Notes under the pieces: model-generated | What the model was told of the DNA's origin: nothing | The model's database searches: none | Seen by the model: only the letters and a program-made list of their open reading frames with translations | Made by a program: the position numbers and the translations under genes | Shown here: in pieces, positions 1 to 64,000 of the stretch | Numbering within the stretch: the stretch's first letter is position 1 | How the letters are laid out: every line of letters starts with the position of its first letter | Assembly (NCBI GenBank): GCA_951799425.1 | Contig: OX637402.1 | Coordinates: 9,266,001-9,330,000 of the forward strand | Source of the DNA: Ilex aquifolium | Taxonomy: Eukaryota > Streptophyta > Magnoliopsida > Aquifoliales > Aquifoliaceae | Direction: 5' to 3' | Length of the DNA: 64,000 nt

Positions 1-884
1 TCTTTGCTAAAGATTGGCTCCTTGTTCATTGTTATTTTATCTTTTAAGTCTTCTACTGGAGGGATGAGCATCACTCACTTTTCTAGCTTTACCAAAGCCA
101 TGAAGAGTGAGTAGTTTCTCATTCACTCTTTAGTAAGAGGAGAAGGGCATGTATAAGTTACTTGGGAATTATATTTGTGCTCTGTTCTAATGCTTAACGT
201 TTATTTCTCTTTGTTTATTGGATGATTGATTACATCTAGCAAAACTAAGGTACTTTGTATAATCGTGGGTTCTTTCTATGACATGGATGACTCTTGCATA
301 GAAAGACTCATCGGTTCAAGGCAAGCACCCCGGCTAGATCTTCAGGACTACCCTTCAATCCCCCCCCCCCCTATTAAGCTTCATTTAAAGAATGGAATAT
401 TAATATCATGATTGGATGTCTTGTAGAAACACTTGCTTGTTTGTAGACGGGTTAAGTCTCGGCACAGACAATTCTTGTAAACTTCTAGAAAGACATCGAA
501 ATCATGTTCTTAATTCTCACAGTCCATCTTTATCTTCCGATTAACTTGTTGTTGACACGGGAGTTAATTGAGTTATCAAGCACAAGTATAATAAACCGGA
601 TAATTAACTACATGTCCAGATCCTTGAACTAAAGAGTGACCCTTTTTCATTAGCATTTATCTCCTGTTTTGTTAAGAAAAATCTCTTGGAAAGAATCTTA
701 TATTCTGTCCAGGAAATCTTACCTCTCTCAACAAATCTCAAAGGTCACAAACGATAGGTCTCCACCACTGCTTATCTCAAAAACACCAACATAAGTTCCC
801 TATGGATTCGACTCCGGACTCAAACCGGATTATTACTACAGCTTGACCGCCTGCACTTGGGTGTACAGATTTCGGATCAGGTCA
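1..884 (+). repeat. Element A 5' LTR (3' part only)
   Basis: Aligns throughout with 19390-20278 of the A 3' LTR and with the ends of both C LTRs. The full LTR would be about 1950 bp, so a little over half is outside the window, including the promoter part. It ends in CA at 884, followed by a 7-base spacer (AGTTTTT) and the PBS. An AATAAA is present at 590-595, a possible polyadenylation signal; the C copies lack it at the same place. Confidence 0.93.
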
Positions 885-891
885 AGTTTTT

Positions 892-909
892 TGGCACCGT
901 TGCCGGGGA
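892..909 (+). other. Element A primer-binding site (tRNA-Asp type)
   Basis: TGGCACCGTTGCCGGGGA. It differs from the consensus TGGCGCCGTTGCCGGGGA of C and E by one G to A change. The consensus is complementary to the 3' end of plant tRNA-Asp, the primer usual for the Athila lineage. Confidence 0.9.
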
Positions 910-1003
910 GCTTTGAAAGGTGTTTTAAGGTAAAAGGTAAAAAGACCTTCATCTTTGTATAAATTTTTTGGTTTACTGTAAATAACTTTGTTTTATTTTC
1001 TTT

Positions 1004-2674
1004 ATGACTGAGGACACTCCTCACTATCAAAATTTGTCGGTAGAATCTTGTGAGTCTGTGAACCAGCCTGAACCAAATTCACCTAGATCAGTAGCAGACT
1101 CTTGTGAGAGTAATATGGCAAATAATGAAAGAAATGGAGAAGTCCCTATGAGAGAGGAGGAAGTACCTAACAATCGAACTTTGTGGGATTACTTAAATCC
1201 CACAAGAAATAGTGTCCCCTCTTGTTTTATATTTTCTGAAAATGCTCTCCCATTTACTGTAAAGCTGGGGACAGTGCAGTTACTACCCATGTTTCATGGA
1301 TTAGATGCAGAGAATCCATATTTGCATATAAAATATTTTGAGGAAGTATGTGGAACTTTTCAAGACAATTCTAAACTAGCCAAAATGAAATTATTTTCTT
1401 TCTCTTTAAGAGATAGAGCCAAACAATTGCTAAATTCTTTGAAAGCTTTTTCAATACCTAACTGGCAGGCATTGCAAAATAAATTTTTTAGAAAGTTTTT
1501 TCCTTTGCACCGCACGAATGCATTAAAAAGGCAAATCATGAATTTTACAGTTAAAGACGGAGAAACTTTTTATCAAAGTTGGGAGAGATTCAAAGATCTG
1601 CTCCAATCTTGTCCACATCACACTTTTGAGAATTGGACCTTGGTAGGATTTTTTTATAACTCCTTACCCTCTAGACTACGTTAGTTTGTCGAAATGATGG
1701 CCCAAGGAGAATTTATGGGAAAAAGTCCGGAGGAGGCATTCAATTTCTTTGACACCATATCTGACAGTTCTCAGATGTGGGACTCAGCCTCCCCTACCAC
1801 TGTAGAAACCAGACCACCTACTTCCCAAGGAGGTAAATATGTCTTGAGAGAGGATGATGACTTGAGAACAAAAATGTCTACGTTGTCTCGGAAGCTTGAA
1901 GCTTTAGAGATGAAGAAAGTCCATCAAGTTGATGTTAGCTCTTCCACAGAACAAGTGTGTGGAATCTATGCGCTAACAAGACACCCTACTGGGGAGTGTC
2001 CCACCATCCCAGCGTTCAAAGAAGTCTTGTTGGAACAGACACATGCAGTTTCCAACTTCAACAAACCTTACTCCAACCCATATTCTGAAACATACAATCC
2101 ATGGTGGCGAAACCACCCTAACTTCAGTTGGAAGAACACACAACCAATACCCATGAACCAACAACAAGGCTCATACCCACCACCTCAAGGACCTCCCGCA
2201 TATCAACCATACCAACCACCACAAAAGAGGAGTCTTGAGGACACCCTGTATCAGTTCATGCAAAGCCAAATGAACTATAACAATAATTCCACACAGGCTT
2301 TCACTGATTTCAAAACACACACCACTCAATCTTTCAAGGATCTTAAAAGCCACATCCAGAAGTTGACCCAATCCATGGTCACACACGAAAAGGGCAAGTT
2401 TCCTGCCCAACCAAAGCAACCACAAGGCCAATTCCATGTAGGGAACCCTTCAACAACAGGAAACACACAAGACCAAGCCCAAGCCCAAGTTGTCACTACA
2501 CTAAGAAGTGGCAAGGTGATTGACAAGACCATCAGAGACATGCTCATTCCAAAGTCAAAGCCTGAGTCAATCCCAGTCAACCCATCATCTGAACCTGAAC
2601 CAATTGAGACTGTACTTGAAGAAGAACCCGAGCCTATGATTGAACAAGAGCCAGAACCTTTTGAGGAAAAATAA
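1004..2674 (+). pseudogene. gag: Element A gag (nonsense-broken)
   Basis: Capsid/nucleocapsid part of a single gag-pol frame; gag forms the particle that packages element RNA in the cytoplasm. The start ATG at 1004 matches the C start at 35503. Residues about 70-230 hold the retrotransposon gag core, with the helix around ENPYLHIKDFEE and the WERFKDLL motif. A nonsense codon lies at 1682-1684, where C has CAG, and a second at 2672-2674. The zinc knuckle at 1958-1999 should read C-X2-C-X4-H-X4-C, but its second Cys is Tyr, so it is probably non-functional. The C-terminal third is rich in Pro and Gln and ends in an acidic, Glu-Pro-rich linker before protease. Confidence 0.92.
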
Positions 2675-5600
2675 CCTTCTTGTTCCATTCCCGCTCCTTT
2701 TCCTCATAGACTCAAAACCAAACAGAAGTTGAAAAATCAGGCTAAAATTTACGAGCTTTTCAAGCAAGTAAATATAAACATCCCACTTCTGGACGCAATC
2801 AAACAAGTCCCGTCTTATGCCAAGTTTCTAAAAGACTTGTGCACAGTCAAGAGAGGTCAGAATGTTCAAAAAAGAGCCTTCCTAACAGAACAAGCCAGTG
2901 CCCTTCTTCAACATAAAACCCTTCCAAAATACAAAGACCTAGGGTGTCCGACGATGTCGTGTATCATTGGAAACTTCAGGATTGAACAAGCATTGTTAAA
3001 CCTTGGAGCTAGTGTTAATTTGCTACCCTACTCTGTCTATCAACAGTTGGGTCTGGGTGAACTCAAACCCACTTGTGTCACACTCCAGTTGGCCGACAGA
3101 TCTGTCAAAACTCCTAGAGGCATTGTTGAAGATGTGCTTGTCCAAGTGGACAATTTTGTCTTCCCTGCTGACTTCATTGTTCTAGATACTCAGCCAGCAA
3201 TACATTCTGACAACCAAATTCCCGTTATTCTTGGTCGACCATTTCTAGCAACTTCCAATGCACTAATCAATTGCAGGAATGGAGTCATGAAATTAACCTT
3301 TGGGAATATGACTCTCGAATTGAACATTTTCAATATTGCTAAGCATCCAGAAGAAGAAAAGGAAGAAAGGGAAATAAACTCCATTGAATCTTTGATACAT
3401 GAACATCTGAATGACACATTCTGTGAGGATCCTACTGAATCTTCTCTGTTAGAGCTCATCTCATCTGAAACAACAGATGATGACCCAAATCCACCAAGTT
3501 GCCCTGCTCGTGTTGTTGAGACACGGGCCCCCAAATTCGAAGAGATTTCACCAAGTGGCACAAAGCCAATCTCATCAAGTGCTAGGCCACCAAAGCCTGA
3601 ATTGAAACCTCTCCCATCTGACCTCAAATACGCATTCTTAGGAAAGGATGAATCATACCCAGTGGTAATTTCATCTAAGCTCACAGACTTGCAAGAGTCT
3701 AAATTGATTGGAGTTCTTCAAAGCCATAAAGCACTATTGGATGGACCATCGCTGACTTGAAAGGTATAAGCCCGTTAATCTGCAATCATGCTATATACCT
3801 TGAAGAGGATTCAAAACCCCCTCGACAAATGCAGCGATGACTAAACCCTCAATGAAGGAAGTAGTGAGAACTGAGGTACTCAAGCTTTTAGATGCGGGGA
3901 TAATCTTCCCCATCTCTGATAGCAAGTGGGTTAGTCCAACCCAAGTTGTGCCAAAAAAATCTGGGGTCACAGTGGTAAAAAATGATGCAAATGAACTAGT
4001 ACCAACTCGAGTTGTCACAGGATGACGAATGTGCATTGATTATCGAAAACTCAATTTGGTAACTAGAAAAGATCATTTTCCTCTTCCATTTCTTGACCAA
4101 GTCCTAGAGAGAATTACAGGCCATGCATTTTACTGTTTCCTAGATGGGTATTCAGGGTATAACCAAATTGAGATAGCACTAGATGATTAGGAGAAAACAA
4201 TCTTCACATGCCCCTTTGACACCTTTGCATTCAAAAGGATGCAATTTGGACTTTGTAACGCTCATGCAACATTCCAAAGATGTATGCTAAGCTTGTTCAG
4301 CGATATGGTTGAAAATTTTTTGGAAGTATTCATGAATGATTTCTCTGTATATGGTGATTCCTTTGATTTATGTCAGACCAATCTGGAGAAAGTGCTAACC
4401 AGATGTAAGGAAGCCAATCTAGTGCTTAATTGGGAAAAATGCCATTTTATGGTAACACAAGGCATTGTCCTTGGTCACATTGTGTCGTCTGAAGGCATGA
4501 AAGTTGACAAAGCAAAAATAGATCTGATTGGAAATTTGCCTGCCTCTAAGACTGTAAAGGATGTCCGATCATTCTTAGGGCATGCAGGTTTCTACAAGAG
4601 ATTCATAAAAGATTTCAGCACCATAGCAAAACCCATGTGTCACCTTCTAAGTCAGGATGTAATCTTTGATTGGAATGAAGCATGCCAGAAAGCTTTTGAT
4701 AAACTAAAAGACATGTTAATTTCTGGCCCAATAATGCAACCCCCTGACTGGAATCTACCCTTTGAACTAATGTGTGACGCAAGTGGCTATGTTGTAGGTG
4801 CTATATTGGGACAAAGAAAAGATAAGAGACCCCATGTGATTTACTATGCAAGCAAAACTTTGAATGATGCCCAAATGAATTATTCAACAACTGAAAAAGA
4901 ATTGCTTGCTGTAGTTTTTGCACTGGAAAAATTCCGTTCTTATCTTGTTGGTTCTTCTGTTACTGTATTCACTGACCATGCAGCCCTAAAATTCTTGCTC
5001 ACAAAGAAGGACGCTAAGCCAAGACTCTTGAGATGGATACTCTTGCTCCAAGAGTTTGATCTTGTCATCAAGGACAAGAAAGGTGTTGAGAATGTGGTGG
5101 CAGACCATCTGTCCAGATTAACATATGAATTTTGTGAGGATGGACTGCCAATCAATGAAAAATTCCCCGATGAACAACTGTTCATGATTGATGAGACACC
5201 ATGGTACGCAGATATTGCTAATTATCTTGCTACTGGTACCTTGCCTTCATCCTTTACCATGATGGACAAAAAGAAATTTCTGAGGGAGGTTCGTAACTTC
5301 TTTTGGGAGGATCCCTTCGTATTCAAGTACTGTAAGGATCAAATCATAAGACATTGCATCCCCGCTCATGAAGCAGCCAGGTAATAAAATTTTGTCATTC
5401 TGAAGCATGCGGTGGCCATTTTTCATCAAGAAAAACCGCTGCAAAAATATTGCAGTGTGGATTTTACTGGCCCACATTTTTCAAAGATGTCCATGCCTTT
5501 TGTTTAACTTGTGATAGATGCCAAAGGTTGTGAAGCATTTCTAAAAGAAATATGATGTCCTTAAACCCCATTCTGGTAATTGAAATTTTTGACTGTTGGG

Positions 5601-6571
5601 GCATCGATTTTATTGGACAATTTCCTCCTTCCTTTGGCTATCTGTACATTTTAGTGGCTATAGACTATGTATCCAAATGGGTTGAAGCAATTCCATGCCG
5701 AAACAATGATCACCAAACAGTGATCAAGTTTTTGAAAGAAAATATTTTGTCCCGGTTTGGAATTCTGAAATCAATCATAAGTGATGGGGGTGCTCATTTT
5801 TGCAATCGTCCCTTTTGGAATTTGATGAAAAAATACTTGATTTTTCACAAAATTGCAACCCCTTATCATCCACAGACCAGTGGACAAGCTGAGCTAGCTA
5901 ATCGGGAGATCAAATTAATTTTGAAAAAAACAGTGAACCCAGACCGCAAAGATTGGTTGTTAAGACCAACTGATGCACTCTGGGCGTACCGTACTGCTTC
6001 TAAAACAATTTTAGGCATACCTCCTTATCGGTTAGTCTATGGAAAGCCATGTCACTTGCCTGTGGAATTGGAACATAGGGCATACTGGGCCATTAAAGCA
6101 ATGAATTTTAACTTGGACAGGGCTAGACTAGCAAGGAAACTTCAGATAAATGAATTGGAGGAATTGAGAAATGAAGCATATGAAAATGCTAAGATTGCTA
6201 AAACCAGGATGAAAATTTTTCATGAAAAAAACATTGTGCGGAAGTATTTTGAGCTTTCTCAAAAAGTCTTGTTATTTAATTCAAGACTCCGCCTCTTCCC
6301 TGGTAAATTGAAATCAAGATGGACTGGGCCTTACATTGTCAAAAAGGTGTTTAGACATGGAGCAGTTGAAGTGGAAAATCCGTCAAACGGTAACATCTTT
6401 ACTGTTAATGGTCAGCGGTTGAAACCATTTTTGGAGGATTTTGTTAAAAATGTGGAAACCATTCTTTTAATGGAACCAGAATACTCCTCCAAGAATCGTG
6501 CCTGCCGACACTTAAGTGGATCGGGTCAGGAAAAATCTAACCCAACCCGACCCACTGGGCTGCCTTTATAA
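2675..6571 (+). pseudogene. pol: Element A pol: protease, RT, RNase H, integrase (broken)
   Basis: Continues the gag frame. Order seen: aspartic protease (active site near 2999), RT, RNase H (MCDAS near 4771), integrase with its HHCC region near 5400-5520 and the DDE core beyond (IISDGG near 5778). Breaks: a 1-nt deletion near 3733, nonsense codons at 4023-4025, 4188-4190 and 5531-5533, and a 1-nt loss near 5375. Two catalytic residues are also changed: the protease DLGAS motif reads NLGAS (2999-3001) and the RT motif FMDD reads FMND (4335-4337). The terminal stop at 6569-6571 matches the C stop at 41059-41061. No chromodomain follows the integrase, as expected for Athila. Confidence 0.92.
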
Positions 6572-6689
6572 GGCACCCACTTTTTCTCCCAGCCGCCGCT
6601 ATTGGCCCCCCCATTTTCTTCTTCTTCTTTTTCTCTTCTTCTGTTCTGTTCTTCTTCTTCGTTTTTCTCTGTTATCCGAGAAACAACCC

Positions 6690-6836
6690 ATGACCACACA
6701 CTCCACAAACATAATATTTAGCTTCATGTTTTGTATTTTAATCTTATATTTGCTCATGTGTATCCTTCTCTTGTTCGCACTCACACACAAGGATTTTTAG
6801 CCTACCCGAAATCCAGATCTGTGCACAGACGAGTAA
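6690..6836 (+). pseudogene. 48-codon single-span membrane peptide ORF (A copy, one stop)
   Basis: Starts with ATG 118 bp after pol. About residues 9-31 form one strongly hydrophobic stretch rich in Phe, Ile and Leu, followed by a short polar tail. The A copy has a TAG at 6798-6800 where C has CAG, so only 36 residues are read. The terminal TAA at 6834-6836 and the total length of 147 nt are the same as in C (41189-41335). I do not recognise a family. Its place after pol is where Athila elements may carry an env-like gene, and short membrane peptides also occur in plant RNA viruses; neither link is shown by the sequence. Confidence 0.5.
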
Positions 6837-6926
6837 TTTATGTATTTTTATTTGTAGGTCTCAGCAGATGAACAGATCTCTACCATTCAACCTCATCTCC
6901 AAGATCCGTGAACTGGTAAATTCGAA

Positions 6927-6962
6927 ACATTGGGGACAATGTTCAGTTTAGGTTGGGGGGTG
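6927..6962 (+). promoter_or_regulatory. Element A internal polypurine tract with upstream hairpin
   Basis: Hairpin ACATTG-GGGA-CAATGT (6927-6942), then GGTTGGGGGGTG (6951-6962). The tract resembles the terminal PPT (11286-11298, GGTTGGGGAGTG). A second plus-strand primer of this kind, like the central PPT of some retroviruses, is one reading. The same arrangement occurs in B, C, D and E. Confidence 0.6.
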
Positions 6963-7142
6963 TGAGAGTACAATTCATATTTGCCCGTAAATTTTAAAAA
7001 TATTTGTTGATGTTGTTGTTCTGATCATTTTATGTACCTTGTCTTGTATAAATTGATGATTATCTTTGTGAGTCAGCTTCAATCGTCTTTGTGACTGGCA
7101 GACGTTAAAGAACCAGATAGTGAGTCTTAAAGCTTAGAAATC

Positions 7143-7553
7143 ATGGATGTTAAACTTTTTTGGTTTAGTCCAGGAGTTCTACGCACTTTTCCATCTGATG
7201 TGCATACTGTAATCATGAGAAAAGCAAGACTAGTAAGGAAGGTTGAAATCCAAGAAAAACAAGCAAAACCCCTCTGTGGCAGAAGTAGCTTTGCCAAACG
7301 TCGTCGTGCCAAAAGAATTGGTGCTTGTAAACAGTGTGGCAGAGTCTTTCACGAGAAAAGATACAACTAGTGTTCTGAACCAATCTCCGGTCGCACATTC
7401 GATCGATTAGACTGGATAGTAAATGGGCTGAGTAAGGATTACCCTGATACGCCATGCTATTCCGGTACTTTGCTTAACCGGTTTGTGAGAGAGGAAGTTG
7501 GGAGAGTCACTGGTTGTCCGTTCTACACAGACACAGAGGAAGACTCAGATTAG
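7143..7553 (+). pseudogene. Basic cysteine-rich nucleic-acid-binding-like ORF (A copy, one stop)
   Basis: A 136-codon frame. The order of features is an N-terminal region with hydrophobic patches and many Arg/Lys, a GRSSFAKRRRAKR stretch, and then C-X2-C-X4-H-X6-C (CKQCGRVFHEKRYNQC in the C copy). The C-terminal half is more acidic. The Gly-Arg-Ser, arginine-rich block and Cys pairs recall the cysteine-rich nucleic-acid-binding proteins of carlaviruses, which act in virulence and RNA-silencing suppression; this is pattern recognition, not a search result. The A copy has TAG at 7368-7370, just before the last Cys of the finger. The C copy (41647-42057) has the same length and a stop elsewhere, so their ancestor was probably open throughout. 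Confidence 0.6.
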
Positions 7554-7820
7554 GTAATTTTCTGTAGGAATATGTACTTTTGTTGGGGGAAGGAAAGCCA
7601 ATGGTCCGAATTTTTTGTAAAAAGTGTAAAAATCTTTTTGTATAAACTCTTTTAACTGGAATGAAAATATGGGCCGAGTAAGGAATGTCCCAAAATACCA
7701 ACCTGAAACGTGGGTAGGGGCTTATCCTTAGACGCCATAGGTTTTTGATTTAAATTTGTGTGTTTGGCGTTCTTTAATTGTGTATAGTGTAGTAGAGAAA
7801 AATTTTAATTTTTGGTTCAA

Positions 7821-8120
7821 CGTTCGAACGCCAGGTGACGTTCGAACGTCATCTGCTTACAGTACTCAGCCTCTGATGAAGTTTCTGATGGAACTTAAAA
7901 AGTACTGGGAGCTCAGTCCGTTCGAACGCCAATAGACCATTCGAACAAGATTAACGTTCGAACGCCAATAGAACGTTCGAACGAAGAGAATCTACAGTAC
8001 TTTGGCCTCTGACAGAACTCAAAAGTACTGAGAGCTCACCACGTTCGAACGCCAAACCACGTTCGAACGATCAGCTTAAAATCCTTCTACACACGTTCGA
8101 ACGTCACCAACGTTCGAACG
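7821..8120 (+). repeat. CGTTCGAACG palindrome cluster upstream of ORF3 (A)
   Basis: Ten 10-bp sites, nine perfect and one degenerate (CATTCGAACA), begin at 7821, 7839, 7919, 7938, 7955, 7974, 8042, 8060, 8094 and 8111. They fall into five pairs with start-to-start distances of 18, 19, 19, 18 and 17 bp. The C copy has the same five pairs with the same distances. The last site ends 13 bp before a TATA box. Confidence 0.9.
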
Positions 8121-8133
8121 TCACACCTCAGGC

Positions 8134-8140
8134 TATAAAA
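8134..8140 (+). promoter_or_regulatory. Putative internal TATA box for ORF3 (A)
   Basis: TATAAAA set in AGGC-TATAAAA-GCCT, about 220 bp before the ORF3 start and just downstream of the palindrome cluster. It is conserved in C at 42644-42650. It suggests that ORF3 has its own promoter rather than being read only from the LTR. Confidence 0.6.
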
Positions 8141-8359
8141 GCCTGGTTCGTCTTCTTCATTTCAAAATCACCCAAAACCCCCAAAAACCCGAAAAACCCT
8201 TGAATACTCTTCATTACCCAGCACCCAAAATGCTTACCATTCTCCATTTTCACCAAAAATCAAACATCCCAAGACCATTCCCATATCAAAAAGACCTCCA
8301 TTTTCACAAAGGAATTCAAGCTTTCAATACCTTCACAAACTCAAAACCCAAAAATCACA

Positions 8360-9463
8360 ATGCCTAGAGTTAAACTACCTGCCAGGCGAAACCTGATCAA
8401 TCAGGAGCCTAATTTTGTAGAAGAGGTGATTGAAGAGAGGGAAGGGAGACCAATGGTGAAAAGATTCGATCGAACACGATTCCCCAGTGGTCTCAAGGCA
8501 GAAAGGTATGAAAACTTCTTCCAAAATCATGCAGTAGTATGTGAAAGAGATATTGTGATTATTGATTTTACGGAATTGGGAATATTGGCGGAGATGGAGA
8601 GGAGGAATTGGGTGTGGTTTTTGTGAAACGGGGGAGATGCCGTTGTTGACTAGGTGCGGGAGTTTTACTCCAACGCCGAGATCATCAACGGCGCAATCCG
8701 AACATACGTGAGGGGAGCCCACATTGATGTGAGTGAAGAATATATTAAGGAAATAAGGCAAGAAGTGCCTCGGGTACAAAACCTGACATACCCTCCAAGG
8801 AAGAATGAACCGTTGAATAGGGTTGGGAGAGAGTTGACAGGGATGACTGATTTTTCATGGGATAGGCGGAGGTTTTTAAAACAGGGGGAGCTCACCGATA
8901 AATACAAGATGCTTAACTTAACTGCGGTGTCTAATCTCGCTCCCATAGGACGAAGGAGTGAGATTTTACCCGACATGGCCTGACTTTTGTATGTCATTGG
9001 CAAAGGACATAGCATCGATCTCCCCTCTCTCATCCTGAATGAAATGAAGAAGGGGTGTGATGTAAAAAGGAGTGCACTCCCTTTTGCTACTTTGGTGACT
9101 GAAATGTGCACGAAAAATGGGATCAAGGTGAGGCCGGAGATGGAAATCCAAAAGCCGATGGGGCCACTGAACAAGGCATCCTTCTGGAGAAGCCAAAGTT
9201 ATAGTGGCGGCCCAGCGGTAAGACAAGAAGAGCCCCCTGCCCACGGAGTGGATGAGGTATAAGAGGAGCTTGATGAGATGGAGGAGAGAGAGATGGAGAG
9301 AGAGAGAGAGAGAGATCACCCACAGGAGGCAGGTCCCAGCAGTCAGAGATCACTGAGAGACATCATGATTGGCATCGAGGCCAACCAAGACAGGATTCTC
9401 CGACAACAGGAGGAGATCCTTGGACTTCTGAGAGGTGGAGCTGGCAAACCTGGAGGAGAGTGA
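8360..9463 (+). pseudogene. ORF3 of element A (plant-transposon-protein-like domain, broken)
   Basis: A frame of 367 codons from ATG at 8360 to TGA at 9461-9463, with four in-frame stops: 8624-8626, 8651-8653, 8981-8983 and 9260-9262. C has sense codons at each. About residues 90-260 contain VREFYSNAE and VRG motifs and a later LPF-LVT-C motif. These recall the 'putative plant transposon protein' domain (PF20167) found in ORFs of plant Ty3/gypsy elements, from memory of the family. The C-terminus has an acidic stretch with a GA-rich tract near 9285-9315 and a short predicted coiled coil (RILRQQEEILGLLRG). Function unknown. Distant relatives occur in B (27777-29019) and R (31021-32090). Confidence 0.75.
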
Positions 9464-11298
9464 GAGAGAGAGAGATCGCTATCCCTATTCTTGTTCTTGT
9501 GTTTTTTATGTTTGTTTAAAGTGCTTCTTTTTATGAATTTCTTCTTTGATAGTTGTAAGTTTTTGTGTGATTGTGAATGAATCGAACCGTTGAAATTAAA
9601 AGATGATATTTTGAGAAATGAATGGTTACATTTATCACTTTGTTTTAATGCATATGTAGATTTAGCTTAAAATTAAAAAGTGATGGAACGAATGTGGATG
9701 TTAAGAATGTTTGCTAGAGTAAATACGCACATGATCGGTTTGACACCTCAGCTTATCAACCAAAACTTAAAACCACATCTCTTGGACAATTGGTATTATT
9801 TCTATGCTTAAATTATCAAATGTGCATCGATATCTGTTATTTTCAAATTACAGGATGATCTGACTTGAAAATGGAATCGGTATATAACCGACATCCCCTG
9901 GAATACCCGACATAACTAGTGGAGATAACAAAGAATACCATGGTGAGCCTCGAGCCTTACAATGCTTTCGAGAGACAATCGACGTTTACTCAAGTAAAGT
10001 CTTTCACTCTCAATTTTTGAATAATCTCATTAATCTTGCTTTGATTGACGCAATTAAAAGCGATCTATTGACATATCCCACAGGAAAACTTCACATACTA
10101 CACATCCATGTGCACATACTTGAGAAATGATTTTAGGCCATCTTTGAATTGATATCGAGCCTTAGCCATTTCTTTTACAAAAATTATTTCCCTAGTCAGC
10201 CATGTTTGCGCCCTCAATGTATGATTTCTTCTTCGATAAACCCAAATGATTACCAAGCCACAAGAAAACATACTGGACACACCATTGCTATCTAATTTTC
10301 TTGCACCCTCTTGTAAATCAATATGACACAGAAATGCAAGGAAATGGGGAAGACTGTAGAAGCTACTTTTCAATGACAAGAAGAATCAATGAGAACAATT
10401 GAAACAGAAAAGAAGCAAAAAGGCAAGAAATTGCCAAGAAAGTGAAAAATGAGAAAAATAAAAGAAAGAAATGTCATCTCTAGGCAAAATATCAAAAATT
10501 TAGAAAAATGTGTGCTACAATACGTAAACAGAAGATAGCTTTTGAAAATCATTGACGTCGTTTCGTTAGCCACTGACCTCTGGCCACGCTACAACCTATG
10601 AAAAGCCCTAATTGATCTCAAGTCTATTACATGCATGTGTTGTTAATCAAAATTGGGATATGGTAAATAGCATTTCTTTAAATTGCGTCAATATTCTTTC
10701 ATGAGATTATGCCAAACATAAGTAGTTGCTTCTTTAAAATTTCACTCATTTCCTAATTGTGCATGTGATTTTTCGATTGGCCACCCTCTGATCACATGAT
10801 CTGTGAGCAACAAGTCACTATAATCGGAGCGAACTTTTGCTGAGAGCATTCTACGAGAGGTTTGTGGAATCGAAGCTATCCATGGAAGGTGGAAAAAGGG
10901 AGTGTTTGTTATGTAACAATTCCTGTGGCGTAAATGATAATTCCTACTACATTGGGAATTCCAAATGCCAATGTAACAGATACTAATTTTTGTATAGAAT
11001 AAATACCTATGAAAGAGGGACATGCGGAATATAAGTCAAAATTGAGAGTTGGGTGCCCCAACGACCATGATGCTAATTTACTTTAATTAGCAATCTCACA
11101 TACACATCTGTTCGACTGAAGTTTGTGGGTAGCTTCCCTGGAAACCCTCACGAGACAACACTCGTCTGCTAGGGTAAACCTAGTGGTTCAACGACTTGTT
11201 GCATAAGCTAAATGCAACTGGATGACCTACGAAAATGGCATTAGGAGTAGAGTTGTTTTTATATTACTAGAGACTAGCAATATTTAGGTTGGGGAGTG
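9464..11298 (+). other. Element A 3' non-coding region with conserved blocks and PPT
   Basis: No supported gene. It includes GATTTTAGGCCATCTTTGAA (10129-10148), shared with B, C, D and E; a purine-rich stretch (about 10380-10480); and a chain of hairpins: ACGAG/CTCGT (11150-11165), CTAGG/CCTAG, GTTGCAT/ATGCAAC, then ATATTACTAG-AGA-CTAGCAATAT (11261-11283). The terminal polypurine tract GGTTGGGGAGTG precedes the LTR at 11299. Confidence 0.7.
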
Positions 11299-11898
11299 TG
11301 ATTAGCACTGAAAGTTAGCATGTTACTATGCCATTTTAAGACTAATTGTACTATGATGAAGTTTAAGTGATGTCATTTCAGGCCCTAAACTGAACAAGGA
11401 CTAAAGAACAACAAGTACCACACTTGAATGCAACACCAGCACATTAGAGCCCAAAATTGGAAAAGCTTTGAGTATAGCTAGAACGTTCGAACGCCAACTC
11501 ACGTTCCAACATCCACATTGCACTATAGCATACTCAACTACTAAGAGAAGGCGTGTTGTAGTTAGGAAAGAAGACTGAAGCTCTGAGGCACTTGAGTGTC
11601 ACGTTCGAACGCCAACTCACGTTCGAACGTGCACTTGAGTTGATTGAAGACCAGACTACTACATAGAGTTGGAACTGAACTACACAGAAGACCAACAGAT
11701 CACTCGAGTGAAAGGGTCAGAACACATCTGGCGTTCGAATGCCCTTAGTGCAACAACAGAAGAAACGTTCGAACGACAATCAACGTTTGAACGACCTTAG
11801 TGCAAAAACAGAAACAACGTTCAAACGCCAACTAACGTTCCAACATTCTCCACAGACTGGCAGCAGAGTGGTTGGATTTTCACTTGGACTTGGGCGGC
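11299..11898 (+). repeat. Element A 3' LTR, first part (before element E)
   Basis: Starts TGATTAGCACTG right after the PPT and aligns with the start of both C LTRs. It is cut at 11898 by E; the last five bases, GCGGC, are the E target duplication. The remainder resumes at 18929. Confidence 0.95.
11484..11845 (+). repeat. CGTTCGAACG palindrome cluster in A LTR
   Basis: Nine sites, mostly as pairs 18 bp apart (11484/11502, 11602/11620, 11766/11784, 11818/11836) plus a single site at 11732. Several have decayed, mostly by CpG-type transitions such as CGTTTGAACG and CGTTCAAACG, as expected of methylated DNA. Layout matches the C LTR cluster. Confidence 0.88.
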
Positions 11899-13800
11899 TG
11901 ATGAGCGCATAATATTGCATATTTGAAGGGCTCAGTACATGCATTATAACTCAAATTTTGCATTTAAATACTTAGTGTTAGCCAAAATTGTCAATAATGT
12001 TGATATTTTGATGTTGCATGTTTTTATACCTTAAATCATGTATTTTATAACCTTGCAACTATGATGGATGTGTGGTGAAGGCATAGACACAATACATGAA
12101 GAATTGGAGGCTTAAAAGTGAAGAAATCAATAAGGCATTGGTGCTTGGGAACAAAGGCATCAGCAGCCACATCATTTGGAAGTACTGCCTTGGTTTTCCT
12201 CCATTTTTGCCATGATCTACTCAGAATCAGGAAAAGTTCAAAACATAAAAGTTGTAGATCTGGATGTCTTCTATATTGTGTCCAAATTTCAGCTCAATCG
12301 GATGGTTGGATCAAAATTTATGCCAATTCTACGACAACTGGTCCAGAGCAGACAACTACCGGAAATACCTACTGGTAGTTAGCACTCCAGTAGCAAATGA
12401 CTACCGGTAGTTATCACTCCAGTAGCCAACAACTACCGGTAGTCACTACCGGTAGGTCGTCCATAAGTGCCCAGAACGACTTCTTTCTTGCTCCACTTGC
12501 TTGGGAGTCCCACCTACACTTCTCCCACGCCTAGCCCAACATTTCATTACACATTTACAGGCATCTCTTACACATTTTGAAGACTTTGGAGGCTTGGCAT
12601 TGAATGAAAGAGAGAGGGAAGTGGGCTGCCAGGGGAGTTGCAGGCTAGCCTGCCAATGCTTTCAACTCAGCCCCCTATGATGGGAGGTCTACACACAGCT
12701 AAGGGGGAGCCTCATGCACGAAATTGGAAGTCTCCCACACACCATTATATTCAGCATTACACACATATTGTATTAGGAAGTTGGCTACCTAAGCTTAAGA
12801 GTAGATGTAGAAAGCTCCAAGGTTGAAGATGATGAATAGTAATTTCGTTTTTGCATTTTCTTCATCCATGTCATTGCTGTAAGCTACATTCCTCTTGTAA
12901 TCTTCATTTCTTACATTGTAATCTCCTTTATTTCAAGTATATTGCAAGTTAATTACATGTTCTTCATTTCACCATTTATGCTTTCAAGTTCTTCATTTTT
13001 AGCTTAAAATGGGTATTGAATGTTTTTGTTCATAGCTTTAGATTTCTTGCTTCAAGTTTAGTTTCATGCTTTAAAGCTTCATTTCTATACAATGTCTTTC
13101 ATTTACATTATGCTTGTCTTTCCTTTATGCATTTTTAATATGAGTAGCTAGGATTTAAGTTGGTTAATCCTCTTGGGAATACCATTTTCAACTCTTCTTC
13201 ATTCCTCCCTTTAGAGTCAAATGGTTCGGTTTGACGGGGTTGAGAGTGGATGAGTTGGTGAGCCTTTGATATTCCGTAGGCCTAGTCACAGTTTATGCTT
13301 AGATACTCACCAATCTCGTCCCTAGCTTCCCCCGAATCAATCGTTCATTCATGCTCAATCGGAGGAAGGCTTTGAGTTGATTTGGTATTCCCATTGGAAT
13401 GAACCCTTTGGATTAGCCAACACTTGCTTTCTTGCATTTTCATTTTGAACAAAACTCACCAAAACACAAATACAAGATTTTACACTTTCTTTTCACTTTT
13501 GCAAAATCACTTTCACAAAACTTCCTTTCCTTCCCTGAGGAGACGACCTTGAAATATTTTCCAAGTAAAACACACGACCACAAAAGACTCTTTTCGATTG
13601 GGGAGCATTTTTGTTCACCACACACGCATTCCATTTCATAACATTTTGTTCATTCCATTCATTTCCATCACCATTCCATTGTTGCCTAATCTTTTGCATC
13701 ATTCCGAGTGAGAGTGACACTCACCCATTCCTATAAGCCATACACACTTTTAGGGATGATGTTTAGAGGTTAGGATACAACAACGTTTTCCAATCAATCA
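11899..13800 (+). repeat. Element E 5' LTR
   Basis: 1902 bp, TG...CA. Nearly identical to the 3' LTR. The clearest difference is a 13-bp segment present in LTR2 (near 18280-18295) and missing here between short TCC repeats, plus an extra C near 13333. Confidence 0.95.
12355..12455 (+). repeat. CTACCGGTAG palindrome cluster in E 5' LTR
   Basis: Several CTACCGGTAG sites, perfect or with one CpG transition, separated by CACTCCAGTAGC spacers. The same cluster is in LTR2 at 17467-17567, where a site that reads CTACTGGTAG here is the intact CTACCGGTAG. Confidence 0.85.
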
Positions 13801-13803
13801 TTT

Positions 13804-13821
13804 TGGCGCCGTTGCCGGGGA
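13804..13821 (+). other. Element E primer-binding site (tRNA-Asp type)
   Basis: TGGCGCCGTTGCCGGGGA, three bases after the end of the 5' LTR at 13800. Same primer type as A, C and R. Confidence 0.93.
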
Positions 13822-13945
13822 AGGTTAAGCGTCGAGTTCAAGAGGTGATTTTGGGACGGCATAAGGTAAGTCTTGTGATTTTCATCATGGGCCAAGTTAT
13901 GTCGTCTCATTTGTAAATATTTTGTTTTAATTTGTGTTTTATGTA

Positions 13946-14776
13946 ATGTCTTATAATTATTATGAAAATGTATCAAATGCCCCTTATTATGAAAATGTGT
14001 GTGAGATTTGTGATGACTATGGACTCATCTCTTGTATGTGCCAAATAAATTATCCGGTTCAAGACCTTGAATGCGAAAGTTCAAATTCAGAGTTGGACTA
14101 CCTAAATTTTTACCGCAACCATTATGATTCACCGAGTTATTCGAGTTATGGTTGGGAGAATGAACCGTATAATTTTTCATCCAATCTCACACCACCAAAT
14201 GAATTCTCCCATTATCCAACATATGAGAACTCAACCGAAGTAGAATTGGAAAATGTTTGGTGTGATTTTATGCAATCCCAAATGGAATGCAATGCCCAAA
14301 TGGAATGCATTGCCCAACAACTTAATGCATTGACTAATGCTACAATTGTTATGCATGAAGAACAACACCTTGAGCATAGTCAATGTATTGAGGATGACCC
14401 CCCCAATGAAATGCATATGGATGTTGAATCTCCCACCACTATAGATTGTGAAACATTTGATGAAGTTATTATCTTGCATGAGGCTAATGAGCCCAAGGAC
14501 ATTTTGCCATCTATGAGTGGTGTTGAGATTCACATTTCTCAACTTGGGGAGGGCATTGCAATGGAGTTAAGTTTTGAGACTCTTAAAGAAAAATTGAATA
14601 CTCCACCTTTTGTATTGCATAAACTTGCCTATATCTTGGTTTGGTTGAGATTTTTGACTTCTTTTCCTTTGTATTGTTGGATAGATTGGTTAGCAAGGGC
14701 ATTTATACAACAAAAAAATTTTAAAATCAAAAAAATCCATGGGCGTAGGGTCATATCAGAATTGAAGCCGGATTGA
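13946..14776 (+). CDS. Intact gag-derived ORF of non-autonomous element E
   Basis: 276 residues with no internal stop. I start at the ATG at 13946; the frame is open slightly further upstream but without an ATG. The N-terminal part is Tyr-, Asn- and Cys-rich, with CEIC and CMC Cys pairs where full gag proteins have the zinc knuckle, followed by a Tyr/Trp-rich segment and FMQSQMECNAQ...LNALTNA. That last segment matches the B gag tail (FIQSQTTFNNN...LTKITNA), so this looks like the nucleocapsid and tail of gag without the capsid core. The middle is acidic, and the C-terminus has a hydrophobic stretch (FLTSFPLYCWIDWLA) and a basic end. It may help package E RNA into helper particles; that role is inferred. 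Confidence 0.75.
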   Translation: MSYNYYENVSNAPYYENVCEICDDYGLISCMCQINYPVQDLECESSNSELDYLNFYRNHYDSPSYSSYGWENEPYNFSSNLTPPNEFSHYPTYENSTEVELENVWCDFMQSQMECNAQMECIAQQLNALTNATIVMHEEQHLEHSQCIEDDPPNEMHMDVESPTTIDCETFDEVIILHEANEPKDILPSMSGVEIHISQLGEGIAMELSFETLKEKLNTPPFVLHKLAYILVWLRFLTSFPLYCWIDWLARAFIQQKNFKIKKIHGRRVISELKPD

Positions 14777-14940
14777 CATGAGCCCTTGTTGTTTTGTTTC
14801 CATGTACATAGTAGTTATCTCTTTTATTGTTATATTTTTATTTTTCATGTCATTGTAGTATAATGGTGAGTATCATTGTAGTTTAGATTTTAACATGAAG
14901 CATGTTTCAGCGGGAGTAGTTTGGTAGACAAAGCAGAACA

Positions 14941-15024
14941 GTACCGGTACTAAAAACCTACTGGAATCTGAGTACCGGTACTCGGTACCGGTACCAAATG
15001 GTACCGGTACCCAGTACCGGTACT
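14941..15024 (+). repeat. GTACCGGTAC palindrome cluster inside E
   Basis: Five GTACCGGTAC sites in 84 bp, with a CTACTGGAATC spacer after the first. E has no ORF3 downstream, so the cluster is kept without the gene it precedes in B. Confidence 0.88.
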
Positions 15025-17009
15025 GTTTGCCTGACAGACCCAATCTCTGCAATGCTACTCCACCTACTTTGAGGGCATCACCAGCATTCCTCCCCCATGT
15101 TCTAGTCTAAGTTGAGGGGTGTAAATGAGCTTTGTGTGTTTCATTTTCTCTTTTATGTTTATATATAAAAAAAAAAAAAAGGGGGTATCTCATTTCCCAT
15201 TTTACCTTCATTGTTTTCATTGCATGATTCCTTGTGCATTGAGGACAATGCATAGTTCAAGTTGGGGGGTGAGGTGCACCATTTACATGTTCCACCACTT
15301 TTTGTATAGAATAAGTTGGAAATGTGAAAATTTTAAAATTTTTTGACCATTTTTGTGAAAAGTATTCAATATTGAACTATATTCCTTTATCCTAATTGTT
15401 ATGGGATTTGTGAATTGCTTGATCTTCATTTTTAACTTTGAATACATGAGCACATTATAGAAGTTTATCCTATGTTTGAGTATCACATATGTGTTTTCTT
15501 TCAAACTCAACCATTGTGCACCTTGAATGTGTAATTTGGACAATTTACGGATTGAGTTCACATTTGAGTGCTTGACATGAATAGTGGAGATGAGTAAGTA
15601 CCCGTGTGAGCTTTAGTGCCAATTCTTGTTTGGAGGGAACTTACATTTACTCAAGGAACAATTTTTCAAATTCCACATTTGTTCAATAATCTCATTATGC
15701 TTGTTTTGGTTAGGTGTATTTGGGTAGTTGATTGACTTTGTCTTGATTGTACAATGCTCCCATATGCTTATCTAGAGATGATCTTAGGCCATTTTTGAAT
15801 GCTTTGAGCCTAAGCCTTTTTCTTGTGAAATTTATCCCTAGTGCCATGATTGAGCCTTAATTGAATTCATTTCTATGCCACACATTGAACCAAGCCAAAG
15901 AAAATAAGAAATACCTACCTTACCTTGGTTGTTCCTAAAACAAAAATGAGTGATTGCAAAAGAAGGAAGTATGGTGTGGAAACTCAAGCAAAAAAAGGGT
16001 GAATGATGTTGGAACGCATAGAGTTCAATGAAAGAAAAAAAAAATGATAATCCAAGAAAATGAAGAAAAGGGGTGAGAAGAAGAAAAGAAAGAGAAAAAG
16101 AAAAGGGAAAAATGTAAAGGAAAAGAAAGAAAAGAAACAAAGGATGTGGTGATGGTGTGAAAATCAAAATCCCATAAAATGGAAGTGTTTTTCTAAGATT
16201 AATGTCTCTCACTCGGAACAACCCTCTTTGTTATCCTATATCCTTCGTTTCCCTTACCACAACATCACCCCAAGGCCCCATTATAACCCATGAAAGTCCT
16301 AAAAGATCTAGAGAAGCATGGGGGATGCATACTTTTAAAGAAAAAGAGAAGTTAATTTTACTATCTAATGCCCTAGCATTCCTTTCATGAGATTATGCCA
16401 AGGTTGTTTCATTTGTATACATGTGCTTCATTTTTGGATTATATGTGAGCATTTTGGTTTGTGAATAAGATTCTATCTCACATATACACATGGAGTGCAT
16501 GCTAGGATAATCATTGAGTTATTCATTTTTGAGAGAAACCCTTGGTGAGTGTTTGCATCAAAGCTTAATTTGGATAGCCACGTGAATGTGAATTCCGTTG
16601 TGTAAATGCTTAAATTACATGTTCAGTTCACACACACACGAGTTTTGAAAGGAAATGTATAGGTGAATACTCTAGAATAGCATTTAAAGCTATAATGTGT
16701 TGCATGTGTTTTTAGTTAGGATGTTTTGAACATAGTTTTTTTTATTGAAATCCCATCGCTAGTTAAGATAGGGGAATATACTTTAAATATTGGATATTAG
16801 CAAGAAGTTTGTAGGTACCTTCACTGGAAACTTTCACGAGACAAAACTCGTCCACTAGGGATCACCTAGGGGTTTAAAGGCTTGTTGCATGTGCTAAATG
16901 CAATTGCGGAATTAGTATAGGTTTATTTTTGTTTGCTTGCTTTTACATTTTGTTTGCTTGCTTTTACATTTTGTTTGCTAGGGACTAGCAAAGCTTAAGT
17001 TGGGGGGTG
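15025..17009 (+). other. Element E 3' non-coding region
   Basis: No supported gene. It has a TATATATAAAA/poly-A stretch near 15160-15180, hairpin TGCATTG-AGGA-CAATGCA (15235-15252) with an internal PPT (15260-15270), GATCTTAGGCCATTTTTGAA (15780-15799), a purine-rich tract (about 16020-16145), hairpin ACGAG/CTCGT (16836-16851), two 23-bp repeats of GTTTGCTTGCTTTTACATTTT type (about 16930-16975), hairpin TTTGCTAG-GGA-CTAGCAAA (16974-16992) and the terminal PPT GTTGGGGGGTG. Confidence 0.7.
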
Positions 17010-18923
17010 TGATGAGCGCATAATATTGCATATTTGAAGGGCTCATTACATGCATTATAACTCAACTTTTGCATTTAAATACTTAGTGTTAGCCAAAATT
17101 GTCAATAATGTTGATATTTTGATGTTGCATGTTTTTATACCTTAAATCATGTATTTTATAACCTTGCAACTATGATGGATGTGTGGTGAAGGCATAGACA
17201 CAATACATGAAGAATTGGAGGCTTAAAAGTGAAGAAATCAATAAGGCATTGGTGCTTGGGAACAAAGGCATCAGCAGCCACATCATTTGGAAGCACTGCC
17301 TTGGTTTTCCTCCATTTTGGCCATGATATACTCAGAATCAGGAAACGTTCAAAACATGAAAGTTCTAGATCTGGATGTCTTCTATATTGTGTCCAAATTT
17401 CAGCTCAATCAGATGGTTGGATCAAAAGTTATACCAATTCTACGACAACTGGTCCAGAGCAGACAACTACCGGAAAGACCTACCGGTAGTTAGCACTCCA
17501 GTAGCAAATGACTACCGGTAGTTATCACTCCAGTAGCCAACAACTACCGGTAGTCACTACCGGTAGGTCGTCCATAAGTGCCCAGAACGACTTCTTTCTT
17601 GCTCCACTTGCTTGGGGGTCCCACCTACACTTCTCCCATGCCTAGCCCAACATTTCCTTACACATTTACAGGCATCTCTTACACATTTTGAAGACTTTGG
17701 AAGCTTGGCATTGAATGAAAGAGAGAGGGAAGTGGGCTGCCAGGGGAGTTGCAGGCTAGCCTGCCAATGCTTTCAACTCAGCCCCCTATGATGTGAGGTC
17801 TGCACACAGCTAAGGGGGAGCCTCATGCACGAAATTGGAAGTCTCCCACACACCATTATATTCAGCATTACACACACATTGTATTAGGGAGTTGACTACC
17901 TAAGCTTAGGAGTAGATGTAGAAAGCTCCAAGGTTGAAGATGATGAATAGTAATTTCGTTTTTGCATTTTCTTCATCCATGTCATTGTTGTAAGCTACAT
18001 TCCTCTTGTAATCTTCATTTCTTACATTGTAATCTCCTTTATTTCAAGTATATTGCAAGTTAATTACATGTTCTTCATTTCACCATTTATGCTTTCAAGT
18101 TCTTCATTTTTAGCTTAAAATGGGTATTGAATGTTTTTGTTCATAGCTTTAGATTTCTTGCTTCAAGTTTAGTTTCATGCTTTAAAGCTTCATTTCTATA
18201 CAATGTCTTTCATTTACATTATGCTTGTCTTTCCTTTATGCATTTTTAATATGAGTAGCTAGGATTTAAGTTGGTTAATCCAAGGGAAAATTCCTCTTGG
18301 GAATACCATTTTCAACTCTTCTTCATTCCTCCCTTTAGAGTCAAATGGTTCGGTTTGACGGGGTTGAGAGTGGATGAGTTGGTGAGCCTTTGATATTCCG
18401 TAGGCCAAGTCACGGTTTATGCTTAGATACTCACCAATCTCGTCCCTAGCTTCCCCGAATCAATCGTTCATTCATACTCAATCGGAGGAAGGCTTTGAGT
18501 TGATTTGGTATTCCCATTGGAATGAACCCTTTGGATTAGCCAACACTTGCTTTCTTGCATTTTCATTTTGAACAAAACTCACCAAAACACAAATACAAGA
18601 TTTTACACTTTCTTTTCACTTTTGCAAAATCACTTTCACAAAACTCTCTTTCCTTCCCTGAGGAGACGACCTTGGAATATTTTCCAAGTAAAACACACGA
18701 TCACAAAAGACTCCTTTCGATTGGGGAGCATTTTTGTTCACCACACATGCATTCCATTTCATAACATTTTGTTCATTCCATTCATTTCCATCACCATTCC
18801 ATTGTTGCCTAATCTTTTGCATCATTCCGAGTGAGAGTGACACTCACCCATTCCTATAAGCCATACACACATTTAGGGATGATGTTTAGAGGTTAGGATA
18901 CAACAACGTTTTCCAATCAATCA
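17010..18923 (+). repeat. Element E 3' LTR
   Basis: 1914 bp, starts TGATGAGCGC after the PPT and ends AATCAATCA; followed by GCGGC (18924-18928), the target duplication. The palindrome cluster is at 17467-17567. Confidence 0.95.
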
Positions 18924-18928
18924 GCGGC

Positions 18929-20278
18929 ATACACTATTCCTTTACCTCCTCTTGTCTCCTCCTCTTGCCTATAAATACTCCCCTTGTTGGAGAGCTAAAG
19001 GAGAAAAGTAGAAGGGTTGATGGAGGCTTAGACTCCCACTCACATTTTAGATTTAAGCTTATGTTTTCCTTGTATGAAGTCTTTATTTTAGAGATTAGTT
19101 TGGCTTTAGTCCAACATCTCCTTGTTTGTTATAAGAGTAGTTTTATGTTTATGCTTTCATTTACATGCATAGAAGGGAGTTAGTTCATCTTTTGGTTGAG
19201 GAAGCAACCCTCCATTTCTTGGTTGAGGAAGCCACCCTCCAAATGTGACTAGCCTTCTTCTACTTTTATTGTTCATGTATTTCACTTCCATTGCTTGAGC
19301 TTCTTTCTTTCTTAGAGGAGTGAAACTCTTCCACTTTTCTAGAGCTTTACCAAAGCTGTGAAGGGTGGAACGTGATTCACTCAATCTTTGCTAAAGATTG
19401 GCTCCTTGTTCATTGTTATTTTATCTTTTAAGTCTTCTACTTGGAGGGATGAGCATCACTCACTTTTCTAGCTTTACCAAAGCCATGAAGAGTGAGTAGT
19501 TTCTCATTCACTCTTTAGTAAGAGGAGAAGGGCATGTATAAGTTATCTGGAAATTATATTTGTGCTCTATTCTAATGCTTAACGTTTATTTCTCTTTGTT
19601 TATTGGATGATTGATTGCATCTAGCAAAGCTAAGGTGCTTTGTATAATCGTGGGTTCTTTCTATGACATGGATGACTCTTGCATAGAAAGACTCATCGGT
19701 TCAAGGCAAGCACCCCGGCTAGATCTTCAGGACTACCCTTCAATCCCCCCCCTTATTGAGCTTCATTTAAAGAATGGAATATTAATATCATGATTGGATG
19801 TCTTATAGAAACACTTGCTTGTTTGTAGACGGGTTAAGTCTCGGCACAGACAATTCTTGTAAACTTCTAGAAAGACATCGGAATCATGTTCTTAATTCTC
19901 ACAGTCCATCTTTATCTTCCGATTAACTTGCTGTTGACACGTGAGTTAATTGAGTTATAAAGCACAAGTATAATAAACCGGATAATTAACTACATGTCCA
20001 GATCCTTGAACTAAAGAGTGACCCTTTTTCATTGACATTTATCTCCTGTTTTGTTAAGAAAAATCTCTTGGAAAAATCTCTTGGAAAGAATCTTATATTC
20101 TGTCCAGGAAATCTCACCTCTCTCAACAAATCTCAAAGGTCACAAACGATAGGTCTCCGCCACTACTTATCTCAAAAACACCAACATAAGTTCCCTGTGG
20201 ATTCGACTCTGGACTCAAACGGATTATTACTACAGCTTGACCGCCTGCACTTGGGTGTACACATTTCGGATCAAGTCA
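18929..20278 (+). repeat. Element A 3' LTR, second part (after element E)
   Basis: Resumes at the base where C reads GGGCGGC-AAACACTATTCC. It contains a TATA box, TATAAATA at 18970-18977, then the same sequence as the A 5' LTR, ending TCAAGTCA at 20278. Joined with 11299-11898 it gives about 1950 bp, close to the C LTRs. Confidence 0.94.
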
Positions 20279-21240
20279 ATGTGCAAAGGCGAGTTCTTGA
20301 ACAAAAGCCCTGATGAAGCCCTAGACTACTTTAGTACATTGGCTCAAAATGCACAATCTTGGGACGTTAGGGATCCTAACGATGTACCTAGGACATCTCC
20401 GGGTAGTAGTCAGCCACAAAGGGGGGGGGGATCTATGATTTGAGAGATCGGGAAGACTTGCTTTCATAAATTGCCAAATTATCGAGGAAAGTTGATAGTC
20501 TTGAGGTCAATAGGAGGCATGAAGTGTCACATATGTCAAAGACCGAGGGGGTTTGTTCAATTTGTGAGAGTGTCGAGCATCCCATATCGGAGTGCCCGAG
20601 CATTCAGGTGCTTAAGGAAGCGTACCATGAACAAGTCCATGCCTTTAATCAACCGAGGCACTCATTTTCTCCAAATGCTAACACTTACAATCCGGGGTGG
20701 AGTAATCACCCTAATTTCAGTTGGAGAAATGATAACCCCGTCCCTCATGGATCAAACACATATACATCTTTCGTGCCAACTAAGCAAGGTCAACACCACA
20801 ACCAATACCAAGGTCAAGGGCAAGCATCGAGCTCCCAATACCCCCGGTCTAATCCTCAAGGGTATTCATCCAATCCACCTGCACAAAATATATCCCAAAG
20901 TCCACCGCCCTAAAACTTCTCCCAACAAGGTCCATCAAATCCTCCCGCCTACCAACCTCCCCATAAGAGAAACTTGGAGGATGTGCTCTATAACTTCATT
21001 CAAAGCCAAACCACCTTCAATAACAACATTTCGGCCCAACTCACGAAAATCACTAATGCCATAGGGTTATCACAACAAGAGAAGGGGAAATTCCCCGCTC
21101 AACCCCAAGAGAACCCTAAAGGCCAACATTTAATTGAATTGGCCGAGCCTACCAAGAAGAGTTGTGAGAAACTCAAGGCAATCACCACCCTTCGTAGTGG
21201 CAAACAAATCGATAAATCTGTTGTGACAAGGGTCTCACCC
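20279..21240 (+). pseudogene. gag: Element B gag, C-terminal part (broken)
   Basis: Begins at a CKGEFLNKSPDEAL motif matching D gag (62226 downward), so the capsid core is lost to the A insertion. A run of G at 20421-20430 shifts the frame, TAA codons lie at 20467-20469 and 20911-20913, and the frame then stays open into pol. The zinc knuckle is intact at 20554-20595: CSICESVEHPISEC fits C-X2-C-X4-H-X4-C. The following region is Pro-, Gln- and Asn-rich and contains the YNPGWSNHPNFSW motif typical of this gag type. The ITTLRSGKQIDK segment marks the gag-protease linker. Confidence 0.9.
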
Positions 21241-24200
21241 AAAGTTGCATTGCCAATAGAAGAAAAGAAAAAGAGTGAGGCCGAAGCGGGTGAGTTGAGT
21301 GAAGAGAAAGAAAAGGAGGTTGATGAGAAAGAAAAATTGACGGATGATTGTGTACTTATTCCTCCTATGCCTGCCCCTTTCCCACATCGTTTGAAGCCAC
21401 CTGTTAAGGTGGCAAATTATGCTGATATTTTGGAAATGTTTAAGCAGGTGAAGATTAACATCCCACTCCTCGACGCCATCAAGCAAATACCATCGTGTGC
21501 CAAAATCTTGAAGGATCTATGCACGGTGAAAAGGAGATTGAATGTCCACAAGAATACATTCCTCACAAAACAAGTCAGCTCCATATTGAGGACCAATACT
21601 CCTCCAAAATTCAAAGACCCCGGCTGTCCAACAATTGCCATCACCATTGGGAATTGCCGGGTGGAACAAGCATTGCTTGACTTGGGAGCGAGTGCCAATC
21701 TCCTTCCCTACTCAGTGTATCAACAACTCAAGCTTGAGGAGTTGAAGCCCACCTCCATTACACTCCAATTAGCAGATCATAGCATCCGCACACCAAGGGG
21801 AGTAGTGGAAGATGTTTTGGTTCAAATTGATAAATTTTACTTTCCCGTCGATTTTATTGTGCTAGATACACATCCTATTGCTAACCTTAGTTCCCAAATC
21901 CCCGTTATACTTGGACGACCCTTCCTTGCTACGTCTAATGCTGTGATAAATTGCAGGAATGGTCTAATGAAGTTGGCGTTTGGGAACATGACAATGGAGC
22001 TCAATGTATTCAATCTGGCAAAGCAACCGGGTGATGACGAGGAAGTGAGTGAAGTCAATAGAATCGACACCATGGTTGAGGAGCACTTGGAGTTGGAGAG
22101 GATGTTAAAATTCAAAGAAGAAGGAGTTGTGGACCTTGAGGAGTTGGATGAGCAAGATGAGGTAGGAGAATTGAAAGGGATGGGAAGTCGGATCCCTACA
22201 TTCGAAGAGTTGCCTCAACAAGAAAAGAAAATTTTTCCTTCTGATGAACAAAAGCCAACCCTGGAGTTGAAGCCATTACCCTCCCATTTGAAGTATGCCT
22301 ATCTTGGCGATGGAGACACATTCCCGGTGGTCATCAGCTCGACATTGAATATGGAACAAGAAAGAGAACTCTTGGAGGTATTGAGGAAGCACAAAGGAGC
22401 AATTGGGTGGACCATTGCGGATATCAAGGGTATAAGCCCTCTCATTTGCACACACCGCATTTATCTAGAGGAGCATTCAAAACCTTCTCGACAACCACAA
22501 AGACGTTTGAATCCTATCATGAAGGAGGTGGTAAGGGATGAGGTCTTAAAGCTACTTGACGTGGGGATCATTTTCCCAATCGCCGATAGTAAATGGGTGA
22601 GCCCCACACAAGTAGTACCTAAGAAGTCCGGAGTTACGGTGGTAGCGAATGATGAGAATGAACTTATACCGACAAGAGTGATCACCGGATGGAGGGTGTG
22701 CATCGATTACCAAAAGCTAAATGCTTGCACAAGAAAAGACCACTTCCCATTGCCATTCCTCGATCAAGTTCTAGAACGAGTAGCGGGTCATCTATTCTAC
22801 TATTTTTTAGATGGATACTCCGGCTACAATCAGATTGAGATTGCTTTGGAGGATCAAGAGAAGACCACCTTCACATGTCCCTATGGTACCTTTGCCTACC
22901 ACCACATGCCATTTGGATTGTGCAATGCCCCGGGGACCTTTCAACGCTGTATGATGGAGATCTTCAGTGATATGGTGGAAAAGATAGTGGAAGTCTTCAT
23001 GGACGACTTTTCTGCGTTTGGGGATTCATTCGACGGATGTTTGGCAAATTTGGAAAAGGTTCTAACAAGATGTGAGGAGAAGAATCTGGTGTTGAATTGG
23101 GAAAAGTGTCACTTTATGGTGACGGAAGGAATTGTGCTTAGCCACATAGTCTCGGCGAGGGGTATTGAAGTCGACAAGTCCAAGGTGGAGGCCATCTCCA
23201 ACCTCCCCACGCCGAAAGCCATTAAGGGAATCCGGTCGTTTTTAGACCATGCAGGTTTATAAAAAATTTCAGTGCATTGGCCCGACCCTTGACCAACCTA
23301 CTGTCTAAGGAGATCCCCTTTGAGTGGTCGGATGACTGTGAGGCATCTTTTAAAAAACTTAAGAGCATGCTAGTCACGCCTCCTATCATGCGACCACCCA
23401 GGTGGGATCTACCTTTTGATCTCATGTGCAACGCGAGTGATTACGCAGTCGGCGCAGTGCTCGGTCAAAGGGAGGAAAACAAGCCGTATGTGATACACTA
23501 TGCTAGCAAAACACTCAATGATGCTCAGATGAATTACACTACCATCGAGAAAGAGTTGCTAGCAGTAGTGTTTGCCTTAGATACGTTTCGCTCATACATC
23601 ATTGGTTCGCCTATTGTTGTCTTTACTGACCATTCTGCCTTGAAGTACTTGTTGTCTAAGCAGGATGCGAAACCAAAACTCATTAGGTGGATACTCCTCC
23701 TACAAGAATTTGACTTGACGATCAAGGACAAGAAAGGAGTTGAGAACGTGGTGGCGGATCATTTATCCCGGCTTGTGGTGCAGGAGGCCGATGAGCACAT
23801 TCCGATCCCTGACTTTTTCCCTGACGAACATTTACTATCAATTCATTCCGTATGTCTTTGGTATGCTGATATATGTAACTTTCTTGCAACAGGACAGATA
23901 CCGCCGCAATGGAGTCCAGATGATAGATGACGATTTATGGCGGATGTGAAGTACTTCTACTTCGACAATCCATACTTGTTCAAGTATTGTCCCGACCAAT
24001 TCATGAGAAGATGTGTACCTGAGAACGAACAACGGGACGTACTTGCATTTTGCCATTCCCAAGCTTGCGGCGGACATTTTTCAGCGAAGAATACTTCCAC
24101 TAAAATTCTTCAATCAGGTTTCTACTGGCCTTCTCTTATCAAAGATTGTGTTTCGTTCTGTAAAGCATGCGACAGATGCCAACGATTGGGTAGTGTGACC

Positions 24201-25163
24201 CGAAGAAACATGATGCCCCTCTCCCCTGTGCTAGTCATAGAAATATTCGACTGTTGGGGCAACGACTTCATGGGTCCATTCCCTATGTCATTCGGTTATC
24301 TGTACATCCTTCTGGCAGTGGACTATGTGTCCAAGTAGGTAGAGGCCATCCCGACCAAGACTAATGACCACCGGGTTGTAGTCAAGTTCCTCAAAGAGAA
24401 TATCTTTTCGAGGTTTGGGATGCCTCCAGCAATAATCAGTGATGGTGGATCCCACTTCTATAATAGGCCATTTGCATCTCTAATGTTCAAATATGGCATC
24501 ACTCACAAAGTATTCACCGCTTATCACCCACAAACAAATGGCCAAGCCGAGCTAGCCAATAGGGAGATCAAGACCATCCTAGAAAAAACTGTTAACCCGA
24601 GTAGGAAGGATTGGTCCGATAGATTGACGGATGTCCTATGGGCATACCGCACTGCCTATAAGACTGTTTTAGGCATGTCTCCCTATCGGCTTGTCTATGG
24701 AAAGGCTTGCCATCTGCCGGTCGAAATGGAACACAAGGCCTATTGGGCCATCAAAACTCTAAATTTTAATTTGAGAATGACCGGTGAACATAGGAAGTTA
24801 GAGCTGAATGAGTTGGAAGAGATTCGACGAGATGCGTACGAGATCTAAAAAATTTCAAAGGAACGGGCTAAAATCTTTCATGATAATTCCATCACACGGA
24901 AATCATTTGAGCCCGGGCAAAAAGTGCTCTTGTACAATTATCGCCTCTCAATTTTTCAAGGAAAACTCCGATCCCGCTGGGATGGCCCCTATCTTGTCAA
25001 GGTGGCCTACCCCAACGGAGCTGTTGAGGTGACGAACCCCGAGAATGGCCAGACATTCAAGGTCAATGGCCAAAAACTTAAGCCATTCTTCGAAGGGTCG
25101 GAAGGGCAAGAAGTCGAAGAGGAGTTGACGGATCCCGAGTATCCGGATTTGGTGGAGGAGTAG
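21241..25163 (+). pseudogene. pol: Element B pol: protease, RT, RNase H, integrase (broken)
   Basis: The frame is open from 20974 to 23262, giving a complete-looking protease (DLGAS, Asp at 21679) and RT with FMDD (22996-23007). A deletion near 23255 in a GHAGFYRRF-type motif shifts the frame. The second frame runs 23277-25163 with stops at 23928-23930, 24336-24338 and 24846-24848. In RNase H the first catalytic Asp is Asn (MCNAS, 23430-23432). Integrase keeps its HHCC region (CGGHFS...CKACDRC) and the ISDGG and ELANREIK parts of the DDE core. It ends at TAG (25161-25163) with no chromodomain. The breaks are fewer than in D. Confidence 0.92.
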
Positions 25164-27290
25164 CTTGTAGTTATGGTTGTTAGTGTACAGTTGCTTCTAT
25201 TTACTTATGTCATTTTTATTCTATGTCACTTACTTTCTTTGGTTGTATAGTATTGATCTTCTGAGTTTCAGATTTTGGTACTTTTGTTGAAGCTCAATTG
25301 CGAGGTGTACTCTAACCTTACCTATCTTTTTACTGTCCTTTAGTGCATACCATATCTTTTTGTTGCATTGGGGACAATGCATGAATCTAGTTGGGGGGTG
25401 AGGTGCATGCTACACCAATGGTTGTGGAATTTTTTTTGTGGATAACACCAAACACAAATTTTTGGGGTGAAAAATTCACCTTTCACATTTCATATAAGTT
25501 TTTGAGTTTTGCTTGCATTAGTGAAAAATATGTGAAATTTTTGAAAATTTTTGATGAAAAATATTCGATTGTTGACCTGTACTCCTTCATGAAGAGTATG
25601 TGAGTTGGATGACATGTTGATCTTTGTTGTGAACTCTGTGCACATGAGCAGGCTATGGAAGTTGATCCTATGCATAAGTATCACATATGTATTGATTTTT
25701 GAATTCAACTGTATGTGATTTTTGATTGTGTAATTTCGGCAATTTACGGATTGGATTCATGTTTTAAGCTTGACATAAGTAGTGGAGATGAGTAAGGACC
25801 CATGAGAGCTTTAGTGCCAAATCCTTTTGGAGGGAACTTACAATTACTCAAAGAACAATTTTTCAATGTCAAATTTGTTCAATAGTCTCATTATGCTTGT
25901 TTTGGTTAGTTGCATTTGGGTAGTGGACTGATTTGTCTTGATCATATAATGCCCCCCTATGCGGACCTGGAAGTGATCTTAGGCCATCATTGAAAATTTT
26001 GAGCCTTTGCCCTTTTTCTTGTGAAAAATTTATCCCTAGTGCCGTGATTGAGCCTTAATTGTAAAATCGTTTCTATGCCACACATTTGACCAAGCCAATG
26101 AAAATGATTAATATCTACCTTACCTTAGTTGTTCCTAGAGCTGGATATGATTTGATCATAAAGGAGAAGGAAGTATGGTGTGGAAACTCAAACAAAAAAG
26201 GGATGAATGATGTTGAAACTCAAGGAGTTGAATGAAAAAAAAAAAAGGAATGAAAATCCAAGAAAAGGAGAAAAAGGGGTGAAAGAAGAAAAAGAAAGAG
26301 AAAATGAAAAGGAAAAGGAAAATGTTAAAGAAAAGAAACAAAGATTGTGGTGATGGTGTTAGCCTAGAAATCCCATAAAAGGGAGATCTTTTTGAAATAA
26401 AGGTTATACACTCATAACAACTCTCTTCGTTATCATATATCCTTCATTTCACTTACCTAGACATCAGCCCAAGGCCCCATTATAACCCTTAAAGTCCCAA
26501 CTGATCTAGAGAAGCATGGGAGGTGCATAATTTCAAAGGAAATGATGAGTCATTTCTTACTACCTAATGCCCTAGCATTCTGTTCGTGAGACTATGCCAA
26601 GGTCGCTTCATGTTCATATATGAACTTCATTTTTGGATTACATGTGAGCACACTTTGTTTTGAACACAAGATTCTATATCACATGTACACATGGAGTGCA
26701 TACCAGGATAACTTGAGTGTATTTCGTTGTTTAAGAGTGACCCTTGGTGAGTTTTGCATTGAAACTGAATTTGTCTTGCTATTCGAATGTGGATTCCGTT
26801 GTGTAAGTGCTCAAATTGGTTGTTAAACTTCACACACACTCGAGTTGAAAACCAATTTGTAGGTGCATACTTTAGACTAGTATCTAAGACTATGGTGTTG
26901 CTCATGTATACTTAGTTCAATCATTTGAGAAATCTGTTAAATACCTCCATGTTTGCAAGAATGAGAGAATATGGCTCAAGTTTTTGATATTTGAAAAAAA
27001 TTAGGAATGACCTTGTTATTCATTATATGATTAGCATTTTGGGTGTTCATTTTGATGGTTAAGAATAGAAATCCATTCCTTGTACGTTGAATGCATTAAA
27101 AGTTTAAATCACTTTGCAATTTCAGTAATAAATTGGGCATGATGGTTCGGATTGTGGTTCATAAGTGGAGTACATTTTTGGGGTAGAGTAGAGGTCATAA
27201 AAAGAGTGTTAGAATGTATAGGGGAGGTCTTAAAATGAAAATGAGTAGTGAAGGGCTTCTCAGCAGGAATTTTCAGGAAGTCAGCCAAAC
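25164..27290 (+). other. Element B non-coding region between pol and ORF3
   Basis: No supported gene. It has hairpin TGCATTG-GGGA-CAATGCA (25364-25381) followed by internal PPT TTGGGGGGTG (25391-25400), the shared block GATCTTAGGCCATCATTGAA (25975-25994) and a purine-rich tract (about 26230-26340). Similar in order and sequence to 15235-16700 in E and to the minus strand of 55943-57240 in D. Confidence 0.7.
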
Positions 27291-27412
27291 CGTACCGGTA
27301 CGCATACCGGTACATTGAGGCTACTGGAGCAAACCGTACCGGTACACGTACCGATACGCTAATGCCATTGGAGTTCGCCGTACCGGTACGCGTACCGGTA
27401 CGATTTTCCTGG
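27291..27412 (+). repeat. CGTACCGGTACG palindrome cluster upstream of B ORF3
   Basis: Three pairs of CGTACCGGTACG-type sites, the two members of a pair 12 bp apart. Spacers read GGCTACTGGAGC and GCCATTGGAGTTCGC. The cluster ends about 260 bp before the ORF3 start. The same cluster is in the B LTR at 29582-29681. Confidence 0.9.
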
Positions 27413-27776
27413 GAAGCCAAGGTTTAGGGTTTTTAATCGATTTGTTTTAAAACACCCTTCATTTCCCTCCTAAAATACAGCCCCCTTTCACTCCTTTCTC
27501 TCACCCGAAATCAACCCTTAGGCTTTCAAATCACACCAAGCTCCCTTTAACCTCTCAAATCCTCTCCCTTGTTCTGTGATTGAGTGGAATTCAACCTTGT
27601 GGAAACCCTAAGGGCCGAAAATTCCCCAAACCCTCTTCTCTCTCCATTTCCCAAAACTTTCTTAAATCTCTCAAATGGCTCACTCTTTAGGGTGTTTCCA
27701 AGTGACCATGGACCCAATTGAGGGTCTCTTCTTCGCCCTTTCTGCTTTTCTGATGATGGGGGCACTGTTGCTATGC

Positions 27777-29019
27777 ATGGCCCGCACCAAGACATCGGGA
27801 CACAAATCCCCTCCACCCGAAAGCTCTAGTGGTCGTAAAAGAAGCGGAGATGGGTCGAGTGGTGATAGGAATGAACAGAGAAAGAAAGCGAAAAATGAGG
27901 CTAGGGATCGACTGATCCAGGAGAAAGGGGTTACTTGTGAACGGTACCTAGACTCCATTTCCCTCACCCTAAGGAATGAGGCCATAAAAATCATTGAAGC
28001 ACATGGTATGAAGTTCTGGTTTGAGCCTGTTGAAGGGTACAACCTGTCGATGTGTAGGGAATTTTACCAGATGCTCCGGGTGTCTGAGGTGGATGGTGTG
28101 GAAATCCTCAAAACCAATGTCCGTGGCAGGGTGTTTGTGGTGACCCTTGATGTCATTGCCACACTCTTGGGAGGGTACGAGAGGCCACCGGAGTCTACGC
28201 TTGTCTATCCCCATAACATCACCAAATCCAAGAAAATTTCTTCATTGGCTGAGTTGATGTATGAGGAGCCTGGAGATTTCAAAGGGACAGTGCAAAGTGG
28301 GAGACTCAAGCGCACTTATGGATTGCTAAACAAGCTCCTCCAATGCAATCTTCTGCCAAGGGGTGCCGAAAAGAAACCAAACATGGAGAAGCTAACCCTC
28401 TTGGATGCAATCGTGTCCGGGAAGGCAGTTGACTTCGCCCTTCTTATTTGGCAGGAAATGAAAAACTTTGCTGAATTGTAGAAGCCTATGATTAAACTGC
28501 CATTCGGGGACTTGGTAACCCGGATGTGCATGCAATTCAAAGTTAAGGGTTATGCATTCGACAAGATTACCCCCTGAGTTTGGAGCCATCGGCAGGACCA
28601 GTAAAAAGAAAAGAAAAGCAATGAGTTGAGGGAAGCGAGCCAAGAACATGGCAGCTGGTTCTGAGGCCCCCGGGGCATCTTCATTTGCTGGGCCATCCGT
28701 TGCAGCACCTCAGCGTTCAATCCCTCAGCGCCTTGATGCACTAGAGACTACAGTGCATGGGATTGAGGCTACTGTGCTAGGTATGGAGGCTATGATGCAA
28801 GAGCTATTTTTACATACCTTCCCTGGGAGACCCATCCCAGAAGTCCCCACTAGACTAGCTCCGGCCACTGCTCCTTCTGCTTCTGCCCCCTTTGCCCCCA
28901 CAACAGTCGAGGAGGAGGAGGAGGATGATGATGAAGACACTGAAGAGTCGGGGGAGGGTGAGGAGTATGATGAAGGTGAAGCGTCTGAGGAGGAGGATGA
29001 TGACTCTGGTGATGATTAG
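27777..29019 (+). pseudogene. ORF3 of element B (broken), acidic C-terminus
   Basis: I favour the ATG at 27777 (MARTKTSGHKSPPP); the frame is open from an ATG at 27675, which would add a hydrophobic leader. A basic, Ser/Gly-rich N-terminus is followed by the conserved CREFYQML, VRGR and VTLDVIATLLGG motifs, related to EFYSN...VRG in A/C and EFYANV...VRGK in R. TAG at 28479-28481 stops it; the frame then keeps an LPFGDLVTRMC motif shared with C before another stop and a frameshift. The segment at 28648-29019 has Leu/Met-spaced heptads (residues about 25-50) and a 35-residue Glu/Asp-rich tail. Function unknown; domain resembles PF20167. Confidence 0.72.
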
Positions 29020-29334
29020 GAGAATATGTAGTAGTTTGTAGTTTGTATCTTTTCTTTTAGGGTTGGATTAGGTATAGATAGAATGGAGTCGTAGGCTATT
29101 TTGTCTCTTTTGTTGCCCTACGCTATGTACTCCAACTTCAGAATACATTAATGAAAATACCACAATTTTGGATTCAATCTTGTCTATGCTATTTTGAAAT
29201 TGCATTATGATTTGTGCTTTTCAATTGATTGAATGAATGGTTAGCTAAATGGATTGGGTGTGCATTATACTTATTGTCTTGTGGTTGAAAATAACTTTTT
29301 GCTAAGGGACTAGCAAAACCTAAGTTGGGGGGTG
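29020..29334 (+). other. Element B 3' untranslated region, pre-PPT hairpin and PPT
   Basis: Short AT-rich region. Hairpin TTTTGCTA-AGGGAC-TAGCAAAA (29297-29318) is directly followed by the polypurine tract AGTTGGGGGGTG and the LTR. Confidence 0.75.
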
Positions 29335-31015
29335 TGATTAGTACAAAACTTTGTATAAGTTTTATATGCTAATCATCTCTTTTTAATTGCTTTTGGAGAT
29401 TAAATGATGGGAGTTAGGTTAATTGAACTCTTAACGATGATATTTGGTGTTTGCAGTTAAATGGTGTTGAATGAGGCTTCTTAAGGCCTACCCCAATCAT
29501 GTGAGGCAAATGAAGATGAAAAAATAGCTTGGGGATAGCTCAAAGGAGGAGGAAATCAAAAAATCAAGAAATCAGCCAAACCGTACCGGTACGCATACTG
29601 GTACGCTAAGGCTACTGGATTAAACCGTACCGGTACGCGTACCGGTACGATCAAGCCACTGGAGTTCGCCGTACCGGTACGCCTTGCCTGATCTACCCAA
29701 TTGCTCTGTAACTCATGCCTGCTGCTTTGAGGGTCCCACCAACAGACATCCCCTGCTCCCTTGACATGCCCACAATACTATTCACCCCTTTTCACACCTA
29801 TGATTGCAAGTTGGAGTCTTGGTGATCAATGAGGAGAGAGAAGATAAGAAGAGCTGGGTGTGCAGAGAGGCTCTGCAACCCCTCTATCCAGCCCAGTCCT
29901 CCTGCACCCCTACTGAGGGAGGTCACTTCTGGAGTCTAGGGGACCTCTCCATGCACGTTTTTGGAAGCCAAGTCCAGGGAGGAGAGGCATTCAGCCAACC
30001 AGCCAGATATAGACTAATATAGAGAGAGAAAGTCTGGGGAAGAAGATGAATAGTGTTCTAGAGAGATAAACTTGAGATTTTTCCATTTTCTTCATTACAT
30101 TGTCTTGTAATTTGCTGTAAGAACTTTTGAAGCTTCATTTAATATCATTAATGTTGTTCTCCTTCAAGCGCATTTCAAGTTTAATGTTCTTTTAAGTTTC
30201 TACCATTAATGCAACAAAGGTCTTCATTCTCTTAGCTATAAAATGGGTTTTAAATGCATTCTCTTCTAGTTTATGTTTTCTTCCATTTATGCACTTAAGA
30301 ACTTCATCTCTTGAAAGGCATTCTCTTTACCTTATTGATTTCATTTCAAGCATGAGTAGCTAAATTTTCTAGTTGGCAAAACCAAGGGAACCTCCACTTG
30401 GGTATGCCATTTCAACTCATTCTCCTCCCTTTTTCATAGATCAATGGTTCGGTTTGACTGGGTTGAGGGTGGATAAATTGGTGAGTCTTTGATATTCCGT
30501 AGGCCTAGTCACGGTTTATGCTTAGATACTCACCCTTCTTATCCCTAGCTTCCCATGAATCAATCGTTTAGTCATGCTCTACTTGTGGAGGGATTCGAGT
30601 TGAGATGGCATGCCTAGTTGAGTAACCTCTTGGGTTTGCCAACATTTGTTCCTCACTTCATTTTCATCAACACACATTCACCAAACAAATTTTCAAACTA
30701 CAAAGATTTTACACTTTCTTTTACTCAAAAATCACCTTCCCCTTGGTTTACTTCCTTCCCCGTGGAAACGACCTTGGAATACCACCAAGTAAAACACGAC
30801 CCACGAAAGTCTCCTTGCGCTTGGGGAGCACTTTTGTACACACACACTTAATTTTGGCATCCACATTTCACATTTCCATCATCCCATTTTCCTTTCCTCT
30901 TGCCCTTTCTTTTAACACTATCCCAAGGGAGAGTGACGCTCCCCTTATCCATACATTACACATTTTGAGGGATAGATTGTAGAGGTTAGGAAACAACAAG
31001 GTTTTTGGTCAAGCA
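29335..31015 (+). repeat. Element B 3' LTR
   Basis: 1681 bp, TGATTAGTAC...GGTCAAGCA. The second half resembles the E LTR (GATATTCCGTAGGCCTAGTCACG block, the GACGACCTTGGAATA-like block and GAGGTTAGGA near the end). The palindrome cluster lies at 29582-29681; a weak TATA-like stretch occurs near 30008-30020. The 5' partner is outside the window. Confidence 0.9.
29582..29681 (+). repeat. CGTACCGGTACG palindrome cluster in B LTR
   Basis: Five sites, including a CATACTGGTACG decay product, with spacers GGCTACTGGATT and GCCACTGGAGTTCGCC. Same motif, spacing and left flank (AGCCAAACCG) as the internal cluster at 27291-27412. Confidence 0.88.
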
Positions 31016-31020
31016 TTGAG

Positions 31021-32090
31021 TACTCCATGAATGAGTCCAAACGATGTGCAAGTTGATCATTGCGTCTAGACTCGCGTTGAGATTCCCTATGTAACTCTTG
31101 TGTCTCTCTGTGTAACTCTTATGTTTCTCGACGCAGTCCGCACATCTCATCAACTAGACTTTCCATAGGTGACTGGGATGAAGCAACAGTAGGTTGAGGA
31201 TGCTCCGATGGTTCCCCAGAATCCTGAGGCATATCCACCATAACATACCCGGCACCCCTATGATCAGAGAAACCACCCTTCCATACCTTAAAGCGGCTAA
31301 TGATTTGATGATCAATTGGCACTTGCGGTTGTTGAACCAATTCATCGGCACTCCATGTGACTTTGGCCTTCTTACATAGTCCGCAAATTAATGATGGGTG
31401 AGGCAATCCGCTAGTTGAACCTCCCTTGATAGCCTTTGTGATTGAGTCTTGAATAACTTGACCCACATTAATGCTTTTTCCTGTAACTATGCAATACAGC
31501 AAAACCGCCCTGTCACGGAGTAATTCAGTAAAGTGTGTGGTGGGCATTAACTTAGCACATAGAAAGTAGTACCACGCCTTCCCAAACTTGCTCAGCTCGC
31601 TATGTGAAAAGTGAACCTTCTCTGACTCCTTTAATGTCCACTTAGCACCCGGCTTACATAAACACTTGATCACCTCGTCCAAGTCGAGTTCTTCGGTTCT
31701 GTATGTCGTATACTCATCGTCGTCTGACATATCTACTATATTCTAATAAGCATTGATGTTTGCCTTGTCAAACAACACTGTTTTACCCCGGACTTGAACC
31801 ACAGGGTTGTCAACCTCCTTGACATTAGCATAAAATTCTTTTACAATGGGGATTACGGCTGCCTCCGGCTGTGCTGTGAAATCTAACCAACCACGCTCCA
31901 CAATCATGTCATGTACACACGCATCATACGTCTTATCTGGGCGAAGGCCGCGTTCGGGAATTAATACCTTTTTTGCCAACCATGTATGAAATCTCTCCGA
32001 TGCCGCTTCGCTAACAAATCTCTTTTTGTCGTATAGCTTGGAAGATTTAGAGCTTTCCCCTTTTTTGTCGTAGAGTTTTTTGGAAGACAT
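31021..32090 (-). pseudogene. ORF3 of element R (broken and cut by B)
   Basis: Starts at ATG 32088-32090. The first part is Lys/Ser-rich with a repeated SKKLYDKKGESSKSS-type segment. Next come RGWLDFT, IVKEFYANV and VRGKTVLFDKANINAY, the hallmarks of the putative plant transposon protein domain (PF20167), followed by a region with CKPGAKW and SLICGLCKKAKV. A stop lies at 31743-31745 and another follows codon HIS/ARG-rich repeats near 31119. Past it the frame continues with repeated Glu-Leu-His-Arg-Glu units (31061-31130), likely coiled coil, until the B insertion. Its motifs link it to ORF3 of A/C and B, but overall similarity is low. Role unknown. Confidence 0.75.
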
Positions 32091-32957
32091 GATGAATACT
32101 TAGTTCAGAAGCTCCCCAACACCAAAAACCAAGTAAAAAAACTAGCTAACTAAGCTTTGTTTTCACTTTGGCAATTTAACAAACACCTTGTGTGCAATGC
32201 CCAACTCTATATTACTACACCATCCAAAGTGTGTAACATCCCCCAAATAAATCACAAAACCATCTCCCACAAGCATGTAACCAAATACGTTTAAGCTTTT
32301 CCCCATAAAGAATGAGTGAACTTCGTACCTTACGTTGCAAAGATTAATGTTGTCCACGGAGAATGAAGAAATTATTGGTGTTAGTTGAGAGTTGGGGTGA
32401 AAAGAATAAGTTTGGGGGTGTATTTTTAGAAGTTTGGAGTGGTAGGAGTTGATTTGGATGGCTGGTTGTTCATGTGTGTAGAGCAGTTTTGGGTGTTTAG
32501 AAGGTTGAAATTCTGAGTTTGGAGTATTTGGGGCGTTTATAAGGCTGAAATTATGTGTTTGGAAGCTATTCGTAAAGCTGGGGCGCGCCTGGGCGCTGGA
32601 TCAGCGCTGCAAGGGCAGTAGGTGGGTGCTGGGGGGCTGGGTCAGCGCTGTAGGTGTAGTATTTAGGCGTTGGGTCAGCGTTGTAGGGGTAGTATATAGG
32701 CCCTGGAGCACTGGGTCTGCGCTGGATTTGCGCCTGGCTCCTATGTCAAGCAACCTTATTTTCTTTGGCATCTCTTACCTTATTCAATCTGCGGTACCTA
32801 CAAGCAATGGATACACTAATTAAAATGCACTAATAATCTAAAAAAAAAATTAAATTGACATAAAACAAAAAATAAAAATTAAAAAAAAAAATAGATTTTT
32901 GGGTTGCCTCCCAAATAGCGCTTATTTTATAGTCATCAGCCTCACTACTCCCTGTTT
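32091..32957 (-). other. Element R spacer between pol and ORF3
   Basis: No gene. Reading leftwards: after pol an AT-rich stretch with TTTGGGAGGCAACCC (minus strand, about 32904-32918; a possible internal PPT region), then a GCGCT cluster (32581-32735) and a TATA-like TTATAAA (minus, 32536-32542), then the ORF3 leader. Confidence 0.65.
32581..32735 (-). repeat. AGCGCT palindrome cluster upstream of R ORF3
   Basis: Repeated GGCGCTGG, CAGCGCTG and related GCGC sites. It shares GCGCTGCA-GGGCAGTA-TGGG with the R LTR cluster (55625-55713) in the same orientation. On the minus strand a TTATAAA follows about 40 bp downstream. Confidence 0.75.
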
Positions 32958-33426
32958 TTATTCCGGATTGGCGAGAGTAATTGAAGTCTTTTGGCGATCA
33001 ATGTCGCCACCCCAATAGTGCTTCAGTCTTTGCTCGTTCACTTTAAAATTTCTCTTGGAGTGGGAATCTTCGACTTCAATTGCTCCATGCGGGAACACAT
33101 TCGTAACAATAAATGCCCCTGACCACCTTGATTTGAGTTTACTCGAGAAGAGTTTTAACCATGAATTGAAAAGGAGTAAAGCTTGTCCCGGCTCAAACTT
33201 TCACTCAATGATCTTCTTATCATGCCACCTTTTTATCTTCTCTTTATAAAGCTTGGCGTTTTCGTATGCTTGGAGACGGAACTCATCCATCTCCTTCAAC
33301 TGCAAGAGACGCTTCTCACCCGCTGCATGCAAGTCAAAGTTAAGTTTCCGAATAGCCCAATATGCACTATGCTCCAATTCCACCGGTAGATGACAAGCTT
33401 TTCCATACACGAGCCTATATGGAGAC
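32958..33426 (-). pseudogene. pol: Element R integrase, C-terminal end
   Basis: Continues the integrase from 47761 after C is removed: GMS is followed by [18 protein letters not shown]. One stop lies near 33201, then the frame resumes with a KFEPGQ motif and a Trp-containing GPY/F-like region and ends at TAA (32958-32960). No chromodomain. GAGAC (33422-33426) is the left copy of the C target duplication. Confidence 0.88.
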
Positions 33427-33610
33427 TGATTAGTACTTAAAATTGACATGTTATTATGACATTTTAAGACTAATTGTACTTTAATGGAGTTTAAGTGATG
33501 TCATTTCAGGCCCTAAATTGAACAAGGATCCAAGAACAACAAGTACCATACTTGGATGCAGCACCAGCACATTAGGGCCAAAATTGGAAAAGCTTGGAGC
33601 ACAGCCAGAA

Positions 33611-33973
33611 CGTTCGAACGCCAAATCACGTTCGAACGTCCACATTGCACTGTAGCAGACTCAACTGCTGAAGAGAAGGCGTGTTGCAGTTAGGAAAGAA
33701 GACTGGAGCTCTGAAGCACTTGAGTGTCACGTTCGAACGCCAACTCACGTTCGAACGTACACTTGAGTTGATGGAAGACCAGACCACTGCAAAGAATTGG
33801 AACTGAACCTCACAGAAGACCACCAGACTACTCGAGTGATAAGGTCAAAGCAAATCTGGCGTTCGAACGCCCTTAGTGCAAAAACAGAAGAAATGTTCGA
33901 ACGACAGTAAACGTTCGAACGCCCTTAGTGCAAAAACAGAAAGAACGTTCGAACGCCAACTCACGTTCGAACA
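33611..33973 (+). repeat. CGTTCGAACG palindrome cluster in C 5' LTR
   Basis: Nine sites: pairs 18 bp apart at 33611/33629, 33730/33748, 33894/33912 and 33946/33964, and one single site at 33860. The last site ends about 105 bp before the LTR TATA box. The 3' LTR copy is at 45983-46344. Confidence 0.92.
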
Positions 33974-34078
33974 TTATCCACAGACTGGCAGCAGAGTTGT
34001 TGACTGTTCACTTGGACTTGGGCGGCAAACACTATTCCTTCACCCCCTCCCCCCCCCCCCTTGTCTCCTCCTCTTGCC

Positions 34079-34086
34079 TATAAATA
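34079..34086 (+). promoter_or_regulatory. Putative LTR TATA box (C)
   Basis: TATAAATA, conserved in the C 3' LTR (46449-46456) and A 3' LTR (18970-18977). A pyrimidine-rich stretch precedes it. Probable start region of the genomic RNA. Confidence 0.65.
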
Positions 34087-35391
34087 CTCCCCTAGTTGGA
34101 GAGTTATGGGAGCCAAGTAGGAAGTAGGAAAGTTGATGGAGGCTTAGACTCCCACTCTCATTGTAGATTTAGCTCATTTCCCTTGTATGAAGTTGTTATT
34201 TTAGAGATTAGTTTGGCTTTAGTCCAACATCTCTTGCTTGTTATAACAGTAGTTTTATGCATATGCTTATGTTTATGCTTTCATTTTTCATGCATAGAAG
34301 AGAGATAGCTCACCTTTTGGTTGAGGAAGCAACCCTCCAATTCTTGGTTGAGGAAGCCACCCTCCAAATGTGACTAGCTTTCTTCTACTTTTATTGTTCA
34401 TACATTTCACTTCCATTGCTTGCGCTTCTTTCTTTCTTAGAAGAGTGAAACTCTTCCACTTTTCTAGAGCTTTACCAAAGCCGTGAAGGGTGGAACGTGA
34501 TTCACCCATTCTTTGTTAAAGATTGGCTACGCATTTGTTGTTACTTTATCTTATATGTTCTCTACTTGGAGGGATGAGCATCACTCACTTTTCTAGCTTT
34601 ACCCAAGCCATGAAGAGTGAGTAGTTTCTCATTCACTCTTTAGTAAGAGGAGAAGGGCATGTATAAGTTATCCGGGAATCATATTTGTGCAATGTTTCTA
34701 TGCTTAACGCTTATTTCTTCTTGTTATTGGATGATTGATTGCATCTAGCAAAGCTAGGGTACTTTGTATAATTGTGGGTTCTTTCTATGACACGGATGAC
34801 TCTTGCATAGAAAGACTCATCAGTTCAAGGCAAGTACCCCGGCTAGATCCTCATGACTACCCCTCAATCTTCCCCCTTATTGTACTTCATTTAAAGAATG
34901 GAATATTAATATCATGATTGGATGTCTTGTAGAAACACTTGCTCGTTTGTAGATGGGTTAAGTCTCGGCACATGCAATTCTTGTAAACTTCTAGAAAGAC
35001 ATCGGAATCATGTTCTTAATTCTCACAATCCATCTTTATCTTCTGATTAACTTGCTCTTGACACGGGAGTTAATTGAGTTATCAAGCACAATTATGACAA
35101 ACCGGATAACTAACTACATGTCTAGATCCTTGCACTAAAGAGTGACTTTTTTTTATTAGCACCTATTTTGTTAAGAAAATCTTCCTGGAAAGAATCTTAT
35201 ATTCTGTCCAGAAAAACTCATATCTCACAGCAAATCTCAAAGGTTACAATCAGTAGGTCTCTACCACTGCTCACCTCAGAAATATCAACAAAAGTTCCCT
35301 GTGGATTCGACTCCGGACTCAAACCGGATTATTACTACAGCTTGACCGCCTGCACTTGGGTGTACACATTTCGGATCAAGCACCAAGTTTT

Positions 35392-35409
35392 TGGCGCCGT
35401 TGCCGGGGA
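35392..35409 (+). other. Element C primer-binding site (tRNA-Asp type)
   Basis: TGGCGCCGTTGCCGGGGA, after the spacer AGTTTT that follows the LTR end. Same spacer as in R. Confidence 0.95.
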
Positions 35410-35502
35410 ACCTTTAAAAGGTATTTTAATGTGAAAGGTAAAAAGACCTTCAACATTGTGTATATTTTGGTTTACTGTAAATAACTTTGTTTTATTTTCT
35501 TT

Positions 35503-37190
35503 ATGACTGAGGGCACTCCTCACTTCCAAAATTTGCCGGCAGAATCGTGTGAGTCCGTGAATCAACCTGAACCTAATTCACCTAGATCAGTAGCAGACTC
35601 TTGTGAGGGTAGTATGGCAAATAATGAAAGAAATGGAGAAGTCCCTATGAGAGAGGAGGAGGTCCCTAACATCCGAACTTTGCGGGATTACTTAAATCAC
35701 ACAAGAAATAGTGTCCTCTCTTGTTTTATTTTTCCTGAAAATGCTCCCCTCTTTACTGTAAAGCCGGGGACAGTGCATTTATTACCCGTGTTTCATGGAT
35801 TGGATACAGAAAATCCATATCTACATATAAAAGATTTTGAGGAAGTGTGTGGAACATTCCAAGACAATTCTGAATTGGCCAAAATGAAACTGTTTTCTTT
35901 TTCCTTGAGGGATAGAGCCAAACAATGGTTAAATTCTTTAAAGGCTTTTTCAATACCCAATTGGCAAGCATTACAAAATGAATTTTTTAGAAAGTTTTTT
36001 CCTTTACACCGCACAAATGCACTAAAAAGGCAAATCATGAATTTTGCGGTCAAAGAAGGAGAAACTTTTTATCAAAGTTGGGAGAGATTCAAAGATCTGC
36101 TCCAATCATGCCTACATCATGCTTTTGAAAATTGGACTTTGGTAGGATTTTTCTATGACTCCTTACCCTCTAGACTACGTCAGTTTGTCGAAATGATGGC
36201 CCAAGGAGAATTCATGGGAAAAAGTCCGGAGGAGGCATTCAATTTTTTCGACACCATATCTGACAATTCTCAGATGTGGGACTCAGCCTCCCCTACCACT
36301 GTAGAAGCCAGACCATTTAATTCCCAAGGAGGAAAATATGTCTTGAGAGAGGATGATGACTTGAGAGCAAAAATGTCCACACTATCTCGAAAACTTGAAG
36401 CTTTAGAGATGAAGAAATTCCATCAAGTTGATGTTAGCCCTTCCACCGAGCAAATGTGTGGAATTTGTGCGCTAACAGGACACCCTACTGGGGAGTGTCC
36501 CACCATCCCAGCATTCAAAGAAGTCTTGTTGGAACAAACACATGCAGTTTCCAACTTCAACAAGCCCTACTCCAACCCATATTCTGAAACATACAATCCA
36601 GGGTGGCGAAACCACCCTAACTTCAGTTGGAAGAACACACAACCAATACCCATGAACCAACAACAAGGACCATACCCACCACCTCAAGGACCTCCTGCAT
36701 ATCAACCATACCAACCACCACAAAAGAGGAACCTTGAGGACACACTGAATCAGTTCATGCAAAGCCAAATGAATTATAACAATAATTCCACACAGGCTTT
36801 CACTGATTTCAAAACCCAGACCACTCAATCTTTTGAGGATCTTAAAAGCCACATCCAAAAGTTGACTCAATCCATGGTCACACACGAAAAGGGAAAGTTT
36901 CCTGCTCAACCAAAGCAACCACAATGCCAATTCCATGTGGGGAACCCTTCAACAACAGGAAACACCCAAGACCAAGCCCAAGCTGTCACGACATTAAGAA
37001 GTGGCAAAGTGATTGACAAAACAATCAGAGACATACTCATTCCCAAGCCAAGGCCTGAGTCAAGCCCAGCCAATCCATCATCTGAACCTGAACCAATTGA
37101 GATTGAACTTGAGAAAGACCCTGAGCCTGTGATTGAACAAGAGCCAGAACCTTCTGAGAAAAGGGAACCTTCGTATCCCATTCCAGCTCC
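35503..37190 (+). pseudogene. gag: Element C gag
   Basis: N-terminal part of a gag-pol frame of about 1852 codons (35503-41061). The gag part is open without interruption. Capsid core about residues 70-240, with WERFKDLLQS and FYDSLPSRLRQFVEMMAQGE-type motifs. The zinc knuckle at residues 319-332 (36457-36498) is intact: CGICALTGHPTGEC fits C-X2-C-X4-H-X4-C. A PYPPPQGPPAYQPYQPP tract and a Glu-Pro acidic linker follow. The gag/protease boundary is approximate. As the downstream stops are all in pol, a gag-only protein could still be made from this copy; that is inference. Confidence 0.93.
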
Positions 37191-40100
37191 GTTTCCTCAT
37201 CGACTCAAAACCAAACAGAAGGAGAAAAATCAGCCTGAAATTTACGAGCTTTTTAAGCAAGTAAATATCAACATCCCACTTCTGGATGCAATCAAACAAG
37301 TTCCGTCTTATGCCAAGTTTCTAAAAGACTTGTGCACAATCAAGAGAAGCCAGAATGTCCAAAAGAGAGCTTTCCTAACGGAACAAGCTAGTGCTCTTCT
37401 CCAACAAAAAACCCTTCCAAAATAAAAAGACCAAGGATGTCCGACTGTGTCATGTATCATTGGGAAATTCAGGATTGAACAAGCCTTGTTAGACCTTGGA
37501 GCCAGCGTTAATCTGCTACCCTACTCTGTCTATCAGCAGTTGGGTCTGGGTGAACTTAAACCCACTTGTATCACACTCCAGTTGGCAGACAGATCTGTCA
37601 AAACCCCCAGAGGGATTGTTGAAGATGTGCTTGTCCAAGTAGATAGTTTTGTCTTCCCTGTTGATTTCATTGTTCTGGATACTCAACCAGCAATAAATTC
37701 GGAGAACCAAATTCCCGTCATTCTTGGTCGGCCATTCCTAGCAACTTCCAATGCTTTAATCAATTGCAGGAATGGAGTCATGAAATTAACTTTTGGAAAT
37801 ATAACTCTCGAACTGAACATTTTCAATATTGCCAAACATCCAGAAGAAGAAAAGGAAGAAAGGGAAGTAAATTCCATAGAATCTTTGATACAGGAACATC
37901 TGGATGATACATTCTGTGAGGATCCTAATGAATCATCTCTGTTAGAACTCATCTCATCAGAAATAACAGATGATGACCCAAATCCACCAAGTGGCCCTAC
38001 TCATACTGTTGAGACATAGGCACCCAAATTCGAAGATATTTCACCGAGTGGCACAAAGCCAGTCTCATCAAGTGTTAGCCCACCAAGGCCTGAATTGAAA
38101 CCTCTCCCATCTGACCTCAAATATGCATTTTTAGGAGAGAATGAGTCATACCCAGTGGTAATTTCATCTAAACTCACAAACTTGCAAGAGTCTAAATTGC
38201 TTGAAGTTCTTCGAGGTCATAAAAGTACCATTGGATGGACCATCGCTGACTTGAAAGGTATAAGCCTGTTAATCTGCAATCATGCCATATACCTTGAAGA
38301 GGATTCAAAACCCTCTCGTCAAATGCAGCGACGACTGAACCCTCACATGAAGGAAGTTGTGAGAATCGAGGTACTCAAACTCTTAGATGCAGGGATAATC
38401 TTCCCTATCTCAGATAGTAAATGGGTCAGTCCAACCCAAGTTGTGCCAAAAAAATCTGGGGTCACAGTGGTAAAAAATGATGCAAATGAACTAGTACCAA
38501 CTCGAGTCGTCACAGGATGGCGAATGTGCATTGATTATCGAAAACTCAATTTGATCACTAGAAAAGATCATTTTCCCCTCCCATTTCTTGACCAAGTTCT
38601 GGAGAGAATTGCAGGCCATGCATTTTACTGTTTCTTTGATGGGTATTCAGGGTATAACCAAATTGAGATAGCCTTAGATGATCAGGAGAAAACAACCTTC
38701 ACATGCCCCTTTGGCACCTTTGCATTCAAAAGGATGCCATTTTGACTTTGTAACGCTCCTGCAACATTCCAAAGATGTATCCTAAGCCTATTCAGTGATA
38801 TGGTTGAAAAATTTTTGGAAGTATTTATGGATGACTTCTCTGTCTATGGTGATTCCTTCGATTTGTGTTTAACCAATCTAGAGAAAGTACTGATCAGATG
38901 TAAGGAAGCCAACCCAGTGCTCAATTGGGAAAAATGCCATTTTATGGTAACACAGGGCATTGTTCTTGGTCACATTGTGTCGTCTGAAGGTATGAAAGTT
39001 GACAAGGCAAAAATTGATTTGATTGGAAATTTGCCTGCCCCTAAGACTGTAAAGGATGTTCGATCATTCCTAGGACATCCAGGGTTCTACAGGAGATTCA
39101 TAAAAGATTTCTGTACCATAGCAAAACCAATGTGTCACCTCCTAAGTCAGGATGTAATATTTGATTGCAATGAAGCATGCCAAAAAGCCTTTGACAAGCT
39201 AAAAGACATGTTAATTTCTGCAGCAATAATGCAACCCCCTGACTGGAATCTTCCCTTTGAACTAATGTGTGATGCAAGTGATTTTGTTGTAGGTGCTGTA
39301 TTGGGACAAAGAAAAGATAAGAAACCCCATGTGATTTACTATGCAATCAAAACTTTGAATGATGCCCAAATGAATTATTCGACAACTGAGAAAGAATTGC
39401 TTGCTGTAGTTTTTGCACTGGAAAATTTTCGTTTTTATCTTGTTGGTTCTTCTGTTACTGTATTCATTGACCATGCAGCCCTAAAATTTTTGCTCACAAA
39501 GAAATATGCCAAACCAAGACTCTTGAGATGGATACTTTTGCTCCAAGAGTTTGATCTTGTCATCAAGGACAAGAAAGGTGTCGAGAATGTGGTGGCAGAT
39601 CATCTATCTAGACTAACCTATGAATTTCATGAGGATGGACTGCCAATCAATGAGAAATTCCCCGATGAACAACTGTTCATGATTGATAGGACACCATGGT
39701 ATGCAGACATTGCTAACTTTCTTGTTACTGGTACACTCCCTCCATCCTTTACCATGTTGGACAAAAAGAAATTTCTGAGGGAAGTTCGTAACTTCTTTTA
39801 GGAAGATCCTTACGTATTCAAGTAATGTAAAGATCAAATCATAAGACGTTGCATCCCTGCTCATGAAAGTAGCCAGGTAATAACATTTTGTCATTCTGAA
39901 TCATGCGGTGGCCACTTTTCATCAAGAAAAACAGCTGCAAAAATATTGCAGTGTGGATTTTACTGGCCCACACTTTTCAAAGATGTCCATGACTTTTGTT
40001 CAACTTGTGATAGGTGCCAAAGTTTGGGAAACATTTCTAAAAGAAATATGATGCCCTTAAACCCCATTCTGGTAATTGAAATTTTTGACTGTTGGGGCAT

Positions 40101-41061
40101 CGATTTTATGGGACAATTTCCCCCTTCCTTTGGCTATCTATACATTTTAGTGGTTGTAGACTATGTATCCAAATGGGTTGAACCAATTCTATGCCGAAAC
40201 AATGATCACAAAACAGTGATCAAATTTTTGAAAGAAAATATTTTGTCCCGGTTTGGAATTCCGAAATCAATCATAAGTGATGGAGGTGCTCATTTTTGCA
40301 ATCGTCCCTTCTGGAACTTAATGAAAAAATACTTGATTTTTCACAAAATTGCAACACCTTATCACCCACAGACCAGTGGACAAGCTGAGTTAGCTAATCG
40401 GGAGATCAAATTAATTTTGGAAAAAACGGTGAATCCAGATCGCAAAGATTGGTCATTAAGACTAACTGATGCGCTCTGGGCATACCGTACTGCTTTTAAA
40501 ACAATTTTAGGCATGTCTTCTTATCGATTAGTCTATGGAAAGCCATGTCACTTGCCTGTGGAATTGGGGGCATACTGGGCTATTAAAGCAATGAATGTTG
40601 ACTTGGAAAAGGCTGGGCTAACAAGGAAACTTCAGATAAATGAATTGGAGGAATTGAGAAATGAAGCATATGAAAATGCTAAGATTGCTAAAACCAGGAT
40701 GAAAATTTTTCATGACAAACACATTGTGCGGAAATCTTTTGAGCCGTCTCAAAAAGTCTTGCTATTTAATTCAAGACTCCGCCTCTTTCCTGGTAAGTTG
40801 AAATCAAGATAGACTGGGCCTTACATTGTCAAAAAGGTGTTTGAACATGGAGCAGTTGAAGTGGAAAACTCAGCAAATGGTAATAATTTTACTGTTAATG
40901 GTCAGAGGTTAAAACCATTTTTGGAGGACTGTGTTACAAATGTGGAAACCATTCTTTTAATGGAACCAAAGTACTCTTCTGAAATTCGCGCCTGCCGACA
41001 CTCCAGTGGATCGGGTCAGGAAATATCTACTCCAACCCGACCCACCGGGGCGCCTTTATAA
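37191..41061 (+). pseudogene. pol: Element C pol: protease, RT, RNase H, integrase (nonsense only)
   Basis: Same frame as gag from end to end, with no frameshift. Six in-frame stops: 37423-37425, 38017-38019, 38743-38745, 39799-39801, 39823-39825 and 40810-40812. Catalytic motifs are intact: protease DLGAS (Asp at residue 664), RT FMDD (residues 1108-1111), RNase H MCDAS (Asp at 1257), integrase HHCC ([10 protein letters not shown]...CSTCDRCQ) and DDE core (ISDGG Asp at 1593; ELANREIK). The normal stop is TAA 41059-41061. Protease cleaves gag-pol, RT/RNase H makes the cDNA and integrase inserts it. Confidence 0.94.
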
Positions 41062-41188
41062 GGCACCCACTTTTTCCCAGCCATCGCAGTTGGCCCCCAC
41101 TCTTCTTCTTCTTCTTCTTCTTCTTTTTCTTTTCTTCTTCTTCTTCCTTCTGTTCGTCTTCGAGTCTCTGTTACCCGAAAAATCACCC

Positions 41189-41335
41189 ATGACCACACAC
41201 TCCACAAACACGATATTTTGCTTCATGTTTTGCATTTTAATCTTATATTTGCTCATGGGTGTTCTTCTCTTGTTCGCACTCACACATAAGGATTTTCAGC
41301 CTATTCGAAATCCAGATCTGCGCACAGATGAGTAA
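41189..41335 (+). CDS. 48-residue single-span membrane peptide (C copy, intact)
   Basis: Intact version of 6690-6836. MTTHSTNTIF leads into one hydrophobic span (about residues 9-31), then a polar tail (HKDFQPIRNPDLRTDE). It starts 127 bp after the pol stop. Length and both ends are conserved between A and C, and most differences are in codon positions that keep the hydrophobic character. No family recognised; expression is not shown. Confidence 0.5.
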   Translation: MTTHSTNTIFCFMFCILILYLLMGVLLLFALTHKDFQPIRNPDLRTDE

Positions 41336-41425
41336 TTTTTTGTGTTTTTGTTTGTAGGTCTCAGCGATGAACAGATCTCTACCATTCAACCTCGTCTCCA
41401 CACTCCATGAACCGGTAAATTCGAA

Positions 41426-41461
41426 ACATTGGGGACAATGTTCAGTTTAGGTTGGGGGGTA
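41426..41461 (+). promoter_or_regulatory. Element C internal polypurine tract with hairpin
   Basis: ACATTG-GGGA-CAATGT (41426-41441) then GGTTGGGGGGTA. The next bases, TGATCAG, resemble the LTR start TGATTAG. Confidence 0.6.
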
Positions 41462-41646
41462 TGATCAGTTCATCAATTCTTTTTCGTTCATAATTTTCGT
41501 AAATTTTTAAATTTTTATTGTCGCTGTTAATCATGTTTGAACATTGATTGTATAAATTGATGATTATGCTTATGAATCAGCTTCAATCGTCTTTATGACT
41601 GGCAGACGTTAAAGAACCAGATAGTGAGTCTTAAAATTTAGCAATC

Positions 41647-42057
41647 ATGGATGTAAATCTTTTTTGGTTTAGCCTAGGAGTTCTACGTACTTTTCCATCT
41701 GATGTACATATTATGATCATGAGAAAAGCAAGATTAGTAAGGAAGGCTGAAATCAAATAAAAACAAGCGAAACCCTTCTGTGGCAGAAGCAGCTTTGCCA
41801 AACGCCGTCGTGCAAAAAGGCTTGGTGCCTGTAAACAGTGTGGCAGATTCTTTCACGAAAAAAGGTACAACCAGTGTTCTGAACCAATTTCCGGTCGCGC
41901 ACTTGATCGATTAGACTGGATAGTGAATGGGCTGAGTAAGGATTACCCTGATACGCCATGCTATTCCGGTACTGTGCTTAACCGATTTGTGAGAGAGGAA
42001 GTTGGGAGAGTTACTGGTTGTCCATTTTACACAGACACAGAGGGAGACTCGGATTAG
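41647..42057 (+). pseudogene. Basic cysteine-rich nucleic-acid-binding-like ORF (C copy, one stop)
   Basis: Same 136-codon length as 7143-7553. One TAA in the Lys-rich region at about residue 38 (A has GAA). After the stop: CGRSSFAKRRRAKR, then CKQCGRFFHEKRYNQC, which keeps the complete C-X2-C-X4-H-X6-C spacing, then a conserved tail with WIVNGLSKDYPDTPC. Arg-rich block plus a single zinc-finger-like motif suggests nucleic-acid binding and nuclear entry. The layout recalls carlavirus cysteine-rich proteins (PF01623), which needs a profile search. Confidence 0.6.
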
Positions 42058-42330
42058 ATAATTTTCTGTAGGAAATTTGTACTTTTGTTGGGGGAGTGAA
42101 TGCCAAAGGTCCGAATTTGTTGTAAAAAGTGTAAAAATATTTTTGTATAAATTTTTTTTTTGACCGAAATGAAAATATGGGCCGAGTAAGGAATGCCCCA
42201 AAATACCAACCTGAAGCGTGGGTAGGGGTTCATCCTGAGACGCCCTTAGTTTTTCTTGATTTAGATTTGTGTGTTTTGTTTTCTTTGATTGTATATAGTG
42301 TAGTAGAGAAAAACTTTAATTTTGGTTCAA

Positions 42331-42630
42331 CGTTCGAACGCCAGGTAACGTTCGAACGTTGACTGCTTACAGTACTCAGCCTTTAATGAAGCTTCTGCTG
42401 GAACTTAAAAGTACTAGGAGCTCAGTCCGTTCGAACGCCAATAGACCGTTCGAACGAGATTAACGTTCGAACGCCAATAGAACGTTCGAACGAAGAGAAC
42501 TTACAGTACTTTGGCCTCTGACATAAACTCAGAAGTACTAAGAGCTCACCACGTTCGAACGTCATACCACGTTCGAACGATCTGTTTAAAATCCTTCTAC
42601 CCATGTTCGAACGTCACCAACATTCGAACG
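42331..42630 (+). repeat. CGTTCGAACG palindrome cluster upstream of C ORF3
   Basis: Five pairs: 42331/42349, 42428/42447, 42464/42483, 42552/42570 and 42604/42621, with the same 18, 19, 19, 18, 17 bp distances as in A. An eleventh site (42858-42867) ends two bases before the ORF3 ATG. Confidence 0.93.
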
Positions 42631-42643
42631 ATACAACTCAGGC

Positions 42644-42650
42644 TATAAAA
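42644..42650 (+). promoter_or_regulatory. Putative internal TATA box for ORF3 (C)
   Basis: TATAAAA inside AGGC-TATAAAA-GCCT, 13 bp after the last palindrome of the cluster. About 220 bp to the ORF3 ATG, a plausible leader length. Identical to 8134-8140 in A. Confidence 0.62.
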
Positions 42651-42869
42651 GCCTGGTTCGTCGTTTTCAGCCAAAATCCCCAAATTCTTTCAAAACCCTA
42701 GAACTCATTTTCACTCCACAGACCTCAACTCGCCCTCATTCCCCAAGAATACCCAAATTCGACCCCCCCTAACTCCTCTCCACATCAAAATCATCAAACC
42801 CAGACCAAGAACCCCAAGCTTCCAGCACTTTTCAACACCCTCTCAAACCAAAACCCACGTTCGAACGCC

Positions 42870-43976
42870 ATGCCAAGGGTAAAGCTTCCTGCCAGGAGGA
42901 ACCCAAACACCCAAGAGCCAAATTTCGTCGAAGAAGTGGTAGAGGTAAGAGAAGGAATGCCACCACTCACAAGGAGATATGACAAAACTCGATTTCCCAC
43001 AGCTCTAAAAGCTGACAGGTATGAAAATTTCTACCAAAACAAAGCCATTGTTTGTGAAAGAGATGTGATTTTGGCTGATTTTGCGGAGTTGGGGATCTTT
43101 GCGGAGATGGAAAGGAGGGGGTGGTTGTTGTATTTGAGGAACGGCGGTGAGGCCGTAGTCGACTTGGTGCGGGAGTTTTACTCCAACGCCGAGATCATCG
43201 AGGGGGAAATTCGAACGTATGTAAGGGGAGTCCATGTGGACGTTGATAAAGATTACATTTGGGGAGTAAGGCAAGAAGTGCCTCGGGTTCCAAATCCCGC
43301 ATATCCCCCAAGGAAGAATGTGGCGATGAATGAGGTGGGGAGAGAACTAATGGGAGTACCAAATTTTTCTTGGAGTGGAAAGAAATTTTTTAGACAAGGG
43401 GAGCTAAGTGACAAATACAAAATGTTAAACTTGATTGCGGTGTCAAACTTTGCCCCAATTGGAAGGAAAAATGAAATTCTACCCGACATGGCCCGATTGT
43501 TGTATGCTATTGGAAAAGGAAATAGCATTGATCTCCCCTCCATAGTATTGACTGAGTTGAAGAAAGGGTGTGACGTGAAGCGGAATTCACTTCCCTTCGG
43601 CACCCTAGTGACTGAGATATGCAAGAACCATGGGGTGAGGGTGAAGCCCGAGATGGAAATCCAAAAGCCAATGGGGCCACTGAACAAGGCTTCCTTCCGG
43701 AGAAGCCAAAGTCATAGTGGCGGCCCAGCGGCAAGGCAAGAAGAGCCCCCGGCCCACGGAGTGGATGAGGTACAAGAGGAGCTTGATGAGATGGAGAGAG
43801 AGATGGAGAGAAAGGGAGATCAGCCAGCAGAGGCGGGACCTAGCACCAGCACCAGCACCTGACGCTCCTTATTGGACGTCATGCTTAGCATTGAAGCTAA
43901 GCAGGATGAGATCCTTAGGCTTTTGAGGGGTGGACATGGTGGACATGGAGGAGATGGTGCACAAGGAGGAGAGTGA
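42870..43976 (+). pseudogene. ORF3 of element C (one late stop)
   Basis: The best ORF3 copy: 330 residues from ATG 42870 to TGA 43860-43862, and the frame continues to TGA 43974-43976 to match the A length (368 codons). It starts MPRVKLPARRN. Residues about 50-130 are a mixed alpha/beta region with CERDV and LGIFAEMERRGW; VREFYSNAE and YVRGVHVDVD follow, then a Pro-rich YPPRKN, LPDMARLLYAIGKGNSIDLP, and LPFGTLVTEIC. The C-terminus is Glu-rich with a possible short coiled coil. Related to PF20167-type proteins by motif memory. It has no catalytic signature I can see, so a structural or DNA/RNA-binding role is as likely as any. Confidence 0.78.
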
Positions 43977-45798
43977 GAGAGAGAATTTCTGTTCTTGTTC
44001 TTGTTTTTATGTTTGTTTAAAGTGCTTCTTTTTATGAATTTCTTCTTTGATAATTGTAAGTTTTTGTGCGATTGTGAATGAATCGAACCATTGATATTAA
44101 AAGATGATATTTTGAAATGAATGGTTCCATTTATCACTTTTTTTTGTTGTTTAATGCATTTGTAGATTTAGCATCAAAATTAAAAGGTGATGGAACAAAT
44201 GTGGATGTAAGAATGCTTGCTAGAGTAAATTTGCACATGATCGGTTTGACACCTCCATTTATCAACCGAGACTTAAAACCACATTTCTTAAACAAAATTG
44301 GTATTCTCTCTATACTTAAATTGTTATATGTACATCGATATTTGTTATTTTAAAGGTACAGGAGGATCTGACTCGAAAATGGAATTGGTATATAACCAAT
44401 ACCCCCTGGAAAACCCGACATACACAGTGGAGATAACAAAGAACACCAGGGTGAGTTTCGAACCTAACGATGCTTTTGAGAGACAATCAATGTTTACTCA
44501 AGTAAATTCTTTTCACCCTCAATTTTTTGAATAATCTCATTAACCTTGCTTTGATTGACGCACTTAAAAGTGATCTATTGACATATCTCACAAGGAACCA
44601 TCGCATACGACACATACATGTGCACATGCTTGAGAAATGATCTTAGGCCATCTTTGATATAATATTGAGCCTTAGACCTTTCTTTGACAAATTATCCTTC
44701 GTTAGCCATATTTGAGCCATCAATGTATAAGTTTTTCTTTGATAAACCTATATGATTACCAATCCACGGGAAAACAAACTTGACATACCTTGGCTATCTA
44801 ATTTTCTTACATCCTCTTTGTAAGATGATACAGAAAAAGGAAAAGAAAAAGAAGCATTCGAGATTATCATCCAAGAAGAGTTGGTTGGAACAATTGAAAC
44901 AAAACAAGAAGCAAAAAGGCAAGAACTTGCCAAGAAAGTGAAAAATGAGAAAAATGAAAGAAAGAAATGTCATCTCTCGGCAGAATATCAAGAAGTTAGA
45001 AAAAGGTGTGCTACAATACGTAAACAAAAGATAGCTTTTGAAAATCCCTGATGTCGTTTCGTTAGCCACTGACCTCTGGCCACGCTACAACCTATGAAAA
45101 GCCCTATTTGATCTCAAGTCTGTTACATGCATGTGTTGTTAATCAAAATTGGGATATGGTAGATAGCATTCCTTTTAATTGCATTAATATTCTTTCATGA
45201 GGTTATGCCAAACATAAGTAGTTGCTTCTTAAAAATTTCACTCCTTTCCTAAATTGTGCATGTGATTTTTCGATTGGCCATCTTCTGATCACATGATCTG
45301 TGAGAAACAAGTCACTATAATCAGAGTGAACTTTTGCTGAGGGTATACTACGTGAGTTTTGTGAAATCGAAACTATCCATGGAAGGTGATAAAAGGGAGT
45401 ATTTGTTACATAACAATTCATGTTGCTTGAATGATCATTCCTACTGCATTGAGAATTTCAAATACCAATGTAACAAATGATAATTTTTGCATAGAATGAA
45501 TACCTGTGAAATAAGGACGTGTGAGACATAAGTAAAAATTGAGAATCTGGTGTCCCAACGACCTTGATGATAATTTACTTTAGTCAGCACTCTCTTATGC
45601 ACATCTGTTCGACTGAAGTTTGTGGGTAGCTTCCCTGGAAACCCTCACGAGACAACACTCGTCCGCTAGGGTAAACCTAGTGGTTCAACGGTTTCTTGCA
45701 TAAGCTAAATGCAACCGGATGACCTACGAAAATGGCATTAGGATTAGATTTTTCTTTTTCGTATTACTAGAGACTAGCAATATTTAGGTTGGGGAGTG
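43977..45798 (+). other. Element C 3' non-coding region with hairpins and PPT
   Basis: No supported gene. Collinear with 9464-11298 in A. Shared block GATCTTAGGCCATCTTTGAT (44639-44658), purine-rich tract (about 44825-45000), hairpins ACGAG/CTCGT (45647-45662), CTAGG/CCTAG and TTGCAT/ATGCAA, pre-PPT hairpin around CTAG-AGA-CTAG (45762-45783), then PPT GGTTGGGGAGTG. Confidence 0.7.
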
Positions 45799-47755
45799 TG
45801 ATTAGTACTTAAAATTGACATGTTATTATGACATTTTAAGACTAATTGTACTTTAATGGAGTTTAAGTGACGTCATTTCAGGCCCTAAATTGAACAAGGA
45901 CCCAAGAACAACAAGTACCACACTTGGATGCAGCACCAACACATTAGGGCCAAAATTGGAAAAGCTTGGAGCACAGCCAGAACGTTCGAACGCCAAATCA
46001 CGTTCGAACGTCCACATTGCACTGTAGCAGACTCAACTGCTGAAGAGAAGGCGTGTTGCAATTAGGAAAGAAGACTGGAGCTCTGAAGCATTTGAGTGTC
46101 ACGTTCGAACGCCAACTCACGTTCGAACGTACACTTGAGTTGATGGAAGACCAGACCACTGCAAAGAGTTGGAACTGAACCTCATAGAAGACCACCAGAC
46201 TACTCGAGTGATAGGGTCAAAGCAAATCTGGCGTTCGAACGCCCTCAGTGCAAAAATAGAAGAAACGTTCGAACGGCAGTAAACGTTCGAACGCCCTTAG
46301 TGCAAAAACAGAAAGAACGTTCGAACGCCAACTCACGTTTGAATGTTATCCACAGACTGGCAGCAGAGTTGTTGACTGTTCACTTGGACTTGGGCGGTAA
46401 ACACTATTCCTTCACCCCCCCCCCCCCCCCTTGTCTCCTCCTCTTGCCTATAAATACTCCCCTTGTTGCAGAGTTATGGGAGCCAAGTAGGAAGTAGGAA
46501 AGTTGATGGAGGCTTAGACTCCCACTCTCATTGTAGATTTACCTCATTTCCCTTGTATGAAGTTGTTATTTTAGAGATTAGTTTGGCTTTAGTCCAACAT
46601 CTCTTGCTTGTTATAACAATAGTTTTATGCTTATGCTTATGTTTATGCTTTCATTTTTCATGCATAGAAGAGAGAGAGCTCACCTTTTGGTTGAGGAAGC
46701 AACCCTCCAATTCTTGGTTGAGGAAGCCACCCTTCAAATGTGACTAGCTTTCTTCTACTTTTATTGTTCATACATTTCACTTCCATTGCTTGCGCTTCTT
46801 TCTTTCTTAGAAGAGTGAAACTCTTCCACTTTTCTAGAGCTTTACCAAAGCCGTGAAGGGTGGAACGTGATTCACCCATTCTTTGTTAAAGATTGGCTAC
46901 GCATTTGTTGTTACTTTATCTTATATGTTCTCTACTTGGAGGGATGAGCATCACTCACTTTTCTAGCTTTACCCAAGCCATGAAGAGTGAGTAGTTTCTC
47001 ATTCACTCTTTAGTAAGAGGAGAAGGGCATGTATAAGTTATCCGGGAATCATATTTGTGCAATGTTTCTATGCTTAACGCTTATTTCTTCTTGTTATTGG
47101 ATGATTGATTGCATCTAGCAAAGCTAGGGTACTTTGTATAATTGTGGGTTCTTTCTATGACACGGATGACTCTTGCATAGAAAGACTCATCAGTTCAAGG
47201 CAAGTACCCCGGCTAGATCCTCATGACTACCCCTCAATCTTCCCCCTTATTGTACTTTATTTAAAGAATGGAATATTAATATCATGATTGGATGTCTTGT
47301 AGAAACACTTGCTTGTTTGTAGACGGGTTAAGTCTCGGCACAGGTAATTCTTGTAAACTTCTAGAAAGACATCGGAATCATGTTCTTAATTCTCACAATC
47401 CATCTTTATCTTCCGATTAACTTGCTGTTGACATGGGAGTTAATTGAGTTATCAAGCACAATTATGACAAACCGGATAACTAGCTACATGTCCAGATCCT
47501 TGCACTAAAGAGTGACTTTTTTTTATTAGCACCTATTTTGTTAAGAAAGTCTTCCTAGAAAGAATCTTATATTCTGTCCAGAAAAACTCATATCTCACAG
47601 CAAATCTCAAAGGTTACAATCAATAGGTCTCTACCACTGCTCACCTCAGAAATATCAACAAAAGTTCCCTGTGGATTCGACTCCTGACTCAAACCGGATT
47701 ATTACTACAGCTTGACCGCCTGCACTTGGGTGTACACATTTCGGATCAAGCATCA
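45799..47755 (+). repeat. Element C 3' LTR
   Basis: 1957 bp, TGATTAG...CATCA, followed by the duplication GAGAC (47756-47760). Palindrome cluster 45983-46344, TATAAATA at 46449-46456. Confidence 0.96.
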
Positions 47756-47760
47756 GAGAC

Positions 47761-49508
47761 ATTCCAATTGGCGTTTTGTACGTTGTTCGATAGGCCCACA
47801 AGGCATCATCTAACTTCTTCGACCAGTCTTTTTGGTTGGGATTTACAATTTTCTCTAGAATCCGCTTCACCTCTCTATTCGAAACTTCGGCTTGACCACT
47901 AGTCTGGGGGTGATAAGTTGTGACAATCTTATGGTGACTCCATATTTAGCGAGAAGGGCTGCAAAATATTTATTACATAAATGCGTACCATCATCACTAA
48001 TAATTGCTCTCGGTGTACCAAACCTCGTGAAGATGTTTTTCCGGAGGAAATTCAACACCACCTTTGCACCATTAGTGGGCAAAGCAGCTGCTTCAACCCA
48101 CTTCGAGACGTAATCCATCGCAACTAATATGTAGAGATTATTGTAAGATGATGGAAACGGGCCCATAAAGTATATACCCCAGACGTCAAAGATCTCAACC
48201 TCCAAAATACTGTTTAAGGGCATTTCATGTCGCTTTGAAATATTTCCAGTCCGTTGACATCTGTTGCACTTTAATGCGAAAAAATGGGCATGCTTAAAGA
48301 GAGTTGACCAATAGAAACCTGATTGAAGCACTTTTGCCGATGTTCTCTCTCCCCCATAATGGCCTCCATAATCTGATGAGTGACAATGCTGCAAGATTCC
48401 TTCGATCTCTTCCCTAGGTACACATCTTCTTAACATTTGATCCGCACATTGTTTGAATAGGAATGGCTCATCCCATATGTAATGCTTCACCTCGTGCAAG
48501 AACTTCTTCCTTTGTTGGTTGCTCAATTCAGGAGGAAACACATGACTCACTATATAGTTCACATAATCTGCATACCATGGTGCTTCCCCTGCGACACAAA
48601 AGAGTTGCTCATCCGGAAAGGATTCATTGATCATTACTCCCCCACCCTTTTGTTGTACGGTATTCTCAAGTCTGGAGAGATGATCCCGCCACTTGGTTCT
48701 CTGTCCCCTTTCTGTCCCGAATCTCTAGATCAAACTCTTGAAGAAAAAGGACCCATCGAATCAAGCGTGGCTTGGCGTCCTTTTTCGAAATTAAATACCT
48801 AATGGCATAATGATCTATGAATACTATCACCTTTGTAACAATGAGATAAGATCGAAATTTGTCGAAATCAAAAACAACTGCTAATAATTCTTTCTCAGTG
48901 GTTGTGTAGTTGAGTTGTGCGTCCGACAATGTCTTGCTAGCATAATAGATAGCATGAAACATCTTTTCTTTCTATTGCCCTAAAACTGCACCAACTGCAA
49001 AGTCGCTAGCATCACACATCAGCGCAAACGGCAAATCCCAATTTGGTGCAACTATCATGGGGGCAGTTATGAGCTTATTTTTCAACACCTTGAAGGCCTC
49101 TAGGCAAGCCTTATCAAACTTAAAGGGCACATCTTTCTCTAAAAGGTTACACAGAGGCTTTGTGATCTTGGAAAAGTCCTTTATGAATTGCCTATAAAAT
49201 CCTGCATGGCCCAAAAAACTCCGAATTCCCTTGACTGATGTTGGTGGTGGTAGTTTCTCAATAGTCTCTATTTTTTCCCTAGCCACCTCTATGACATTAG
49301 CAGAAACTTTGTGCCCCAAAATAATACCTTCTTGAACCATGAAGTGACACTTTTCCCAGTTTAACACCAAGTTTGTTTCCACACATATTTTCAGCACAAG
49401 AGTTAGGTTCTCTAAACATGGGTCACTTATACCGAAAAATCATCCATAAATACCTCAAGATTTTGCTCGACCATGTCGGAGAATATTGCCATCATGCATC
49501 GTTGAAAC
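47761..49508 (-). pseudogene. pol: Element R pol, middle part: RT end, RNase H, integrase N-terminus and core
   Basis: Read leftwards from the solo LTR: FMDDFSV with a stop right after it, RT thumb (CHFMVQEGIILGHKV), RNase H ([27 protein letters not shown]), then integrase HHCC (CHSSDYGGHYGGERT...CNRCQRTGN) and DDE core (VWGIYFMGPFP, IISDDGTHL). Breaks: a stop near 48970, a 1-nt insertion near 48660 and a 1-nt deletion near 47925. The first catalytic Asp of integrase (usually GIDF) is Tyr. It ends inside the ATG-TCT of GMS where C inserted. Confidence 0.9.
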
Positions 49509-50030
49509 TGTAACACCCCGAATTTTCTTTTATATATTTATAGAGATATATATATAGCAAATAATATTTGTAAAGATGTAGATATATGTAGTGACATAAG
49601 AATAAACCGTAGGAATAAATGCTATGGAGACAATTTGATTGGGAAGTTACGTGTCGAAGATGTTTAAACTTGGAAAGGGTGATTAGACAAGTTTCTAAAA
49701 GTTTGTAGGTCAAAATAATGATTTCATTGAATCCGGAAGGTCGAAAAACATTGGGAGTGGTAATATGGATGTATTGGAAGTTAGGAAGTGTCTCGGAGTT
49801 AAAATACACTTTAGCGAGAATTTGGGTAAAAATGGGTATTGAATACTACTTAGTGTTTTGGCCATAACGTTTTATCTTTAAGTCCAATTGATCTAAAATT
49901 TTTGCAGTAGATAGTAGACATCCAGGGCTACAAAAGTATGTATCATGAAAATTTTCCAATTCGACCTCTAAATGGGTCAAAACTGCATTGGAAGTTGAAA
50001 CAAAAATCTGGCAGTCAAACCGTACCGGTA

Positions 50031-50088
50031 CACGTACCGGTACGCCGAACTCCAGTAGCTACACCGTACCGGTACGCGTACCGGTACG
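50031..50088 (+). repeat. CGTACCGGTACG palindrome cluster in solo LTR
   Basis: Two pairs of sites with 12-bp spacing, split by GCCGAACTCCAGTAGC. That spacer is nearly the reverse complement of the B spacer GCCACTGGAGTTCGCC. The left flank CAAACCG also matches B. TATAAATT follows 51 bp downstream. Confidence 0.9.
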
Positions 50089-50690
50089 CCCGATAAAGCC
50101 AGCCCGATCCGACTGCGGGTCTTTCTCCATTTCTTCCACTATAAATTCATTTTGTCACCTCCTTAGCCTTCATTACACCACTCCAAACCCTAGAAAACAT
50201 AAGAGAGGAAGAGAGAAAGAGAGAAACACAAGATCAAGAGAAAACAAGAGATTGAAGGGTTGATTCAAGATCAAAGCCCTAATTTTTCCAAGAACATTAA
50301 GGTAGGGGTTTTCTCTCACTCACTTACATTGATGGCTAGGGTATTTATATATGTATGTTTTGGCTATCAATGGTATATATATGCTATAGAATCATCATCT
50401 CTTAGGCTTCTTGCAAAGATTACATTGTTAGGGTTTAATACCCATTAAATCTTTTTGCTAGCTTTAAAACCCTAGTTTTTGGGAGAGTGATGTATTTCTT
50501 CTTAAATGCTTCTTTATTATGAACTTCGAAAACCGTAGTTGTTTGTGTTGGGTAGAAAAATGATGTTATTGTGATCTCATATATTTTCCTTGTTGGTTGG
50601 GGAATTGTTACATAATATATCTTGGGGATTTTGGAGAGATGCTTGTAAAATGATATAAATATTGGAATGGTATGCTTGGTTGGGTTGTTT

Positions 50691-50950
50691 GTGATGCCTT
50701 GAGGGTGAGAGGTTCCTTATAAGGATGCTCATGCCAAGAGAGGAGAGTATGTGATTTCCCTCAAGAGGTTCCTTATAAGGATGCTTGAGTTTGTGATGCC
50801 TTGAGGGTGAGAGGTTCCTTATAAGGATGCTCATGCCAAGAGAGGAGAGTATGTGATTTCCCTCAAGAGGTTCCTTATAAGGATGCTTGAGTTTGTGATG
50901 CCTTGAGGGTGAGAGGTTCCTTATAAGGATGCTCATGCCAAAAGAGGACA
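50691..50950 (+). repeat. 102-bp tandem repeat in solo LTR
   Basis: Two full units (50691-50792 and 50793-50894) and a partial third. Each unit contains two copies of GAGGTTCCTTATAAGGATGCT; TTCCTTATAAGGA is itself nearly palindromic. No gene inferred. Confidence 0.92.
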
Positions 50951-51570
50951 ATATTATATAATGTGTGGGAAATGGTTTATATTTTGAAAATGGATGTTTG
51001 TTAAAATGGGTTATTATTGTTCATTTCTAGTCCGATTGCTATCTAAACTTGAGATCCTTGTTGAAATGTCACTGCCTTATTTCAAATTATGTATCTATGT
51101 TATGTTAAAAATGAGACCGGCCATTTTAAATACGTTTCTAAACCTTGTTTGGGTTTGAGAGAATTTTTCTACAGAGCTTCGTGCTCACCCCCTACCGCTA
51201 ACATTTTTCAGATTACCCTCTCGAGGAAGAGCTGGGAGTCGAGGAGCCCGCACACTGGGAGACTCCGATAGACGGGAGCGTGGATCCCGAGGTGGATGCC
51301 TAGAGCGACACTTCCTTTTGTTCTAGACTAGGATATTCATTTTGAACCTTGTAAAGTCTAGTTTTATTTTGTTATTTCCGCTGCGCTACATTAGTTAATT
51401 TTTGAGATGTAAATGCCATGGTTGGGCATATTCTTTTGGATAATGATGTAAATATTTTATGGATGATGAATGAAGTTTAATTTATTTATGGATGATATTA
51501 GTGCTCTCATGATGTAAATGGTTTTAGTATGTAATGCCGTCCAGGGTGTGTTTTGGGGTGTTACAGAAAC

Positions 51571-53500
51571 GTTGCAGGTGCGTTGCATAATCCAAAAGGC
51601 ATCCTCCAGAATGCAAAGGTTCCATAGGGGCAAGTAAACGTAGTCTTCTCCTGATCCTCGGGTGCTATTGCGATCTGATTGTAGCCGGAATAACCATCCA
51701 ATAGACAATAGAATACATGCTTGGCCAATCTATCAAGCATCTGATCAATGAATGGTAGAGGGAAGTGATCTTTTCAAGTTGCCTTATTGAGTTTGCGATA
51801 ATCCATACATACTCTCCACCCAGTCACTGTTCGTGTTGGGACTAACTCGTTCTCATTGGACACTACCGTCATGCCTCTTTTCTTCGGAACACATTGAACT
51901 GGACTAACCCACAAAGTGTCTGAGATAGGATATACGATCCTGGCATCCAACCATTTGATGATTTCTTTCTTCACTACCTCCTTCATGATAGGATTTAATC
52001 GGAGTCGTTTCTCAATCACGGGCTTATCATCATCTTCAAGCATAATTTTGTGCATACAAATTGAGGGACTAATGCCCTTAATATCTGCAATAGACCATCC
52101 TAAAGCCGTTTTGTACTCACGAAGGACTCGCATCAGCTTACTCTCCTGAAATTCATCAAGTGAAGCAGAAACAATAATAGGTAAAGTAAAAGAGTCACCC
52201 AAATACGCATACCGTAGATGATTTGGAAGAGGTTTAAGCTCCAATATAGGTGGTTCTTCCAAAGATGACTTTGCACGAGTAGAGCTTCCTGAGTGATCCA
52301 AAGTCTCAAACTGTTGCTTAAACTTGACAACCCGTGGAGAAGCATTCAACCACTGTACATACTCTAGAGGAGTCGGGTAGTCCGAAGCAATGGGACTAAC
52401 CAGCGATGTCTCAAGGGGATCTGAAATACAGCTTCCTACGAATATCTCATTTATTGCATCTTCCAACAAATCAACCCGAAAACATTCTTCCGTTTCTTTA
52501 GGAAATTTCATAGCGAAAATACATTAAATGTCACCTCTTGATCTTGGACTCGCATAGTTAGCTCACCTTTCTGTACATCAATAAGTGTTCTTCCCGTTGC
52601 TAAGAATGGTCGCCCAAGAATAATAGGTATTTCCCTATCTTCCTCACAATCTAAGACTAAGAAATCAGCTGGAAAAATAAACTTATCCACTTTAACTAGA
52701 ACATCCTCAACTATGCCCCTTGGATAAGTGAGGGATCTATCTGCTAGTTGCAATGTAACATTGGTAGGCTTTGCTTCATTCAAACCCAATTGCTGATAAA
52801 TTGAGAGTGGCATTAAGTTAATACTAGCTCCCAAGTCACACAATGCTTTCCCAAAAAATTGGCTGTCAATTGTGCATGGAATTGTAAAACTACCCGGATC
52901 TTTGAGCTTTGGGGGTAGCTTCTTTTGAAGGATAACACTGCACTCCTCTGTAAGTGCCACTGTCTCAAAATCACCTAGTTTTCTCTTTCTTGACAAAATT
53001 TGCTTCATAAATTTCACATAGCTAGGCATCTGCTCCAATGCATCTGCGAAAGGGATATTAATTTGGAGCTTTTTGAATACTTCTAAAAATTTTGAGAACT
53101 GCTTATCCAACTTCTTTTTCTGCAAACGTTGTGGAAACGGCACAGGAGGCACAATAGGACTCTGCTTGCCTTCATCAGAATTTATCACTGCATATTCTTC
53201 CTTCTTTTCATGTTCCACATTCCTGCTATCTATATCTTCATCCTTACTATCATCTCCAAGTGATTGTTTTGGAGTTCCACCAACAACTTCAGATAGCTCT
53301 TTTCCGCTTCGTAATGTAATAGCCTTGCAGTGCTCCTTTCCTTCTCTCTTAGGATTGATCTCCGTATCACTAGGTAAAGTGCCTTGAGGTCGGTTGTTAA
53401 TGGCATTAGCTAGCTGACCCATTTGATTTTCCAGGTTTCGAATTGATACTTCCTGACTGTTCATCCTAGTCTCATTATGTGCTATATACCTAGAAAACAA
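51571..53500 (-). pseudogene. pol: Element R pol, first part: protease and RT
   Basis: The frame from 53500 to 52508 holds the gag-pol linker (AITLRSGKELSE) and protease with DLGAS, LADRS and ILGRPFLA motifs. A 1-nt loss near 52512 shifts it into the RT frame (52511 down to 51774), which has PLPNHLRYAYLG, SICMHKI and GWRVCMDYRKLN. A TGA follows (51774-51776), then RT continues in frame (DGYSGYNQI, MPFGLCNAP) to the solo LTR insertion. Sequence differs clearly from A, B and D (for example PIILGRPFLATGRTLID), so R is a separate Athila subfamily. Confidence 0.9.
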
Positions 53501-54465
53501 CTCCTCTAAATTCGACTTATTTTCCTGCTGTGGTGGAGCTTGATTCTGAAAACCTGGTGGGTATGATTATCTTGAAGCAGAGGTTTGGGCTTGATTATTA
53601 TTCCATAAAAAGCCCGGATGATTCCTCCAACCAGGGTTATAATTGTTGGAATTATTGTTATACTGCTGCCTGTTGTGGTTACCAATGTATTGTACCGACT
53701 CTGGATTAATTGCACATTGATCACTCGGATGGTTCCCTGCACACAATTCACAGACAACTGCCACACTCTGAATAGGCTGCACCCCTAGAGCATCAATGCC
53801 CCTCCTGCAGCTGCATCGATACTAGTTCGGGTAGCACTAAACAACCCGTTGTAGAACATTTGAACTTGCAACCAATTAGGAATACCATGGTGAGGGCATT
53901 TTCGGAGTAAGTCTTTGAATCGCTCCCAAGCTTCATATAGAGTCTCAGAATCATGCTGTGCGAATGATGTGATGTCGTTCCTCATCCTTGCAGTTTTAGC
54001 TAGTGGAAAGAATTTAGCTAAATCTGTCCACATGGTAATAGAACCCGACGGCAATGAATGCAACCAACTCTTCGCCTTATCACGAAGTGAGAAAGGGAAA
54101 AGTCAGAGTCTAATCGCATCTTCAGAAACCCCATTGTATCTGAATGTGTCACATATCTCCAGAAAACTCACCAAATGATCGTTTGGGTCATCGTTAGGCA
54201 AACCCCCAAACTGCACTGAATTCTGAATCATTTGAATTGTACCCGGCTTGATCTCGAAATTGTTTGCTTGAATTGCGGGCCTTTGAATGCTCGATTGTAT
54301 TTCCGTCACAAGCAGCATAGCATAATCCCTTAATGATTTCTGTTCTTCTTCAGCCATAGTTTCTTGATTATTTACTTCTTCACACTGCTTTTGCAAGTTT
54401 CGGAGCCTTCTTTCGATTTTTTCTTCATACGGTAGTAGCTCCTGACCTGTAGATCGTGTTTGCAT
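53501..54465 (-). pseudogene. gag: Element R gag (broken, internal deletion)
   Basis: ATG at 54463-54465. The N-terminus has a charged helical stretch (EEKIERRLRNLQKQCEE). The capsid core is broken by TGA 54103-54105; WERFKDLLRKCPHHGIP follows. A deletion near 53785 fuses the end of the core to the zinc-knuckle region, and the frame shifts there. The knuckle is CELCAGNHPSDQC, a C-X2-C-X4-H-X4-C pattern with one residue fewer after His, followed by YNPGWRNHPGF. Confidence 0.88.
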
Positions 54466-54571
54466 ACAAAATTCAAGAGTGCTTGCGAAAACGATTAAAA
54501 CAGAAAATTAAATAAGTTTAAACTAAGATCAAATTGATTGAAATTAATATTGAAATAATTACTAGAATAAT

Positions 54572-54589
54572 TCCCCGGCAACGGCGCCA
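54572..54589 (-). other. Element R primer-binding site (tRNA-Asp type)
   Basis: Minus strand TGGCGCCGTTGCCGGGGA, perfect consensus, after the spacer AGTTTT following the LTR end at 54596. Confidence 0.94.
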
Positions 54590-54595
54590 AAAACT

Positions 54596-55942
54596 TGTTG
54601 TCCGAATTTGATATTGACAATTTACGTGCAAGTATATACGATCAACAAATAATAAAGTGATAAGTAGAGTATCATTCCCACGGAGAATTATTACTAATAA
54701 CTTCCAATTACTAACTTTATATCAATTCCATTTTATTTAAACAATTGGAATTGAACTAGGGAATTACTAATTTAAAACTAAATCTAAAATTAATAATCAA
54801 TGATTGAATTTAACGGATTAAAGAATTTAAGATTACAACTTCCCCTAATGCTTCATATAAATCTTTCCACTCTCTTTCCAGTTAATTGATCAAAATAAGT
54901 TGTTAACTGAAACTTCAAAATTATTTATCAAACCTCTTCCGATAGTTAGATAAGTATATCTCTCCCAATTAAATTGTTATACTCCTATGCAAAATAAGTT
55001 GGAATAGATTCATTAAGTTCAAACTCTCATAAAAGTTACACACGGCATATAGATATATTCCTATCCTATACACAAACCCAGCAATTCAATCATAAGAAGA
55101 ATTAACCAGACGCATGTCATCATATTCAGATCTAAACATAGAATTCATCTCCCAATTTCATCTAGGTTATCGAATTGATTGATGGCCAAAAAATCATATA
55201 TTAAGCACAAAATATGACAAACAACTCATGTGTGATCAATAGAACTAGAATCGAGAGTAGATCAAATTAACTAGACATTAGGTTCCGTCGCAATCTTAAT
55301 AAGAATTTAGTTCATAATGTAATTGAAAAACATCATCCTCAAATTAAACAACATCTCAAAAAATCAAGAACTAAAAGTAAGAGAAAAGGAATGAAAACTT
55401 AGTTGCAATCTCCAATCTCTCTCTACCCTTCAATCCCGATTTTCTTCGCGTCGCCTCCTTCGATTCTTGCCTTCAATTTTCTATCAATCCTTGGTCTTCT
55501 TCTTATGTTTTCAGCCTCCAAAATCAGTCTATTTATATCCCCACTCAAACTCTAGCATATATGAGGCATTAGAGTCCAATTTCAGGTCAAAAATAAGTCA
55601 GAATTCGCGTCCAGAGCCAACACAAGCGCAGCTGCGCTGGAAAGGCACTAGAAAGGCGCTGCATGGGCAGTATGTGGGCGCCCCTGCGCTTGAAAGGCAC
55701 TAGAAAAGCGCTGGTCTTTTTTTAAGCCTTCAGCTCCCTTGTTGTTTAGCCTTAAAAAACCCAACAATTAGGCTCCAAATTGACCTTGTTTCCTTCCAAA
55801 TGATATTGTTTGCTTCCAAATGATGATTCCTATCGAATAACATCAAAACACACAAAAAAAATAAAAAGGATCATAAAATAATTGAAAACTTGCAATTTCA
55901 TCAAGCCGAAAATACTCAATTCGTAGGAATAAAACTGACTCA
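54596..55942 (-). repeat. Element R 5' LTR
   Basis: 1347 bp; on the plus strand TGTTGTCCG...ACTGACTCA. The minus-strand TATA box TATAAATA is at 55530-55537. The right end joins D sequence at 55943. The matching 3' LTR is outside the window, so the boundary at 55942 rests on the CA end and on where similarity to B and E begins. Confidence 0.82.
55625..55713 (-). repeat. AGCGCT palindrome cluster in R LTR
   Basis: AAGCGCAGCTGCGCTGG, then GGCGCTGCATGGGCAGTA and AAGCGCTGG, with GAAAGGCACTAGAAA between. About 90 bp upstream of the minus-strand TATAAATA (55530-55537). Confidence 0.78.
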
Positions 55943-57440
55943 TTAGTGCTTCATGTGTATGTGTAAGATAGAATCTTGTACACAAAAAGAAGTATGCTCA
56001 CATATAATCGAAAAATGAGGTACATGCATAAAAATGAAACAACCTTGGCATAATCTCATGAACGGAATGTTAGGGCACTAGATAACCAGATCAACCTTTC
56101 TTTTTCTTTAAAAGTGTGCTTTCCCCATGCTTTCTCTAGATCATTTAGGACTTTCAAAGGTTGTAATAAGGCCTTGGGGTGATATTGAGGCAAGTAAAAC
56201 GAATGAAATAGGATAACAAAGAGGGTTGTTCCAAGTGAATGACCTTTATTTCAAAAAGATCTCCCTTTTTATGGGATTTTTAGTCTAACACCATCACTTC
56301 ACTCTTTGTTTCTTTTCCTTTTTTCTTTGATCATCCTTTTCTTCTTTCACCCCTTTTCTCTCCCTTTTCTTGGATTCTTCATTCTTTTTTCATTCAATAT
56401 TTGAATTCCACATTATTCATCCCTTTGTTGGGTTTCCACACCACCATTCCTTCTCTTTCATGTTCAATCATAGTCAACTCTCAGAACAACCAAGGTGTGG
56501 TAAATTTTTATAATTTTGCGCTGGCTTGGTCAATTATGTCGCATGGAAATGAATTTTTAGCAAGGCTCAATCACGACACTAGGGATAATATTTTCACAAG
56601 AACAAGGGTTAATTCTCAAAGTAAATCAAAGATGGCCTAAGATCATTTTCAGATAAGCATGGGAGAGCATTTTTCATTTCAAAACAAAGGCAATAAATTA
56701 CCCAACTGCACTCTAACCAAAATAAGCATAATGAGATTATTAAACAGATTTGAATTTGAAATTTTTTTTTTTGAGTAAATGTAAGTTCCCTCCAACAAGG
56801 ATTGGCACTAAAACTCTCATGGTTACTTACTCATCTCCACTATTCATGCCAAGCACTAAAATTTGAATCCAATCTGTAAATTGTAGAAATTACACGTTCA
56901 TGGTGCACTTATGGTTGAGTTCAAAAGCAAACAAGTATGTGATACTCGTAGGATATGATAAACTTCTATAATGTGCTCATGTATTCACAATTCAAAGCAA
57001 AGATCAAAATATCAACAAATCAATGCACTTTGAATAGGGGAATATAGTTCAACATTCAGATATTCTTCACAAAAATTTTCACATATTTCTCAACTATTCT
57101 TAGACAAAAATCTATAGAACATGTGAAAGGTGAATTTCACCACAAAAATTGGTATCATCAACAAAAAAATGGTGTATCATACAAATAGTGCAGCTCACCC
57201 CCCCCCCCAACTTGATTCATGCATTGTCCTCAATGCAACAAAAAAGATATGATATGCAATGATGGACTTTTAAAAGGACAAGTAGGTTTAGAGAACACCT
57301 CGTGTGGAGCTTTTGACAAAACACCGTAATCTGCACGTTAAAAGAACGAAAACTACACAAGGATGAAGGTAAGTAAACAAAATAACTTGGAAATTAAATG
57401 ATAAAAGAAAATAACTGTACACTAAAATCTACATGAACAG
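55943..57440 (-). other. Element D 3' non-coding region
   Basis: No gene. Minus-strand hairpin TGCATTG-AGGA-CAATGCA (57220-57237) followed by an internal PPT (57198-57208 on the plus strand as a C run), the shared block around AGGCCATCTTTGA (56626-56644) and a purine-rich tract (minus, about 56280-56400). Same order as B 25364-26700 and E. Confidence 0.7.
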
Positions 57441-60400
57441 TTAATCCTCCAAAAGTTCTGGGTTAACCGGATCCAACAGCTCTTCCTTCACCACTTGACC
57501 CTCAAAACCCTCGAAGAATGATTTAAGTCTTTGGCCATTGACCTTGAATGTTTTGCTATTCTCGGAGTTTGTGATTTTCACGGCTCCATTGGGGTAGGCC
57601 ACCTTGACAAGATAGGGGTCATCCCAACGGGATCGAAGTTTTCCTTGGAAGATGGGGAGTCAAGAATTATACAAGAGCACTTTTTGTCCGGGTTCAAATG
57701 TTTTCCTTAAAATGGATTTGTCATGAAAAATCTAAGCCCTTTCTTTTGAAATTCTTGAGCTCTCGTATGCATCTCTATGGATCTCCTCCAACTCATTCAA
57801 CTCCAATTTCCTATTCTCTCTGGCTATTCTGAAGTTAAAGTTTAAGGTCTTGATGGCTCAATAGGCCTTATGCTCTATTTCAACTGGCAAATGGCAAGCC
57901 TTGCCATAGACTAGCATATAGGATGACTTACCTAGAATATTCTTGTAAGCAGTGCGGTAAGCCCATAAGGCATCGGTCAACCTAAGTGACCAATCATTCC
58001 ATTAGGGTTCACCATTTTCTCTAGGATGTTCTTGATCTCCCTATTGGCCAACTCGGATTGACCATTGGTCTGTGGGTGATACATGGTGGACACATTGTGT
58101 GTGACGCCATACTTATGCATTAAAGATGCAAATGCCCTATTGCAGAAATAAGAACCATCGTCACTTATCATTGCTAAAGGCATCCCAAACCTCGAAAAAA
58201 TATTTTCTTTGAGAAACTTGACCACGACTCAGTAGTCATTAGTCTTGGTTGGGATAGCCTCTACCCACTTGGACACATAGTCCACTGCCAACAAAATATA
58301 GAGGTAGCCAAAAGATATAAGGAATGGACCCATGAAGTCAATGCCCCAACAATCAAATATCTCAATTACTAACATAGGGGACCAGGGCATCATATTCCTA
58401 TGGGTCACACTACCCAATCTTTGGCACCTATCGCATTCCTTGCAAAATGAAACACAATCCTTAATTAAAGAAAGCCAATAAAAATCAGATTGCAAAACCT
58501 TAGCCGAAGTCTTTTTGGAAGTGTCCACCGCATGCTTCGGAATGGTAGAATGCAAGGACATCCCGTTGTTCATTCTCAGGTATGCATCTCCTCATGAGTT
58601 GGTCAGGGCAGTATTTGAACAAGTACGGGTTGTCAAAATAAAATTACATCACATCCGCCATAAATCTCCGTCTATCCTCCAGTCTTCAGTGCGGTGGAAT
58701 TTGTCCTGTAGCAAGATAATTGCAAATGTCAACATACCAAGGACAAACAGAATGAATGGAAAATAAATGCTCATCAGGAAAAGAGTCAAGGATAGGAATA
58801 TACTCTTCGGCATCTTGAACAAAAAGTCAGGACAAATGGTCCGCCACATTCTCAACTCCCTTTTTCTCTTTGATTGTCAAGTTGAATTCTTGTAGGAGGA
58901 GGATCCACCTAATGAGTCTCGGTTTTGCATCATGCTTAGAAAAAAGATACTTCAAAGCAGAGTGATCATTGTAGACTACAATAGGTAAACCAATGATGTA
59001 AGACCGAAATTTATCCAATCCAAATACTACGGCTAGCAACTCTTTTTTGGTGGTAGTGTAATTCATTTGTGCCTCATTTAAAGTCTTACTAGCGTAGTAT
59101 ATTACATATGGTCTCTAGTCTTCCCATTGACCAAGCACAGCGTCGACCGCGTAAATACTCGCGTTGCCCATGAGCTCAAATGGTAAGTCCCACTTGGGTG
59201 GTCGCACGATTGGAGGTGAAGTAAGCATGCTTTTGAGTTTTTTAAATGATGCCTCACAATCATCCGACCACACAAATGGGACATCTTTGAAAATAAAATT
59301 GGTCAAGGGTCGTGCCAATGTGCTAAAATCTTTTATAAAACGACGATAAAAATCGGCATGGCAAGAAACGACCTGATGTCTTTGACGACTTTCGATGTGG
59401 GGAGGTTGGAAATTGCATCAACCTTGGACTTGTCGACTTCAATCCCCTTTGCCAAAACGATATGCCCAAGCACTATCCCTTGTGTCACCATGAAGTGGCA
59501 CTTCTCCCAGTTGAGAACCAAATTCTTCTCCTCACATCTCTCAAGTACTCTCTCCTAGTTCTCCAAACAACCATTGAAGGAGTCCCAAAACACCGAGAAA
59601 TCATCCATAAAAACTTCCACAATTTTCTCCGCCATGTTACTGAAAATTCCTATCACGCATCTTTGACACGTCCTCAGGGCATTACACAACCCGAATGGAA
59701 TTTGGCGAAAAGCGAAGGTGCCGAAGGGACATATGAATGTAGTCTTCTCTTGGTCTTCCAAAGTGATCTCAATTTGATTGTAGCCAGAGTAGCCATCCAA
59801 GAAACAATAAAACAAGTGTCCGGCTACTCTTTCCAATACTTGGCCGAGGAATGGCAAAGGGAAGTGATCCTTTCTTGTGCAAGGGTTGATTTTCTGATAG
59901 TTGATACAAACACTCCATCCGGTGACTACTCTTGTCAGAATCAACTTGTTCTCCTCATTTGCAACCACGGTGACCCCCGATTTCTTTGGTACCACTTGAG
60001 TGGGACTAACCCATTTACTATCGGCTATTGGAAAGATGATGCCCACATCAAGTAGTTTTTGTACTTCATCCCTCAACATATCCTTTATGATAGGATTTAG
60101 CCTTCTTTGTGGTTGTCAGGACGGCTTGGAGTCTTCTTCTTGATAGATGCGGTGTGTGCAAATGAGGGGGCTTATCACCTTGATCTCGACAATCGTCCAA
60201 CCAATTGCTTCCTTGTGCCTCCTCAACACTTTCAATAGATCATCTTCTTACTTCGACTCCAAGGAATAACTTATGACTACCGGGAAGGTTTCTTGCTCCC
60301 CGAGAAAAGCATACTTGAGAATAGAAGGTAGTGGCTTCAACTCCAAGTTAGTTGTTTGTACAGTGGATGGAAAAATTCTCTTCTCTTGTTGTGGAAGCTT

Positions 60401-61195
60401 CTCAAATGTTGGGGTCCATTTTTCTACTCCTTGTAAACTTTTCGGCTCCTCTTGACCAACAATCTCCTCCTCCCCCAACTTCAAAGTGCTCAACAGCTCC
60501 AAGTGATCCTCCAACAAAGTATCAATCTGGTAGATCTCATGTACTTCTTCATCATCCCCCAGTTGCTTGCACAAGTTGAACATGTTGAGGTCCATTTTCA
60601 TATTCTCAAATGCAAGCTTCATTAGTCCATTCCTGTAATTAATCATGGCACGTAGCAAGGAATGGCCTACCTAGTATGACAAGAATTTGTGAGCTAGGGT
60701 TAACAACCGGATGAGTATCAAGTACAATAAAATCAATAAGGAAATAGAAATTATCAACTTAAACTAAGACATCCTCAACTACTCCCCTCGGTGTTCTAAT
60801 GCTATGATCTGCCAATTGAAGAATTATTGGAGTCAAGAAGATAGGAGATTGACACTTGCCCCCAAGTCAAGAAGTGCTTGCTCCACCCAGTAATTTCCTA
60901 TTGTGATAGCAATGGTTTGGCAGCCGGGGTCTTTGAACTTTGGTGGGGTGTTGGTCCTCAAGATTGAACTAACTTGTTCAATGAGGAATGCCTTCTTGTG
61001 CACGTTTAACTTCCTCTTCAATGTGCACAAGTCCTTCAAAATCTTTGCGCATGATGGGATTTGTTTTATAGCATCGAGGAGTGGGATGTTGATTTTCACC
61101 TGCTTAAACATCTCAATAATGTCAGACTGATTAGCCACCTTAGCCGGTGGCTTCAAACCTTGGGGAAAAGGGACAGGAATAGGGCATGCATGCAC
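57441..61195 (-). pseudogene. pol: Element D pol: protease, RT, RNase H, integrase (heavily broken)
   Basis: Remnants in order: protease N-terminus to DLGASVNLL (61195 to about 60833), protease C-terminal part and linker (60658-60248), RT (60079-59555) with GYSGYNQIEI and FMDD, thumb (59521-59333), RNase H (59318-58827; first catalytic Asp changed, MGNAS), integrase HHCC (58573-58229), DDE core (58225-57977, ISDDG and ELANREIK) and the C-terminus to TAA 57441-57443. More than ten stops and shifts separate the pieces. The closest copy in the window is B. Confidence 0.9.
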
Positions 61196-61236
61196 ATTGA
61201 AATCAATAATTTTTTCTTTGTCACTTGTCTCACCCC

Positions 61237-62978
61237 CTAGGAATTGCCCTTAATCTCTTTTTCTTTTTCCAATGTGGTTGTTGGTGAGACTTTTGGAAAA
61301 CTGGTCTTGTCAATTTGTTTGCCACTCATAAGGGTGGTGACCGCCTTGAGTTCCTCATAACTTTCCTTGGTGGATTCGAATGACTCAATCACGTGTTGAA
61401 CCCTAGGGTTCTCTTGAGGTTGAGCAGAAAATTTCCATTTCTCTTGTTGTGACAACCCTATGACATTGGTCAATTTCGTGATTTGAGTCTGAATGTCATT
61501 GAAAGGGGCAGCGGTTTGATTGTTCATGGTGGTTTGGCTTTGGATGAATTGGTGCACTACATCCTCCAAATTTATTTTATGAGGCAGTTGGTAGGTGGGT
61601 GGGTTGGATGGTCCTTGTTGACCAAAAATTTGTGGAGGCAGGTTTTGTGAAAACCCTTGTGGATTGGACCGGGGGTATTGGGAGCTAGACGAAAGACCTT
61701 GACCATGGTATTGATTTTGCTTGGGAGGCATGAGAGGTGAATAAGAACTAGACCTGTGAGGAATGTGATTCTCATTCTTCTAACTAAAGTTCGGGTGATT
61801 ACTCCAACCCGGATTATATGTATTAGAGTGTTGGGAGAATGATTGCCTACTTTGATTGAAGACATTGACTTGCTCATGATACACCTCTTTAAGTTCCAGA
61901 ACGTTGGGGCACTCTGATATGGAATGCTCAACACTCTCACAAATAGAGCAAAACTCGTCGACCTTGGTTATATTGGACACCTCATGTCTCCTATTGACCT
62001 CTAGACTCTCCATTTTCTGAGACAATTTGGTGATTTTGGCAAGCAAGTCTTCCCAATCCCGTAAAGCGTACATCCCTCCCCCACTTGGTTGATTAATACC
62101 CGGAGAAGACTTTGGTACATCGGTGAGATCCATAATATCCCATGATTGGGCATTTTGTGCCAATGTATTGAAGTACTCTAGGGTCTCATCGGGATCCTTG
62201 TTTAAAAACTCCCCATTGCACATCATGTCGATGAACTGTTAATGGCCCGGTGTAATCCCTTCGTAGAAGAAACTCACCAATTGCCATGGTTCAAAACCAT
62301 GATGTGGAATGGATTGTAGTAATTCCTTATAGCGATCCCAACATTGATAAAATTGGTCATTGGGCTTTTCTGAAAAATTTTGGATTTGCTTTTTAAGAGT
62401 AGTGGTCTTGGGCACCGGAAAAAATTTGTTCAAAAACTCAGAAAGCATTTGTGCCCAATAGCTTATTGATCGAGGCTTCAAGGAGTTCAACCACGTTTTA
62501 ATTTTGTCTTTAAGGGAAAAGGGGAACAATTTCATGTGAGCTATGTCTTCCATGGCATGATTAGTGAGGAAGGTTGCAACTATTTCCTCAAATTCTTTAA
62601 TGTGCAAATAAGGATTTTCTCTTTCAATCCCATGGAATTGAGGAAGTAGTTGTAACATTCCTAGCTTAGCAATGAAGGAATGAGCTTGGACTGGTAGAAG
62701 TATGCATGAGGGAGTGGTTCTATTAGTGGGTTGGAGATAATCCCGCATTGACCTCGTTGGAGGATCAATTGGGATATTGTTTCCCTCATTCCTAGTAGGG
62801 GGAAAATGCATTTGGGGGTTTGGCATTCTAGGGTTTTGCATTCCCCCACCCCTTGGAACATTAGCATCCTCATCCTCGAAGTTATCACCAGCATCCTTGG
62901 TGGGTCTTGGTCTAGGTTCATGTTTGGTCCTTGGGCACGTCTCGCTAATCTATTTTGATCGTCCCGCCCCACATGCAA
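61237..62978 (-). pseudogene. gag: Element D gag (broken)
   Basis: The likely start is ATG at 62976-62978 (MHVGRDDQNRLARRAQGP), with a frameshift into the frame of 62841. Capsid core 62841-62239 with ENPYLHIKEFEE and FYQCWDRYKELLQS; a stop and shift there, then FLNKDPDETLEYF and the intact zinc knuckle CSICESVEHSISEC (C-X2-C-X4-H-X4-C). The tail (61731-61237) is Gln/Asn/Pro-rich. It supplies the part of gag missing from B. Confidence 0.88.
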
Positions 62979-63109
62979 AAATAATATCTACACTTGAAAG
63001 GAAAAGTAAACAAAAATATATACAAGGAGCAACGTACCTCGGCCCATGATGAGAATCACGGGACTTAACTCCGTTTTCTGAAATCACCTTCTAATTCAAC
63101 GCTTTGCCT

Positions 63110-63127
63110 TCCCTGGCAACGGCGCCA
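63110..63127 (-). other. Element D primer-binding site (tRNA-Asp type)
   Basis: Minus strand TGGCGCCGTTGCCAGGGA, one change from consensus. Confidence 0.9.
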
Positions 63128-63135
63128 AAAATACT

Positions 63136-64000
63136 TGATTCGCGTTCACCCTAATCTCCAAACACTAACCCAGACTAAGTGTATATGGCTTATGTGTGTA
63201 CGTGAGTGTCACTCTCCCTTAGGTTTGATGCTAGAAATAGGGAAAATGTGTGTGTGGATGAAAATGTGTGTGTGTGCAAAAGTGGTTCCCAAGCGGAGTG
63301 AGACTTTCGAGTGTCGTTTTTTACTTGGAATTGGTATTCCAAGGTCGTCTCCTCAGGGAAGGAAGGTTGAATTGTAGTGAGGTGATTTTGTGAAAAATGA
63401 AAAGTGTAAAATCTTGTGAGTTTGTGTTTTTGGTGAGTGAAGATTTTGATAGAAAATGTAATGAAAACAAGGTTGGTTAATCCAAAGGGGTCATTCCAAT
63501 GGGAATGTCAAATCAACTCAAAACATTCTTCCAATGGTGTCTCGGTGCTTGATTGATTCGTAGGAAGTGAGAGATTAATGTGGAGGTGTAGGCTCAAGCA
63601 TACCCCGTGACAAGTCTACGTTGTATCAAGAGCTCACAACCTCGTCCGCACTAAACCTAGTCAAACCAAACTACTTACACTACGAGGAGGAATGAGAAAT
63701 AGTTGATTTAGCATATCAAAGAGGAAATCTCCCTTGGATTAACCAACTAAAACTTAGCTACACATAATAAATGCAAAGACATACAATGTGTAAAGAGACA
63801 TGGTAATGAAATGGAGATTCAAACTTGTATTAATGTAAGGAAAAGTTAACTACAAAGATAAGTGCATTTAATACCCAACTAAAAAGCTTGAAGTGAAAAA
63901 CTCAACATGATAGATTCCAAGATACGTAACTAAACTTGAAATACACTTGAAATAACTACGATTAAAGTGCACTAAATGAAGATTACAAGAGTATTGCAGC
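63136..64000 (-). repeat. Element D 5' LTR (3' part only)
   Basis: Begins TGATTCGCG on the plus strand, after the spacer and PBS. It resembles the second halves of the B and E LTRs on the minus strand (GAGGAGACGACCTTGGAATA block at about 63337-63357). It continues past the window end. Confidence 0.85.

Follow-up and report, generated by a model that had tools for sequence, protein, structure and literature searches.

Why should a group of nested retrotransposons carry arrays of short palindromes at two places in the same element, and what might read them? The question is raised by a 64-kb stretch of the Ilex aquifolium genome (the window), which holds the nested Athila-like Ty3/gypsy elements A1, B, E, R and A2 (the last called C in the initial annotation) and one solo LTR. 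Assignment to the Athila lineage follows the domain order PR-RT-RNaseH-INT with a third ORF after pol (Pfam and tblastn positions), the Transposase_32 domain (PF20167, Pfam) of that ORF3, and the occurrence at 13804, 35392 and 54573 of TGGCGCCGTTGCCGGGG, which we take to be an Athila-type primer binding site. An ORF3 with PF20167 is known from sunflower Athila, according to the accessible part of that study (PMC11728184). B sits within the A1 LTR, between its U3 array and its TATA box.

Table 1. Positions of the elements, arrays and ORF3 regions in the window.
Feature	Position	Strand	Remarks
A1 pre-ORF3 array	7821..8120	+	9 exact CGTTCGAACG and 1 with 2 mismatches, mostly pairs 17-19 bp apart
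A1 internal TATA box CTATAAAAG	8134..8140	+	14 nt past the A1 internal array
A1 ORF3 region, PF20167, broken	8282..9352	+	
A1 3' LTR U3 array	11484..11845	+	4 exact copies, 9 with up to 2 mismatches
B, non-autonomous element	11899..18923	+	TSD GCGGC
B 5' LTR array	12401..12455	+	word CTACCGGTAG
B internal array	14941..15023	+	5 copies of GTACCGGTAC
B 3' LTR array	17480..17566	+	word CTACCGGTAG, steps 32, 32, 13
E pre-ORF3 array	27292..27401	+	GTACCGGTAC and near copies, pairs 12 bp apart, 44-bp period
E ORF3, PF20167	27675..28478	+	open to 28478; similarity to A2 ORF3 runs past the stop to 28547
E 3' LTR array	29583..29680	+	
R ORF3, PF20167	31119..32099	-	one in-frame stop
R pre-ORF3 array, AGCGC half-sites	32593..32790	-	
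A2 element	33427..47755	+	TSD GAGAC; inserted into the R integrase
A2 5' LTR U3 array	33611..33973	+	TATA box at 34079
A2 pre-ORF3 array	42331..42630	+	TATA box at 42644; extra copy at 42858 before ATG
A2 ORF3, PF20167	42870..43859	+	open, 330 aa counted from the first ATG
A2 3' LTR U3 array	45983..46345	+	
Solo LTR	49509..51565	+	TSD GAAAC
R 5' LTR array, AGCGC half-sites	55622..55713	-	TATA box at 55537

The array words are far too frequent to be chance occurrences. For the A word, CGTTCGAACG, the window has 37 copies, where 100 shuffles give an expectation of 0.00, and the whole genome of 800 Mb has 32,359, against 278 for the reversed control; for the E-type word, GTACCGGTAC, the counts are 17 (0.01 expected from shuffles) and 51,910 (reversed control, 907). 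All 17 copies of GTACCGGTAC in the window belong to arrays, as does every CGTTCGAACG except the single copy just before the A2 ORF3 ATG. U3 arrays were found in all eight LTRs whose U3 lies inside the window (A1 3', A2 both, B both, E 3', solo, R 5'), and pre-ORF3 arrays in all four elements with a PF20167 ORF3 (A1, A2, E and R). Placement is thus constant across families with different motifs, as had been proposed. Each family also has its own spacing: 17-19 bp in 19 of the 50 listed gaps for A, together with 34-bp steps, and 12-13 bp in 13 of the 32 listed gaps for E, with steps of 12-13 and 31-32 bp in E, B and the solo LTR. Between A1 and A2, 47/57 motif CpGs are kept compared with 83/179 other CpGs (Fisher p = 1.4e-6); between the 5' and 3' LTRs of A2, motif decay is slower in direction, although not significantly so (24/26 versus 18/24, p 0.13). 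An origin of such arrays by neutral tandem duplication, within non-coding DNA that evolves fast, is very improbable: the E array is indeed a 44-bp tandem unit and the leaders of R-like elements also hold repeats (by eye), but this origin is at odds with the retention of motif CpGs, with the constant placement across families and with the solo LTR, in which only the array (50022-50087) gave a match to the E LTR.

According to the initial annotation each family has its own palindrome centred on CpG. The words are family-specific, but 'CpG-centred' is not a general description because some R relatives use GCGCCTAGGCGC; in the relatives with this word or with AGCGCCCCTGCGCT, each half-site still holds a CpG. 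The motif AGCGCT proposed for R occurs only four times in the window, once in an LTR, and an array of AGCGC half-sites in several dimer arrangements describes this element better (of 28 AGCGC/GCGCT sites in the window, the two R arrays contain 12). CAGCGC alone is weakly enriched (12 versus 5.5).

The annotation had also placed one and the same cluster in the LTR and before ORF3 of A, B, C and R, which is correct for A1, A2 and R. In B, all seven LTR copies read CTACCGGTAG and all five internal copies GTACCGGTAC; with different words in LTR and interior, the two kinds of array in B are not the same. Furthermore, tblastn with the window ORF3s detected no ORF3 in B, where the internal array is flanked by a gag-derived ORF on one side and non-coding sequence on the other. 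E had been left out of the set but does carry an array before ORF3; over 119 bp this array and the one in the LTR are 88% identical, and the homology stops within ∼ 20 bp of the array edges. Such sharp edges would be expected if host transcription factors alone, a different one for each family, read the arrays and the two copies matched through template switching or conversion. The B internal array, which together with ∼ 72 bp downstream resembles the E LTR (70.5% over 129 columns), points the same way. In A, however, the LTR and internal arrays agree in words and spacings with little likeness in the sequence between them, which speaks against this reading. We regard the host-factor reading as a serious alternative that is somewhat less probable than not.

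A TATAWA box lies within 120 nt downstream of 5/8 independent window arrays (A-LTR, A-internal, solo, R-LTR and R-internal, but not B-LTR, E-LTR or E-internal; background 0.061, P = 4e-5, with the 120-nt limit set after inspecting the data). This agrees with the earlier description of TATA boxes in A, C, R and the solo LTR and of weaker ones in B and E. A TATA box follows the array in 4/4 A-like loci chosen by ORF3, and a TATAWA within 120 nt follows 9/30 R-like pre-ORF3 arrays. Known plant factor sites considered as candidates for the array words were the SPL site GTAC, rejected since the B LTR word lacks it, the HSE, rejected on account of its spacing, and the telo-box, of which similar words are present downstream of some arrays. 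Position, TATA boxes, CpG retention and precedents in Sirevirus and Athila6A elements, the latter with a reported internal promoter of the ENV ORF (PMC4977677, in the part available), support the arrays as candidate promoter elements.

All seven arrays submitted to RNA folding beat their shuffles (z -4.5 to -8.6), and in maize the LTR palindromes of Sireviruses show an excess of smRNA for which hairpin silencing has been argued (PMC10760457 and PMC5311732, both seen in excerpt). Nevertheless, it is improbable that the palindromes act as RNA hairpins feeding small-RNA silencing, whether as a by-product or as a liability: folding of this kind is general to arrays of identical palindromes, and hairpins would seem to leave unexplained the fixed 12-13/18/32-34-bp steps, the pre-ORF3 placement and the association with ORF3 type described below. 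Probably, instead, these Athila-like elements have twin promoter-proximal arrays that are inherited with ORF3 and read by one factor. The U3 array would precede the LTR promoter, from which genomic RNA is transcribed, and the pre-ORF3 array would precede a second promoter that serves an ORF3 mRNA. Short sites with two-fold symmetry and set spacings would fit a DNA-binding factor that acts as a dimer or oligomer, either the ORF3 product or a host protein; if a single factor reads both arrays of one element, ORF3 output would be tied to genomic RNA output, and selection may keep the arrays matched. This model has to accommodate the 3/8 window arrays and 21/30 R-like pre-ORF3 arrays without TATAWA within 120 nt, as well as the internal array that B retains without an ORF3.

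In Athila-like elements the third ORF is usually called 'envelope-like'. PF20167 was found in 26/28 ORF3-like proteins, and Pfam gave neither an envelope family nor a DNA-binding family at a convincing score for any of the 28. The structure model was poor (mean pLDDT 57.8), a search of solved structures with ORF3 returned one match (E 1.1), and the E ORF3 contains a hydrophobic segment close to its N-terminus. A possible link with the plant mobile domain (MAIN/MAIL1, 'DOWN' motif; PMC7156037, consulted in part) was dropped as no such Pfam match was obtained. ORF3 is far less alike between families (A-E 24%, A-R 26%, no E-R match at E 1e-4) than integrase (A-E 67%, A-R 54-66%, tblastn). This divergence would suit a VANC-like product, that is, a sequence-specific activator or anti-silencer of its own family's palindromes that co-evolves with the arrays, and so would the predicted NLS and nuclear location of the sunflower Athila PF20167 protein (PMC11728184, as far as the accessible text goes). 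The lack of a convincing DNA-binding family and the low pLDDT count against it.

A1 and A2 differ sharply across the leader and ORF3, with flanks on both sides that are ∼ 90% identical. Their ORF3s are 71% identical (29% different; the comparison takes in some codons ahead of the ATG), with a dN/dS of 0.13, and yet have the motif in common. Diverged or exchanged ORF3 bodies next to an unchanged motif are awkward for the twin-array model and also for recognition by ORF3.

To follow arrays and ORF3 across the genome, loci were chosen by ORF3. Arrays of the locus's own kind were present in 30/31 R-like loci (the 30 best-scoring minus one plus two, hence the top of the score list and not a random sample; half-sites tested against 200 single-base shuffles), 4/4 A-like loci (from 121 scored) and 3/3 E-like loci (from 143 scored, one decayed and judged by eye). 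L006 and L007 were chosen by motif and enter none of these counts; L013 stands outside trees and counts, because the best score of its larger stretch (L043) came from a second ORF3, of A type. A viral contig set contained no relatives by ORF3, integrase or motif-pair pattern. A genome contig set gave one plant-like contig, inside a bacterial MAG (L001); it showed no array but stops short of the region of interest.

In the R-like group, the sole group tested, array type follows ORF3 and not the integrase end. Among 22 typed loci, ORF3 distance is 0.075 within and 0.122 between array types (p 0.0005), whereas the adjacent integrase end gives 0.067 for both (p 0.46). ORF3 clade and array type are associated (p = 5.6e-6; L008 is the exception) in a tree of 32 rows that is confined to R-like loci and includes eight without a clear array type. 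The contrast between loci of the same and of other type is concentrated in the pre-ORF3 array, the leader and ORF3, and for 3/4 reference loci it extends to the U3 array. With U3 types assigned partly by eye and then counted, ORF3 distance is again smaller within than between types (0.079 versus 0.114, p 0.0027, n 17), and U3 type does not follow R/U5 (p 0.42, n 16), the integrase end (p 0.52, n 15) or the distal spacer (p 0.40, n 17); the leader segment (n = 5) was excluded from use. One locus labelled R1 in U3 (L049) has by strict count one R1 and two R3-like matches. In Mantel tests each of the six other segments, integrase among them (r 0.60, p 0.0002), correlated significantly with ORF3 distance; these tests are therefore unselective, and ORF3 is set apart from other segments by the label-based tests alone. 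These two features, labels partly set by eye and unselective Mantel tests, weigh on the twin-array model. Since the adjacent integrase end has no association with array type, the co-change in the R-like group exceeds what shared ancestry alone would give; between families, motif and ORF3 also change together, on a small sample. Matching of the U3 and pre-ORF3 arrays is not obligatory, because five loci (L040, L046, L048, L054 and L055) have R2 sites, with R3-like ones, before ORF3 and R3-like sites only in U3, a mismatch that counts against the twin-array model.

Under the twin-array model, array and ORF3 type may form a module that is swapped by recombination among elements with like integrase ends. 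If host factors alone were responsible, an association with ORF3 but not integrase would need recombination to fall mostly between integrase and array. The same result, for pre-ORF3 and U3 types alike, would favour ORF3 as the reader, as do two E-like loci (L063 and L064) with ORF3s 68% and 66% identical to that of E and differing motif variants. Against this stand the sometimes unlike U3 and pre-ORF3 arrays and array copying within an element, which could produce part of the match. We put forward only tentatively, as rather unlikely, that the PF20167 protein reads its own family's array in the LTR and at its own promoter, specificity being encoded in dimer arrangement and spacing, and that array and ORF3 are shuffled as an exchangeable module among elements with the same polymerase genes; this would sharpen the twin-array model and does not exclude it. 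Of the earlier proposal that ORF3 recognizes its own motif, the predicted co-change was borne out, a DNA-binding family was not detected in ORF3 with a convincing score, and VANC stays an analogy.

That analogy is with VANDAL DNA transposons (Hosaka et al., 2017; PMC5735166), for which the accessible text describes short motif arrays in non-coding regions that differ between related families and proposes that motif and element-encoded protein evolve together. Joint change of this kind is seen in the R-like set, with the exceptions in U3 and L008. VANC binding and methylation loss were shown in that system, whereas the Ilex likeness is known from sequence; the VANC21 motif, YAGTATTAY, is not palindromic, unlike the Ilex words. 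If ORF3 does read the array, it would represent a second, independent self-recognizing anti-silencing or activation system in plants besides VANDAL/VANC, placed in one of the largest plant transposon classes, the LTR retrotransposons. The promoter array of its own and the inheritance of this array with ORF3, not with the integrase end, would point to a nuclear regulatory role of ORF3.

The closest likeness in layout is to Sireviruses (Bousios et al., 2010; PMC2829016, here as far as the portion available extends). These have family-specific palindromic high-copy words in the upper LTR, ahead of the TATA box, and a second time 5' of the third ORF, and CpG islands at the motifs, where Ilex arrays have CpG peaks. 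In contrast to the Ilex elements, which are Ty3/gypsy by gene order, Sireviruses are Ty1/copia, and their third ORF is ENV rather than PF20167. Their core CGG-CCG signature is lacking from the A and R words, and the E word shows CCGG in its place. The co-segregation of array with ORF seen in the Ilex R-like group is not described in that portion of the study. Sireviruses without ENV keep their LTR arrays, which argues against ORF3 as the reader, and PLACE matches were mainly stress-related factor sites, which favours host factors. Even with a host reader, the recurrence of this layout in Sireviruses (Ty1/copia) and in Athila-like elements (Ty3/gypsy) suggests that the two-promoter design is a general one.

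Palindrome arrays in Athila elements were not described among the literature matches listed, from a coverage that takes in few subscription journals. Two further systems are likened by description only, and for neither does the accessible text mention a palindrome array. The ENV of Athila6A, an Arabidopsis family (Genome Biology, 2016; PMC4977677), is a third Athila ORF with an internal promoter, like the layout proposed here. Grande gene23 (PMC7264820) differs in being antisense, but it too is an extra 3' ORF of a Ty3/gypsy element with its own promoter, and its protein is nuclear.

The elements in the window have the domain order gag, protease, RT, RNaseH, integrase of Ty3/gypsy and are nested LTR retrotransposons of the Athila type. 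The primer site TGGCGCCGTTGCCGGGG, which we take to be that of Athila, occurs at 13804, 35392 and 54573. The third ORF (ORF3) of A1, A2, E and R carries Pfam PF20167 (Transposase_32); for a sunflower Athila ORF with PF20167, one study gives a predicted NLS and a predicted nuclear location (PMC11728184). In the A1 3′ LTR, the insertion of B (11898 / 18924) separates the U3 array of palindromic words from the TATA box. That LTR is joined to the internal part of E at 20275–20279; E is without a 5′ LTR, probably through deletion.

Features of the window and their positions
Feature	Position	Target duplication	Remark
Window	C12:9266001-9330000		genome of 800 Mb, 103 contigs
A1	window start to ~20275		
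B	11899-18923	GCGGC	inserted in A1 3′ LTR
E	after A1, to ~31005		
R			minus strand; interrupted by A2 and solo LTR
A2	33427-47755	GAGAC	inside R
Solo LTR	49509-51565	GAAAC	inside R
Diverged A1/A2 ORF3 unit (leader, body, 3′ end)	8155-9448 and 42665-43975		flanks ~90% identical

The window holds 37 copies of the A word, CGTTCGAACG, with none expected, all of them in A elements (36 within arrays and one just before the ATG of A2 ORF3), and 17 copies of the E word, GTACCGGTAC, against 0.01 expected. Across the 800-Mb genome the two were found at 32,359 and 51,910 places, compared with 278 and 907 for the respective reversed words. The E-type word is present in the E, B-internal and solo LTR arrays, and the B LTRs use CTACCGGTAG. 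R is looser, with AGCGCT four times in the window and 12 of the window's 28 AGCGC/GCGCT half-sites in its two arrays. When the 200-bp windows of the scan are ranked by CpG content, nine of the top ten fall on arrays of A, E and the solo LTR. The initial annotation had B carrying the same array in its LTR and before ORF3; B has no ORF3, and its LTR and internal arrays differ. E, left out of the families with twin arrays, does have an array upstream of ORF3 (pre-ORF3).

Sites in A mostly form pairs at 17–19 bp, and steps of 34 bp occur as well; this spacing is the same in LTR and internal arrays, between which the inter-site sequence is mostly different. Among the first genome places listed, 19 of 50 gaps between A words within clusters measured 17–19 bp, six 34 bp and six 52 bp. 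E, B and the solo LTR use steps of 12–13 and 31–32 bp, which make up 13/32 and 9/32, respectively, of the E word gaps listed. A second word, CTCCAGTAG, sits in the longer spacer; its five copies in the window all belong to B and solo LTR arrays, and its complement CTACTGGAG occurs twice in the window, once in an array. The match between the solo LTR and the E LTR is confined to the array (79% over 91 columns). Relatives of R arrange their AGCGC half-sites in three ways, CAGCGCTG (R1), GCGCCTAGGCGC (R2) and AGCGCCCCTGCGCT (R3). The description of the palindromes as CpG-centred therefore needs restricting, since neither R2 nor R3 has a CpG at its centre.

Small samples of relatives were chosen by ORF3, four A-like loci among 121 scored matches and three E-like loci among 143. 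Exact copies of CGTTCGAACG number 8, 7, 7 and 5 in the A-like loci, which have one AGCGC/GCGCT site in total. TACCGGTA words are present in all three E-like loci; L064, at 66% ORF3 identity, has one exact CCTACCGGTAGG plus decayed copies, a variant that is also the one of B's LTR.

Further loci were picked genome-wide by PF20167, blind to motifs, with 150 of 6,661 candidates scored. The best 30 were cut out, and 20 places, two of them new, were taken as 7.5-kb pieces, giving 31 R-like loci (L008–L037 minus L013, with L056 and L057). At least five AGCGC half-sites lie in the 350 bp upstream of ORF3 in 30 of the 31 (shuffle p ≤ 0.005); the exception, L019, has no array there and a single half-site. 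In the 32-row ORF3 tree, R1 arrays occupy all ten typed rows of two R1-side clades and R2 arrays 13 of 14 typed rows of the other clade, the exception being L008, which has near matches only (Fisher p = 5.6e-6 for clade against array type, 8 of 32 rows being untypable). ORF3 distance is 0.075 within and 0.122 between types (p 0.0005), and the nearest neighbour is of the same type in 19 of 22 cases. The integrase end behaves differently: its DNA distance is 0.067 both within and between types (p 0.46), with same-type nearest neighbours in 11 of 22, and yet in the loci compared the array lies closer to the integrase end than to the ORF3 domain. On the integrase-end tree the labels need to change 14 times, compared with 12.8 on average after shuffling; since this tree is poorly resolved, the distances are the better test. 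Pairs of the same and of different type are about equally similar at the integrase end, over most of the post-ORF3 spacer and in R/U5, and differ over the array, leader and ORF3, and also over the U3 array for three of four reference loci. The suggestion that motif and ORF3 change together is thus borne out in the R-like loci (n = 22), where pre-ORF3 array type tracks ORF3 and not the integrase end. In L041 (the place of L011) the C-terminal part of ORF3 (~2251–2750) is at least as similar to the other array type as to its own, and the N-terminal part and the arrays are R2. If it is a recombinant, as it may be, this single locus would hint at a link between array type and the N-terminal half.

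The U3 arrays of 17 of 19 R-like 7.5-kb loci and of the window's R fall into three types; in the other two loci no recognisable LTR was found. Not all labels are firm: counted strictly, L049 and L044 are of mixed type. Placed on the ORF3 tree, the U3 types require three changes, the minimum possible being two, against a shuffled mean of 8.1 (0/200 shuffles as low), and ORF3s lie closer together within a U3 type (distance 0.079) than between types (0.114; p 0.0027, n = 17). Grouping by U3 type gave no separation for R/U5 (p 0.42, n = 16), for the distal spacer (p 0.40, n = 17) or for the integrase end (p 0.52, n = 15). A small effect was present in the proximal spacer (0.066 vs 0.078, p 0.0007), and in Mantel tests all segments reached significance. 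Five loci (L040, L046, L048, L054 and L055) have R2 plus R3-like sites before ORF3 and R3-like sites only in U3, and speak against a strict rule of U3/pre-ORF3 matching. Copying of arrays within an element, seen in E, could yield some of the array match without selection.

Comparison of A1 and A2 shows CpG retained at 47 of 57 positions inside motif copies vs 83 of 179 elsewhere, summed over five aligned stretches (Fisher p = 1.4e-6); the 5′ and 3′ LTRs of A2 point in the same direction without significance (24/26 vs 18/24, p 0.13). Their ORF3 has a dN/dS of 0.13 over 350 codons and a dS of 1.36, vs 0.20–0.41 in gag, protease and integrase pieces. Identity drops from ~0.9 to 0.54 just past the TATA box, the boundary lying ~20 bp after it, stays at 0.54–0.80 across most of ORF3 (a single window towards its end reaches 0.93) and is 0.94 again past ORF3. 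Because the sharp divergence is limited to the ORF3 unit, we suggest that this unit of A1 or A2 has a different history and was probably exchanged. Judged from these alignments, an ORF3 body can apparently be exchanged behind a kept promoter.

TATAWA follows within 120 nt downstream of five of eight independent window arrays (background 0.061), in all four A-like loci and in 9 of 30 R-like pre-ORF3 arrays, all nine from R1-side clades. None was found after either E array, nor by eye in L062–L064, the E-like loci; E and these loci share, by eye, a block close to TTAGGG[CT]TTTTAATCGA ~20 bp downstream of the array. For Arabidopsis Athila6A, an independent study refers to a promoter of the ENV ORF and to an internal promoter region, with start sites said to be defined there (PMC4977677). 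In the most likely mechanism, a dimeric factor bound to the U3 array would drive transcription of genomic RNA, and the same factor on the pre-ORF3 array would give ORF3 mRNA. Repeated Sirevirus motifs have the same layout, clustered upstream of the LTR TATA box and 5′ of the third ORF (PMC2829016). Such arrays in Athila-like elements, with unrelated words, appear to be novel, as does, on the sequence comparisons made here, the joint travel of array and ORF3 among elements sharing an integrase end. The ORF3 product itself is a candidate reader of the array, a tentative and rather doubtful one on this evidence; if it reads the array, binding specificity by family is predicted.

In L011, L016, L022 and L026, all R-like, the ORF3 leader shows, by eye, repeats around CTCCAAACTCAGATTTTC in the stretch that separates the array from ORF3. 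When translation of the E ORF3 is taken from the first ATG, a hydrophobic stretch, GLFFALSAFLMMGALLLCM, falls close to the N-terminus (window 27675–27780). After pol there is a second polypurine-like tract, AGGTTGGGGGGTG (window 6920–6970); an extra PPT is mentioned for Athila4 and Calypso in PMC2829016. A post-pol stretch that the non-autonomous B has kept matches its counterparts in E and F at ~79–80% identity (15324–16687, 25521–26887, 57076–55949). Lastly, L001 is a plant-like integrase contig (DAIEQH010000041.1) binned in a Candidatus Nomurabacteria MAG, a placement that is probably contamination.
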